Below, in pieces: positions 1 through 64,000 of a stretch of DNA of 64,000 bases. Both the position numbers and the translations under genes were made by a program. The stretch is taken from the NCBI RefSeq assembly GCF_051622035.1, contig NC_135359.1, positions 31,525,501 to 31,589,500 on the forward strand. Reading direction: 5' to 3'. The stretch is from Arctopsyche grandis (lineage: Eukaryota > Arthropoda > Insecta > Trichoptera > Hydropsychidae). Each line of letters begins with the position of its first letter. The stretch's first letter is position 1. The notes under the pieces are model-generated. The model was not told the origin of the DNA. It did not search any database and saw only the letters and a program-made list of their open reading frames with translations.

Positions 1-1060
1 TGCTGTCACCTGCAGGTCAGTGACAGTTACTTTTTTTTAACCCTATGCTGTATCATTGTTCTCAGGTATCATTACAACCTACCTTTTTCATTTGCAGGTT
101 ATGAAAGGTGACAGCTTACCAGATGTTATGTGTCTTTCGTGTGTCAAAAGTCTGGTATCGTTGAGCAGTTTTCGAGACATCTGTCTTAAAAGTGACGAAA
201 TGTCGAAACTGAGATTAAACGATTGTCCGAAAATCAAGCCGGAAGAAGTCATATTGGAAGATTTAATATGGGAGGATGTTACTTCGTCTGGTAACAGAAC
301 AAAAACGGTACATGATATTGAAACTCCACCGACAGAATCTCTATTACCAAAAGCTGCAGATGAAATATGCTCCACACATTCTGAATCAAGTCATGAAATT
401 AATTCCCTAGATCCGTCTGTCCCTATGTTTGGATTACAGTTAACACAACAAAATCGTACACCTTTTGAATGTGGCGTTTGTTTGAAGTCGTTTACTTTAA
501 AACCCAGCCTTGTGAGACATTCCAGAACTCATATGGGGGAAAAGCCATTTAAATGCGACATTTGTTCAAAATCTTTTACTCGTCAATATAGCCTTGCAGT
601 ACATTTGAAATCTCACACTGAAAAAAACCCGCATAAATGTAACATTTGTTTAAAAATATTTACACAAAAAGACGATCTTGTTATGCATCGGAAATCTCAC
701 CCTATCGTCCAACCGTTCAAATGCGACATCTGTTCAAAATCTTTTACTCGTAAATACGGCCTTACAATACATTCGAAATCTCACACTGGAAACAACCCGT
801 ATACATGTAACGTTTGTTTAAAAACATTTCCCGTAAAAAATTATCTTAGACGACATTTGGAATCTCACTCTGGTGACAAGCCGTATAAATGTGACATTTG
901 TTTAAAAACATTTGCTGCAGAAACTTACCTTAAACAACATTCGAAATCTCACTCTAAAGATAAACTGTATCAATGTGATATTTGTTTAAAATCATATACA
1001 CGAAGAGGTAATCTACCAAGATATCATGTATGTACCAACACGTATGAAGTTTCACACTGA
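1..1060 (+). CDS. ZAD-C2H2 zinc-finger protein A (5' end outside window)
   Basis: Likely nuclear DNA-binding transcription factor of the insect ZAD zinc-finger family. The window opens in the last 15 nt of exon 1 (encoding CCHLQ). An 82-nt intron (16-97, gt...ag) is followed by exon 2 at 98-1060 with 320 codons; the join is phase 0. Exon 2 opens with the second half of the ZAD (GDSLPDVMCLSC), then a linker with the motif ILEDLIWED, then six canonical C2H2 fingers with linkers such as MGEKPFKC. A seventh finger has its first histidine out of place (PRYHVC) and may not fold. The start codon lies to the left, by analogy with paralogue B. The reading frame upstream of 98 is intron, not protein. 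A and B are a tandem pair with introns of equal length. Family confident; DNA target unknown. Confidence 0.85.
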
Positions 1061-1140
1061 GCCATACAAATGTAACATTTGTTCAAAACCATTTCTTCAT
1101 AAGTGGATTCTTGGTGAATACATGAAATCTTATGCTTGAA
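1061..1140 (+). pseudogene. Decayed terminal finger of gene A
   Basis: Just past the stop of gene A, another frame reads EPYKCNICSKPFLHKW, an evident C2H2 finger start, and ends at a stop near 1138. It is a former last finger cut off from the gene by a frame change. Gene B has the same relic in the same place, so the loss probably predates the A/B duplication. Confidence 0.6.
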
Positions 1141-1287
1141 TTAAATTGCACAAGTTTTTCATTTGCTTAACCGTTTGCCCGCGGTCGTCTTCTATGGTAG
1201 CTTTGCGCGACAAGTCTGTAGCGCGGCTGTTGATTTCATATTTCAATTTTCTAAATTCAAGACAATTTCTTTCTGCCAATCCATTTT

Positions 1288-1503
1288 CTACCTTCTATTT
1301 TTCCCATGGTTATCAAACGGAGACATTCGTATTTTGGACCCCGTATCATGTGTGTGAGTAACAAGTTGCCTAGCTCTCCCTATCATGTCGAGGACAGCTT
1401 CATTTGATACTGTTTTGGTCCACGGCATCTTCAGCATACGCCTGTAGACCCAAACAAATTTTAAAAATACATGAAAAAACTGATTGTCATTGTGAAATTT
1501 CAT
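1288..1503 (-). mobile_element. LINE reverse-transcriptase C-terminal scrap
   Basis: The minus strand encodes a segment with YRRMLKMPWT and NEAVLDMIG. This matches the region past the RT fingers and palm in RTE/CFDP2-like insect LINEs (general form RRMLRI-W---NEEVL). It is only about 70 codons, with no RT active site and no ends seen, so it is a 5'-truncated or internal relic. The same protein region occurs in a longer copy at 21890-22350. Confidence 0.55.
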
Positions 1504-1960
1504 AATATATAATTTTGTAATTAAAAATATTTTATGTAATAAATATGTTTATATATTTTTTATAATTCCTGTTCCCTTGATTCAAAAGTCACCGAAAGTT
1601 ATATACCGAAAATAAAATGCTGGTCATTTAATTTGTTGGCAAATTCAAATAACCTTTGTATAAATGTACATTGTAATCAGGTAATATAAAATAATAATAA
1701 TAAAAATAAAGGTGCAGCAAACTAGGCACATGCCTAGGGCCCCCATTTTTCTTTTTTATTTTATATTGAAAAAATAAAAAAATAAATTTGGCTTTCTTTG
1801 AACTTACAAAATATTCCATATTCAACTAATGGAAGTAACAATACTGATTGCAAAATATTATATTTTACGAGGCACGCAGGAAGTTGACTGTCAAATATCA
1901 ACGAATCACGAATACAACTTGTAAAACAGCAAACTGTAATTTGGAATTGTATTTTATATA
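1504..1960. other. AT-rich spacer, nothing recognised
   Basis: AT-rich sequence with short A and T runs. I see no convincing coding segment; the open frames on both strands lack domains. Confidence 0.5.
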
Positions 1961-1964
1961 AAAC

Positions 1965-2245
1965 TAGCTGAGCCCGGCATGCGTTGCAACGCCACAATAA
2001 CGAATGCAATTCCCGTTCCCGTTCCCATTTGTCGGAACAACGCAGGCAGCGAACACCTTGGTCGCGACGCGAAAACATTTGAAATTATAGCGTTGCAATG
2101 ACACCCATTCCCGTTTTTTTTCATAGAAATCTTCCCGGACATGCATACAACAAATCCTGAAAGTTCCATCGTAATCGGTTCAGTGGTTTAGGAGCCTATT
2201 CGAGACAAGCACACACAGACATTCATTTATATATATAGATACTGC
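1965..2245 (-). mobile_element. Helitron-like 3' end fragment
   Basis: Read on the minus strand this ends in a GC-rich stretch with CATGCCGGGCTCAGCTAG followed by T, resembling insect Helitron 3' ends (short hairpin, then CTAG before a T). The far side has a TATATATA run and a segment resembling the 'ATCGGTTCAGTGGTTTAGG' tail common in arthropod repeats, so an RTE-type LINE tail is the alternative. No Rep/helicase coding is present. Confidence 0.4.
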
Positions 2246-2268
2246 AGAAACACATGTATGAATGTCAA

Positions 2269-2348
2269 CCAGCAGCGTGGACTAGTGGTTAGCATATATG
2301 CTTTCGAAAATAGTGGTCACGGGTTCGAGTATCATGGGTTGCTGCTGG
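2269..2348 (+). repeat. tRNA-like fold (decayed tRNA or SINE head)
   Basis: An 80-nt block starts CCAGCAGC and ends GCTGCTGG, which pair as an 8-bp acceptor-like stem. Inside are an A-box-like GTGGTTAGC and a B-box-like GGGTTCGAG at the expected spacing for Pol III promoters. The arms do not give a clean anticodon stem. Either a degenerate tRNA gene or the head of a tRNA-derived SINE; it abuts the foldback repeat that follows. Confidence 0.45.
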
Positions 2349-2350
2349 CC

Positions 2351-2504
2351 ACGAAAAAACTGGACCAGTTTTTTCGTGACCAATTTTCGGGTGTGACCAG
2401 TTTTATCGTAACCAGTTTTAGTGTGACGTGTGATCACGCGTGACCGATCTAGAGCGACCGGTTGTCCTGTGACCGATTTACATTTGACTAGTAACACCGA
2501 ACCG
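2351..2504 (+). repeat. Foldback repeat family FB, one arm
   Basis: Carries the blocks GTGACCAGTTTT, GTGATCACG, GACCGATCTAGAGCGACC and TTTGACTAGTAA that recur at 15161-15770, 34138-34215, 44243-44352, 45269-45579, 50480-50775, 51041-51431 and 52977-53091. Complete copies are inverted repeats; this one is mostly a right arm. No coding capacity. Confidence 0.7.
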
Positions 2505-2523
2505 CAAAATACTATGGTTACCT

Positions 2524-2824
2524 GACAACTCGTTCACAGATTTTCCGTAAACCGATGATGCGCTCCAGGCATTACGTATACGGCCATCTCTTTCTCACCC
2601 CGTCTGTTCACCATGATCTTATTTACTATCCCATTACGTATGCAGCCATCTCTTTCACAGACCGTCTGTTATCGGTGAAAAAATGGTCTGTGAAAGAGAT
2701 GGCTGCATACGTAATGGCAGAGTAAACGAGATCATGGTGAACAGACGGGGTGAGAAAGAGATGACCGTATACGTAATGCCTGGAGCGCATCATCGGTTTA
2801 CGGAAAATCTGTGAACGAGTTGTC
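2524..2824. mobile_element. Near-perfect hairpin MITE with 140-bp arms
   Basis: Left arm 2524-2663 and right arm 2685-2824 are inverted repeats with few mismatches, around a 21-nt loop. The outer ends begin GACAACTCGTTCACAG. No open frame of note. Arms this well matched suggest a recent foldback/MITE or a freshly formed palindrome. Superfamily not assigned, as no clear target duplication was read. Confidence 0.75.
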
Positions 2825-2962
2825 GTGTCACCAAATACTATACATGCAAGGAATTGACAACCCTGTCGTGTTGCCATTCTGATTTAAAGCAAATGTCAAA
2901 AAGAAGGTGAAGTCATACATTCATTAGTCTTGTCATTTTTCTTTCTAGTAGTGCTTTGCACA

Positions 2963-4016
2963 ATGGAGTGCAGACTTTGCCTTTGTTCTGTTTCTGCCGA
3001 GTCTTCCGTCTCCATCCATGACGACCCTCATCCACTGGTGCAACGCATTTGGACCTGCTGTCACCTGCAGGTCAGTGACAGTTACTTTTTTTTAACCTTA
3101 TGCTGTATCATTGTTCTCAGGTATCGTTACTACCCACCTTTTAAATTTGCAGATTTCGAAAGATGACAGCTTACCGGATATTATGTGTCTTTCGTGCGTC
3201 AACAGTCTGGAGTCATTGAGCGCTTTTCGAGATGTCTGTCTTCAAAGTAACGAAATATCAAAACTAAGGTTAAGCGAGCGTTCTAAAATCAAGCCAGAAG
3301 AAGTCATACTGGAAGATTTAATATGGGAGGATGGCACTTCGTGTGATAACAAAACAAAAATAGTAGATGATATTGGAACTACACTGGCAGGACCTCCGTT
3401 AACGAAAACTCCAGATAAAATATGCTCCACACATTCTGAATCAAGCCATGAAATTCATTCTCCAGACCCGTCTTTACAATTGCAACAAAAAAATCGTACA
3501 ACATTTGAATGTGGCGTTTGTTTAAAATCGTTTTGTTCAAAGCCTAGCCTTGTGAGACATTCGAGAACTCATACAGGGGAAAAGCCATATAAATGTGAAA
3601 CTTGTTCAAAATCTTTCACTCGTCAATATAACCTTGCTTTACATTTGAAATCTCACACTAGGGAAGAGTCATATGAATGTGACATTTGTTTAAAAACATT
3701 CACACATAAAGGTAATCTCGGCACACATAGGAAATCTCACACTGTAGTCCAACCGTTCAAATGTACCGTTTGCTTAAAATCTTTCACTCGTCAATATGGC
3801 CTCACGGTACATTTGAAGTCTCACACTGGAGACAACCCGTATAGATGTGACATTTGTTTAAGAACATTTGCTATAAAAAATTATCTTAGACGACATTTGA
3901 AATCTCACTCTACTGAAAAACTGTATAAATGTGATATTTGTTTAAAATCATATACACGAAGAGGTCATCTACCAAGATATCATGTGTGTACCAACACATA
4001 TGAAGACTCACAATGA
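2963..4016 (+). CDS. ZAD-C2H2 zinc-finger protein B
   Basis: Two-exon gene. Exon 1 is 2963-3070 (36 codons from MECRLCLCSVSAESS), the intron is 3071-3152 (82 nt, gt...ag), and exon 2 is 3153-4016; phase-0 join, 323 residues. The ZAD has CxxC at C3/C6 and a second CxxC in DIMCLSC just after the splice. A linker holds ILEDLIWED. Five canonical C2H2 fingers follow, and a sixth is degenerate (PRYHVC). The ATG was chosen because MECRLCL is the family start, seen again in C, D, F, H, I and J. Expected role: nuclear DNA binding with ZAD-mediated dimerisation. Tandem sister of A, with identical intron length and near-identical intron sequence. Target unknown. Confidence 0.88.
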
Positions 4017-4215
4017 ACCATACAAATACGACATTTGTTTAAGATCATTTCTTCATAAATGGATTCTTGACGAACACTTGCAATCTCATACTTGAATTAA
4101 AACACAAATGTTCTATTTTTTAAACATAGTTTACTCAAAAGAGTCATGCTGGAATAAAACCACACAAATGTGATATTTATTTACAATCGTTTACTCTAAA
4201 GTTATCGAGTCGAAT
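4017..4215 (+). pseudogene. Relic fingers downstream of gene B
   Basis: At 4018-4096 another frame reads EPYKYDICLRSFLHKW, the same lost finger as behind gene A, here with the first Cys changed to Tyr. From 4145 a second relic reads HAGIKPHKCDIY, with the linker type of the other subfamily (C to J). The two subfamilies therefore share ancestry at this locus, or a piece was copied in. Confidence 0.55.
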
Positions 4216-4650
4216 CTTAAGATAAAGATAAGTGACTTAAAAGCCCTGGTTTAATTAGAACTTCTATGTTTTGAAATATTGATAAGTAACTCCATATTTC
4301 CTAATAATTTTGTATATATGTACATATTTACATACAATGTAAATTGATTTTGATAAACTAGCATTATTATTTAAGTTTTGTGAATATATGTATATGTACA
4401 TATATTATATGTGTTATATATTTTTTATTTCTACCTTACCTTTATTGTAATATCTATAAATAAATATATAATCTGGCATCTGAGTCTGATGCTCTGGATT
4501 ATATGTATATTGACTTAGTGATGTCATCCTGATTTCGGGAGGTCGGGGTTATTCTTTGTCTCCGAGTGACGAGATCATCTATGTGGAAGCTTCTACCGGC
4601 TCTAACCTAATTATAGAGCGAGTTGAATTGGGTCGTTTCCCTTGAGTAGC
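4216..4650. other. AT-rich 3' flank of gene B
   Basis: Runs of TATATGTACATAT and an AATAAATAT near 4459 that may serve as polyadenylation sequence for gene B. Nothing else recognised. Confidence 0.35.
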
Positions 4651-4654
4651 GAAG

Positions 4655-5645
4655 ATAATTTCAGGCGAGGTTGACTCTGCATGTTTTTACAAAAGCGCGA
4701 TGATGCCGAAATGTAACGAAAATAAAAAAAATCGCTAAATTTAATAAACTGGGAGTGGGAATTTTCCTCATAGAAAGGTCAAAAACGTTGTGAGCACGAT
4801 TCTGTCCAAAACCCTGAACGTATCGAGCTGAAAATTTATATTTGGATTTTATATGTACCAACTTAGAGCTAATTAGATTTTGGTCAAAATTCGTAAACCG
4901 GAAGTAGTATTTTTTTTTAAAACAATATTTCATTATTTTATTTTGACCTTTTAAATTATTTTTATTTTCTTGATATTTAATGCGTATATACATTATGGTG
5001 ATTTTAAGTAATAAAAAAGATTCGAACAAGAGCCGACAACCGACTCCCTACATTGCGTTCAATTTTCATGTTCACAATTGGCATGTGTGAACGTGTATGT
5101 ACATATGTTTAATTATCAAATTTTGTTTTATGACCTTCAAATACATACATAGATAAAGTCATGGGTTGGTCACATCCGAATTTTTACTTTATCTATGTAC
5201 GTGGTAACAAAAGATGAAGTTTTGTTTTCATGCGAAAATTCGAACTCGAGATTTTGACTGATTCGAACTCAGAATCGATCACTGATCACGTTTTCATGGT
5301 CTGGAAAAAATGTGTGTGTGTATTTTGGTGATTTTTTGAGCACCGTTAGTCCTATCGAACTGAAACTTAGTATTGGTTACTGAAATTCTTATGGACACAA
5401 CATAAATTAAGTTGACCGGAAATGGTACCTCCCCTTATAGATATACCCTTTTATTAAGTTTTTGAATTCAATTATCTCCCAAACCACTAACTGAATTTTT
5501 TTCACATGTATTAGAAATTATAAATTTTATAACCTAATATTTTCTAAATATTTTAATCTGAACCGGAAGTAATATTTTTACTCCAGTTAATTTTATAACT
5601 TCATATACCACAACCCATGTGATGATATTTCATCGGTTATGTATT
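4655..5645 (-). repeat. Dispersed repeat related to 55.6-57.4 kb
   Basis: On the minus strand this matches blocks of 55640-57380: CGAGTTCGAATTTTCGCATG, ACTTCCGGTTTACGAATT and the GTCAAAATAAAAT...TTGTTTTAAAAAAA segment, in the same order. Only about one tandem unit is present here. Short open frames come from AT-rich sequence. Probably a non-autonomous transposon of unassigned class. Confidence 0.55.
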
Positions 5646-5651
5646 ATATAC

Positions 5652-5690
5652 TAGTTGTTTTACCCGGCTTCGGGTAAAACAACATTAAAT
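5652..5690 (-). mobile_element. Helitron-like 3' terminus
   Basis: The minus strand reads TTTTACCCGAAGCCGGGTAA then AACAACTAG before T: a GC-rich hairpin about 10 nt before CTAG, the hallmark of a Helitron 3' end. It abuts a MULE transposase fragment at 5692. Confidence 0.5.
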
Positions 5691-5691
5691 T

Positions 5692-5749
5692 TATAGAAAA
5701 TCCCTTTACTGTAATAATCACGACTACGCTAATGAAGAGAGACCAAACC

Positions 5750-5835
<86 letters not shown>

Positions 5836-5873
5836 GGTTTGGTATCTCTTCATTAGCGTAGTCGTGATTATTA
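5692..5873. repeat. Hairpin of MULE fragment around a (TA)n loop
   Basis: 5692-5752 matches, on the plus strand, the MULE coding segment at 63785-63850 (residues FTVIITTPLMKRDQT). 5833-5873 is its inverted copy: arms 5712-5752 and 5833-5873 pair over 41 bp with one mismatch. The loop is almost pure TA. Confidence 0.75.
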
Positions 5874-5874
5874 A

Positions 5875-6142
<268 letters not shown>

Positions 6143-7188
6143 TGAAATTGTCTATGACAAGAGAATTGCCGAATGCGTGAAAAATGCAAGCACGTTGCCC
6201 AGTTCACGGATTCGGCAAATTCTTTGCCGAATGTCGATTACAAGCCACTATTCCCTTCAACTGTTTGTTGACGGCAGATGTCAACAAACTGGAAAAAAAT
6301 CTAATTGGAAACTAGTCGAGTATAATTGGAAACTAGTTAACCACCTGTTATGTCACAGGTGTCGTCTCGCAAAGAGTCGGAAAGTAAACGGATTGAAATG
6401 GAATTCAATCGGAATCATGCAACGGCAGAGAGGCACATTTATCAGATTACATAAATGTTGGTTGGTCAGTCGGCGGAGTCAATCAAGTCACTTTTGGGAG
6501 GATAGAGGCACCGCTTCAGAGGGAATGGCAACGGAAGCACGTTCTGGGTGGAACGTTGGTCTGCAGCAGGATGCTGGGCCACATGACAGGAAGACGCAAC
6601 AAATTTGGACGTTGGGGAAACGAGCGACTTGGATCAACCACGTGAGAAAATTTTGGACCGAAGAGCTAACAAATAATGATTTCCAAATGTAGAACATCGG
6701 ATGACTAATTTTAGGGGATTAGAAATATAACTGTAATTGTTTCCATTGCAAAGGTGTCGTAAATTGAAGGGTAACGAAAGTTTAATGTAATTGTTTCCAT
6801 TGTAAAGGTGACGTAAATTGAAGTGTAACGAAAGTTTACTGTAATTGTTTCCATTGTAAAGGTGACGTAAAGTGAAGTGTAATGAAAGTTTTATGTAATT
6901 GTCTCCATTGTAAAGGTGACGTTAATTGAAGTGTAACGAAAGTTTAATGCAATTGTTTCCATTGTAAAGGTGACGTTAATCTAACTGTAACAGAATTTAA
7001 ATTGTAAAGGTAACGTTAATGTAACGGTAATAAAATTTAAATGTCATTGTTTCCATTGTAACTGTAAAGATAACGACTATAATTGTAAATGTAACTGTGA
7101 CTGATATCAGAGATAAATGTAACTACTGTAGATTTATCAGTTCGGATTTGTTGGTCAATCGGGACGATTTGACCTAAGAGGGAGGCAA
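6143..7188 (+). mobile_element. Internal segment next to an LTR (old LTR element)
   Basis: This stretch leads into the LTR at 7189 and ends in a purine-rich tract (AAGAGGGAGGCAA), the usual place of plus-strand priming. It is therefore read as the 3' internal part of an LTR retrotransposon fossil. An open frame covers 6126-6692 but I recognise no domain in it. A 54-bp tandem array sits at 6733-7002. Confidence 0.45.
6733..7002 (+). repeat. 54-bp tandem repeat, five copies
   Basis: Units begin at 6733, 6787, 6841, 6895 and 6949 with the core ATTGTTTCCATTGTAAAGG. The period is exactly 54 bp, and a decayed sixth unit follows to about 7080. The array lies in the internal part of the LTR fossil. 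Confidence 0.85.
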
Positions 7189-7579
7189 TGTTACGCCGCG
7201 GATTAAGCGAATAGAATCCCAGAGACTGTGTGACCGTTCAAGGATTATCTGTAACGGATATCTGTTAACGGATTAACTAAATGCATACCGTGAGATCGGT
7301 GTAAGTGGTTTTAGGGATTAGCGACAAGCTAAGTGCATGAAAGCTAAACAATGATTGCACTTCTCATACCGTGGGAATACATATCCGAATACGTGACTAT
7401 ACAGTAGGTAAACAGATTAGACGTCCTGAGAGATCTACCCCTTATAAGGCGGTACGTAGGCGATATCAGATCATTCTGGACTGAGCGGTGACAGTGCGTG
7501 TAACTCCTGAATCATCAATAAATGCTGTGAAACGACTGTTGGCCTTTTACTTGGATCCTCCACCCACCCCTACGCAACA
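7189..7579 (+). mobile_element. LTR of family L1 (TGTTACG...CGCAACA), old
   Basis: 391 bp with TG...CA ends and an AATAAATGCTGTGA polyadenylation-like site. The same family occurs as a solo LTR at 48455-48839 and, inverted and interrupted, at 16403-17880. No flanking duplication is seen here because internal sequence lies on the left side. Ty3/gypsy-like by general form only. Confidence 0.7.
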
Positions 7580-7580
7580 A

Positions 7581-8835
7581 TATGACTACATACATATGTT
7601 TCGATCATCTCATATGACTTATACATAAATTAATGTTATTTTTAAACATTTTGATCAATATTTTAACAGTCGGAATTTTATACTTTGTGAAGAATCAGTA
7701 TTATATTATAAATATTTAATTTCATTACACATGTCCCAGAACATAGTTCTAGGCTTCACCGACCAGACCAATTGTACATATGAAAATGTGAGCGACTAAG
7801 AAATCACCCGGGGTGAAACGCTGTATCTAACTGCATACGTTTCTCCGGAGTCCGGAGATGTATTTGTCCCGAGGACCAAAACAGCCCTGCGTGACCTGGG
7901 CTTTGGAACACTTTGTATTTTAACTATCTCGTAGTCACCTCTCACTCATTGGCTTAATCTAAAATACAAAAATTGTTTTGACAGGGGACTATTACAGACA
8001 AGTCTTTGAGAATATGTATAATATGACTACATACATATGTTTCGATCATCTCATATGACTTATACATAAATTAATGTTATTTTTAAACATTTTGATCAAT
8101 ATTTTAACAGTTTTTTATACCTTGTGAAGAAATCAGTATTATATTATAAATATTTAATTTCATTACACATTAAACAATTTTTTCAACTTTTCCCACCGTC
8201 ACAGATAGAATTTGCTCAAATTTATGTTTGGCGTATTTCACAGGAGTTGTTACAGTGTAAAGAATTAATGATAAAAAGTAAAGGTCACTAGAAATTATGT
8301 ACTATCAATTATAATTGTAATGCATATAGCTTGTGGATATAAAGGGGAAAAGAAAACCTAAAACAAAATTTCAGAACACTTGAATTGTATTGATTGTTAT
8401 TGTGAAAATGATTATTGAACAGTGTGAGAGGTCCACGGAGAAAGAATGACATGTGGCCTTTTACAGTATCTATGTATAAGTACTAAAGTATCTATCTACA
8501 GTACTAAAGAGGACAAACACTTGGTGGATTTCCAAAGTTTATCTATTTCTAATTCATTAACCAAATTTAGTTTTTTGAGGCCACTTCAAAAAGAGCGATA
8601 GAAGTGGCAAACGAGTTATTTAACATTAAAATTAACTTAACAGCCCTACAAATTTGACTACATACATTTAAAACATGTAGTTGATAATTTCACAAAAATA
8701 TAATGGAATTGACCGTGTATTCATACACAGTTCCAATGTAGTTCATTTGTAGTTTGATCAATATTTTAACAGTGGGAATTTTATACCTTGTGAAGAATCA
8801 GTATTATATTATAAATATTTAATTTCATTGCACAC
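7581..8835. repeat. Dispersed 150-bp repeat in three copies, with decayed Ginger tail
   Basis: A block with GATCAATATTTTAACAG and AGAATCAGTATTATATTAT occurs at about 7581-7740, 8019-8170 and 8755-8830. The part from 8165 to 8240, read on the minus strand, matches the Cys-rich C-terminal coding end of the integrase-like gene at 9311-10024. 8285-8460 matches 10660-10920 in rearranged order. So this is a pile of broken copies of one element. Confidence 0.5.
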
Positions 8836-9300
8836 GTCCCAGGACATATGTAGCTCCAGGCCACACCGACCAGACCAGATGTATGAAATGTTTATCCCAG
8901 AATCCAAACATTATTTGGAGATGGGACTACCATGGGTATTTAATTTATAATTCCAGCCATTATTGATACCGATTATCTCAACATTATATATATTAGAGTA
9001 TTGTAATTTAAATTAAAACATTTTTTGAAAAAATATGATTTATTAAAAATTCTTCATATTTATATACCATACATACTTATAACTAATTGTTATATTCAAG
9101 AATTAGTATAATAATATATAATATTCATATCACATAAATTTTTTGGCCGAAATACAAAACAAATTAACATATTCAAAGATAACTTAAAAATGTAGGGAAA
9201 ATGACAACATGCTCATTGTATGAAACATAATATTTATATAACAAATTGGTTTGACCCAAAATTAAATAAATGATGTATTCAATAATTACTTAAAAATACA
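8836..9300. other. AT-rich spacer
   Basis: Very AT-rich, no domain or RNA gene recognised. It probably belongs to the 3' part of the element whose coding fragment starts at 9311 on the minus strand. Confidence 0.35.
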
Positions 9301-9310
9301 AGGGAATGAT

Positions 9311-10024
9311 TTAATACATATTAAATAAATTAGCAATTTTTGCAACTTCTGCCACCGTGACAGGCAGAATTGCAGACAAATTGACTGCAATTCCGGACTG
9401 GCATCCTTTAACACAGTGACACCTTTTATAACCCTGGCCAGTACCCACAGAACTGAGACGTACCAGTTTCTTGATGGAAGCCTCTACATTGGGCACATCA
9501 CTAACTTTTAATTGTTTATATTGGGTTTTATGGAGGCTATTTCGCTCCAATTTTTGTTCAATTACTCCCCATTTAGTTCCCACTTTGCATCTCCCATTTT
9601 CTGTCTCCATTACTACCCCAATTAAATTGGCGGGGTCTCCCCTGCCCTTATCAAATGGACTTACGCCAACCACAACATTTTCACCATTTTTCACAGGTGA
9701 CAATATTTTGTTGGATCTAGCCAGCATCCTATCGGCTTGATGCAACAAATTTTCTTTGGCTACTTTTCTGTATTTTACCGCTGAATGTTCATCATCTTCT
9801 AGTTCAGTTTTGTCAAAATGTGGTAAAATATCATTCGAAGAATTTTCATATTTTGCTTCAGGTATTGGGTCTTGAACTTCAATTGTGAAAGAATCAATTG
9901 AAAACCTCCCGTTATCTATATTTACAAAATAATTATCCATACTATCTATATTATTCTCTATGTTATTGTCTGTATTATTTTCTACGTTATTTTCTATATT
10001 ATTATTATACCTTAAAAATTCCAT
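9311..10024 (-). pseudogene. Ginger/KRBA2-like integrase C-terminal part
   Basis: 237-residue frame. The N-terminal 40 residues are Asn-rich. From about residue 85, the pattern KENLLHQADRML, then FDKGRGDPANLIGVV, then KVGTKWGVIEQ and GQGYKRCHCVKGCQ matches the region after the integrase core in KRBA2-like proteins derived from Ginger (GIN) DNA transposons. The expected Cys-rich tail is present in another frame (CNSACHGGRSCKNC), so the copy has a frameshift near its end. The DDE core and zinc-binding N-terminus are absent, so it cannot transpose. Family call is from memory of the motifs. Confidence 0.55.
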
Positions 10025-10640
10025 TTCTTCTCTTGTGTTACTAAGGGGATCCTTTATTTATGTTCACTTGTTACAATAGTAATTATATGTAAAAAAGAAG
10101 GTCGTTTTCGTTTCTCAGCTTCGGAACCAATGGGACGTTGCCAGAGATTCATTCTGAATGTTTGCACAAGAGCGATGAATATGCCATCGTCTTCATCTTT
10201 AATATGGAATTCGTCATTTTATAATGAACTTCTACATAAATAAATCTCATCTACATAAATAAATCGTCGGTAACATTATTTTTTTATCTTTGTTACATTG
10301 TAAAACATTTTCTATATGTCATCAATATATTATAATATATATTCAATTGTAAATAGGTTTTTGAGCTCTTTCTCCTATTATGCTGTGCATTAACATTAGA
10401 ATAATATAATACTATGATTACTAACCAAATAAAATAAAATTGCAAAATAGAAAATGATCAGTAGATCAGTAGCTATTAAAATATGTAGATATAAGATGTA
10501 TTGTGAACATAATTTCGTAATAATAAAAAGTATTTAAAAATCAAAACAAATAATATATATTCAAGAATATGTTTATGTATAATGTGTTGAAAACATAATA
10601 AATCATTGTATTTACTGTGCATAAAAGGTTTTTTTTTAAT
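10025..10640 (-). repeat. 5' region of the Ginger-like element
   Basis: Matches 49640-50175 in opposite orientation: AATGGGACGTTGCC, GTTCACTTGTTACAATAG and CGTCGGTAACATTATT all recur. The gene at 10024 starts just downstream on the minus strand, so this is probably the leader or terminal part of that element. Confidence 0.5.
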
Positions 10641-11060
10641 TTTGTCCCTGTAATTTAACTAATGGCCACTAGAAATTATGTACTATCAATTATAATTGAA
10701 ATGCATATAGCCTGTGGGTATAAAGGGGAAAAGAAAACCTACATATTTTATATGTAGCAAAATTTGTAGGGCTGTTAAGTTAATGTTAATGTTAAATAAC
10801 TCGTTTGCCACTTCTATCACTTTGTCCTCTTTAGTTAAGGTCTGATACTGTGAAAGCCCACATGACATTCTTTCTCAGGGGACCTCTCACACTGTTCAAT
10901 AATCATTTTCACAATAACAATCAGTACAATTGCAGTGTTGTTTTACTTTTTATCATAAATTATTTACACTGTAACAACTCCTGTGAAATGCGCCAAATTT
11001 AAATTTGAGCAAATTCTATCTGTGAAGGTGGGAAAAGTTGAAAAAATTGTTAAAATTTTT
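10641..11060 (+). repeat. Second decayed Ginger-like copy, inverted
   Basis: 10980-11050 carries, on the plus strand, the decayed equivalent of the Cys-rich coding end of 9311-10024, and 10660-10920 matches 8285-8460. The short minus-strand frame at 10686-10868 has no recognised domain. Confidence 0.45.
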
Positions 11061-11235
11061 AATGTTAATTTATATCATGCAAAAATTATGTACTATGTAT
11101 AAACACAGTCAGTTCGATTGTATTTTTGTGCAAAATAAATATTAATAACAATTTTTTTTATATTCATCCCAGTATGCATTTTATTGTGACCAGAGGGTAG
11201 ATTTTAGAGTAAATGATTTTAAACAAATTAGGCTT
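11061..11235 (-). other. 3' UTR of gene C with cut-off finger
   Basis: On the minus strand the coding frame ends HTG-stop, where a stop replaces the linker Glu codon. The sequence then still resembles a finger (CLKSFTLKS-like) that no longer codes. The same ending is found in H, G and I, so it is a shared terminus of this subfamily. Confidence 0.6.
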
Positions 11236-13411
11236 TTACCCAGTGTGAGTTCTTAAATGTCGCACAAGTGCATTTTTTCGAATAAATGATTTTAGACAGA
11301 TTTCACACCTGTAAGGCTTTTCCCCCATGTGAGTTAACAAATGTGACACAAGTTGATCTTTACGAACATATGATTTTAAACAAATGTCACATTTATGTGG
11401 TTTTATCCCAGAATGTAATTTTTCATGTGACACAAGGTAAGATTTTAGAGAAAATGATTTTAGACAAATTTCACACTTGTAAGGCTTTTCCCCCGTGTGA
11501 GTTCTCAAATGATAAAAAAGTGAATTTTTTCGAAATGGTTTTAAACAAATTTTACATTTGTGTGGTTTTATCCCAGCATGCATTTTTTTATGTTTCTCGA
11601 GGCTAGATTTGTCAGTAAATGATTTTAGACAAATCTCACACTTGTAAGGCTTTTCCCCCGTGTGAGATCTTAAATGTCTGACAAGTTGATCTTTACGAAT
11701 AAATGATTTTAAACAAATGTCACATTTGTGTAGTTTTAGCCCAGCATGTAATTTTTTATGTTTCTCGAGGTAAGATTTTTGAGTAAATAGTTTTAAACAA
11801 ATTTCACACATGTAAGGCGTTTCCCCCGTGTGAGTTCTTAAATGTATCACAAGTTCTCTTTTACGAACATATGATTTTAAACAAATTTTACATTTGTGTG
11901 GTTTTATCCCAGCATGCATTTTTTTATGTTTCTCGAGGCTAGATTTGTCAGTAAATGATTTTAGACAAATTTCACACTTGTAAGGCTTTTCCCCAGTGTG
12001 AGATCTTAAATGTATCAAAAGTGTATTTTTTTGAGTAAATGATTTTAGACAAACTTCACACTTGTAAGGCTTTTCCCCCGTGTGAGTTCTTAAATGTATC
12101 ACAAGTTGATCTTTACGAAAAAATGATTTTAAACAAATGTCACATTTGTGTAGTTTTAGCCGAGCATGCAATTTTTTATGTTTCTCGAGGTAAGATTTTT
12201 CAATAAATGATTTTAGACAAATCTCACACTTGTAAGGCTTTTCCCCAGTGTGAGATCTTAAATGTATCAAAAGTGTATTTTTTTGAGTAAATAATTTTAG
12301 ACAAACTTCACACTTGTAAGGCTTTTCCCCCGTGTGAGTTCTTAAATGTATCACAAGTTGATCTTTACGAAAAAATGATTTTAAACAAATGTCACATTTG
12401 TGTAGTTTTAGCCCAGCATGCAATATTTTATGTTTCTCGAGGTAAGATTTTTCAATAAATGATTTTAGACAGATTTCACACCTGTAAGGCTTTTCCCCCG
12501 TGTGAGTTCTCAAATGTGACACAAGTTGATCTTTACGAACATATGATTTTAAACAAATGTCACATTTATGTGGTTTTATCCCAGAATGTAATTTTTCATG
12601 TGACACGAGGTGAGATTTTCGAGAAAATGATTTTAGACAAATTTCACACTTGTATGGCTTTTCCCCCGTATGAGATCTCGTATGTCTCACAAGTATATCT
12701 TTATTAATAAATGATTTTAAACAAATGTCACATTTGTATGGCTTTTCCCCCGTGTGGGATCTCAAATGTATCACAAGAGTATTTTTTCGAATATATGATT
12801 TTAAACAAATGTTACATTTGTATGGCTTTTCCCCCGTGTGAGTTCTTAAATGTCCCACAAGTATATTTTTATAACTAAATGATTTTAAACAATAGTCACA
12901 TTGAAACCGCTTTTCTCCAGGATGAGATATTTTGTGTAAAATAAGTTCAGATTCACTGGGAAATGGCTTCAAGCAAATGTCACTATCCTTTCGGTGAATT
13001 GTCGATTGTGAAGGCTCCTCGTCCCATATTAGATCTTCCAAGAAAACTTCTTCAGTCTTGATGTTCAAGCAATCAGCTAACCTCAGTTGAGACGTTTCGT
13101 GGCTTCGAAAACAAGCCTTTCGAAAGCTGATCAACGATTCGAGATTGGTGTTACACGAAAGACACACCGTGTCTGGCAACCCATCGCCTCTTTTAACCTG
13201 CAGATCAAATGAAAAAAACAATAGGATTGAGCGGTGAGAAGAGTCAGGAGAACCAATTGGGTCCACAACAGTATTGTAACCAGTAACGTACATAAATCTG
13301 ACAGCCGGTCCGAATGCGTTGCTCCAGACGCTCTGGATGAGGACCTGGTCTCTGGAAGATGGAGACGGAAGACTCGGCCGGAGCTGATCCAAGACAAAGC
13401 CTGCACTCCAT
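11236..13411 (-). CDS. ZAD-C2H2 zinc-finger protein C, 20 fingers
   Basis: Exon 1 is 13292-13411 (40 codons, MECRLCLGSAPAESS...), intron 13198-13291 (94 nt, donor GTACGT, acceptor CTGCAG), exon 2 11236-13197; 693 residues. The ZAD has C3/C6 and a second CxxC in DTVCLSC. The linker holds FLEDLIWDEEPSQS. A first finger-like unit lacks its first Cys (DSDICLKPF). Twenty C2H2 fingers follow, mostly alternating the linkers TGEKPY and AGIKPH; one (HKCKICLKPFRKNS) is a residue short. A long open frame continues upstream of 13197, but that part is intron read in a different frame from exon 1. Expected to be a nuclear, sequence-specific DNA binder; with 20 fingers it could contact a long site. Neighbouring TEs flank both sides. 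Confidence 0.88.
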
Positions 13412-13650
13412 CGTCCCTTTATTTTACTCTGACACCAACCAGACGACTCACCTTCGCTTTGCTATTTTTTTGTTGTGTTACATATTTGGTCTAAATTTGG
13501 TACTAGTTATACCAGAGAACAAATTATTTGGTTAGAAAAAAAATGAAAAATTTATCAGTAATTAATTATAAACTTGATCAGTAGACGACTTGCCTTCGCC
13601 TTGCTATTTTTGTTTAGTGACACCTTTGGTCTAAATTTGGTACTAGTTAA
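13412..13650 (-). promoter_or_regulatory. Shared 5' flank of the ZAD genes, partly doubled
   Basis: The block upstream of the ATG (GACGACT...CCTTCGC...TATTTTTTTG...TTTGGTCTAAAT on the plus strand) recurs before D, F, H, I and J. Here it is present twice, at 13440-13510 and 13570-13646, separated by unrelated AT-rich sequence. It probably contains leader and core promoter; no TATA box was assigned. A piggyBac insertion bounds it at the TTAA at 13647. Confidence 0.5.
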
Positions 13651-15155
13651 CCCATTTGAACCCACGCGGTCAGTTATGAACCCGATGTATGCCAGCGCGG
13701 TCATTCACGGCATTTTACAATTTTGCGTCGTAAAATAAAGGGATCACTCAGGCCGGCCGTAAAACCATTCGTTACGCTTGGTTAGATGTTGGTGATGAAT
13801 TGTAAGAAAGTCACACGAAATTAAATCAGTTCCTTTTGGAGTTTTGAGGGAATAACATCGAGCGCTTTTCGACTTGCAGATATGTCGAAGAGAAAACATA
13901 CGTAAGTTTTTTATTTTTACATATTTTTTATTTATCTTTATGTTTCTAATACAGTAGGACTTATTGTATAATATGCATAAGAGAAATTGCGTTTATATAT
14001 CTCATATTCCTGAAAAAAAAAAATCAAAATTCGACGGAGTCGTATATGACTCCTTGGGATAATGACACATATTTTTTTCCAGAGAATGCAATTTTACTAC
14101 TGCAGAGATACGGGAAGAAATTGATAATTGGGACGTCTCAACTTCCGGATTCCACATACATACATATTACCACCCCTGGAAACTGATATTCGGTTAAAGA
14201 AAAAAGTAGGGTGGAAATCAATCAACCATTTAGTATAAATATGTATAATAAATATATGGGTGGGGTTGATCAAATGGATAACCATATTTCTAACTATAAT
14301 ATAAGTATTAGAGAGAAAAAATGGTACATGCCTATTCTGTTTTGGAACATCGATGTAGCTGTGAATAACGCTTGGATTCTAAGCAAAAGTTTTGGTTGTA
14401 AATTTGATAAATTAGGATTTATCAGACAGGTAACAGAGACGTTGTGCAAGTGTTGTGGTCAAAAACGAAAACAATTGGTCCCATTCAGACCCGGCAAAGT
14501 TAATCAAAATCAAAAGGAAGTTGGAAGACATTTGATATTGGTCAAACAGAAAAGGAGAAATTGTGGACACTGTAAAAATAAAACGTTTTCCGCTAGTGAT
14601 AACTGTGAAATTCCATTGCATGACAAATGTTTTGTACCGTATCATAATAATTAATTATTTTGTCTTCATGTATTTTGTTTTTACGACTTTTGAACCCAAA
14701 ATCTCGTTTATGACATTTCTTCTTTTAAAAGGGTGCACCCATTTTTTTGTTGACGATGTGTATATGTCACAATATATGTACCTACGTGTGTTATGTTATG
14801 CAATTTGAAAGTATCATTTTATCGAAGAGATGCGTGTTTGTTATTTTTAAAATTAATTTTATAAATTTCTTAACAATAAAATTACAAATAACCAGTGAGA
14901 AAGTATTATAACTGATTATGTGACTCCATTGTGATTTTTGTTTTATTTTAAAAAACATGTTTCATTAGCCCCAAAGGTCATTCACGGCACCACCTTGAAA
15001 AAAATTAAAAATGTTGAAAAATCAATTAATTATCCATCCCTATCTTATAAAAAATATTTCCCATGAAATAACTCAAAGATTTTGGAAAATAAACGAAAAA
15101 ATAGTCCTGGGCACATGGGACATGTGTTTTCACGCGAGCTCTGGGTTCAAATGGG
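13651..15155 (+). mobile_element. piggyBac element, internally deleted
   Basis: TTAA stands on both sides (13647-13650, 15156-15159), with 14-bp inverted ends CCCATTTGAACCCA. A short first coding piece begins ATGTCGAAGAGAAAACATAC at 13881 and runs into a GTAAGT. The main remaining frame, 14211-14654, gives the transposase C-terminus: MGGVDQMDNHI (typical piggyBac motif with a catalytic Asp), a W-rich segment, then a Cys-rich tail with CGHCKNKTF and DKCF. The N-terminal and first catalytic parts are missing, so it is non-autonomous. At 1505 bp it is shorter than complete piggyBac elements (about 2.4 kb). Confidence 0.9.
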
Positions 15156-15160
15156 TTAAG

Positions 15161-15770
15161 GTCTGTTTGGTAAACGGACTACTACTGCAGTGGCGGCTCG
15201 TCCATATGGGCTGCGGGGCTGCAGCCTCCTAATACAGTACAAATGCACGCTATTTTTGTTGTCCAAATGGGCTGCGGGGCTGCAGACCTCCCAGTATAGT
15301 ACATATTCAAGCTATTTTTGTTTTCATTCGATCAACGGTTTGGTTAACGAGCTACTACAGCCGGAATAATCTCAGCAGCCCCCCCACTAAGAAATCTCGC
15401 GAGCCGGTACTGACTACTAGTCATATCATTTGACTAGTAGTCAGTAGCGGCTCGGTGACTGGTCACACCCGAAAATTGGTAACGAAGAAACTGGTCACAC
15501 CCAAAAATTAAAAATTGCTCGAATTTTTAATTTTTGGGTGTGAAAAATTGCTCGAATTTTCGGGTGTGACCAGTTTTTTCGTGACCAATTTTCGGGTGTG
15601 ACCAGTTTTCTCGTAACCAGTTTAAGGTTGTGACCAGTTTTCTCGTGACCAGTTTTAGTGTGACGGGTGATCACGTGTGACCGATCTAGAGCGACCGGTT
15701 GTCCTGTGACTGGTTCACATATGACTAGTAGTCCGTTTACCGAACAGACCTTAAGGAGCCTAACATTTCT
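15161..15770. repeat. Foldback element FB, near complete, carrying a hAT MITE
   Basis: The ends read AAGGTCTGTTTGGTAAACGG on the left and, inverted, CCGTTTACCGAACAGACCTT on the right, both next to TTAA. Inside are inverted GACCAG/CTGGTC blocks and the GATCTAGAGCGACCGG core. A 227-bp insertion occupies 15185-15411. The piggyBac on the left shares the TTAA. Confidence 0.7.
15185..15411. mobile_element. hAT-type MITE in FB element
   Basis: Flanked by 8-bp direct repeats GACTACTA (15177-15184 and 15412-15419), as for hAT transposons. The ends carry inverted AGTGGCGGCTCG and CGAGCCGGTACT. No coding capacity. Confidence 0.7.
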
Positions 15771-15784
15771 CTGGTATAACTAGT

Positions 15785-15836
15785 ATAACATTTAGACCAA
15801 ATATGTCACACAAAAAAAAAAACAAGGCGAAGGCAA
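15785..15836 (+). promoter_or_regulatory. Severed 5' flank of gene D
   Basis: TTTAGACCAAATATGTCACA and the poly-A/GCGAAGGC block match the region just before the ATG of H, I and J. In gene D it is separated from the coding start by the 2.45-kb insertion that follows, so D may use a new promoter. Confidence 0.55.
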
Positions 15837-16402
15837 TAGGCTTGGGCATAGTAGTTCGCAACTGAGATCGCTCAGTTTAGTTCGCCGCTCCTAAACGAAC
15901 TAGTTCGCTCTTCTAGTTCGTCAGCTCCCAGCCCGAATCAGTGAAAGGCAGATCGTTCGCTCGTTCGTTCGCGTGATCGTTCACTCTTTCGTTCGCGTGA
16001 TAGTTCGCTCGCAGATCATTCGCTCGTTCGTTCGCGTGATCGTTCGCTCGCAGATCGTTCGCTCGTTTTGGCCTTATGAAAGAATAACACATGACGCAAA
16101 AAAGAAAACAAAAATAATCAAATTTTTTATATTTTTTTAGAAATAATCAACAATTATATTACTATTAGGTACTGGTTAGTTCTTATAAAAAATATCACTT
16201 ACACTTATAAAGTTGTTACCTAACAATTAAACATAATGACTTGTTTGAGTCAGATCGTATGTATAAAAAAAAATAAAATGGAAAAAAATATTACATATTA
16301 CTGTGTAAAAATATCAATTTGGATAATTTAACCCTATACGTAAACTATTTTTAAAGTATATTAAAGAAATGAATTAATTGTTAATAGTAATTGTTATTAT
16401 AC

Positions 16403-17880
16403 TGTTACGTAGGGGTGGGTGGAGGATCCAAGTAAAAGCCAGCAGTCGTTTCACAGCATTTATTGATGATTCAGGAGATACACGCAGTGTCACGGCTAAG
16501 TCCAGAGTGAATTATATCGCCTACGTACCGCCTTATAAAGGGTAGATCTCTCAGGACGCCTAATCTGTTTACCTGTTGTATAGTCACGTATTCGGATATG
16601 TATTTCCAAGACATTGGGTCTTCCCGTATCGATTCTGAGAACTAACTAATAACGGTCATTGTTTAGCCTAAATGCACTTAGAGTCCAGATATAATCTTTG
16701 GAAGTGTGGCGGCTCGCTTATACGACATGGTCGAGTTTGGTTGCCTTCCTGCGAGTGGGGACCAACCCGGCTGGGTTCGGAGAGCTGCTACCCACTCCGT
16801 CTTCAGCTGTCATATAATAAACACGTGCATTAACATGCCAGTCGTCTCATTCGTTCATCCCCTATACTGGTGACCCCCGACATCGAGCCACGCAGCCTCG
16901 ATCAATTTCAACATGCCGCTCATCCCTGCCTCGCCGAGCCAGGCGGGGAAGCTACCCGCCGCGCCCCCATCGCCATCAACACGCGTCGCGGCCCGCGGGT
17001 GACAATAAACGAGCAGACACGGCTACCTACCTATCTACCTATCGACTGGAGTCCAGCCACAACGTCGACGACAGGTGTTTTTAAAAAATGGGGGAGCGAA
17101 TGAGACGACGATCTTGACAGCTGGATGTGGAGTCATGCGCGATCCACTACACATAGAACGGTCATCCAGCACCACAAGACATACACCACCTCAGCACCAT
17201 CATCATCATCATCATCATCAAGGCCCCGTCCGTCCCCACGAGCGTCGTCACGCCGAGACGGGCGGTAGCGCTACAACACCTCCACGAGCCACAACGACTC
17301 ACAGTCCAGCTCGGAGTATCATCAACCACATCGATGCCCCTGCCGCCCCCGCCGCCCCACCAACCGACATCAGCCTCGGAAGAGCGGCGCCGCCGCAGCA
17401 TCGCATTGATCGGCGCGACCATCGGACCACCCACCGTCCTGCTCGCGACGTCACCGCCCTCGAATCTACCGACCATTCAGGGCGGTACACCTATGTACAC
17501 AGCGGATGACCCACGTCAACAATTTTTTTTCTCCCCACGTAATAATTTTTTCTCTTTGTGTAACAATAATTTTTTTCTTTTGTAAAATTTGTTTCTTTGT
17601 AATTTTGGTATCGCTGATGCTGGGGGGGGAGTGATGTGGCGGCTCGCTTATACGACATGGTCGAGTTTGGTTGCCTTCCTGCGAGTGGGGACCAACCCGG
17701 CTGGGTTCGGAGAGCTGCTACCCACTCCGTCTTCAGCTGTCATATAATAAACACGTGCATTAACATGCCAGTCGTCTCATTCGTTCATCCCCTATAGAAG
17801 TAAGTGCATGCATTTAGTTAACCGATAACAGATATCCGTTGGTCTAAGTACAACTCGCTCAATCCACGGCGTACGTAACA
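16403..17880 (-). mobile_element. Solo LTR of family L1, inverted, interrupted
   Basis: Begins TGTTACGTAGGGG and ends CGGCGTACGTAACA, the inverse of the LTR at 48455-48839, with target duplications ATAC on both sides (16399-16402 and 17881-17884). A 1.09-kb miniature LTR element sits inside it. It is a fossil with no internal coding region of its own. Confidence 0.8.
16705..17796 (+). mobile_element. Miniature LTR retroelement (TRIM-like), looks young
   Basis: Two apparently identical 162-bp LTRs (16705-16866 and 17635-17796, TGTGGCGG...CCTATA) flank about 770 bp. A 4-bp duplication GAAG (16701-16704, 17797-17800) frames it. The segment CTGGTGACCCCCGAC follows the 5' LTR as a primer-site-like sequence, and a G-rich tract precedes the 3' LTR. 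The interior is GC-rich, His/Pro/Arg-coding, with a CAT repeat and no recognisable enzyme domains, so it must depend on another element. Related pieces lie at 61976-62395 and at the window's right edge. Confidence 0.85.
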
Positions 17881-18326
17881 ATACATTAGAAGCATAAGCT
17901 ACCTGATAACGACAGTGTCTTATTATTTTTAAATGTATTTAACGTTCGGTTAACGTCACTCTCATTCATTCGGTCACAAACTAATGAAATTCTTGTGTAG
18001 TTCGCGAACGAACTGTCTTGTGTAGTTCGCGAACGAACTAGATCGTAAGAGAGTGAACAAGTCGCGCGCGCATGCGCATGTGCAGTGAGCGAGCGGCAGT
18101 ATTAGTGTATTAGTGTAGTGTGGTGTAGTGCCGTCCCACTCTCGCTCATTCGGTCACGAACAGTGAACTAGTGAACTAGTGAACTAGTGAACTATGGAAC
18201 GAGGAGTGAGGGAACTAGTTCGACTAGTTCGACTAGTTCACCTGTGGGAGCGCTCTAGGAGCAACCTAGTTCGTTCGCGAACTACACAAGCCTAATCTGT
18301 TGGTGGCAGAGTTCAATACGGGGACG

Positions 18327-20518
18327 ATGGAGTGCAGGCTTTGTCTCGGATGGAGTACTCCGGCCGACTCTTCCGTCTCCATCTTCCAGAGACCAGGTCC
18401 TCATCCAGAGCGTCTGGAGCAACGCATTCGGACCGGCTGTCAGATTTATGTAGGTTACTGGTTACTGTTGTGGACCCAATTGGTTCTCCCGACTCTTCTC
18501 ACCGCTCAATCCTATTGTTTTTTTCATTTCATCTGCAGGTTAAAAGAGGCGATGGGTTGCCAGACACGGTGTGTCTTTCGTGTAACACCAATCTCGAATC
18601 GTTGATCAGCTTTCGAAAGGCTTGTTTTCGAAGCCACGAAACGTCTCAACTGAGGTTAGCTGATTGCTTGAACATCAAGACTGAAGAAGTTTTCTTAGAA
18701 GATCTAATATGGGACGACGAGCCTTCACAATCGACAATTCACCGAAAGGATAGTGACATTTGCTTGAAGCCATTTCCCAGTGAATCTGAACTTATTTTAC
18801 ACAAAAGATCTCATCCTGAAGAAAAGCGGTTTCAATGTGATATTTGTTTAAAATCATTTGGTTATAAAAATATACTTGTGGTACATTTAAAAACTCACAC
18901 GGGGGAAAAGCCATACAAATGTGACATTTGTTTAAAATCTTTTACTTATAAATATAAACTTGTGATACATTTAAGAACTCACACGGGGGAAAAGCCATAC
19001 CAGTGTGAAATTTGTCTAAAATCATTTACTCAAAAATCTAACCGCGAGACACATAAAAAAGTGCATGCTGGGTTAAAACCACACAAATGTGAGATTTGTT
19101 TAAAATCATATGTTCGTAAAAATGAACTTGTGTCACATTTGAGAACTCACACGGGGGAAAAGCCTTACAAGTGTGAAATTTGTCTAAAATCATTTATTGA
19201 AAAACGTAGGCTCAATAATCATAAAAAATTGCATGCGGGGATAAAACCACACAAATGTGACATTTGTTTAAAATCATATGTTCATAAAGATCAACTTGTG
19301 TCACATTTAAGAACTCACACAGGGGAAAAGCCTTACAAGTGTGAAATCTGTCTAAAATCATTTATTGAAAAACGTAGGCTCAATAATCATAAAAAATTGC
19401 ATGCTGGGATAAAACCACACAAATGTGACATTTGTTTAAAATCATATGTTCATAAAGATCAACTTGTGTCACATTTAAGAACTCATACAGGGGAAAAGCC
19501 TTACAAGTGTGAAATCTGTCTAAAATCATTTATTGAAAAACGTAGGCTCAATAATCATAAAAAATTGCATGCTGGGATAAAACCACACAAATGTGACATT
19601 TGTTTAAAATCATATGTTCATAAAGATCAACTTGTGTCACATTTAAGAACTCACACAGGGGAAAAGCCTTACAAGTGTGAAATCTGTCTAAAATCATTTA
19701 TTGAAAAACGTAGGCTCAATAATCATAAAAAATTGCATGCTGGGATAAAACCACACAAATGTGACATTTGTTTAAAATCAAATGTTCGTAAAGATCAACT
19801 TGTGTCACATTTAAGAACTCACACAGGGGAAAAGCCTTACAAGTGTGAAATCTGTCTAAAATCATTTACTCAAAAATCTGACCTCGAGAGACATAAACGA
19901 TTACATGCTGAGATAAAACCACACAAATGTGACATTTGTTTAAATTCGTATGTTCGTAAAGATGGACTTGTGATACATTTAAGAACTCACACGGGGGAAA
20001 AGCCTTATAGGTGTGAAATCTGTCTAAAATCATTTACTCTAAAATCTAGCCTCGGAAGACATAAAAAATTGCATGCTGGGATAAAACCACACAAATGTGA
20101 AATTTGTTTAAAATCATATGTTCGAAAAATTGAACTTGTGACACATTTAATATCTCACACGGGGGTAAAGCTATACAAATGTGACATTTGTTTAAAATCA
20201 TATGCTTGTAAAGATAAACTTGTTAAACATTTAAGAACTCACACGGGGGAAAAGCCTTACAAGTGTGAAATCTGTCTAAAATCATTTACTCAAAAATCTT
20301 ACCTCGAGAAACATAAAAAATTGCATGCTAGAATGAAACTACACAAATGTGACATTTGTTTAAAATCATATGTTAGTAAAAAAGAACTTGTGTCACATTT
20401 GGGAACTCACACGGGGGAAAAGCCTTACAGGCGTGAAATCTGTCTAAAATCATTTTCTCAAAAATTTAACCTCAATAAGCATAAAAAATTGCATGCTCAG
20501 ATAAAACCACACAAATGA
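18327..20518 (+). CDS. ZAD-C2H2 zinc-finger protein D, 20 fingers
   Basis: Exon 1 18327-18449 (41 codons, MECRLCLGWSTPADSS), intron 18450-18538 (89 nt, GTAGGT...CTGCAG), exon 2 18539-20518; 700 residues. ZAD CxxC pairs as in the paralogues, linker [14 protein letters not shown], degenerate unit DSDICLKPF, then 20 fingers. Fingers 5-12 are four copies of a two-finger module. Finger 3 has Arg for the core Leu, and finger 20 has Arg for its second Cys-pair residue (YRREIC), so the last may not bind zinc. The frame ends AQIKPHK-stop exactly where foreign sequence begins at 20519, so the present C-terminus was made by an insertion. The promoter block is cut away (see 15837-18291). Expected nuclear DNA binder; expression uncertain. 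Confidence 0.85.
19166..19837 (+). repeat. 168-bp two-finger module, four tandem copies
   Basis: Copies start at 19166, 19334, 19502 and 19670. Each encodes a finger with FIEKRRLNNHKKLH and one with SYVHKDQLVSHLRTH; the fourth differs (SNVRKDQ). The near identity at DNA level, including silent sites, shows very recent expansion or conversion. Confidence 0.92.
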
Positions 20519-21226
20519 CGGCCTGAAAACCAGACTGGTACAATCGACAAAAAGATGAACGGGAGATAATCAAATATTTGTGTATATTTTTGAGGATTTG
20601 TATTATAAAATTACTAAAATAAATCTCAACATAGTCCTTACATAATAAAATACTTCTGACATGAAAAGTGCTAAATAAAATAATTATTTATCTCACGAAA
20701 TTAAAAATAAAATCACTTTTACCACTATGACTCGCAAAAATCTAATAATATAAACCACGTGGTTCATAATAATTTAAGATTTTTGGGAATTATAATAAAC
20801 TATTATATAATAACACTGTTCGACAAATGACGACTTTTTTTTGGTTCAGAGATGAGATATGACTTTTCTTATAGATTTATGCCCAGTGAACACGAATCTG
20901 GTAATAAAAAATGTTGATTGGCTCGAGATTCGGAGATATATGTGTTTTATAAATCGCGCGATTCTATTGATAACTGGCTTACCTCGATAAAATAAACGAA
21001 TTTTTGTTATTAATCCACAAGAATGGTCGAAATATGATTTTTATAAGTGGAATTTTATTTAATTCTCATAAAGATAATTTAATATATTATCCCTATTAAT
21101 TGAATTCAGATTCGTGTAAATACGAGTAAACACTAGTACGAGCTTTTTGCTCGCAATTTTACCGATTTAAAGTTCAGCACACTTCCAATTAACCTTTTTA
21201 AACGAAAACAAAAAATAGTGTGGTCA
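20519..21226 (+). mobile_element. Unknown insertion splitting the finger array, shared with F
   Basis: About 700 bp of AT-rich sequence between two finger-coding parts, starting near GGCCTGAAAACCAGACTGG and ending GTGTGGTCAGAAC. The same sequence in inverse orientation lies at 31556-32242 behind gene F. No ends, duplications or domains were recognised with certainty. Confidence 0.55.
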
Positions 21227-21740
21227 GAACATTTAATATCTCACACCGGGGAAAAGCCTTACAAGTGTGAAATTTGTCTAAAATCACTTACTCAAAAACC
21301 TAGCCTCGAGACACATAAAAAATTGCACGCTGGGATAAAACCATACAAATGTGACATTTGTTTATAATCATTTATCCGAAAAGATAAACTTGTGACACAT
21401 TTAATATCTCACCCCGGTGAAAAGCCTTACAAGTGTGAAATTTGTTTAAAATTATTTACTCGAAAATCTATCCTCTGGTCACATAATAAATTATATACTG
21501 GGATGAATATAAAAAAAATTGTTATTATATAAATACTGTTATTATTCTTACATTTTGGCTGCATGCGTGCCATAATGTTTTTGGTGCCCCCTTCTCATGT
21601 CATTTCAGTTCATTTAAATAATTTTAAGAGAAATGATAATTGAAAATTAAATGCACAGATCTATTATTTGGCTTACTTGTTTTATTTATTGGATGAAATT
21701 GTGGTAATTATGATAAACATACTTCATCATCGTAAGCAAT
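21227..21740 (+). pseudogene. Former 3' fingers and 3' UTR of gene D
   Basis: Reads [19 protein letters not shown], then a second finger with an in-frame stop inside (CDICL-stop-SF), then a third, and ends in the family 3' UTR (TTGGCTGCATGCGTGCC, CATGTCATTTCAG, ATTTGGCTTACTTG). Cut off from D by the insertion. The F copy at 31020-31555 has the same internal stop, so the decay predates the D/F duplication. Confidence 0.8.
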
Positions 21741-21754
21741 TTCAACAGACGGGG

Positions 21755-21892
21755 CGAAACGTATGACCGGCGTAAGAAAAGGGTTTGTTGCCATTTTGAA
21801 AGGAAAAATTAGTCATGAGGTAGTTGCTTACCATTGCGTAGTTCATCAAGAAGCGCTTTGTGTCCAGACATTTCCAGAAAAAAATTGCAAAG
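21755..21892 (+). mobile_element. hAT transposase fragment (GTF2IRD2-like)
   Basis: Reads MTGVRKGFVAILKG, then HEVVAYHCVVHQEALC. This is the conserved 'DGA-aM-G...HC-iHqe-LC' segment of Charlie-type hAT transposases, as in GTF2IRD2/ZBED relatives. Copies of the same fragment follow the 3' UTR of E (29560-29750) and F (30784-31015), so it was inserted before those genes separated. Confidence 0.7.
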
Positions 21893-22350
21893 TTTCAGTC
21901 CCATTCGTACTTTACCAATGGCTGCTCGGAATAGTGCTCGGGTGCTGAGGCCGTACCACTGCTGAAGATTCTTTAGCCATGATGTTTTCCGCCTGCCCCG
22001 ACTGCGTTGGCCTACGATTTTCCCCTGGTTTATAAGGCGCAGGAGATCGTATTTTTCGTTCCGCATCACATGTCCGAAGTACTCCAATGTACGCCTTTTC
22101 ACACTTTTGAGCACTTCGACATATTTTCCCATCAGGGCAAGCACCTCGGCATTGGTACGACGCGCCATCCATGAGATTCTCAGCATCCTTCCGTATGTCC
22201 ACATCTCAAATGCCTCTAGTTTCTTACATGTGGCATCCGTCGGGGTCCATGCTTCTGTTCCATACAGAAGGATGCTGAAAACGTAGCATTGTAGAAGTCT
22301 CAGTCGGGGTGCTATACTGAGATCACGTGTGGTTAGGACTTTTTTCATAT
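21893..22350 (-). mobile_element. LINE reverse-transcriptase C-terminal part
   Basis: Minus-strand frame with LLQCYVFSILLYGTEAWT, FEMWTYGRMLRISW and RRTLEYFGHVMR, the segment past the RT core in RTE/CFDP2-like LINEs. 5'-truncated, lacking the catalytic region; inserted directly in the hAT fragment. The 3' end near 21893 has no clear poly-A. Confidence 0.75.
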
Positions 22351-23429
22351 CACTATGTGCTATTTATCAACATACACTAGGTACATGTTTACATTAATGA
22401 TTTAAATATCACGCATTAATTATGAAAAAATATCCGAATTTATTTACAATTATTCTTGCATATAAACATATGCAGTGGCAGACTGGCCATACAAGCGAAC
22501 ATGCCCGATGGCATGTGGGCCCCACTATCTGTTAGAAAATATGGGCCCTCAGTAAAATTAAATAACTTTATAACTATTTATAGGATATTGCAACTTTGGG
22601 ACCTAAAGTTTGGGTATTACAACAAAAGAAATTTCTAACGATATACACAAACAACTAATACCTGCACTAACAGCCCAAGGATCGGTTAACTTTTTTTATT
22701 AGGCTTGAAATGTAAGTTTCAACATTTGCGTGGGCCCTTTTGCCGGGCCCATTTCCAACGTCAATATTATGTATATACCAATACCTATGTAACAACTAAC
22801 TACTGAAATAAAAATGGGAATAAACAAATTTTCGTGAATAATATAAACAGAATTGCTTAAAACAATTTTGATAGGACGATTCATCATCAACCAGCGATTT
22901 AAATTTACTTCATACTTTCAAAATAACATTTGATTATACTTCGACGATATAGTAAGATTTAAATACACAATTTTAAACAGTTTCCGTATATAAAATCTGT
23001 TCCTAATCTAGACACATCCATGTAAATAGAAATATAGGATAGGGGCCCCCTCCCCAAAATCCCGATTTCCGATTAACATTAATTGAAAATATTATGCAAT
23101 TTTTTCAGGGACGTAATTTGGGGGTCCATAGGGGGGCACTCGCCCCCCTAAACTAAGGAATAGTGTGAATTTAGAAAATATTATGAATTTAATGATTAAT
23201 GAGATACTATGGATCTATGAATGCTACGTTTATTTCTTATGTACATATGTTACTTTTGGGTAACTAATAAAATAATCGCTGCTATGTGCTTTGAAGAAAA
23301 ACAAAACAAAACTTTATCTATTGTTATTACGTACATGTACATAGATAAAGTGAAAAGACAGTTGGTAGAAATTAAGTTAATTGATAGTTTTTTGATGACT
23401 CAGTTTGATGGTCGATTAATGTTGACCAT
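22351..23429. other. Spacer with possible hAT-like MITE pieces
   Basis: A block at about 22472-22755 opens CAGTGGCAGACTGGCC and holds GGGCCC motifs at both sides, and 23108 opens CAGGGACGTAATTTGGGGG. Both resemble hAT-type ends, but no duplications were confirmed. The rest is AT-rich with no recognised gene. Confidence 0.3.
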
Positions 23430-24101
23430 GTGAAGATTTGTGGAAAAAAATGGAAGGCTGCAGGAATGGCGGCGGATGTCCGACGGTCGCTCCCCACCCG
23501 CCAGTGTTTCATCAGGGACCTCTATGAGGGTCTCGAATCTCGCGACGTGGAGGATGCCCTCGTACGGGTCCTTGGCACCAATTGTCGTGAGCAGGTGCGA
23601 GTGCAGAGGCTGCGTCCAGCCTCCGGAGGTACGCTCACCTGCACGGTGACCTTGCCCTGCACCACCGAGACCGACGCGCTGCTCAAGAAGGGTCGCGTAC
23701 GAGTCGGACTCGTCAGGTGCAGGGTAAGAGGAAAAGTAGACCTGCAGCAGTGCTACCGCTGTCGAGCCTTTGGACACATTGCTGCTGGCTGTTCTAATGA
23801 AGATCTAATATGGGACGATGAGCCTTCACAATCGACAATTCACCGAAAGGATAGTGACATTTGCTTAAAGCCATTTCCCAGTGAATCTGAACTTATTCTA
23901 CACAAAAGATCTCATCCTGGAGAAAAGCGGTTTCAATGTGACATTTGTTTAAAATCATATACTCGTAAAAATAAACTTGTGACACATTTAATATATCACA
24001 CGGGGGAAAAGCCATACAAATGTGACATTTGTTTAAAATCATATGTTCGTAAAGATCAACTTGTTAGACATTTAAGATCTCATACGGGGGAAAAGCCATA
24101 C
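23430..24101 (+). pseudogene. Chimaera E, 5' part: LINE ORF1 joined to ZAD-family fingers
   Basis: The frame from 23430 gives about 120 residues of a LINE ORF1 of the R1/Jockey kind: a basic region with [17 protein letters not shown], then a CCHC knuckle [14 protein letters not shown]. At 23799 it passes in frame into the ZAD-family linker ([12 protein letters not shown]), the degenerate unit DSDICLKPF and two full fingers. The ZAD half-domain and its exon 1 are missing. At 24101 a BEL/Pao-like element interrupts the array. The fusion could once have made an RNA/DNA-binding protein; now it is broken. Confidence 0.8.
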
Positions 24102-27100
24102 TGTTCCGACCAAGTCTTCATGGTCAGCTTTCGTGGCGTTACGACCAAAGGAGCCGTTTTGGAGGGAGATCGGCGCCGAGCGCGCGTCCCCGCCTGCTAT
24201 TCGTTTTCCGCTTCGGTCGAGTGAACATCTCTGTTCGCTACCGAGTTTGTTCCCACCACCGAGTCCCGATCAGCTCAGCCTGGATCGGCAGACGATACTG
24301 GAAGTACAGCTTCAGTATACGTCCGGTGAGAAGTGAGGAAATCCTGGTCTTTCTTCGTCGAAGTCAGATCACGTAGTCACGTGAGGAGTGAGGTTATCAT
24401 AACCTCTCGAACACGTGCGCGCTAATTTCACGACGGACTCCCCCCCCCCCCCCTCTGCTTGATCTCTGTATATACATATATATATAAAATACAGTCACCA
24501 TACAAACAGAATTACAACCTGTTTTCATTATTACAATTTCCCCCCTTTTTCCACATCACGCATCCCACGCACATTACGAAGGAGAAAGGGACATAGCAGA
24601 GCAGCCGACATCAGCAGAGACCAGACCACCGACGACGAAGGAAGGCACCTTGAGGAAACCAGCCCCGCCCACGCTTACCACTAGCTATCTCAGAAAACCG
24701 ACTTCGGGGGTGCTCTCGAGTTGAACATCCCTGGAGTTTGTACATTTTGGTCCTTCGATTCCGTATGTCTTCAGAGCTGGTCTTCCAACGTCGTCGAATC
24801 CAGGTTGGTCGTAATTAGCATTTTTCTGTTGTTGTTGCTATTTTTTTGGTCGTCAACGTCCATTTTGTTTTTTCCCGCGTCCATTTTTTCCTTTGTTTGA
24901 TTTCGTCGCATTTCAATAATGGCGTCTTTGAGTACGCTTAAAAATACGCGGAAAAGAATTCGCGCTCGGTTAACGAGAAACGCGAATCAATTGGGGGACG
25001 ATCTGAGCATCCTCGAGCTCAGAATCAGGCTCGAAACAATCAGACCATTACTGTCTGAATTCGAAGCGATCCAAGCTCAGATAAACGAGCTGGACCAAGA
25101 AGAGGCGCAGGCCTCCGAATCCGTCGTGGACCTATTTGATAGGGAGCATATGGCCGCCTTCGTGCGATGCACCGAAGCAATCAATTTGCGTGAGCCGCAA
25201 TTGAGCGCTTCACCGTTAGATGGCGCTAACCTCACAATGTCACCTGTACCGCAATCAAATTCGGCAATAAAATTGCCCCGTTTGGAGTTGCCCACCTTCG
25301 AAGGCAACGTCCAAAATTGGCCGCTTTTTTCACAACGCTTCTTGGCCGCTATGGCCGGCGAGAGTTCGCAAATCGCCCGGTTCCAATACTTACTAGGAAG
25401 CCTAAAAGGAGAGCCCCAACGTTTAGTTGACGGCTTGGAATTAGCTTCAGATTCATTTACGAGCACGTGGTCCATTTTGGATCAACGCTATAACAACAAA
25501 AAAATTGTTGTTCAGTATCACCTTCAGGCATTGCTTGAAGCCGAGCCAGTCGTGAGCAACAATCACGTCAGTCTGCGTCGTCTCATAGATGATGCCAACA
25601 TGCATGTACGTGCGCTCGTTAACTTGGGCGTCCGGGTCGAGACCTGGAACGAGATTCTGGTGATGTTTATCACCAGAAAACTCGACCGGAGTACACTTCT
25701 GCAATGGGAGCTTCAGACTCCCAAGTATGAAGACTGCACGTTTAGCAAAATAATGCATTTTCTAACGTGCCAGTGCCAATCGATGGCAAATGCCGACTTC
25801 GTCTTAAAAGGCGAGTCGAATCCTCGACCAAGAACCATTACGAATCCGAAGGCAGCAGTTCTGCATGTGAAGAGGGAACGCCCCTCCTGCATCAGTTGCA
25901 GCGGAAGTCATTCTCTGCTAGCCTGTCCATCATTCCGCCAAATGAGCGGTGATGAGCGTAGGTCGAACGCCATAAAACGTCGACTATGTCTCAACTGCTT
26001 GAGGCCAGGGCACATAGTTCACGCGTGCCAAACAAAGCAGAGATGCTTCAAATGCGGTCATGCCCATCACACCATGTTACATGACTCAACTCCATACCAA
26101 ACTTCGCCTTCAAATAAGGCCAAACATTATCGGAGCCCCAAGAAATCAGAGAACGCCAAACCCGTAAAATCATCGTTGGTTTTACACTCGGTGAGACGCG
26201 TATCGCCTTCTCACGCCCGAACTGTCCTGTTATCCACCGTGGAAGTACAAGTTCGCGGCGGAGATGGGCGTTCGCACAAGGTTCGAGCATTGTTAGATAA
26301 CGGCTCCGAACTCAACCTCATCTCTGAAGACTTAAGAAGGCGACTCGCCTTAAAGTCGAAAAGGATGGACGTCAACCTGGTAGGAATAGGTTCAAATAGG
26401 ACGTCCATTACTAGTGGCGCGGTAATTCGAATTCTACCGCGCATCCCCAATCAGGGCTCCAGTGTTGATCTCGATTGCGCAATCATGCCCGAGATCGCGA
26501 ATCAACTTCCATCGCGCAACGTGTCCGAGATTCGGAGCCATTTGCCGCTTCATCTCCCCCTTGCCGATCCATCATTCGATATTCCCGGTACAGTGGATAT
26601 GGTGATAGGCAGCGACGCCTATCATGCGATGTTACGCAATGGCAAACGTACCATTTTAGTTCCCTCCAAGTCACGCGGTGACAGAGGAGGACGCATCGTG
26701 ATGATGAATACAGCTTTCGGCTGGATATTGGGCGGCTCTCTAGAAGCGCCCACAGTTTCAAGCGATTCTCGGAATTGCCATCACACAACGGGTCGTGATC
26801 CGTTATCTTGTTTTGGCGCGAGACGTCCAGTCAAGACAGTTACGCGTCCCCTGGACGAATCGCGTATTTCCGCGGTACGAAGATTCCGCTTGCCGAAGCG
26901 CAATGTACCCGCGCCCTTTAACCCTCACATCTTTCGACCTTCCCAACCCAGCTCCCATAACTCCTGGCCAGTTCCTAGTTGGCGCACCACTAGTTGCGCA
27001 ACAGCAGGAGGATCTGGTCGATCAACCCGGAGCGAGGGTGCTACCACACCAGCACATGCAGCAGCGGCCCCTGGCAGACAGGGGCACAGGAGTAGGTCCT

Positions 27101-28302
27101 ACTACTCCTCCATCAGCAACACCAAGCGAGCAGTCCGGCGAGTAGCTCGACTGCCAGTCGAGCAGCACTCAGTGAATTTGTGCAACGGTGTGGCGAACGT
27201 TCATAACGTCCCACATTAAAGTTGGCGCGTTGTTTGTATCTGTATTGTGGATTCAGTTTATGTGTTTTAACTTAAGTTTTTGAGTTGCTTTTCTTTTATG
27301 CTTCTCTTGTTGGTTGATTGGTGCTTTGTAATGGAGCTATCAGGATAGATTGGGACATATAACGGTTGAACAATATTGTTACCTAGCATTGGTGTTGGTT
27401 ATTTGTTGGTGTTTTGGTTGTTTGTTTGTCTATTTTTTGTTTGTTTCTTGCCGGCTTAGTCAGCTGCTTATGTAGGATGGGAAACTGACGGTGGACTAAT
27501 GTTATTTTGTTTGCTGACTGGGTTATTTTGTTGTGTTGTTTTTTATTTTGTTGTTATTTTTTTGCTTATTTGCTTGGTTTTTGTGTATTTCATTAGTCGC
27601 TTGTGCACCATTAATTCTTGTTTGTTTTGGAATTCGATCCTCTGACTTCCAACGGGGGGAGTATGTTCCGACCAAGTCTTCATGGTCAGCTTTCGTGGCG
27701 TTACGACCAAAGGAGCCGTTTTGGAGGGAGATCGGCGCCGAGCGCGCGTCCCCGCCTGCTATTCGTTTTCCGCTTCGGTCGAGTGAACATCTCTGTTCGC
27801 TACCGAGTTTGTTCCCACCACCGAGTCCCGATCAGCTCAGCCTGGATCGGCAGACGATACTGGAAGTACAGCTTCAGTATACGTCCGGTGAGAAGTGAGG
27901 AAATCCTGGTCTTTCTTCGTCGAAGTCAGATCACGTAGTCACGTGAGGAGTGAGGTTATCATAACCTCTCGAACACGTGCGCGCTAATTTCACGACGGAC
28001 TCCCCCCCCCCTCTGCTTGATCTCTGTATATACATATATATATAAAATACAGTCACCATACAAACAGAATTACAACCTGTTTTCATTATTACAATTTCCC
28101 CCCTTTTTCCACATCACGCATCCCACGCACATTACGAAGGAGAAAGGGACATAGCAGAGCAGCCGACATCAGCAGAGACCAGACCACCGACGACGAAGGA
28201 AGGCACCTTGAGGAAACCAGCCCCGCCCACGCTTACCACTAGCTATCTCAGAAAACCGACTTCGGGGGTGCTCTCGAGTTGAACATCCCTGGAGTCTGTA
28301 CA
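24102..28302 (+). mobile_element. BEL/Pao-like LTR retrotransposon, young, incomplete
   Basis: LTRs at 24102-24744 and 27664-28302 begin TGTTCCGACC and end TGTACA. They look almost identical apart from the length of one C run and one base, so the insertion is recent. The 5-bp duplication CATAC (24097-24101, 28303-28307) fits BEL/Pao. A primer-site-like TTTTGGTCCTTCG follows the 5' LTR. A gag-like region with CCHC knuckles (CLNCLRPGHIVHAC) and an aspartic-protease-like segment are seen; no reverse transcriptase or integrase was recognised. It is inserted in finger gene E. Non-autonomous fossil. Confidence 0.9.
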
Positions 28303-28307
28303 CATAC

Positions 28308-29240
28308 CATTGTGAAATTTGTCTAAAATCATATACTAAAAAATTTACCCTCGATATACATAAAAAAAAGACATGCTGGGATAAAACCACACAACTGTGA
28401 CATTTGTTTAAAATCATTTATTCGAAAAGATAAACTTGTGACACATTTGAGATGTCACACGGGGGAAAAGCCATACAAATGTGACATTTGTTTAAAATCA
28501 TTTGTTACTAAAAAAGAACTTGTGGCACATTTGAGAACTCACACGGGGGAAAAGCCTCACAGGTGTGAAATCTGTCTAAAATCATTTACTCACAAATGTA
28601 GCCTCGAGACACATACAAAATCGCATGCTGGGATAAAACCACATAAATGTGACATTTGTCTAAAATCATTTACTCACAAATGTAGCCTCGAGACACATAC
28701 AAAATCGCATGCTGGGATAAAACCACACAAATGTGACATTTGTTTAAAATTATTTTCTCGAAAATTTAACCTCACGTCACATGAAAAATTGCATTCTGGG
28801 ATAAAACCACATAAATGTGACATTTGTTTAAAATCATATGTTCGTAAAGATCAACTTGTGTCACATTTGATATCTCACACGGGTGAAAAGCCTAACAAGT
28901 GTGAAATTTGTCTAAAATCATTTACTCTAAAATCTAACCTCGAGAGACATAAAAAATTGCATGCTGGGATAAAACCACACAAATGTGAAATTTGTTTAAA
29001 ATCATTTATTTATAAAGAAGAGCTTGTATCTCATTTGAGATCTGACACGGGTGAAAAACCTTAAAAGTGTGAAATCTGTCTAAAATCATTTACTCAAAAA
29101 TCTGGCCTTGAGACACATAAAAAATTGCATTCTGGGATAAGACCACACAAATGTGACATTTGTTTAAAATCATTTATTCGAAAAGATAAACTTGTGATAC
29201 ATTTGAGATCTCACATGGGGGGAAACGCCTTACAAATGTG
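28308..29240 (+). pseudogene. Chimaera E, 3' part: finger array
   Basis: Continues E on the far side of the retroelement, starting HCEICLKSYTKKF. A frameshift in an A run near 28366 breaks the first finger. From 28438 to 29064 the frame is intact and gives seven fingers, two of them a fresh 84-nt duplication (THKCSLETHTKSHAGIKP twice). At 29062-29064 a Tyr codon has become TAA; two more fingers remain readable beyond it to about 29218. With no ZAD, a retroelement inside and several breaks, it is a pseudogene. Confidence 0.85.
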
Positions 29241-29550
29241 AATTTTGTTTATAATTATTTACTCGAAAATCTATCCTCTAGTCAAATAATAAATTGCATA
29301 CTGTGATAAATATAAAAAAATATTGTTAATATTCTTACATTTTGGCTGCATGCGTGCCATGATGTTTTTGGTGCCCCTTTCTCATGTCATTTCAGTTTAT
29401 TTAAATAATTTTAAGAGAAATGATAATTGAAAATGAAATACACAGATCTATTATTTGGCTTACTTGTTTTATTTATTTTAAATGTAATAATTTTTATTTA
29501 TTGGATGAAATTGAGATAATTATGGTAAACATACTTCATTATCCTAAGCC
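29241..29550 (+). other. 3' UTR of gene E
   Basis: Family 3' UTR: TTTGGCTGCATGCGTGCC, GTTTTTGGTGCCCC, ATTATTTGGCTTACTTG and an AT-rich end. It matches the 3' flanks of D, F, H, I and J. Confidence 0.7.
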
Positions 29551-29552
29551 AG

Positions 29553-29750
29553 GGGTCGGCTCTTTGGCCAAAGTGCTCTAAAATTGTGGCAATTTCAACA
29601 GATGGGGCGGAAAAGTATGACCGGCGTAATAAAAGGCTTCGTTGCTATTTTGAAAGGAAAAATTAGTCATGAGGTAGTTGCTTACCATTGCGTAGTTCAT
29701 CAAGAAGCGCTTTGTGTGCAGACATTTCCAGAAAAAAATTGTGTGCTTGA
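29553..29750 (+). mobile_element. hAT transposase fragment behind E
   Basis: Starts near CAGGGGTCGGCTC, a Charlie-type hAT end, followed by the same MTGV-KGFVAILKG...CVVHQEALC segment as at 21755. Short relic. Confidence 0.65.
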
Positions 29751-30620
29751 GGTTATGCACCAAGCACGCGTGTCTGAGTTGTCTGCCTTCAGGACGAAGA
29801 CAGACCAGGCTTCCTTAATTCACCCCGGACCAATACTGGAGCTGGTCTCCAAGTATCGTCAAACATCACCAGTTTCGAACTGGTGATTCGGGATCGAGGA
29901 AACGCGCCGCTTAGAAGCAGTGTTCAAGCGGCGACGGTTGGAGCGGGAATGTCAGCGCTGGCCACATCAGTGCGGCCAGCACCAAAAAACATCGGCCAGC
30001 TCGTGGGTCGTAAGGCCACGAAAGCTGACCATCAGACAATTGGTCTGAACAGTGGTTTGAATCAAAATTATGATCTCGGCTTAAACTAATGTAATTAAAT
30101 ATATAACTAAGAGGTTTGGGCCACTTTTATATCATCACATACGGCCCAAACCTCTTAGTAGCATATAGAGTGAAAAAAGAAAAAGTTATAGGCGTAAGTA
30201 TGAAAACGATCGGATAAGAGATAAGTGGTATAAAAAAATCGTCTTAAAGTGAAACGTAAAGGAGGTTTGTAAGTAATAATAATAATAAAAATGGTCAAGA
30301 TTTGGACAAGAAATGGCGACTACTTTCTATGTACATATGTATGAGATTTACGAATACGAAATAGGCCCTAAATAATTCTGTCAATACCTACACGGATCAA
30401 TTTATTTTACAGGAACAGGTTCTTGGATTACCAAAGCAAAAATGAGGCGGCAAAATCGTAAACATTTTTTTACTATTCTAATACACTATCAAATTATATA
30501 TCTTCAAATATATAATATTAAATAATTATTTAAAAAGCATAATTTTCAACAATCACCATAGAACTGGAGGCATATCTAAGTTTCCCATCCGATTTTGAGT
30601 TGTTTCCACTAGTCGCCACC
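29751..30620. other. Spacer with perfect 16-bp hairpin
   Basis: 29940-30050 (CGGCCAGC, GGGTCGTAAGGCCACGAAAG) resembles 50820-50900, a dispersed repeat. 30107-30122 (CTAAGAGGTTTGGGCC) pairs perfectly with 30143-30158. No gene recognised. Confidence 0.45.
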
Positions 30621-30624
30621 GGTG

Positions 30625-30795
30625 TCGAGTCGATAGCTCACACACACACTAACAGACATTTGTTTGTGTTTTCACATTTGACGTTTGACGTTTGTGTACT
30701 GTATACTGCGACATATATAATCCATTAATGAGTCAGTGTTCACTGTTCTTCGAAGCCGCTGATATAGCTGAACACCATATAACACCTACTACCTC
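30625..30795 (+). mobile_element. MULE element 5' end fragment
   Basis: CGATAGCTCACACACACACT, GACATTTGACGTTTGACG-like blocks and CGAAGCCGCTGATATAGCTG match 62397-62503 joined to 63318-63390. It is an uninterrupted copy of the region that carries a solo LTR there. Confidence 0.65.
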
Positions 30796-31018
30796 TCCTC
30801 TATCATGTACAACTTCATGGAGTTGATAATCTTAATCACCAAATCCAATACTTTGTAATTTTTATCTGGAAATGTCTGCACACAAAGCGCTTCTTGATGA
30901 ACTACGCAATGGTAAGCAACTACCTCATGACTAATTTTTCCTTTCAAAATGGCAACAAACCCTTTTCTTACGCCGGTCATACGTTTCGCCCCGTCTGTTG
31001 AAATTGCCACAATTTTAG
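30784..31018 (-). mobile_element. hAT transposase fragment behind F
   Basis: 73-codon frame MAISTDGAKRMTGVRKG...HCVVHQEALC, the best kept of the three copies; it keeps the ISTDGA motif of hAT transposases. It lies at the same distance past the F 3' UTR as the copies behind D and E. Confidence 0.75.
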
Positions 31019-31019
31019 A

Positions 31020-31555
31020 GCACTTTGACCCCTGGCTTACGATGATGAAGTATGTTTATCATAATTACCACAATTTCATCCAATAAATAAAACAAGTAAG
31101 CCAAATAATAGATCTGTGCATTTAATTTTCAATTATCATTTCTCTTAAAATTACTTAAATGAACTGAAATGACATGAGAAGGGGGCACCAAAAACATTAT
31201 GGCACGCATGCAGCCAAAATGTAAGAATAATAACAGTATTTATATAATAACAATTTTTTTTATATTCATCCCAGTATATAATTTATTATGTGACCAGAGG
31301 ATAGATTTTCGAGTAAATAATTTTAAACAAATTTCACATTTGTAAGGCTTTTCACCGGGGTGAGATATTAAATGTGTCACAAGTTTATCTTTTCGGATAA
31401 ATGATTATAAACAAATGTCACATTTGTATGGTTTTATCCCAGCGTGCAATTTTTTATGTGTCTCGAGGCTAGGTTTTTGAGTAAGTGATTTTAGACAAAT
31501 TTCACACTTGTAAGGCTTTTCCCCGGTGTGAGATATTAAATGTTCTGACCACACT
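31020..31555 (-). pseudogene. Former 3' fingers and 3' UTR of gene F
   Basis: Mirror image of 21227-21740: three fingers with the same internal stop, then the family 3' UTR. Cut off from F by the unknown insertion at 31556-32242. Confidence 0.8.
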
Positions 31556-32242
31556 ATTTTTTGTTTTCGTTTAAAAAGGTTAATTGAAAGTTAATAAACT
31601 TTAAATCGGTAAAATTGCGAGCAAAAAGCTCGTACTAGTGTTTACTCGTATTTACACGAATCTGAATTCAATTAATAGGGATAATATATTAAATTATCTT
31701 TATGAGAATTAAATAAAATTCCACTTATAAAAATCATATTTCGACTATTCTTGTGGATTAATAACAATAATTCGTTTATTTTATCGAGGTAAGCCAGTTA
31801 TCAATAGAATCGCGCGATTTATAAAACACATATATCTCCGAATCTCGAGCCAATCAACATTTTTTATTACCAGATTCGTGTTCACTGGGCATAAATCTCT
31901 AAGAAAAGTCATATTTCATCTCTGAACCAAAAAAAAGTCGTCATTTGTCGAACAGTGTTATTATATAATAGTTTATTATAATTCCTAAAAATCTTAAATT
32001 ATTATGAACCACGTGGTTTATATTATTAGATTTTTGCGAGTCATAGTGGTAAAAGTGATTTTATTTTTAATTTCGTGAGATAAATAATTATTTTATTTAG
32101 CACTTTTCATGTCAGAAGTATTTTATTATGTAAGGACTATGTTGAGATTTATTTTAGTAATTTTATAATACAAATCCTCGCAAATATTTGATTATCTCTC
32201 GTTCATCTTTTTGTCGATTGTACCAGTCTGGTTTTCAGGCCG
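31556..32242 (-). mobile_element. Unknown insertion, F copy
   Basis: Inverse copy of 20519-21226 with only scattered differences. It sets the end of the F coding frame just as in D. Confidence 0.55.
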
Positions 32243-34023
32243 TCATTTGTGTGGTTTTATCTGAGCATGCAATTTTTTATGTCCCTCGAGGTCAGATTTT
32301 TGAGTAAATGATTTTAGACAGATTTCACACTTGTAAGGCTTTTCCCCTGTGTGAGTTCTTAAATGTGACACAAGTTGATCTTTACGAACATATGATTTTA
32401 AACAAATGTCACATTTGTGTGGTTTTATCCCAGCATGCAATTTTTTATGCATATTGAGGCTACATTTTTGAGTAAATGATTTTAGACAGATTTCACACCT
32501 GTAAGGCTTTTCCCCCGTGTGAGTTCTCAAATGTGCCACAAGTTCTTTTTTAGTAACATATGATTTTAAACAAATATCACATTTGTATGGCTTTTCCCCC
32601 GTGTGACATCTCAAATGTGTCACAAGTCTATCTTTTCGAATAAATGATTTTAAACAAATGTCACATTTGTGTGGTTTTATCCCAGTATGCAATTTTTTAT
32701 GTGACGCAAGGTTAGATTTTTGAGTAAATGATTTTAGACAGATTTCACACCTGTAAGGCTTTTCCCCCATGTGAGATCTCAAATGTGACACAAGTACATC
32801 TTTACGAACATACGAATTTAAACAAATGTCACATTTGTGTGGTTTTATCTCAGCATGAAATCGTTTATGTCTCTCGAGGTAAGGTTTTTGAGTAAATGAT
32901 TTGAGACAGATTTCACACTTGTAAGGCTTTTCCCCCGTGTGAGTTCTCAAATGTAACACAAGTTCTATTTTACAAACATATGATTTTAAACAAATGTCAC
33001 ATTTGTGTGGTTTTATCTCAGCATGCAATTTTTTATGTCTCTCTAGACTAGGTTTTTGAGCATATGATTTTAGACAAATTTCACAATGGTATGGCTTTTC
33101 CCCCGTGTGAGATCTTAAATGTATCAAAAGTGTTTCTTTTTTAGTAAATGATTTTAAACAAATGTCACATTTGTATGGCTTTTCCTCCGTGTGAGATTTT
33201 AAATGTCTCACAAGTTGATCTTTACGAATATATGTTTTTAAACAAATGTCACATTTGTGTGGTTTTATCCCAGCATGCAAGTTTTTATGATTATTGAGGC
33301 TACGTTTTTCAATAAATGATTTTAGACAGATTTCACACTTGTAAGGCTTTTCCCCCATGTGAGTTCTTAAATGTATCACAAGTTTATATTTATAAGCAAA
33401 AGATTTTAAACAAATGTCACATTTGTATGGCTTTTCCCCCGTGTGAGTTTTTAAATGTACCACAAGTATATTTTTATAACCAAATGATTTTAAACAAATA
33501 TCACATTGAAACCGCTTTTCTTCAGGATGAGATCTTTTGTGTAAAATAAGTTCAGATTCACTGGGAAATGGCTTCAAGCAAATGTCACTATCCTTTCGGT
33601 GAATTGGCGATTGTGAAGGCTCATCGTCCAATATTAGATCTTCCAAGAAAACTTCTTCAGTCTTGATGTTCAAGCAATCAGCTAACCTCAGTTGAGACGT
33701 TTCGTGGCTTCGAAAACAAGCCTTTCGAAAGCTGATCAACGATTCGAGATTGGTGTTACACGAAAGACACACCGTGTCTGGCAACCCATCGCCTCTTTTA
33801 ACCTGCAGATGAAATGAAAAAAACAATAGGATTGAGCGGTGAGAAGAGTCGGGAGAACCAATTGGGTCCACAACAGTATTGTAACCTATAACCAGTAACC
33901 TACATAAATCTGACAGCCGGTCCGAATGCGTTGCTCCAGACGCTCTGGATGAGGACCTGGTCTCTGGAAGATGGAGACGGAAGACTCGGCCGGAGCTGAT
34001 CCAAGACAAAGCCTGCACTCCAT
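32243..34023 (-). CDS. ZAD-C2H2 zinc-finger protein F, 15 fingers
   Basis: Exon 1 33904-34023 (40 codons), intron 33803-33903 (101 nt, GTAGGT...CTGCAG), exon 2 32243-33802; 559 residues. ZAD with both CxxC pairs, linker FLEDLILDDEPSQS, degenerate DSDICLKPF unit, then 15 canonical fingers. It ends AQIKPHK-stop at the inserted sequence, like D. An upstream ATG at 34093 opens another frame that runs through exon 1 and the intron and joins the finger frame if the intron is kept; the spliced ZAD form is taken as the real product because it restores the domain. F and D are an inverted pair about 10 kb apart. Expected nuclear DNA binder. Confidence 0.87.
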
Positions 34024-34215
34024 CGTCCCTGTATTTAACTCTGACAGCAACCAGACGTCTTGCCTTCGCTTTGCTATTTTTTTTGTGTGACATATTTGGT
34101 CTAAATTTGTTAAATGTTTATCTCTATTCCTTATTACGGTTCGGTGATTACTAGTCAAATGTGAACCGGTCACATGATAACTGGTCACACATCGTCACCC
34201 GTCACACTAAAACTT
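34024..34215 (-). promoter_or_regulatory. 5' flank of gene F with one FB arm
   Basis: 34024-34115 is the shared leader/promoter block (on the minus strand TTTAGACCAAATATGTCACAC...GCGAAGGC). Directly beyond, 34138-34215 is one arm of the FB repeat (ATTACTAGTCAAATGTGAAC, GTCACCCGTCACACTAAAAC). Confidence 0.55.
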
Positions 34216-34778
34216 TGTGACCCGAAAAAAATAAAGGAAATTCAATTGGTCCGGAAAACAACGATGACGCATATTAGCGTCGTCGTATTGTTTTCATTAT
34301 TTGCAAATAAAAAGTTTCCGGATGATTTATTTTACGATGACAAACTAATATCAATTATTTGTATGTTAAATGGATCAAAGCGGTGACTAAAATAATTTAT
34401 TTAAAATACGACATTTCTGTAAGTGTTGTAAATATTGAGTAATTTGTTTGTATGCACAAATACTTTCAGGCTTCATTTGAATGTGGATCAGTTGTTGTTG
34501 TTTTGTCGTGTAATTATGTATTTTTTTAGTGTATTGACACTGCATAAATATTAAGAGAATAAAACTTATATGGCTGGTTAAAGGTTTTTGATCTACTTAA
34601 TTCTACATACTTTAGTATGCAGTCTACCTTCACATATCTACTTAAGTGTGCGATCTACCTTCACGTTTTTACTTTAATATGCGGTCTCACTGTCTCAGTT
34701 CTCGCGTGTGACAGTGAGACTGAATAATACCGACCCTAACAACCTAATCTTAAATGAATAGGGACAACCCTAACCTGA
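34216..34778. other. Spacer
   Basis: AT-rich; a small hairpin GTCTCACTGTC/GACAGTGAGAC lies near 34685-34722. No gene recognised. Confidence 0.35.
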
Positions 34779-34786
34779 CCTGACCC

Positions 34787-34998
34787 CAGTGCCGGTTTTA
34801 GGGGGGGGGCTGGGTTGGGCGGCATTCGAGGGCGCCAAATAAGTTAGGGCGCCGCTCGATGCGTCAAAGGCGCTTTAAAATTTAAAATTATAGCGCCAAA
34901 ATCCATACAAAATTTTAGATTAGAGCGTCCAAGGCGAAATATTAAGGGTTTTTAGAAAAAATTGCCCCAGGGCGCCATTGGGTGTAAAGCCGGCACTG
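34787..34998. mobile_element. hAT MITE, 212 bp
   Basis: Ends CAGTGCCGGTTTTA and TAAAGCCGGCACTG are inverted repeats. An 8-bp target duplication CCTGACCC is present (34779-34786, 34999-35006). Interior rich in GGCGCC blocks, no coding. Confidence 0.85.
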
Positions 34999-35006
34999 CC
35001 TGACCC

Positions 35007-35740
35007 TTAAATAAATAGGTGTTGGCTGCTAAGATGTTTTTTTTTTGTGAAAACATTGATGAAATAAAGCTTAATAGTGGCACCAATTATGTTTTAGAGC
35101 TTGTAAAATTATAACTAAGTTAAAGATAACTTTGTATTTTTGTTATACATATGTATATAATGTATGTTCAAATAGTTTTGAACAAAAACTGTAATTATTA
35201 CAACGGTGCGTGTCCATGGATTAAATTAGGTAGTAGTAATAACATTTTGAATACTGAGGTCATATATTGAGGATATTGTATTGCATACATACATACATAT
35301 TATTATATTATGTGCGATATAAATGAGGTGGAATTAAATAAATAATTTGTTACTTTTTTCTTTTATTGAAACATTGAAGTACACAATGAACACATAATTG
35401 CAAAAATAAACAAATAAAACATTAGTACAAAAAAATAAGGTCTACCTTACAATAACTCAAGACTCAAGATTCGTTTTCCCTTCATTTTTTGGTGTATTTC
35501 GTCGTCGATTTAGTATACAGATGTACAAACGAAAATGTTTTACATGGTGAAATATTTATTTTACGAGGTAAGCATTTTTGTATACAATATACAAATTCCT
35601 ACTTAAGTAAACAAAAAATTGAGAAAACGAGTCCTGTTGCTGCAACGTAGCGCACCACTAATTTACATACACAATGCATTTGAGAATTTACAAATTTATT
35701 AAAATCAACAAACAAATTTGAGTATTATAGGCGAAATAAA
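35007..35740. other. AT-rich spacer
   Basis: No recognised gene; several ACATACATACAT runs. It may include decayed 5' parts of the MULE scrap that follows. Confidence 0.35.
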
Positions 35741-36070
35741 TCAATGTATGATAAAGCCAAATATTTAAAAAAAAAAGAAATGATTGTCGAAATGGATAGC
35801 CAGATATATGCAGTACCGAGTAAAACAATTCCCGGTAAAATGTATAACGTGAATTTATCTCACATGTATTGTACATGTGAAAAAGGATACTTGTTAACAC
35901 CAAGCAGGTGTTTACTCGCTATATTTAAATAAATCAACGGATGATACCGTAGAAGACAGGTATTCATCTGCTATTATATAATGCCTTGGGTGAAAGTGCT
36001 TCGAAAAAGGAATTTTATAGACTCATCCTCATCAAAGGAGTTTATGACGACAATAGAAAAGGGCTCTACA
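35741..36070 (+). mobile_element. MULE transposase C-terminal fragment with SWIM finger
   Basis: Reads IYAVPSKTIPGKMYNVNLS, then YCTCEKGYLLTPSRC, a SWIM-like zinc finger as found after the catalytic domain in MULE transposases. Another frame then gives NALGESASKKEFYR, matching ALGDKANTKEFYK in the 59.2-kb copy. Broken fragment. Confidence 0.55.
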
Positions 36071-36219
36071 CAAGTTTTTATTGTAATTCCCTTTTCATTA
36101 TACAGCCCCATCTTCTCATTTATCTTCTGAAAAGATTAAAAATGATATAATATAGTTTTTTTCCACACATTCTACTTGTTTGATTATGTATACAAATTCA
36201 TAATAAAACAAATACCTCG

Positions 36220-36510
36220 ATCAAGTCTACACCAGTGAATTTCCCTGTCCAAAATTCATCACTGTCCACTTTTCATACCAATGCCGGACAGTTCTGTATT
36301 TTGGGAACAGGGTTGCATTAGCCAGTTCTGCCTCACTGAGATTTTGAAGCCCCATAACTTTAGTATGCATTCTATGTGCCTCAATTGCAGTTGCATTATT
36401 GTCAAAATATTCCAACTATCTGTTTTTTATGGAATCCGCTGGTTTCAAATATCCCAGTGCTTCGGCAGTAGCAGTACTGTAACTGTGAGCACGCTGGCAA
36501 ATTATCCTAA
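36220..36510 (-). mobile_element. MULE transposase N-terminal fragment
   Basis: Minus-strand frame with EAHRMHTKVMGLQNL, LANATLFPKYRTVRHWYEKW and NFG. This corresponds to NGTFNPKRRTVAH...EKW at 57960-58035. It is opposite in strand to the SWIM fragment beside it, so the two are not one gene. Confidence 0.5.
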
Positions 36511-36870
36511 AAAATAAATTATTGACACTTACGGTAATAATTTTACAAGATTATATTGCATATTATATAAATTATTTAGCAATAGCATTCAAATAGAGCA
36601 AAATATATTTTTAATAGCGGATTTCTTGAACTTTGAACACTTCGAAACATAATAATTAATTAAAAATAATAAATAAGAAAATTCTTTACATACTTAAATC
36701 TATTTTTTTAAATTAAGTGGCTTTTAATTAATTTCAATCTTCGAAATAATTGATCACAAATTTTTAATATCGGGACATTCATTTTTGCCAAATAACCATG
36801 ATTTTGGTTTGATAGAAATGAAAATAAGAAAAACTAATAATTTATACATCCCTGAACACTATTATGAATG
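36511..36870. other. AT-rich spacer
   Basis: Nothing recognised. Confidence 0.4.
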
Positions 36871-36872
36871 AA

Positions 36873-37520
36873 CTAGTGTAAGGCCCGTTGATTTCAACGG
36901 GTGGTTTCGAAAAGGAATTGAAACTCAAATAAAAATAAAGTGAAAGATATTGAATCGACTGGTTTCGGAAAGAAATTCATGCACGAATTAGAAATTACGA
37001 ATTACGTTTTGTGCATCGCCGATGCCCCGACGCCTTCGCCTCCAACGCCTCCGATGCTTCCGGCAACCCGGGGCCTTCACCCCCGGCGCCTCCGACGCTC
37101 CGGGGCTTTCGCCCCCAGCGCCGCCGACGCCCCCGGCGCCCCCCAGTGCCCCCGGTGCCCCCAGCGCTCACGGCGCCTCCGACGCCCCGGGGCCTTCGCC
37201 CCTAGCGCCTCCGGCGCCCCCAGCGTCCCCGCTGCCTCCGGCACCCCGGGGCCCTCGCCCCCAGCGCCCTCGATGCCTTCGGGACAAAATAATGAAAATT
37301 TTGAAAAAAATGAAAAATATGAAAAAAATAATAAAAATGAAAATAACGAAAAAAAAGGAAAAAACTGAAAAAATGAAAAATTTGAAAAAATAAAAAATAT
37401 GAAAAAAATGAAAAAAAAAAAGTTCCCCATACTGGTTGATGGTTGATCATAAGAAATCGGAAATCGATTCGAACGAAAGTCGATTGTCGACGAAAGCCGA
37501 AGATACGCGAATGATTGGTT
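36873..37520 (-). mobile_element. Helitron-like element with GC-rich minisatellite
   Basis: On the minus strand the right terminus reads CCCGTTGAAATCAACGGG, a perfect hairpin, about 9 nt before CTAG and a T, as in Helitron 3' ends. 37020-37280 is a GC-rich array of GCCTCCG, CCCCGGGGCCTTCGCCCCC and GCGCC blocks, followed by an A-rich GAAAAAATGAAAA array. A paralogue lies at 48987-49440. Proline- and arginine-rich open frames here come from the repeat. No Rep/helicase. Confidence 0.55.
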
Positions 37521-37564
37521 CCCCATACTTATAAAGGATAATTGAATATTAAGTAATTTTAGAG

Positions 37565-37645
37565 CGTTTTTTCTGTCGACGCTGTAGTCTAATGGCTAGC
37601 GTACCTGTTCTAGGCGAGGGGACCTTGGTTCGATTCCGTGATTTG
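37565..37645 (+). repeat. tRNA-like SINE head
   Basis: Contains a good A box (TAGTCTAATGG) and a perfect B box (GGTTCGATTCC) at tRNA spacing, but no matching acceptor stem. A tRNA pseudogene or the 5' part of a SINE. Confidence 0.4.
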
Positions 37646-37849
37646 CAATTAATTTTATATTTCAAATATCGCTAAAATATAAATTAATTTCAATATTTTC
37701 AATTAAAAATATATATTTAAATGTTAAATATGAAAAGAAAAAAAATGGTTCAAAACCTCGCTAAATGAAATTTTTATAATTACGTATTTTTATATGGCGA
37801 GAAGGAATATTTCAATAAATGTTTAAAAAAAAAAGGCGAAATGAAGAAT

Positions 37850-38262
37850 TGGATTTGACATGAAAGGGGGGCACCAGAAACATCATGGCACGCATGCAGC
37901 CAAAATGTAAGAATATTTATACAATAACAATTTTTTTTTATATTTATCCCAGTATGCATTTTATTGTGACCAGAGGGTAGATTTTAGAGTAAATAATTTT
38001 AAACAAATTTCACACTTAGGCTTTTAGCCGGTGTGAGTTCTTAAATGTCCCACAAGTGCATTTTTTCGAATAAATGATTTTAGACAAATTTCACATTTGT
38101 AAGGCTTTTCCCCCGTGTGAGTTCTCAAATGTGACACAAGTTGATCTTTACGAACATATGATTTTAAACAAATGTCACATTTATGTGGTTTTATCCCAGA
38201 ATGCAATTTTTTATGTGTATCGAGGCTAGATTTTCGAGTAAATGATTTTAGACAGATTTAGA
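37850..38262 (-). pseudogene. Gene G: 3' end of a ZAD-family finger gene
   Basis: Minus-strand remnant with two full fingers ([28 protein letters not shown]), the family HTG-stop, a cut-off finger and part of the 3' UTR (GGCTGCATGCGTGCC). Its 5' side ends inside a finger at about 38262, directly joined to the promoter block of gene H in head-to-head orientation. Confidence 0.85.
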
Positions 38263-38311
38263 CCAAATATGTCACACAAAAAAGTTGCTGTCAGAGTTAA
38301 ATGCAGGGACG

Positions 38312-40114
38312 ATGGAGTGCAGGCTTTGTCTTGGATCAGCTCCGGCCGAGTCTTCCGTCTCCATCTTCCAGAGACCAGGTCCTCATCCAGAGCGTCTGGA
38401 GCAACGCATTCGGACCGGCTGTCAGATTTATGTAGGTTACAGGTTATAATTACAGCATACTCTCGATTATCCGGTTTGCGGATTAGCCGTGCTTGAAAAA
38501 TAGTAATTATTTAAATTGATTTAATTTCTTTCTTATATGCTTATGAGACGCACCGATTGATTGCGATCGTAAACACGCCTATTATTTGAACAAATTATGT
38601 CACACACACAGGTTACAGGTTACAATACTGTTGTGGACCCAATTGGTTCTCCCGACTCTTCTCACCGCTCAATCCTATTGCTTTTTTCATTTCATCTGCA
38701 GGTTAAAAGAGGCGATGGGTTGCCAGACACGGTGTGTCTTTCGTGTAAGACCAATCTCGAATTGTTGATCAGCTTTCGAAAGGCTTGTTTTCGAAGCCAC
38801 GAAACATCTCAACTGAGGTTAGCTGATTGCTTGAACTTCAAGACTGAAGAAGTTTTCTTGGAAGATCTAATATGGGAAGACGAGCCTTCACAATCGACAA
38901 TTCACCGAAAGGACAGTGACATTTGCTTGAAGCCATTTCCCAGTGAATCTGAACTTATTCTACACAAAAGATCTCATCCTGGAGAAAAGCGGTTTCAATG
39001 TGACATTTGTTTAAAATCATATATTCGAAAAAATACTCTTGTGATACATTTGAGATCTCACACGGGGGAAAAGCCTTACAAGTGTGTAATTTGTCTAAAA
39101 TCATTTACTCTAAATTCTAGCCTCAAGAAACATAAAAAATTGCATGCTGGGATAAAACTACACAAATGTGACATTTGTTTAAAATCATATGTTCATAAAA
39201 ATGAAGTTGTGTCACATTTGAGATCTCACACGGGGGAAAAGCCATACAAATGTGAAATTTGTCTAAAATCATTTCGTCTTAAATCTACCCTTGAGCAACA
39301 CAAAAAATTACATACTGGGATAAAACCACACAAATGTGACATTTGTTTAAAATCATTTATTCAAAAACCTACACTTGTTAGACATTTAAGAATTCACACT
39401 GGGGAAAAGCCTTACAAGTGTGAAATTTGTCTAAAATCATATCCTCAAAAATCTTACCTCAAGAAACATAAAAAATTGCATGCTAGAATGAAACCATACA
39501 AATGTGAAATTTGTTTAAAATCATATGTTCATAAAAATGAACTTGTGTCACATTTGAGATCTCACATGGGGGAAAAGCCATACAAGTGTGAAATTTGTTT
39601 AAAATCATATGTTCATAAAAATAAACTTGTGTCACATTTGAGATCTCACACGGGGGAAAAGCCATACAAGTGTGAAATTTGTCTAAAATCATTTCCTCTT
39701 AAATCTACCCTTGTTAGACATTTAAAAATTCACACTGGCGAAAAGCCTTACAAGTGTGCAATTTGTCTAAAATCATATGCTGAAAAATCTTACCTCAAGA
39801 AACATAAAAAATTGCATGCTGGAATGAAACCACACAAATGTGACATTTGTTTAAAATCATATGTTCATAAAAATGAACTTGTGTCACATTTGAGATCTCA
39901 CACGGGGGAAAAGCCATACAAGTGTGAAATTTGTCTAAAATCATTTCCTCTTAAATCTTCCCTTCAGAATCATAAAAAATTACATACTGGGATAAAACCA
40001 CACAAATGTGACATTTGTTTAAAATCATTTAATCAAAAAATTACACTTGTTAGACATTTAAGAATTCACACTTACAATGCACTTGTGGGACATTTCAGAA
40101 CTCACACCGGGTAA
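38312..40114 (+). CDS. ZAD-C2H2 zinc-finger protein H, 13 fingers
   Basis: Exon 1 38312-38431 (40 codons, MECRLCLGSAPAESS), intron 38432-38701 (270 nt), exon 2 38702-40114; 510 residues. The intron is longer than the usual 88-101 nt because of an insertion of about 170 bp beginning near AATTACAGCATACTCTCG. ZAD intact (second CxxC in DTVCLSC), linker FLEDLIWEDEPSQS, degenerate DSDICLKPF, 13 canonical fingers, then half a finger (NALVGHFRTHTG) lacking its Cys pair before the family stop. Three fingers carry the near-identical SYVHKNELVSHLRSH. The promoter carries antisense finger DNA (see finding). A Tc1 element sits in the 3' flank. Confidence 0.87.
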
Positions 40115-40437
40115 AAGCCTAAGTGTGAAATTTGTTTAAAATCATTTACTCTAAAATCTACCTTCAGGTCACAATAAAATGCATACTGGGATAAATATAA
40201 AAAAAAATTGTTATTGTTATAAATACTGTTAATATATAAACATTCTTATATTTAGGCTGCATACGTGCCATGATGTTTCTGGTGCCCCCCTTTCATGTCA
40301 TTTCTTCTCATTGCTGTTTATTTAAATAATTTTAAGAGAAATGACAATTGAAAATTAAATACACATCTATTATTTGGCTTACTTGTTTTATTTATTTTAA
40401 ATGTAATAATTTTTATTTATTGAATAAAATTGATATA
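40115..40437 (+). other. 3' UTR of gene H
   Basis: Starts with the cut-off finger (CEICLKSFTLKST-like) and continues with TTAGGCTGCATACGTGCC, TGCCCCCCTTTCATGTC and AATAAAAT near 40424. The Tc1 element at 40438 is inserted at its end. Confidence 0.7.
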
Positions 40438-42086
40438 CAGTCGTATGACAACGAATTACTAACACCCGCGTATTTACCCTATTTTGTGTACCTGCGCCGT
40501 CTTAAGTAACATTTTGGGTTGGTTTTTTTTGTAGACCATTCATTGTATCCTATTCTATGTATTTAGAGAAAAATAGGATGAGTAGTGTTTATACAAATAG
40601 TTTAAAAACCGAACAAGTGCAAATACACAGTTTGGCTTTGAAATTCGTTTGGTGTAGACGTGTGCTTTCACTGGGAGAAAAGTTAGTTTTGAAGAGATTT
40701 TTGATTTCCTGTATATTATCGATATCATTGAAGTAAGTAAGTGTTTAAATTTTTTAAATGTGACTTAATTATTTGTTTAAATTGCTTGTGAAAAAAACCC
40801 CCTTTCCTTTTTAGATGGGAAGAAATAAAGATTTATCTATGGAGAAAATCGCCAATATTTCCACATTATTAAATACTGGGAAGTATTCTATACGATATAT
40901 TGCTAAAGATCAGGGGGTTAGCGTTTTCAGTGTGCATAAAATTAGCACCCAACTAAAAAGAGGTGAAAATCCTACGGTCACCAAGCGTAAGAATTGTTGT
41001 GGCACTCGAAAATAAGGTCCTCGAGTCGATCGATATATTATAAATACTGTTGAGAAGGATCGGTTTGCCACAAATAAAAAAATCCAGACGAATTTACGGG
41101 AGCGGAACCGAAATATCGACTCGGACAATACAACGCCGTCTCGCAGACGCGGGGATGGCAGGCAGGCAGCTAACTAAAAAAACGCTTTTGACGCCAAAAT
41201 GAAGAAAGCCAGGCTCAATTTGGCTAATGAGCATCGCCACTTCACCCTCGACGATTGGAAAGGGGTAATTTAATTGAAATTAAATTATTTGTTTAATTTT
41301 TTTTGAATGAATTGAATTAATCGATGTTTTTAACATTTTTAAGGTTCACTTCTCTGACGAGTCGTCAATTCAATTGATGACACCGACTCACCAATACGTA
41401 CGTAGGCGAGTCGGCAAGCGGTATAATGAGTCCTGTGTCATAAAAAATGTGAAACACCCGCTGTCACTCATGATTTGGGGCTCAATTAGTGCGGAAGGTC
41501 GGGGGCCATTGTATTTTGTAGAAGGGATGATGAATGCTTCGCAATATATAACGGTATTGCGATACACCCTATTGCACTCTATACAAAACAAAATTGACAA
41601 AAGGGATCGCCTGCACTTAATGCAATATTATTGCACCCTGCCACAATGTCAAAATTGTGAAAAAAATCATGTCCGACCACAATTTACCGCTCCTTCACTG
41701 GCCCGGTAATTCTCCCGATCTAAATCCTATAGAAAATGTCTGGCATACCCTTAAAATGAAATTAAATAAGCTCCAATGTACCAATAAAAATATCCTAAAA
41801 CAAAACATAATTTCTGTGTGGCAGGGAGATCCTGAGATAAAGTCAACCATTGCGTCTTGTATCGAGAGTATGCCCAAAAGAATAGCATCGTGTCTCCGAA
41901 ATAAGGGTGGACATACAAAATATTAATAATATATATATATGTTGTATTAATATTGTAAATAAACTATGTATAATCATTATAAACACATCTTTGTTTTAAT
42001 TTTACGAACCTACTCTTCAATATATAGCTCTAAACATAGAATTTGCAAAATCCGCATGGTGTTAGTAATTCGCTGTCATGGGACTG
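40438..42086 (+). mobile_element. Tc1-like transposon, decayed
   Basis: Inverted ends of about 29 bp (CAGTCGTATGACAACGAATT and the inverse of AATTCGCTGTCATGGGACTG) stand between TA dinucleotides. The transposase starts at 40815 (MGRNKDLSMEKIANIS, first helix-turn-helix) and stops after 66 codons. Later pieces read VHFSDESS (first catalytic Asp), HPLSLMIWGSISAEGRGPL, and WPGNSPDLNPIENVW with the last acidic residue. The usual MQDNAPCHTA motif is damaged to MQYYCT with a frame change, so the second Asp is lost. Dead DD34E-type copy, 1649 bp. Confidence 0.9.
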
Positions 42087-42290
42087 TATGTAATTATGGG
42101 AAATATAAAACTCAGGGGTCGTCAAACCGCAGCTCTTTGGTCGGTGGCGTAGCTACCATTGCACAGATTGATGCAAAGCATCACAGCCCATTCTCGACAA
42201 GGGCCCAAATTTTTAAGGATGTGGCTATTTGTACATACATAGTACATAAGAAGATTATAAGACTTAGCATTTAAGATTAATCTGATATAT
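42087..42290 (+). mobile_element. hAT-end-like remnant, H copy
   Basis: GGTCGTCAAACCGCAGCTCT matches GGTCGGCAAACCGCGGTTCT at 47550, the style of a Charlie-type hAT end. The rest of this stretch up to the LINE matches 47590-47758. Confidence 0.4.
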
Positions 42291-43520
42291 TATTTGGAAA
42301 GACACTTTGCATATATTATCAGCTTGAATTTGCCTCAATTATCTGGTCACCATTCCCATACCCATTCTACTGTTCCCGATATTTTAAAAATACTATCTTT
42401 TAACAATATTTCTGTCAGGCGACGACTTACTGATGCTACATTCTTCTTTAAGATCATAAATGGTTTCCTTGATTGTTCTGATTTACTGTATAAGGTTAAT
42501 TTCAGTATCCCAGTTCGGTATTCTAGACACGTTGCATTCTTTTCACTTAATCCTTTCTGTCCGAGCCAACAAACCCACATGGCCGTGTTTTGGGCTCTTA
42601 CGGGCGCGTACTCATGTTTACGAGGCGCGCTCATCTGTCAAACGAGACGCCCGCCATCCGCCGGCCGAGACGGTACTGGCGTGGCTGGTGGCTGGTGGCT
42701 GGTGGCTGGTGGCTGGTCTACCTTGCCTGACCAGTGACCAGTGACCAGTGACCAGTGACCAGCTGCAGCCAGCCAGCCAGTACTCATCCACAGCCCCCGC
42801 CATAAAGGGGCACAGGCGAGAGGCGAGAGGCGCCGGCAAACTCCCCGGCTCGCCATCTATTCGTTAATAAAAGGGATAACTTGACTTAACGTGTCTAATT
42901 TCCCACCCCGCCCTGTTCCAGCACGTGCTCCAGAGCGAGCTGAACACACAGAGACGACGACACACACACACACAGCCACTGGTCACCCAGCATTTACACA
43001 CACATAAAGCTCCTGCTAAGCTATCGTTCACTTTCAATACTAATTCCCAAAAATATTCTTATATTCAATATCTGCAGCGTGTTTATCGTATGTTTAACGG
43101 GGAGCTGAATGAGGTTGATCTGTTCGGTATTTCCCTACATCAATTCAAGACTAACATCAGGAGAATCTTGACCGATTGATTAATTTCTTCTTCTATTCTA
43201 TTTCATAACCTTTTTCCAATATTTTTATACTTTAGTTTAATTATGTAATGTGCTATTTAGTCATGTTATAGCTTCATTCTTTTCCTTTTCATTTGTTTAT
43301 CTTGTATTTTCCTTTTTCATTTGTTTATTTTTGTAAATTTCCACTTCTTATATTCTATTTTATAACCTTTTTCCAATATTTTAATACTATAGTTCAATTA
43401 TGCAATGTGCTATTTTGTCATGGTATAGCTTTTATTCTTTTCTTTTTCATTTGTTTATCTTGTATTTATATTTTTCATTTTTAATCATCTTTGTAAAAAT
43501 CTGTAATTGGACTCGTATGT
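42291..43520 (+). mobile_element. CR1/Jockey-like LINE 3' end, interrupted by a solo LTR
   Basis: Coding end of a reverse transcriptase: DILKILSFNNISVRRRLTD, FFFKIINGFLDCSDLLYKV and VRYSRHVAFF, then after the insertion YIQYLQRVYRMFNGE and a stop near 43179. A 3' UTR with TTTCATTTGTTTATCTTG repeats follows. 5'-truncated. Uninterrupted paralogue at 47759-48454. Confidence 0.7.
42558..43030. mobile_element. Solo LTR of unassigned family
   Basis: 473 bp from TGTCCGAGCC to TATCGTTCA with a 5-bp duplication CTTTC on both sides (42553-42557, 43031-43035). It contains GGTGGCTGGTGGCTGG and GACCAGTGACCAGTG tandem runs and a possible AATAAAAGGG signal. The empty site exists in the paralogous LINE at 48096-48100. 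Confidence 0.75.
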
Positions 43521-43659
43521 CATATATATTATATATTTACTACTTATTTTTATACATACATTGGTATGTAACATTGGTTGTTTGTTGGCTGGGAACCCAA
43601 AATTTGATTTTTTTTCGATTCATAGGCGCTGATTCGATTATTTTCGATTCAAAGGATTC

Positions 43660-44106
43660 GAAGTCCTCGCAGGGGGCGCAGCCGCCGGATTCTAGTATAT
43701 CCATATAATTTCAAAAGAGACAATATATTTTTATTTTTATTGTAGTTATTTTTATTTTTTTGCTTTTTGTAATTATCTTACTTTATATTATAAATACCGA
43801 GCGAAGCCGGGTAATACAGCTAGTCTAATATATGAGTTCGAAAGAGACTTTGTATTTATGTAAATATTTAAGCCTACGTTGGCGAAGGCGCTGGGGGGGG
43901 CCAGCGGATTCTGGTATACATATAATTTCCAAAGAGTATATGTTTGTTTGTTTGTGAGAGTCAATTTAATAAAAAAAAACAAATGAGTATTCAAATAAAT
44001 TTATATAAAATAACAACTATTCAAATATATTTAATAAAATTTTTTCTATCAGATTAGTCATGTTTAAGCGGTTTATATACCGAGCGAAGCCGGGTAATAC
44101 AACTAG
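43660..44106 (+). mobile_element. Two Helitron-like 3' ends
   Basis: ACCGAGCGAAGCCGGGTAAT then ACAGCTAGT ends at about 43824, and ACCGAGCGAAGCCGGGTAAT then ACAACTAGT at about 44104. Both have the GC-rich hairpin followed by CTAG-T of insect Helitrons. The intervening sequence is AT-rich with GCGAAGGCGCTGGGGG. Confidence 0.5.
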
Positions 44107-44242
44107 TAAATTATAAGATTAGAAATTTAAAGTCGATTAAGAAACTTCCTTCGGCCGTTCGAAAGTAAGTGACGTTTAGTATAAACTTTTTAAAAGTCAA
44201 CAAAACTGTTCAAAAACCACTATTCAATACTAAGATTCGAGA

Positions 44243-44352
44243 AAGCTGGTTGACCGATTTTAGGGTGTTACCAGTTTTAGTGTGACGGGTGATCACGTGT
44301 GACCGATCTAGAGCGACCGGTTCACTTATGACTGGAAGTCCGTTTACCGGTC
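44243..44352 (+). repeat. FB repeat, partial
   Basis: TGACCGATTTTAGGGTGTTA, GTGACGGGTGATCACGTGTG and GATCTAGAGCGACCGG, ending GTCCGTTTACCGG. Right-arm type. Confidence 0.65.
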
Positions 44353-44424
44353 CAGACATCGACTTTTTTTTATAGTTTATGTTAATTCTGAGTTAAAAAC
44401 TTCTGTCGGAAGTTAAAAAGTAGT

Positions 44425-44510
44425 AAACAGGGACATTTGGGCGTCCCGAGAGGTTTGTTCGGGACACTGGGACACAATACATAAAAATGGTGACAATCCC
44501 GATAAAGGTC
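44425..44510. mobile_element. hAT-like fragment related to 54.47 kb
   Basis: GGGACATTTGGGCGTCCCGA...TTCGGGACACTGGGACACAA matches 54488-54536 in the hAT element at 53465-55188. Confidence 0.4.
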
Positions 44511-44798
44511 TGTTCATATTTAACAGCACTGCACAACTCCGTTTCAAATATGTCATTTTATTACATTTCTATTCATATCTACCTACACGTCGCGGTCACG
44601 TCACTTTACAGCACTTTGACCGAGTGCAAGGCAAAATCGGCTTACTTATACATTACAGGCCATGACGATACGGCGCAATATTGCTTACGTCGTATTGTCG
44701 AGTACTTACAATTTGAATGCATACACGTGCATACGTAGTTATGCCTCAGAATACAAGTCGGCAAAAATGTTTCGGAGTTTATCGAACGAAAAATTATG

Positions 44799-45145
44799 TA
44801 TAATCGCGTTGTTGTTGGAAGAAGAAGCTTAAGAAGGCTATAAAAAAGCACGGAGGCGTTTTGATGTGTATCCTATGTTAAAAAATAAAAAAACCAAAGA
44901 AGAGTTTTGGTCACCGTATAAGGTGGATGTGGATGATGGACAAATTTTTTTTAAATATTTCCGTATGAACCGATACCAATTTGAAACAATACTGGATAAA
45001 ATAAAAACACAAATCGAAAGATTGAACAGCTGTCAACTATCACTATCGATAAATGGTCCAAAACAGCAAAGCGGCCGACTCATGGCACGTAATTCGCGTG
45101 TATATCTCCACGATGGCCAAAAAGACGGATATACGATACGTTGAC
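44799..45145 (+). mobile_element. PIF/Harbinger transposase N-terminal fragment
   Basis: Reads IIALLLEEEA, a stop, then ARRRFDVYPMLKN, TKEEFWSPYKVDVDDGQ and FFKYFRMNRYQFETILDKI. This fits the N-terminus of insect HARBI1-like nucleases (form W-HP---R---GEF--L---L--D---F--YFRM---F--LL). The DDE part is absent. Broken fragment. Confidence 0.55.
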
Positions 45146-45268
45146 GGATGTTGCTGTAATGTATGAACAGGAAATGTCGGTTACTGTTGTAAGCCTGTAC
45201 CATACAAAATGTACCAAAGAATTCTTTTCGAACGGCCGGATTCCTGCTGAAGTCGGTTCGTGCCGACT

Positions 45269-45579
45269 AGGTATGAACGGTAAACGGACAACTAGTCTTA
45301 TGTGAACCAGTCACAGGACAACCGGTTGCTCTAGATCGGTCACACGTGATCACCCGTCACACTAAAACTGGTCAAACCCTAAAACTGGTCACGAGAAAAC
45401 TGGTCACACCCTAAAATCGGTCACGAGAAAACTGGTTGACTGATTTTAGGGTGTGACCAGTTTTCTCGTGACCAGTTTTAGTGATGCGGGTGATGACGTG
45501 TGACCGATCTAGAGCGACTGGTTGTCCTATGACCGGTTCACATTTGACTAGTAATCACCGAACCGTATGAACATACCTT
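45269..45579. repeat. FB foldback element, complete, upstream of gene I
   Basis: Left end AGGTATGAACGGTAAACGGA, right end inverse of AAGGTATGTTCATACGG. Arms of about 140 bp carry CTGGTCACGAGAAAACTGG and CCAGTTTTCTCGTGACCAG, plus the ATCTAGAGCGAC core in both orientations. Lies 123 bp before the start codon of gene I. Confidence 0.8.
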
Positions 45580-45589
45580 AAATAGGAGC

Positions 45590-45701
45590 CTAATATTTCT
45601 CTGGTATAACTAGTACAACATTTAGACCAAATATGTCACACAAAAAAATAGCAAAGCGAAGGCGAGTCGTCTGGTTGCTGTCAGAGTAAAATAAAGGGAC
45701 G
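45590..45701 (+). promoter_or_regulatory. Shared 5' flank of gene I
   Basis: TAATATTTCTCTGGTATAAC, TTTAGACCAAATATGTCACA, the A-rich tract and GCGAAGGCGAGTCGTCTGG. Same order as before J, so it is probably the ancestral promoter and leader. Confidence 0.5.
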
Positions 45702-46792
45702 ATGGAGTGCAGGCTTTGTCTTGGATCAGCTCCGGCCGAGTCTTCCGTCTCCATCTTCCAGAGACCAGGTCCTCATCCAGAGCGTCTGGAGCAACGCATT
45801 CGGACCGGCTGTCAGATTAATGTAGGTTACTGGTTACAGGTTACAATACTGTTGTGGACCCAATTGGTTCTCCCGACTCTTCTCACCGCTCAATCCTATT
45901 GTTTTTTTCATTTCATCTGCAGGTTAAAAGAGGCGATGGGTTGCCAGACACGGTGTGTCTTTCGTGTAACACCAATCTCGAATCGTTGATCAGCTTTCGA
46001 AAGGCTTGTTTTCGAAGCCACGAAACGTCTCAACTGAGGTTAGCTGATTGCTTGAACATCAAGACTGAAGAAGTTTTCTTGGAAGATTTAATATGGGACG
46101 ACGAGCCTTCACAATCGACAATTCACCGAAACGATAGTGAAATTTGCTTAGAGCCATTTCCCAGTGAATCTGAAATTATTCTACACAAAAGATCTCATCC
46201 TGGAGAAAAGCGGTTTCAATGTGACATTTGTTTAAAATCATATATTCGAAAACAGTCAGTTGTGATACATTTGAAATCTCACACGGGGGAAAAGCCATAC
46301 AAGTGTGAAATCTGTCTAAAATCATTTCCTCTTAAATCTACCCTTTTTAGACATTTAACAATTCACGCTGTGGAAAAGCCTTACAAGTGTGAAATTTGTT
46401 TAAAATCATATGTTCATAAACATAAACTTGTGTTACATTTGAGATCTCACACGGGGGAAAGGCCATACAAGTGTGAAATTTGTCTAAAATCATTTCCTCT
46501 TAAATCTACCCTTGTTAGACATTTAAGAATTCACACTGTGGAAAAGCCTTACAAGTGTGAAATTTGTCTAAAATCATATGCTGAAAAATCTTACCTCAAG
46601 ATACATAAAAATTTGCATACTGGAATGAAACCACACAAATGTGACATTTGTTTAAAATCATTTATTCAAAAAACTATTTTTGTTAGACATTTAAGAATTC
46701 ACACTGGGGAAAAGCCTTACAAGTGTGAAATTTGTCTAAAATCATATGCTGAAAAATCTTACCTCAAGATACATAAAAAATTGCATGCTTGA
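45702..46792 (+). CDS. ZAD-C2H2 zinc-finger protein I, 7 fingers, truncated
   Basis: Exon 1 45702-45821 (40 codons), intron 45822-45922 (101 nt), exon 2 45923-46792; 329 residues. Complete ZAD, linker [14 protein letters not shown], degenerate unit with SEICLEPF, then 7 canonical fingers. The frame stops in a linker where GGA has become TGA (46790-46792); further fingers continue in frame beyond. A short ZAD protein with 7 fingers could still work; if not, it is a recent pseudogene. The FB element is immediately upstream. Confidence 0.8.
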
Positions 46793-47250
46793 ATGAAACC
46801 ACACAAATGTGACATTTGTTTAAAATCATTTATTCAAAAAACTATACTTGTTAGACATTTAAGAATTCACACTGGGGAAAAGCCTTACAATTGTGAAATT
46901 TGTCTAAAATCATATGCTGAAAAATCTAACCTCAAAAAACATAAAAAATTGCATGCTTGAATGAAACCACACAAATGTGACATTTGTTTTAAATCATATG
47001 TTCATAAAAATTACACTTGTTAGACATTTAAGAATTCACACTTACAAGTGTGAAATTTTCTCTAAAATCTAGCCTCGAGAGACATAAAAAATCGCATGCT
47101 GACATAAAACCATACAAATGTGACATTTGTTTAAAATCATTTATTTGAAAAAATGCACTTGTGGGACATTTCAGAACTCACACCGGGTAAAAGCCTAAGT
47201 GTGAAATTTGTTTAAAATCATTTACTCTAAAATCTACCCTCAGGTCACAA
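46793..47250 (+). pseudogene. Finger array of gene I beyond its stop
   Basis: In the same frame: two more fingers (CDICLKSFIQKTI, CEICLKSYAEKSN), then the same GGA-to-TGA change again at 46958-46960, exactly 168 nt on. After that come decayed fingers with frame changes, and the family HTG-stop near 47190. Confidence 0.85.
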
Positions 47251-47514
47251 TAAAATGCATACTGGGATAAATATAAAAAAAATTGTTATTGTTATAAATA
47301 CTGTTAATATATAAATATTCTTACATTTTGGCTGCATACGTGCCATGATGTTTCTGGTGCCCCCCTTTCATGTCATTTCTTCTCATTGCTGTTTATTTAA
47401 ATAATTTTAAGAGAAATGACAATTGAAAATTAAATACAAATCTATTATTTGGTTTACTTGTTTTATTTATTTTAAATGTAATAATTTTTATTTATTGAAT
47501 AAAATTGATATATG
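47251..47514 (+). other. 3' UTR of gene I
   Basis: TTTGGCTGCATACGTGCC, GTGCCCCCCTTTCATGTC and AATAAAATTGATATATG. It contains the intact target of the Tc1 insertion seen in H (TA at 47511-47512). Confidence 0.7.
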
Positions 47515-48986
47515 TAATTATGGTAAATATAAAACTCATTCTAAGCCTGGGGTCGGCAAACCGCGGTTCTTTGGCCGGTGGCGTAGCTACCATTGCACAG
47601 ATTGATGCAAAGCATCACGGCCCATTCTCGAAGGGCCCAAATTTTTAAGGATGTGGCTATTTGTACATACAGTATCGACGAATTATTGGCTATTTGTATA
47701 TACATAGTACATAAGAAGATTATAAGACTTAGCATTTAAGATTAATCTGATATTTTATTTGGAAAGACACTTTGCATATATTATCAGCTTGAATTTGCCA
47801 CAATTATCTAGTCACCTTTTTATTTATCCCATATTAATTGTATTGAGAAAGTTCAACCTAAATTCATTAAATCCTTACGCTACCTTTTCCTACCATTCCC
47901 ATACCCATTCTACTGTTCCCGATATTTTAAAAATACTATCTTTTAACAATATTTCTGTCAGGCGACGACTTACTGATGCTACATTCTTCTTTAAGATCAT
48001 AAATGGTTTCCTTGATTGTTCAGATTTACTGTATAAGGTTAATTTCAGGATCCCAGTTCGGTATTCTAGACACGTTGCATTCTTTTCACTTAATCCTTTC
48101 AATACTAATTCCCAAAAATATTCTTATATTCAATATCTGCAGCGTGTTTATCGTATGTTTAACGGGGAGCTGAATGAGGTTGATCTGTTCGGTATTTCCC
48201 TACATCAATTCAAGACTAACATCAGGAGAATCTTGACCGATTGATTAATTTCTTCTTCTATTCTATTTCATAACCTTTTTCCAATAATTTTATACTTTAG
48301 TTTAATTATGTAATGTGCTATTTAGTCATGTTATAGCTTCATTCTTTTCCTTTTCATTTGTTTATCTTGTATTTTCCTTTTTCATTTGTTTATTTTTGTA
48401 AATTTCCACTTCTTCTTATATTCTATTTTATAACCTTTTCCAATATTTTAATACTGTTACGTACGCCGCGGATTGGGCGAATTGCACTTAGACCAATGGA
48501 TATCTGTTATCGGATTAACTAAGTGCTTGCACTTACTTCCAGGATTATATCTGGACTCTAAGTGCATTTAGGCTAAACAATGACCGTTATTAGTCCTTTC
48601 TCAGAATCGGTACGGGGAGACCCAATGTCGTGGAAATACATATCCGAATACGTGACTATACAATAGGTAAACAGATTAGGCGTTTTGAGAGATCTACCCT
48701 TTATAAGGCGGTACGTAGGCGATATCATGTCAATTCTGGACTGAGCACTGCCAGTGCGTGTATCTTCTTAATCATCAATAAATGCTGTGAGACGACTGTT
48801 GGCCTTTTACTTGGATCCTCCACCCACCCCTACGCAACAATACTATAGTTTAATTATGCAATGTGCTATTTTGTCATGGTATAGCTTTTATTCTTTTCTT
48901 TTTCATTTGTTTATCTTGTATTTATCTTTTTCATTATTAATTATCTTTGTAAAAATCAGTAATTGGACTCGGATGTTATATATATA
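47515..48986 (+). mobile_element. hAT remnant and CR1/Jockey-like LINE 3' end, I copy
   Basis: Paralogue of 42087-43520. Coding frame 47759-48244 gives ISVRRRLTDATFFFKIING, VRYSRHVAFFSLNPF and YIQYLQRVYRMFNGE without the LTR seen in the other copy, then the 3' UTR. A family-L1 solo LTR is inserted at 48455-48839. Confidence 0.7.
48455..48839 (+). mobile_element. Solo LTR of family L1
   Basis: 385 bp from TGTTACGTACGCCG to CTACGCAACA, framed by ATAC on both sides (48451-48454, 48840-48843). It contains AATAAATGCTGTGA. The empty site is visible in the paralogue at 43384-43387. Confidence 0.88.
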
Positions 48987-49440
48987 CTAGTGTTGGACCC
49001 GTTGATTTCAACGGGTGGTTTCGAAAAGGAATTGAAACTCGAATAAAAATAAAGTTAAAGATATTGAATCGACTGGTTTCGGAAAGAAATTGATGCACGA
49101 ATTACGAATGACAAATTACGAAGTGATTACGAATTACGAATTACATTTCGCCGACGCCTCCGGCACCCCGGGGCCTTCGCCCCCGGCGCTTACGTCGCTC
49201 CGGGGCCTTCGGTCCCAGCGCCGCCGACGCCTCCGGCGGCCGCACCGCACCCAGCGCCCCCAATGCCTTCGGCACCCCGGAGGCTTCGCCCCCAGCGCCC
49301 CCGGTGCCTCCGGCACCCCGGGGGCTTCGCCCCCAGCGCCCCCAATGCCTTCGGCACCCCGGGGGCTGAAAAATTGAAAAAACTGAAAAAACTGAAAAAC
49401 TGAAAAAAATGAAAAATATGAAAATACGAAGTGAATACAA
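48987..49440 (-). mobile_element. Helitron-like element with GC-rich minisatellite, second copy
   Basis: CTAGTGTTGGACCCGTTGAT then TTCAACGGG: the minus-strand hairpin and CTAG terminus as at 36873. The GC-rich array (CCCCGGGGCCTTCGCCCCC, GCCTCCGGCACC) runs 49150-49370, followed by a GAAAAACTGAAAA array. Confidence 0.55.
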
Positions 49441-49640
49441 TTTTTTCGCTGCTTCATGGGGAGTTTCCAGACGAGGCCATTTATCAAGATGTCGCGACAT
49501 ATTTTTTTACGACCTATATTGGAGGCATTGGGGGACGAACTCCACCATTCCCTATAGAATTGTACCAATTCTACCAATTATCATAGATATTACAATAGAA
49601 CCCCGATTATCCGTTTTCAACACATTATACATAAACATAT
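49441..49640. other. Spacer
   Basis: No recognised feature. Part of it (AATAGAACCCCGATTATCCG) resembles the insertion in the gene H intron. Confidence 0.3.
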
Positions 49641-50175
49641 TCTTGAATATATATTATTTGGTTTGATTTTTAAATGCTTTTTATTATTACGAAATTATGT
49701 TCACAATACATCTTATATCTACATATTTTAATAGCTACTGATCTACTGATCATTTTCTATTTTGCAATTTTATTTTATTTGGTTAGTAATCATAGTATTA
49801 TATTATTCTAATGTTAATGCACAGCATAATAGGAGAAAGAGCTCAAAAACCTATTTACAATTGAATATATATTATAATATATAGATGACATATAGAAAAT
49901 GTTTTACAATATAACAAAGATAAACAAATAATGTTACCGACGATTTATTTATGTAGATGAGATGTAACAAGTTCATTATAAAATGACGAATTCACTTTTA
50001 GATACCATTCATATTAAAGATGAAGCCGATGGCATTATCATCGCTCTTGTACAAAACATGCAGAATGAATCTCCGGCAACGTCCCATTGGCTCCGAAGCT
50101 GAGAAAACAAAACGACCTTCTTTTTTACATATAATTACTATTGTAACAAGTGAACATAAATAAAGGATCCTCTTA
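49641..50175 (+). repeat. 5' region of the Ginger-like element, second copy
   Basis: Inverse match to 10040-10600: CGGCAACGTCCCATTGGCTC, TTGTAACAAGTGAACATAAA and GACGATTTATTTATGTAG. No coding part follows. Confidence 0.5.
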
Positions 50176-50179
50176 CTAA

Positions 50180-50475
50180 CACAATCAGTGATTTCGTAGA
50201 CCTACCCGCGGTACATTTACCGCGGTGAATTAAGATTAAATTTTGATTTGACATTCGAACTGTCAAAGTGAAATGAACGCAAAAGCGATTGCCATGCGAA
50301 CCTTCTCGGATGCGAGCGATGCGAACGTCAGATGGGCTGACAGATTCCCGCGAACTCCTCGCGAAGACCACAAACAACCGCCACGGCCACGGCCACGAGG
50401 GCCTTTGGCTCGAACATATGTCTAGTCGATAATAATAAAAATTTCGGAAATAAAAAGTATTTGAGAATATTTTTG
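50180..50475. repeat. Dispersed repeat related to 53400-53464 and 55190-55275
   Basis: CAAAGTGAAATGAACGCAAA and CCCGCGAACTCC recur inverted on the two sides of the hAT at 53465-55188, so the hAT is inserted in another copy of this repeat. CACGGCCACGGCCACG is a small tandem. Class unknown. Confidence 0.45.
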
Positions 50476-50479
50476 TTTG

Positions 50480-50775
50480 TGTGACCAATTTTAAATTTTT
50501 GGGTGTGACCAGTTTTCTCGTGACCAGTTTCAGCGTGTGACCAGTTTTCTCGTGACCAGTTTCAGCGTGTGACCAGTTTTCTCGTGACCAGTTTTAGCGT
50601 GTGACCAGTTTTCTCGTGACCAGTTTTAGCGTGTGACTAGTTTTCTCGTGACCAGTTTTAGCGTGTGACTAGTTTTCTCGTGACCAGTTTTAGCGTGACG
50701 GATGATCACGAGTGACCGATCTAGAGCGACCAGTTGTCCTGTGACAGGTTCACATTTGACTAGTAATCACCGAAT
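50480..50775 (+). repeat. FB repeat with six 32-bp tandem units
   Basis: Units start at 50503, 50535, 50567, 50599, 50631 and 50663 with GTGTGACCAGTTTTCTCGTG then ACCAGTTT(T/C)AGC. After them come GTGACGGATGATCACG, the GATCTAGAGCGACCAG core and TTTGACTAGTAATCACC. Confidence 0.88.
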
Positions 50776-51040
50776 CAGTTAAACTTAGTGTTAACGCTGC
50801 CAGTGTTCTAGCCGCTGTCTGTAAGGGTGGCCAGCACAAAAATATATCGGCCAAATGGTGGGTCGTAAGGCCACGAAAGCCGATCATCAGACACGTAGTC
50901 TGAACACAGGAAATGTCGGGTACTGCTGTAAGCCTGCCGTGGCGTAAACGTGACGGTTGAAATGAACATACCCATACAAAATGTACCAAAGAATACTTTT
51001 CGAACGGCCGGATACATGCTGAAGTCGGTTCGTGCCGACT

Positions 51041-51431
51041 AGGTATGAACGGTAAACGGACTACTAGTCATATGTGAACCAGTCACAGGACAACCGGTCG
51101 CTCTAGATCGGTCACACGTGATCACCCGTCAGACTAAAACTGGTCACGAGAAATCTGGTCACACCCTAAAATCGGTCATGAGAAAACTGGTTAACTAATT
51201 TTAGGGTGTGTGACCAGTTTTAGTGTTGCGGGTGATCACGTGTGGCCGATCTAGAGCGACTGGTTGTCCTGTGACCGGTTCATATTTGACTAGTAATCAC
51301 TAGAGGTAGGATAGTCACAGTGCTATCCATTGTTCGGCAAACCTTTAACAATGCATTTACAACCTTTGAACAATACATGGCCCCCTCAGGCTCCGGTGAC
51401 TAGTAATCACCGAACCGTATGAACATACCTT
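51041..51431. repeat. FB foldback element upstream of gene J, with a 96-bp insertion
   Basis: Same ends and arms as 45269-45579; both copies follow the same left flank (CGAACGGCCGGAT...TGCCGACT). An insertion at 51301-51396 lies between direct repeats TGACTAGTAATCAC (14 bp; 51287-51300, 51397-51410). Confidence 0.8.
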
Positions 51432-51483
51432 AAATAGGAGCCTAACATTTCTCTGGTATAACTAGTACAACATTTAGACCAAT

Positions 51484-51535
51484 TTTTTATGTGTATCGAG
51501 GCTAGATTTTCGAGTAAATGATTTTAGACAGATTT
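51484..51535 (-). pseudogene. Antisense finger fragment inside the gene J promoter
   Basis: Minus strand reads ICLKSFTRKSSL and on to a cut end. Identical to the start of fragment G before gene H. It lies between two copies of TTTAGACCAA, so it looks like a filler inserted into the shared promoter block. Confidence 0.8.
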
Positions 51536-51614
51536 AGACCAAATATGTCAAACAAAAAAAATAGCAAAGCGAAGGCGAGTCGTCTGGTTGCTGTCAGAGT
51601 AAAATACAGGGACG

Positions 51615-52458
51615 ATGGAGTGCAGGCTTTGTCTTGGATCAGCTCCGGCCGAGTCTTCCGTCTCCATCTTCCAGAGACCAGGTCCTCATCCAGAGCGTCT
51701 GGAGCAACGCATTCGGACCGGCTGTCAGATTTATGTAGGTTACAATACTGTTGTGGACCCAATTGGTTCTCCCGACTCTTCTCACCGCTCAATCCTATTG
51801 TTTTTTTTCATTTGATCTGCAGGTTAAAAGAGGCGATGGGTTGCCAAACACGGTGTGTCTTTCGTGTAACACCAATCTCGAATCGTTGATCAGCTTTCGA
51901 AAGGCTTGTTTTCGAAGCCACGAAACGTCTCAACTGAGGTTAGTTGATTGCTTGAACATCAAGACTGAAGAAGTTTTCTTGGAAGATCTAATATTGGACG
52001 ATGAGCCTTCACAATCGCCAATTCACCGAAAGGATAGTGACATTTGCTTGAAGCCATTTCCCAGTGAATCTGAACTTATTTTACACAAAAGATCTCATCC
52101 TGGAGAAAAGCGATTTCAATGTGACATTTGTTTAAAATCATATATTCGAAAACATACACTTGTGATTCATTTGAGATCTCACACGGGGGAAAAGCCTTAC
52201 AAGTGTGAAATTTGCCTAAAATCATTTACTGAAAAATCTAGCCTCGAAAGACATAAAAAATGGCATGCTGGGATAAAACTACACAAATGTGACTTTTGTT
52301 TAAAATCATTTATTCGAAAAAATTCACTTTTTAATCATTTGAGAACTCACACGGGGGAAAAGCCTTACAAGTGTGAAGTTTGTCTAAAATCATTTACTCT
52401 AAAATCTAGCCTCGATACACATAAAAAATCGCATGCTGGGATAAAACCACAAATGTGA
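51615..52458 (+). CDS. ZAD-C2H2 zinc-finger protein J, 4 fingers, truncated
   Basis: Exon 1 51615-51734 (40 codons), intron 51735-51822 (88 nt), exon 2 51823-52458; 251 residues. ZAD complete (NTVCLSC here for DTVCLSC), linker FLEDLILDDEPSQS, degenerate DSDICLKPF, four canonical fingers, then AGIKPQM-stop. The family reads AGIKPHKC here; loss of two bases in the CACAC run near 52448 shifts the frame. May be a short active protein or a recent pseudogene. Confidence 0.8.
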
Positions 52459-52735
52459 AATTTGTTTAAAATCATATGTTCGTAAAGATGAACTTGTGTC
52501 ACATTTGAGAACTCACACGGGGGAAAAGCCGTACAGGTGTGAAATCCGTCTAAAATCATTTACTCAAAAATCTAGCCTCAAGAAATATAAAAAATTGCAT
52601 TTGAGAAGTCACACAAATGGAAAGATAAAACCACACAAATGTGACATTTGTTTAAAATCATATGGTCTTAAAAATGTATTTGTGTCACATTTGAGATCTC
52701 ACACGGGGGGAAACGCCTTACATGTGTGAATTTTG
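52459..52735 (+). pseudogene. Finger array of gene J beyond the frameshift
   Basis: Fingers continue in another frame: a finger with YVRKDELVSHLRTH, then one with the second Cys of its pair changed (RCEIRLKSF) and the first His changed to Tyr, then [17 protein letters not shown], ending GGNALHV-stop. A small rearrangement adds HLRSHTNGK. Confidence 0.8.
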
Positions 52736-52976
52736 TTTAAAATCCAAATTGTATACTGGGATAAATATAAAAAAAAATGTTATTTATAAACACTGTTTAT
52801 ATTCTTACATTTTGGATGCATGATATTTCTGGTACCCCCCTTCCAATGTCATTTCAGTCTATTTAAATAATTTTAAGAAAAATGATAATTGGAAATTAAA
52901 TACACAGATCTATTAGTTGGCTTACTTGTTTTATATGTTATAATTTCTATTTATTGGATGAAATTGAGATAATTTT
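52736..52976 (+). other. 3' UTR of gene J
   Basis: Family 3' UTR, shorter: TTTTGGATGCATGATATTTC, GTACCCCCCTTCCAATGTC and TTGGCTTACTTGTTTTAT. Confidence 0.65.
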
Positions 52977-53091
52977 GACTGATTGACCGATTTTAGGGTG
53001 GGATCAGTTTTAGTGTGACCGATCTAGAGCAACCAGTTGTCCTGTGACCGGTTCACATTTGACTAGTAATCACCGAACCGTGAATTGTAGG
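52977..53091 (+). repeat. FB repeat, right-arm fragment
   Basis: GACTGATTGACCGATTTTAG, GACCGATCTAGAGCAACC and TTTGACTAGTAATCACCG. Confidence 0.65.
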
Positions 53092-53464
53092 TATGTTATG
53101 GTAAAACGATTTTGTATTTACAGTTGTTTATTACATTAAATAAATCTTTTTACAAACTTATACAAACAAAAAATTATATATTATACAATTACATATAAAC
53201 AAACGTCTATTTACCAACTTATACAAACAAAAAAAGGAAAACATTTTAAATTCGTACTTTTTGAGCTTTTGGTGCCGCAAATTTATATATTATATTATCA
53301 CAATCTAATAAATGCACCACACCACTTTCAATAAACATCATCGATAAATTATTTAAATTGTTTTGATTTAACGAATTCCTTAACTATTTTTAACTCGTTT
53401 TAAAACGAACGAAGGCCGTTGGTTGTGGTCTTCAGGAGTTCGCGGGCATCTCATCACTCATCAG
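53092..53464. other. AT-rich spacer and repeat flank
   Basis: AT-rich with AAATATATAAT runs; from 53400 it is the broken-off part of the dispersed repeat at 50180-50475. Confidence 0.35.
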
Positions 53465-55188
53465 TAAGGTTGCCAGATTTCTCGCAAGTCAATTTATATT
53501 AAATTAGAGAGTGAAACCATGAAATTTTAACATATATTTAATTATACACATTACTAAGAATAACAACAATATTATTAATAAAAATAACATCGCCGAATTT
53601 TTAAAACAAATTTTACAAATATTTATCATTTGATTTGGCCTTTTGCAAAACTGCTTTATTTTTTAGGAGATAATCATATATTTCGACACAATTAAAATCA
53701 TAATTCTCAATGCACTGTAAGATACTACTAACTGTTTCTACTGAAAGTCTATTTCTTTCATTCGTCCATTGAATTTCCGTTAGCGAGAATATTCTCTCCA
53801 CGTTACCATTATGACCTGGTATGGAAAAAATATACTCCCTCATACAATATAAATCTTTATATTGCTCTGGTAATTCTTTTTCTATCTGAGAAAAAACAAC
53901 GACCCATTTTCTGATACTAATTTTTTGTTCCAATCGGGAGATTGCATTTCTTTTTTTTTAATATGCCCTTCAGAGAAACAAATTGATTAAATAACAAAGT
54001 ACCATCTATTATGATATTTTTGGTGGTTAAATATTCTACTGTGTTTTCAAGTTCGGACCATTCTGGTATTTTTTCCAGATTCATCCAAGAAAACACAGCA
54101 AAGCTTTTCAGTGGAATTGTCCATTGTTTTAGGTACTCGAAGATTCTCCCTCTAAGTTCCCCAATTTTAATAATTTTACATTTATCCCTGTTTTGGAGAA
54201 ATATTGAATTACAAGTGGAAACATTTTTTGATCTTTGTGATTGCTAGAATCGGTACTAATACTATAAAATGAACAACTTTGAAGTTCGTTGAGAATTAAA
54301 TTAAAAATCTATTGAATGAGGCGCGAGAACTTGAGTAATTAAACGAGTTGTTTTTGTTCTGGCCGAAGAATATTGTGTTGCAATTTTAGAATCATTAAAT
54401 AATTTAGGAATTAATTTGATACGGCAATTCTTGTTATTGAATGGGAGAAAATTCTTCTAAAAAATTTAAAACTGAAAAAAATGAAAACGGGACATTTAGG
54501 TGCTCCGAAAAGCTCGTTCGGGACACTGGGACACAAGGCTTAACCTTTTCAGGAGTACGACCGTACGGGCAAAGTAAAATGGCCCCGCCAGAGTATGACC
54601 GTACCCGTACGGTTTGGCACGTTCAATCACTCAAAATACTCTACCTCTTTCATTGTTCGACATATTTGCATCTCGTTTTTTTTTTCAAGTGTTGCTGAGG
54701 TTTCTCTTTCACTCTTGTGAATATATATTTTTGTATTCGAATAAAGAAACCGAATTTAACGATGCGTGAAAACCAGTTAAATTTTTATGACTGAACATGA
54801 TGACAATTTTTTTTCTAAAGTAATATTTTCCACATGTAAAAACTATAAAATATGTTCCGAACGAATAACAGTGAAACGTATGACTGAATTTATTTCATTT
54901 GACCCTTATAATAATAATTTTGCGTAAAATTATAGATTTATTTTCGAGAGAATTTGGTCCTGGATGCAAGGCAAAGCCGCCGCCAGGCAATAAATCAATC
55001 ATATAATCGAGCGAAATATGTCAACTTTAAAACTTCCCACAAAATAAGAGTGTTCACTCGGATTTTTCAAGTCAGTTGATTCCGAAAAAAACTCACTCCT
55101 GAGACGTTTCTGGTGTTCAAATTAACTCACTACTCAAAAGGTTAAAAACGGTGACAGTCCCGGTTAATGGGGACGCCTGGCAACCCTA
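53465..55188 (-). mobile_element. hAT element with transposase C-terminal remains
   Basis: Ends TAAGGTTGCCAG and CTGGCAACCCTA are inverted repeats; CTCATCAG-like direct repeats flank it (imperfect, within CTCATCACTCATCAG). Minus-strand frame 53613-53933 reads YIFSIPGHNGNVERIFSL, then TNERNRLSVETVSSILQ, the hAT dimerisation region (usual form S--VER-FS). The catalytic core is decayed or missing. A 598-bp piggyBac-like MITE is inserted at 54544-55141. Confidence 0.7.
54544..55141. mobile_element. piggyBac-like MITE
   Basis: TTAA on both sides (54540-54543, 55142-55145) with inverted ends CCTTTTCAGGAGT and ACTACTCAAAAGG (imperfect). No transposase. Sits within the hAT element. Confidence 0.65.
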
Positions 55189-55560
55189 CTCATCACTCAT
55201 CAGAGTCAGCTCATCAGACGCTCTCTAGGCAATCACTTTTGCGTTCATTTCACTTTGACATTCGAACTGGCGCCGGGGGCGAAAGCCCCGGATTCGAGGT
55301 GGATTGTATCCTAGTCGAGAGGCGATGGCGGAAATTTCGTTTGTAGGCTTCCTATCACTTACATATTTCTATACAAATGTTAGCGCTACTTAGTTATGCC
55401 TCTTTTTGAAGAAAAAATATGTTTTTTTTTTACAGAAAACTTTATAAATGCCAATTCAGCCGTACAAATCAAAAGTTGAAAGAAAGAAATTTTGACTGTT
55501 TAGCGTCTATTAACATTATAGTGAAATATATGAATATACATACTAGGGGTCTACCCAAAG
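55189..55560. other. Dispersed-repeat flank and spacer
   Basis: 55195-55275 is the right part of the repeat at 50180-50475 (GCGTTCATTTCACTTTGAC). GGCGCCGGGGGCGAAAGCCC at 55272 resembles a GC-rich Helitron-type hairpin. The rest is AT-rich. Confidence 0.35.
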
Positions 55561-55822
55561 GAACGAATTAGAAATGCACGAAAAACCAAATATCGGAAGG
55601 CAAAGATCGAAAATCGAAAGATCAAAAAAAAATTCGGGTGTGACCAACCCATGACTTTATCTATATATTTGAGGAATATAAGAAGGTTACAAAACAAAAT
55701 TCGATATTGAACTGATGACTATGATAGCGATACAAATTGAGCGCAAATGTATGGAAACTTGCACAAAACAAAAGTTCTACTTCCGGTTGTTTGATTGTGT
55801 TCAAATTTTTTTTATTACTAAA

Positions 55823-56690
55823 AATCACTATCAGTATCATACTCATTAAATATCAAGAAAATAAAAATAATTTTAATGGTCAAAATAAAATATTGAAATA
55901 TTGTTTTAAAAAAAAATACTACTTCCGGTTTACGAATTCTGACCAAAACCCTACCAGCTCTAAGTTAGTACATAAAGTATAGAAATATAAATTTTCAGCT
56001 TAATACGTTCAGGGGTGCGGACAGAGTAGTGGGCACAACATTTTTGACCTTTCTACGAGGAAAAAAATCCCACTTCTGGTTCATTAAATTAAGTAATTTT
56101 TTTTTTATTTTTACTTAAAACCACTATTTTTATTATACACAATAAATATCAAGAAGCTTAAAACAATTTAAAAGGTCAAAATAAAATAATGAAATATTGT
56201 TTTAAAAAAAAAAAACTACTTCCGGCTTACGAATTCTGACCAAAACCCTACCAGCTCTAAGTTAGTACATAAAGGATAGAAATATAAATTTTCAGCTTAA
56301 TACGTTCAGGGGTGTGGACAGAGTAGTGGGCACAACATTTTTGACCTTCCTACGAGAAAAAAAATCCCACTTCCGGTTCATTTAATTAAGTTTTTTTTTT
56401 TTTTAACTTAAAATCACTATTTTTATCATACACAATAAATATCAAGAAGCTTAAAATAATTTAAAAGGTCAAAATAAAACAATGAAAAAATAATGAAAAA
56501 TTGTTTAAAAAAAAAAAACTACTTCCGGCTTACGAATTCTGACCAAAACCCTACCAGCTCTAAGTTAGTACATAAAGGATAGAAATATAAATTTTCAGCT
56601 TAATACGTTTAGGGGTGTGGACAGAGTAGTGTTCACAACATTTTCGACCTTTCTAAGAGAAAAAAATCCCACTTCCGGTTTATAAAATAT
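55823..56690 (+). repeat. Tandem repeat of about 295 bp, three units
   Basis: Units begin near 55823, 56120 and 56410. Each contains ACTACTTCCGG(T/C)TTACGAATT, CCCTACCAGCTCTAAGTTAG and TTTTCAGCTTAATACGTT, and ends CCCACTTCCGGTTCAT. Confidence 0.85.
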
Positions 56691-57387
56691 AATATTTTTT
56701 TTTTATTTTCATCAAATTGATACAAGAATTATACTTGAATTTTTTTGTGACGAACACATGTTTAAGGGGTCGAAAAAAATAGTGGAAGAAAAATCGAACA
56801 AGAGTAAACTGCTACTTCCGGTTGACGGATGCTAACTAAATTTTATAATTAACTTGGTATTAAACTTAAACTTCTAGATATGAAATTTCAGTTCAATAAA
56901 CCAAAAGGTTTCTGAAAAAAACATAAAAAACTTCGATTCTCTAGAGTAAAAGTACTGCTTCCGGTTCAGATAGAAATATTTAAAAAATATGAGGTTATAA
57001 AAATTATTATTTGTATTATATTTAAAAAAAATTCAGTCCGATTCAGTTAGTGGTTTGGGAGATAATTGAATTCAAAAACATAAAAAAAGAGGACACCTAT
57101 AAGGCGAGGTACCATTTCCGGTCAACTTAAAAATTTGAAAAAAATTTACGTCGTGTCGATAAGAATTTCAGTAACCGATACTAAGTTTCAGTTCGATAGG
57201 ACTAACGGTGCTAAAAATATCCCCAAAATACACACCCACACAGACACACACACACATTTTTTCTAGATCATGAAAACGTGTTCAGTGATCGATTCTGAGT
57301 TCGAATCAGTCAAAATCTCGAGTTCGAATTTTCGCATGATCACAAAACTTCATCTATTGTTACTACGTACATAGATAAAGTAAAAAA

Positions 57388-57592
57388 GGGTGCATGGTAA
57401 ACGGTACATATGTACTCACGTACATCCTCACTTAATTTGCGCGAGCAGGATACAACAGGAACCAGAGGAACAGGCTTTTCCTCCCGTATTAATGTGCGCG
57501 CGCAGAATACGGGAGGAAAAGCCTGTTCCTCTTGTTCCTGTTGTATCTTGCTCGCGCAAATTAACTGAGTATGTACCGTTTACCATGCACCC
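57388..57592. mobile_element. Hairpin MITE, about 205 bp
   Basis: Left arm 57388-57490 and right arm 57506-57592 are inverted (GGGTGCATGGTAAACGGTAC / GTACCGTTTACCATGCACCC) with the loop AATGTGCGCGCGCAG. The left arm is longer by a small insertion. No coding. Confidence 0.8.
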
Positions 57593-57799
57593 TTTTTTTT
57601 TTGATCTTTCGATTTTCGATCTTTGCCTTCCGATATTTGGTTTTTCGTGCATTTCTAATTCGATCCCGTAAGGTGCACCGACATACTAGATATCTTTACC
57701 AACACGTGAAGTTAAAAAATACATATTTAATACTTTTATATTATTTTTACTTTTTTGTTTATTTTAGGAAAATTTGCCTGTCATAATAACCATTAATTT

Positions 57800-59690
57800 A
57801 CAACATTCCCATGATATGTCGAGAGTGCCGAAGCTCTTACTTCATTAGCTCCGTCTTCTGCCACATTTGATAGATTTCAATGCTATTTTCACAGCAAAAT
57901 GAGTGTGGCAGAAGCAATTCGAGAGCATGCTGCATTTCTTAAATAAGAATTTGGGGATGATGATAAATTAATGGTGAACGGTACATTCAACCCCAAAAGA
58001 AGGACGGTCGCCCATTGACATGAAAAGTGGAAGAAAAATCATTTAGGTGATACAACTGCTTCTGGAATGATCAAGGTAATACAATTTATTGCAATGAACA
58101 TGATACAAGGTTGTGTACATGATAAATTTTGATATTTTTTGTACAGAAAATATATGACACTATTAGCGAAGCGATGGAGAAAGTATAGGGGCTGCGAAGA
58201 TTAAATTCATTGAAGATCCATTCACCGTTTGCATTATGACTCCATTGATGGAAAGAGCTTCAAATTTACAATCAACAAAGGACATAATTTCCATCGACTC
58301 GATTTCATCATGCGATCTGCAGCAAAACACTATCACATTTGTCTTAACTGAAAGTGTGGTAGGTGCTGTGCCGTTAGCTGTCATTATTACCAAAGGGCAA
58401 ACAACTGCCGAGTATTCATCGGCATTTACTCTATTAAAATATTTCTTGGGGGACATACATAAATCCTCGGTATATTATGACCGATGATTCTAATGCCGAA
58501 CGCTCAGCTCTTAGTGGTATTTTTAAGGACTCAAAGCTAGTGTTATGTGCTTTTCATATTTCGCAAGCGGTTTGGACGTGGCTCTGGGATGCTAAATATT
58601 ACATAATTTTTTTAAAAATATACTTATTTCAAGTAGCGAACCTGAAGCCGATATAGCTTTAATTGAGCTCAATAATTCTAGAATATGCCAAAAATACTTA
58701 CAGTGGATTAAATATGTTTAAAAGTATTGGGAACGTAGAGAGAGTTGGTGCTTCGCATATCGAAATCAATTTACACGTGGCAACCAAACAAACAATTACG
58801 CCGAGATAACTGTTCGGATTTTTAAGGACATTGTATTGAATAGATGTAAAGCTTTCAATGCAGTAGACATTATAGGCTATGTTTGCGTTGAAATGAACCG
58901 ATGTGGATATGGAGGACCGATTAATGGATTTCGCACACGGTATAAATGCAGCTAAGAAGCATATTTTAAAACCTCTCACGAAAAAAAATACATATCTCAC
59001 GAAAGACAACATAGTTGAGAGTGATAATGGTTTCGTTTACATTGTCCCCAGTTTAAAAAATCCAAATCTACATAGTATACGAGGTAGATATTAGATTAGA
59101 ATTTTGTACTTGCGATATTGGATATCTAGGAAATATGTGCAAACAGCAAGCTGGAGTCATTGCTTTGTTTCACAATGTTAAAGAAAAGACTCTAGAAAAT
59201 AGATACAGTATTGCAGTATTAGCGTTAGGCGACAAGGCTAACACTAAAGAATTTTATAAACCATTAGAAAAACATCCTAATTTAGAACAGTTTTCATCTT
59301 CATCTTCGACTGACATTCAAAAGCCTTCGTCTTCATATTTCACTTCCATTCAACAGCCTTTAACTTTAAGTGTTCTTATTGAACAGCTTCCTTCCACTTC
59401 AGAATGTATTCACAATATTATTGCCCCTGTACAAGATGATCAGGAAATTTTGAATTTGACCCGAGGAGCTTGTGATAAACTAATTAAAAACTTACCAATA
59501 TATCATTGTAAACAATTTATATCTGAAATTGAAAAATGCAAAAATCCACCAGATTACATAGCAATGGTAGATTGGCTTTCAAAAAGAAAACTAGCTAAAA
59601 AGCACTACAGAGCCCCAATAAACGTTCAACCAACAGCAGTTGCCAGGAGGCGATCTAGCGTTACTACATAGAGGTAACGAAAGACCACAT
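57800..59690 (+). mobile_element. MULE transposon, transposase decayed
   Basis: In order: N-terminal part with EAIREHAAFLK and NGTFNPKRRTVAH...EKW; a likely intron (58076-58146, AAG/gtaat...ttgtacag); then KIKFIEDPFTVCIMTPLM, IDSISSCDLQ, PLAVIITKGQTTAEYSSAF, MTDDSNAERSAL and LCAFHISQAVW, which are the MULE DDE region with the C--H after the second Asp. After 59090, FCTCDIGYLGNMCKQQ is a SWIM-like finger, followed by a Ser-rich tail to 59671. Several stops and frame changes make it inactive. Relatives at 5692, 35741, 36220, 30625 and 62397-63960. Confidence 0.75.
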
Positions 59691-59939
59691 AATTTGGCTG
59701 AAAACATATCATTAAATAGACCTAACGCTGTGTGACATTAATTATTACTCAATAATCATAATCTATGTGTTTTATGCATTTTTTCTTGTTAGCCTTATTG
59801 ATTAAGCAATCTAATATATATCTTGTATATATAGACGTTTAAACAGATCACCTTTTTTTTTCAAAAATTGATACTTTTCGAAAAATTTAATCTTTTGCAT
59901 ATCTTAAATAATATTCACAACTCAAAGCATATTTTTACT
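59691..59939. other. AT-rich MULE 3' flank
   Basis: No recognised feature. Confidence 0.3.
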
Positions 59940-60185
59940 CATCCTACATAATAAATTGTATACTGGTATAAATATAATTTTTTTTTATAAATACTGTTTA
60001 TATTCTTACATTTTGGCTGCATGCGTGCCATGATGTTTCTGGTGCCCCCCCTTTCATGTCATTTCTTCTCATTGCAGTTTATTTAAATAGTTTTAAGAAA
60101 AATGATAATTAAATACACAGATCTATTATTTGGCTTGCTTGTTTTATTTATTGGATGAAATTGAGATAATTTTGGTAAACATACT
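59940..60185 (+). pseudogene. Orphan 3' UTR of a ZAD-finger gene (K)
   Basis: TTGTATACTGGTATAAATAT, TTTTGGCTGCATGCGTGCC, TTTCTGGTGCCCCCC and ATTATTTGGCTTGCTTG match the family 3' UTR, but the sequence to the left is MULE, not fingers. It marks a further gene copy lost to transposon insertion or deletion. Confidence 0.8.
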
Positions 60186-60187
60186 TC

Positions 60188-61005
60188 ATCATAAGCTCAT
60201 ACCGTAAGCTCCAGTGGAAGTGTGCTTCATGCAAGACGGGCCTTATTCCAGCCCCTTCCGGAAGTGACCCAACGTCCAGCTCCCTGTTGATCTTCTGTTG
60301 GCTGAAATAAGAGGCGTCAAGATGGACTTGGCCCCTCTCAGATCAATGTCAGATGACATCAAATCCCTGAAGTCTGATGTTTCTAATTCGAAGAACTCTT
60401 GGGAGATGGCGCATTCCTTAATAAATGATTTTACACAAGATACATAAACTAGAGTCTAGGTTAGCTACTCTAGAAAAGGCAAACCTTGAGACAGCAACTA
60501 TTCAAAACAAGATTAATCACCTTGAACAGAAAAGAAATGAGAAGAAGCAATGGTCAAGAAGAAATAATGAAATCAAAGGGGTGCCACACTCTAAAAGCGA
60601 AAATCTGATTGACACCATTGTTAAATTGAGCAATAAAATGAATTATCCCATAACCCCTAGTCAAATCAACTTTGTTGCGAGGGTTCCTTCCCGTAGTAAT
60701 AATAATTCTAAACCGATTGTGGCCTCTTTTCATGATTATCATCTTAAAGAAGAATTTATGCTAGCAGCGCGGCGTTTAGTCACTGTCATTAAAGGATCTC
60801 GGTTATTCCGATGATAAACGGATTTTTGTAAATGACCACCCGACCGTTTCTAACAAAATGCTGCTGACCAACGTGAAGTCCCTGACTAAGGAAAAAGGTT
60901 TTTTGTATGTATGGGTGAAACACTCGAAAATCCTATTACGAAATAACGATACCTCAGCGATCACAGCTATCTACTCAGAACGAGTTTTAAAGAGTATTCA
61001 GTGAA
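60188..61005 (+). mobile_element. CR1-like LINE ORF1, decayed
   Basis: Starts YRKLQWKCASCKTG (PHD-like zinc segment), then after frame breaks a coiled coil (ESRLATLEKANLETATIQN), RRNNEIKGVPHSKSENLID, FVARVPSR and PIVASFHDYHLKEEFMLAAR, then another frame with RIFVNDHPTVSNKMLLTNVK and FLYVWVKHSKILLR. This is the FP25K-like domain of CR1/Zenon-type ORF1 proteins, which bind RNA. No RT follows. Confidence 0.7.
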
Positions 61006-61885
61006 GTACTCAATTCGTTTTTCTATTGGATGTGGCTATTTGTACATAGTACATAAGAAGATTATAAGACTATTCAAAAAAATGTTGTATTCGCAGACAC
61101 CCGAAGAGTATGATGTAAATAAAACTATTTTTTTGAAGGAAACAAGAATGGTGGAGATTTTTTTCAAAAATAAAAAAGTTTCTCTTGTAGAATATTTTAG
61201 TAAAAATTGGGATTCGTGCAGGGAAATGTGGGTACATTGTTTTCGAAAGTATCTCCCAATGATGGGTGATTCTACAGCAAATGGAATTGAAAGGTCCTTT
61301 TGGACGCTCAAAAGCCACATTAAAACCAAGCTCCGTTCCGTCTATTGGAATTTGTATTATTGAACTTCTTAACTATATCAAACTAAGAATTAAAAATTCA
61401 AATGCAATGATGGCACAAAAAATTTATCGAATAATGGATCCAGTTCCTGAAACAAGGCAATTACTATGTAGATGTTGCATCACACAAATTAACAGCAGGA
61501 GGTATGCAATTATATCACAGATCTTTAAAATTACTTTTAATTTATAAAGCAAACATGTCAATAAAGGAAAATGGCAAAGTCAGGGAAAATTTCAAAGATG
61601 GTAGCAGTAAAAAATATTATACGTCTCCAGAAAATTGCACATGCAGTTTTTGGAAATCATACATTGTTCCTTGTCGCCATATTTTATTTGTGCGGGAGGA
61701 ACGAAAAATCGACGCATTTCCAGAGGAATGTTTTCATCAAAGATACAAAAATCAAGATATTGAAGTCGAATCACGAATTGATTCGAATTTCTCAGTAGTG
61801 ATAGTGAAAATCAGAAACCTTTTAAGGACAATGAAAAATTTAATATGGCATTCTATGCCATAAAAAATTTAGCCGACCTTAGCTC
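61006..61885 (+). mobile_element. ZSWIM-type MULE transposase fragment
   Basis: Reads MVEIFFKNKKVSLVEYFSKN, then YLPMMGDSTANGIERSFWTL (late MULE catalytic region with an acidic residue), then, after a frame change, CTCSFWKSYIVPCRHILF, a clear SWIM zinc finger (CxC...CxH). No N-terminal half. A different lineage from the 57.8-kb MULE. Confidence 0.6.
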
Positions 61886-61975
61886 ACATCACGGTACGCC
61901 GTCATTCTTAAATTATATAGGAATTTTAGGATCCATTCAAGATTTTTAAGTCCACACTGACTTAGTATGGTCAGA

Positions 61976-62395
61976 TCATCGCCCGCTTTTTGTTATAATT
62001 GCTTCGAAATGGTCTGTCCATTCGAGGGCGATGACGCTGCAAGCAGGATGGTGGGTCGTCCGGTGGTGATGGCGATGTGATGCTGCCTGATTTGTAGGCG
62101 CCGCTCGTCCGAGCCTCGGTCGACTGTCGGTTGGTGGGGTGGCTGGGGCGGCAGGGGCATCGATATGTTTGATGAGGGTACTCCGAGCTGGACCGTGGGT
62201 CGTTGTGGCTCGAGGAGGTGTTGTGGCAACTGCCGCCCGTCTCGGCGTGACGACGCTTGTAGGGACGGACGGGGCCTTGATGATGATGATGGTGCTGAGG
62301 TGGTGTGTGTCTTGTGATGAATGTTGTAGTGCTAGATTGTGCATGACTCCGTCTCCAGCTTTCAAGATCGCCACCTCACTAGCTCACTCGGTGTC
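61976..62395 (-). mobile_element. Fragment of TRIM-like interior
   Basis: Minus strand resembles the interior of 16705-17796: His run, TTPPRATTTH, IDAPAAPATPPTDS and RTTH-PA. Neither LTR is attached. Old fragment. Confidence 0.65.
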
Positions 62396-62396
62396 G

Positions 62397-63963
62397 GGTC
62401 GATAGCTCACACACACACTAACAGACATTTGTTTACGTTTTCACATTTGACGTTTGACGTGTGTGTACTCTATACTGCGACATATATAATCCATTAATGA
62501 GTCTGTAGGCGGGGTAGGTATGTGTTGACCGTATCCCAGCCTAACGAAACACTGTTATGCTTGTTTTAATAAAGTTTTATTGTTTGCCTAATTATTGTAC
62601 AAAGGTATTATATTTGGGCAAAAGTATGTCGTTCAGCGGTCTCTGGATATGGTAGTGTCGCTGGCTCGGCATTCGTTTATGTTCAGAAGGTCTCTGGATG
62701 CGGCAGTGTGTTGTTGGCTCGTCGTTCGGCTATGTTCAGAAGGTCTCTGGATGCGGCAGTGTGTTGCTGGCTCGTTCGGCTATGTTCGGAAGGTCTCTGG
62801 ATACGGCAGTGTGTTGCTGGCTCGTTCGTCTGGTTGATCTTCCAAGTCCGCGTAGTGTAGTGGTGGCGAGTCAGGAGCTGGATGTCGACTGGTCTGCTGC
62901 TGTGTGTCGACGCTTGCTGCTGTGGGTCGACTGGCGTTTTTTGGGTTGTACCTCCTTTTATAGTGTTTCTGGTATCGCCTGACCCATGGTGGTGGTTGTT
63001 GATGCGTAAGCGAGGAATGTGCTTTTGTCGAGGGGTAGAATTTTCTGGAATGATTGGCGCCGTTCCGCTCGATGTAGTTTAATGGTTGTGGTGTGCTTCG
63101 ACCGTTTTGGTTCCGCTTGAGTTTAGTATAATGGCTGCAGGTGTGCTTCGACTGGTTTTGTTCCGCTCGAGTGTGAGGGGTGGAACTTTCTCGAAGGTTT
63201 TGGCACGGTTCCGCTTGAGTTTAGTATAATGGCTGCAGGTGTGCTTCGACTGGTTTTGGGAATGTATTCTGCGTCGCAGTAAATGTTTTGATGAATGTGA
63301 CGAGATTCCCACAAGTCAGTGTACACTTTCCTTCGAAGCCGTTGATATAGCTGAACACAATCTAACACCTACTACCCCTCCTCTATCATGTCCAACTTTT
63401 CTAAAGAATACAAATATAACCCCGTGGGTTCCACATCAGATGACGGTTTATCCATAAAGATTTTTGCTGGGATGGATTTCATTGTATGCTGGTCTAACAA
63501 ATTCAAGGTGGATCGTTTCCAAGTCGATAATCATTCCCATGATTGGGTTCCACTGATTTCAATGCTATTTTCATAGTATGGTGGATGTGGTGGAGGCAGT
63601 TCAACAGCATGTTGCATTTTATATGAAAGAGGTGGAAAAATGACTAGTATGATCAAGGTAATGAATATTATGACAATGAACATTTTATAAAGCTATGTAC
63701 ATAATAAATTTAAAATTCTTTTCTTACAGAAAATATACACATGCGACTATTCAATGTATAGGAAGAATAAGAGGCGCCAAAATTAAATTTATAGAAAATT
63801 TCTTTACTGTAATAATCACGACTCCGCTAATGAAGAGAGACCAAACCATAATAACATTATATTTATTGACTCAACGTCATCCTGTGATTTGCAACAACAC
63901 ACTATAACTTTTGTTCTGACAGAAAGTATATCCAGTGCTGTTCCATTAGCAGTTATCACTACT
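62397..63963 (+). mobile_element. MULE transposon N-terminal part, split by a solo LTR
   Basis: 62397-62503 and 63318-63963 together match the 5' part of the MULE family (ACTAACAGACATTTG, TCGAAGCCGTTGATATAGCT). Coding begins near 63389 (MSNFSKEYKYNP) and is decayed. A 71-nt intron at 63659-63729 is in the same place and of the same length as that in the 57.8-kb copy. Then KIKFIENFFTVIITTPLMKR follows. The right side is cut by the LTR at the window edge. Confidence 0.7.
62504..63313. mobile_element. Solo LTR, 810 bp, unassigned family
   Basis: From TGTAGGCGGGG to GATTCCCACA with the 4-bp duplication AGTC (62500-62503, 63314-63317). The unoccupied sequence is seen at 30730. It contains AATAAAGTTTTATTG, a tandem of about 60 bp (GGTCTCTGGATGCGGCAGTG) at 62640-62825 and a second tandem at 63080-63260. 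Confidence 0.8.
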
Positions 63964-64000
63964 ATGGCGGCTCGCTATACGACATGGTCGAGTTTGATTG
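63964..64000 (+). mobile_element. Start of another TRIM-like LTR, cut by window end
   Basis: GGCGGCTCGCTATACGACAT and GGTCGAGTTT match the first bases of the LTR at 16705. It interrupts the MULE coding region. Confidence 0.7.

Follow-up and report, generated by a model that had tools for sequence, protein, structure and literature searches.

The stretch of 64,000 nucleotides of Arctopsyche grandis DNA analyzed here (the window; NC_135359.1, positions 31,525,501 to 31,589,500) holds copies of a ZAD-zinc finger (ZAD-ZNF) gene in different states, and it raises the question of whether such an insect cluster behaves like the KRAB-ZNF clusters of mammals. Eleven items, A to K, had been claimed in a preliminary description of the sequence, and all of them were located in the window (Table 1); the cluster continues past the window, to which that description was confined. 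In particular, 15 copies contain both exons of what we call the head, a region of about 510 bp made of two ZAD exons, an intron and a linker, with six of them in the window (C, D, F, H, I and J) and nine in the next 200 kb. Of the 349 candidates given by an exon-2 head probe, the 40 best include 26 places at 95 to 100% identity, 25 on C5 and 1 on C12, and 17 of these 26 fall within C5:31.54-31.99 Mb. Genome-wide, the PF07776 profile gave at least 150 zf-AD matches (150 of 989 candidates scored).

Table 1. Coordinates of the cluster copies and associated features in the window.
Feature	Positions	Strand	Details
Copy A (A/B type)	1..1060	+	Exon 1 (end only) 1-15; intron; exon 2 98-1060; exon 1 begins upstream of the window
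Copy B (A/B type)	2963..4016	+	ATG 2963; donor ~3071; exon 2 from ~3153
Copy C (D type)	11236..13411	-	19 canonical fingers and 1 degenerate
Copy D, coding part	18327..20518	+	19 canonical fingers and 1 degenerate
Homogenized head (D as example)	18327..18835	+	ZAD exon 1, intron, exon-2 ZAD/linker up to finger 1
Insertion ending the frame of D, also in F	20519..21228	+	~710 bp
D, orphaned last fingers and class-1 3' UTR	21229..21730	+
Copy E, first part	23799..24101	+	Linker and two fingers
LTR element in E	24102..28302	+	BEL/Pao-like; DUF1759 + aspartyl-protease-like ORF; LTRs 24102-24744 and 27664-28302, 99.2% identical
Copy E, second part	28303..29541	+	Fingers and 3' UTR
F, orphaned last fingers and class-1 3' UTR	31042..31543	-
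Copy F, coding part	32243..34023	-	15 fingers
Copy G, 3' remnant	37856..38259	-	Finger and 3' UTR fragment
Copy H	38312..40114	+	13 fingers; class-2 3' UTR 40170-40437
Copy I	45702..46792	+	7 fingers, then in-frame stop; class-2 3' UTR 47246-47512
Copy J	51615..52458	+	4 fingers, then frame change; own 3' UTR class 52746-52978
K, 3' UTR remnant	59946..60192	+

The membership of these genes in the ZAD-ZNF family was confirmed by the arrangement found in the 15 copies, namely, an N-terminal ZAD, a linker and 4 to 19 C-terminal tandem C2H2 fingers. PF07776 was recognized in the spliced fragment of copy F (E 3.1e-11; 43.8 bits, with a cut-off of 28), both C-x2-C cysteine pairs of the ZAD are kept in the 15 aligned heads, and weak sequence matches to the PDB entries 7pok_A (E 5e-4) and 7po9_A (E 0.008) were obtained. 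The ZAD of the cluster copies is interrupted by an intron.

In each of the 15 copies with both head exons, the frame starts with an ATG, is joined across a GT-AG intron and stays open over 4 to 19 canonical fingers; with the degenerate finger of C or D included, the range becomes the 4 to 20 given earlier. C, D, F, H, I and J had been described as intact, which is correct with regard to start codon, intron and open frame; I and J are nevertheless shortened, because of the in-frame stop in the former and of the frame change in the latter, downstream of which further finger sequence occurs. The frames of D and F stop early at a common insertion, and copies L and R, located outside the window, terminate at the very same residues. 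The array of D features four near-identical two-finger units, F carries a J-like head in front of D-like fingers and tail, and the intron of H is enlarged to 270 bp. Copy E, previously considered a chimaera, is a single copy, truncated at its 5' end against other sequence, whose finger array is split by an LTR element, flanked on both sides by a CATAC target duplication. Among nine transposable element (TE)-like ORFs scanned, five show matches to TE-type Pfam families (E<=0.01), and three of these (DUF1759, DDE_Tnp_1_7 and SWIM) pass the curated Pfam cut-off; no Rfam family reaches its gathering threshold within the window.

Within the cluster, the head (ZAD, intron and linker) stayed alike while both flanks diverged, a feature absent from the preliminary description. 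Over the 15 copies, the mean divergence is 2.5% in exon 1, 3.3% in the intron and 2.9% in the pre-finger part of exon 2 (1.5% at its four-fold sites), whereas it is 14 to 24% in fingers 1 to 3; since the distances of fingers 2 and 3 pool finger types, the 3' UTR was taken as the yardstick. Expressed as a fraction of the interchromosomal distance, the split between 3'-UTR classes 1 and 2 amounts to 0.28 (0.20-0.38) in the head and to 0.98 (0.77-1.23) in the 3' UTR, and none of 400 bootstraps reversed this order. Four copies on other chromosomes differ from the cluster head by 9.6 to 11.7%, and their UTRs are 11.0 to 12.7% away, while the two UTR classes within the cluster differ by 11.8%. The A/B copies, considered as a non-homogenized control, failed in this role, being themselves more alike at the 5' end (identity of 0.99 over the first 100 columns and of 0.74 to 0.91 in most later ones).

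Furthermore, the cluster copies exchange segments. F and J differ by 1.0% in the head versus 11.6% in the UTR, D and F by 2.2% in the head versus 0.4% in the UTR, and the best partner of a copy changes mosaically between gene segments. The UTR rejects the grouping of F with J (p 0.006), although the topological conflict is moderate, considering that D+F (p 0.139) and H+I+S+T (p 0.427) remain compatible with the head, and a single clade of cluster copies with the UTR (p 0.261). The 168-bp two-finger units also vary in number between arrays.

The heads could be alike because their ZAD and linker are under purifying selection, for which the parsimony dN/dS values, based on few changes, might speak (ZAD, 0.75; linker, 0.39). 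However, four-fold sites and intron are equally alike, and the heads of the other-chromosome copies are far from that of the cluster even though their UTRs are about as distant as the UTR classes inside it; these observations contradict this explanation, which we consider highly improbable. Different from this, the heads would also be alike, without conversion between resident copies, if new genes kept arising by recombination (or duplication) that places a single young head on older tails of fingers and UTR. Anchored homology upstream of the ATG was found in 72 of 105 pairs, with a median reach of 62 bp, and copies S and T, alike over the whole gene, have only 27 bp in common there; such short homology points to frequent breaks close to the gene start, in agreement with joining. 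On the other hand, identity falls gradually along exon 2 towards the fingers, from 1.00 to about 0.95, and head-to-head distances spread over 0.6 to 4.4%, a pattern to be expected from repeated conversion over short tracts; joining appears to us a somewhat doubtful alternative to non-allelic gene conversion.

As regards the fingers, the base-contacting residues (positions -1, 2, 3 and 6) are positively selected, with the zinc ligands unchanged. The two finger types being treated apart, codon likelihood gave omega values at the contacts of 2.95 for 72 K-type and 2.39 for 108 R-type fingers (p<1e-9; likelihood ratio tests against 1, 37.8 and 42.7, respectively) and of about 0.6 outside them, on trees that leave the recombination of fingers unmodelled. 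In neither type did any of 1000 random four-site sets reach the observed value. Counts of changes agree, in that replacements outnumber silent changes by 215 to 21 at the contacts (dN/dS 2.75) and by 381.3 to 180.7 elsewhere (dN/dS 0.53), while zinc ligands have 0 replacements and 16 silent changes, and the relative partition rates from IQ-TREE, which are not omega values, were 2.54 and 2.36 for contacts and 0.74 and 0.77 for the rest. Some non-contact sites also exceed 1, namely, 8 and 27 in the R type and 14 and 19 in the K type. Independent close finger pairs gave contact omegas of 1.41, 1.28 and 1.50, with bootstrap intervals of 0.72-2.64, 0.83-1.92 and 1.06-2.10, so that the newest changes by themselves do not prove omega >1. 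The uniform purifying selection at contacts that the preliminary description had set against its own proposal was not seen, omega there being above 2. With copies in varied states, mosaic exchange, array-length change and this selection, its comparison with the turnover of KRAB-ZNF clusters is borne out, whereas for the arms race it suggested the one supporting observation is the selection signature at the contacts.

Neutral birth and death, with duplicates decaying under relaxed constraint, might be evoked by the broken state of E, G and K and by the shortening of I and J. Zinc ligands without replacement and the omega values inside and outside the contacts argue against it, as does the fact that all 15 complete copies are open, compared with the 0 to 13% expected under neutral substitution at 6.4% in a simulation of substitutions only, without indels, for copies picked for having both head exons; omega values and open frames contradict neutral decay, which we regard as scarcely plausible. 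A less remote alternative, tentative in our opinion, is that the fingers adapt to host targets, such as promoters, insulators or developmental genes, instead of selfish DNA, as certain ZAD proteins with architectural or developmental functions do. The Drosophila ZAD-ZNFs investigated have many host roles, with just one direct link to TEs at the time of publication (PMC7655104, PMC9810180), and mostly seem not to target transposons (PMC10547256, PMC7655104). Recurrent change at the contacts, copy turnover and the 14 different contact strings among 15 copies suggest instead, although indirectly, moving targets.

We favor, at roughly even odds, a KRAB-ZNF-like, fast-turnover ZAD-ZNF repertoire, with a common head maintained by conversion, diversifying fingers and probable transposon or satellite targets. 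The products are predicted to be dimerizing, sequence-specific DNA-binding proteins, ZAD-mediated dimerization being established for members of the family (PMC9531945). Their fingers would recognize genomic sequences that change, with transposons or satellites as the most likely ones. The common head would represent a shared effector route, each new array conferring a new specificity on the same effector. The homogenized head suggests a way for a repertoire to switch targets yet retain its effector. It is possible to hypothesize, though we deem it unlikely, a constant/variable system in which exchange keeps the dimerization-and-effector head common while selection diversifies upstream DNA, finger number and contacts; since the ZADs are nearly identical, with a mean amino acid identity of 0.967 and 5 of the 15 identical, members could heterodimerize, multiplying the recognizable targets. 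If true, this would be an insect analogue of KRAB-ZNF defense with combinatorial pairing.

Similar to the Drosophila ZAD-ZNFs (Kasinathan 2020, PMC7655104; Kipferl, PMC9531945), the genes of the cluster combine an N-terminal ZAD, a linker and C-terminal C2H2 fingers, and occur in local clusters with gene turnover. However, in Drosophila, positive selection is described mainly in the linker and not in the fingers (PMC7655104), whereas here it acts at contact residues, and long arrays of two-finger units and homogenized heads are further differences. Clustering, finger gain and loss and selected specificity residues are shared with mammalian KRAB-ZNF clusters and vertebrate poly-ZF expansions (Emerson and Thomas 2009, PMC2604467). 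That source reports no positive selection in the poly-ZF expansions of fly and mosquito, without mention of ZAD, and gene conversion that is short only, involving few genes in many sets and most genes in chicken; in PMC9810180, conversion is only mentioned as something that may underlie conflicting trees. Among the titles and abstracts listed, mainly open access, we found no paper pairing ZAD-ZNF clusters with contact-residue selection or homogenized heads. Different from KRAB-ZNFs, a 307-aa fragment of F, the sole copy scanned, gave no match to a KRAB domain in Pfam at E<=0.01. Clustered lineage expansion together with contact-residue selection, as in KRAB-ZNFs, was nonetheless found (close pairs alone not proving omega >1), and this selection makes the functional equivalence of insect ZAD-ZNFs and KRAB-ZNFs directly testable.

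The zebrafish FiNZ-ZNFs have an N-terminal domain that differs from ZAD. They resemble the cluster in clustered expansion, variable base-contacting residues and selection in some clades (Wells 2023, PMC10547256); TE repression is demonstrated for them, whereas TE targeting by the Arctopsyche genes is only inferred, and the same study reports no ZNF-TE correlation in dipterans.

The coding minisatellite of PRDM9, as commonly described, shares with the cluster the 84-bp finger unit, the change in array length and the diversity of contact residues. Different from PRDM9, the Pfam matches (E<=0.01) of the fragment of F include no SET/PR domain, the genes form a multi-gene cluster, and the expanding unit is a 168-bp finger pair.

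The fingers of the cluster are most variable at the DNA-contacting residues (positions -1, 2, 3 and 6). The 216 fingers comprise 180 unique DNA sequences and 119 contact signatures, with entropy peaking at +3, +2, +6 and -1 (3.47, 3.18, 2.99 and 2.81 bits). The preliminary description had proposed comparing dN/dS at the contacts with that at the zinc ligands; by parsimony, dN/dS is 2.75 at the contacts and 0.53 elsewhere, whereas the ligands show 0 replacements and 16 silent changes, so that purifying selection is not uniform. With a codon likelihood model written for this analysis, omega at the contacts was 2.39 in the 108 R-type fingers and 2.95 in the 72 K-type fingers, with likelihood-ratio statistics against 1 of 42.7 and 37.8, and 0 of 1000 random four-site sets matched it in either type. 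In the R type, sites 8 and 27 also had omega above 1, as did sites 14 and 19 in the K type. In independent close finger pairs, whose choice on small total distance creates a bias against replacements, omega at the contacts was 1.41 (n = 42; bootstrap interval, 0.72-2.64), 1.28 (n = 56; 0.83-1.92) and 1.50 (n = 66; 1.06-2.10); taken alone, the newest changes fall short of proving that omega exceeds 1.

The two finger types alternate along the 15 arrays (adjacent steps: R-K, 68; K-R, 61; R-R, 30; K-K, 6), and the 168-bp period outscores that of 84 bp in all six window arrays with both periods listed by the tandem-repeat finder (C, E, F, H, I and J). In copy R, located like Q, S and T in the next 200 kb, the finger blocks are mosaic, the nearest relative passing from Q and D to F (99%), to D/Q (98%) and again to F (99%). 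The pairs D/Q and S/T are not mosaic in this manner, being mutual best partners over most of the array; D and Q have identical contact residues along most of it, D being longer by two two-finger units.

Upstream of finger 1, the head (about 510 bp) is far more homogeneous. Pairs of copies differ on average by 2.5% in exon 1, by 3.3% in the intron and by 2.9% in pre-finger exon 2 (1.5% at its four-fold sites), as against 14% in finger 1 and 24% in each of fingers 2 and 3; between 3' UTR classes, exon-2 identity falls from 1.00 to 0.93-0.95 and then to 0.61-0.85 in the fingers. Upstream homology could be anchored in 72 of the 105 pairs; its median reach was 62 bp and its median identity 89%.

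The 3' UTRs fall into classes, and UTR distance barely follows head distance (rho = 0.24, P = 0.11; 45 pairs from 10 copies with both). Copy F, for example, has its closest head in J (1.0%) and its closest UTR in D (0.4%); the UTR rejects F+J (P = 0.006), and the head data reject neither D+F (P = 0.139) nor H+I+S+T (P = 0.427). Four single gene copies, from contigs C13, C12 (24.6 Mb), C7 and C8, served as outgroups. The split between UTR classes 1 and 2, relative to the interchromosomal distance, was 0.28 (0.20-0.38) in the head but 0.98 (0.77-1.23) in the UTR, an order reversed in 0 of 400 bootstraps and likewise with each outgroup alone. In the head tree the 12 cluster rows, among them a copy at 20.9 Mb of C12, form one clade (99/99), whereas the best UTR tree does not unite them, although a single clade is not rejected (P = 0.261). 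On the basis of these contrasts in split and tree, we read the head as undergoing concerted evolution, for which gene conversion would be the agent; alternatively, one young head may have been repeatedly joined to older tails.

The ZAD is a dimerization domain, and its deletion abolished Kipferl binding (PMC9531945). In the present cluster, 5 of the 15 ZADs are identical (mean identity, 0.967), contact residues at the same position agree in just 0.20, and the 15 copies carry 14 distinct contact strings, a pattern that fits a common effector used with many specificities. The moving targets would most likely be transposons or satellites. Published work reports no positive selection in the poly-zinc-finger expansions of fly and mosquito (PMC2604467, a paper that makes no mention of ZAD), positive selection chiefly in the linker of Drosophila ZAD-ZNFs (PMC7655104), and, in dipterans, ZNF numbers uncorrelated with transposable element numbers, D. 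melanogaster being a possible exception as to variable contact residues (PMC10547256). Set against these results, the present cluster departs from what has been described for insects and is similar to the clusters of vertebrates.

All eleven copies and fragments (A to K) counted earlier are present in the window. In the 264 kb analyzed (the window plus the next 200 kb; 20 kb upstream was also added), ATG, GT-AG intron and open frame occur in 15 of 15 copies having both head exons, with introns of 87-101 bp (270 bp in H) and 4-19 canonical fingers per frame. The six window copies described as having intact exon structure (C, D, F, H, I and J) are among these, but I is cut short by an in-frame stop and J by a frame change; D, F, L and R share the same terminal residues. 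Copy E, described as a chimera, does have an interrupted structure, but it is a single copy split by an LTR element, which appears young and possibly internally deleted: the single open reading frame scanned matches DUF1759 and, weakly, aspartyl protease, but not reverse transcriptase. The retroelement-like part of the open frame at 23409-24224 contains what we take to be a CCHC-like motif, for which a Pfam scan gave no match. The inverted finger fragment common to H and J would have been present before their separation, or exchanged.

The genome searched spans 475.7 Mb in 189 contigs; the window, at positions 31525501-31589500 of contig C5, is gap free, and the added DNA has two gaps of 500 N. 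At least 150 zf-AD (PF07776) matches were found, with 150 of 989 candidates scored. A 373-bp probe (intron and exon-2 head of D) gave 26 sites at 95-100% identity among 40 scored of 349 candidates, the remaining 14 (88-92%) lying on C7, C12 and C5. Two more A-type copies, locally identical, lie upstream of the window. The C12 copy at 20.9 Mb retains the intron, its head differing by 3.4-3.5% from those of the cluster classes and its UTR by 5.5% from that of class 2, so that it looks like a DNA-based copy derived from this cluster, or the cluster from it. The tandem array on C13 may reflect amplification in the very recent past or an artifact of assembly.

Positions of features in the window (unprefixed), in the window plus the next 200 kb (extended) and on contigs
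Feature	Position	Extent or count	Remarks
(AT)n microsatellite	5750-6127	189 copies	long
Putative small inverted-repeat element	17992-18290	about 300 bp	3' edge 36 bp upstream of D ATG; inverted 25-bp flanking repeats, one side with a tandem pair
Open frame	23409-24224		retroelement-like stretch continuing in frame into E linker and fingers
LTR element within E	24102-28302	4.2 kb	LTRs 99.2% identical
LTR-element ORF	24901-27219
Upstream stretch of H	38204-38441		shared with J (88.7%); holds inverted finger fragment
Upstream stretch of J	51480-51744		shared with H
Copy S	extended 164082-162569		opposite orientation to T; nearly identical, from head (0.6%) to UTR (0.0%); only 27 bp common upstream of ATG
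Copy T	extended 203249-204762
D-head-probe sites, 95-100%	C5:31.54-31.99 Mb	17
D-head-probe sites, 95-100%	C5:29.28-29.30	3
D-head-probe sites, 95-100%	C5:33.11-33.14	5
D-head-probe site, 95-100%	C12	1
Tandem array	C13:3510274-3548608	at least 15 UTR matches	exact 2720-bp spacing; three identical ORFs (480 aa, ten fingers each) within 9 kb examined
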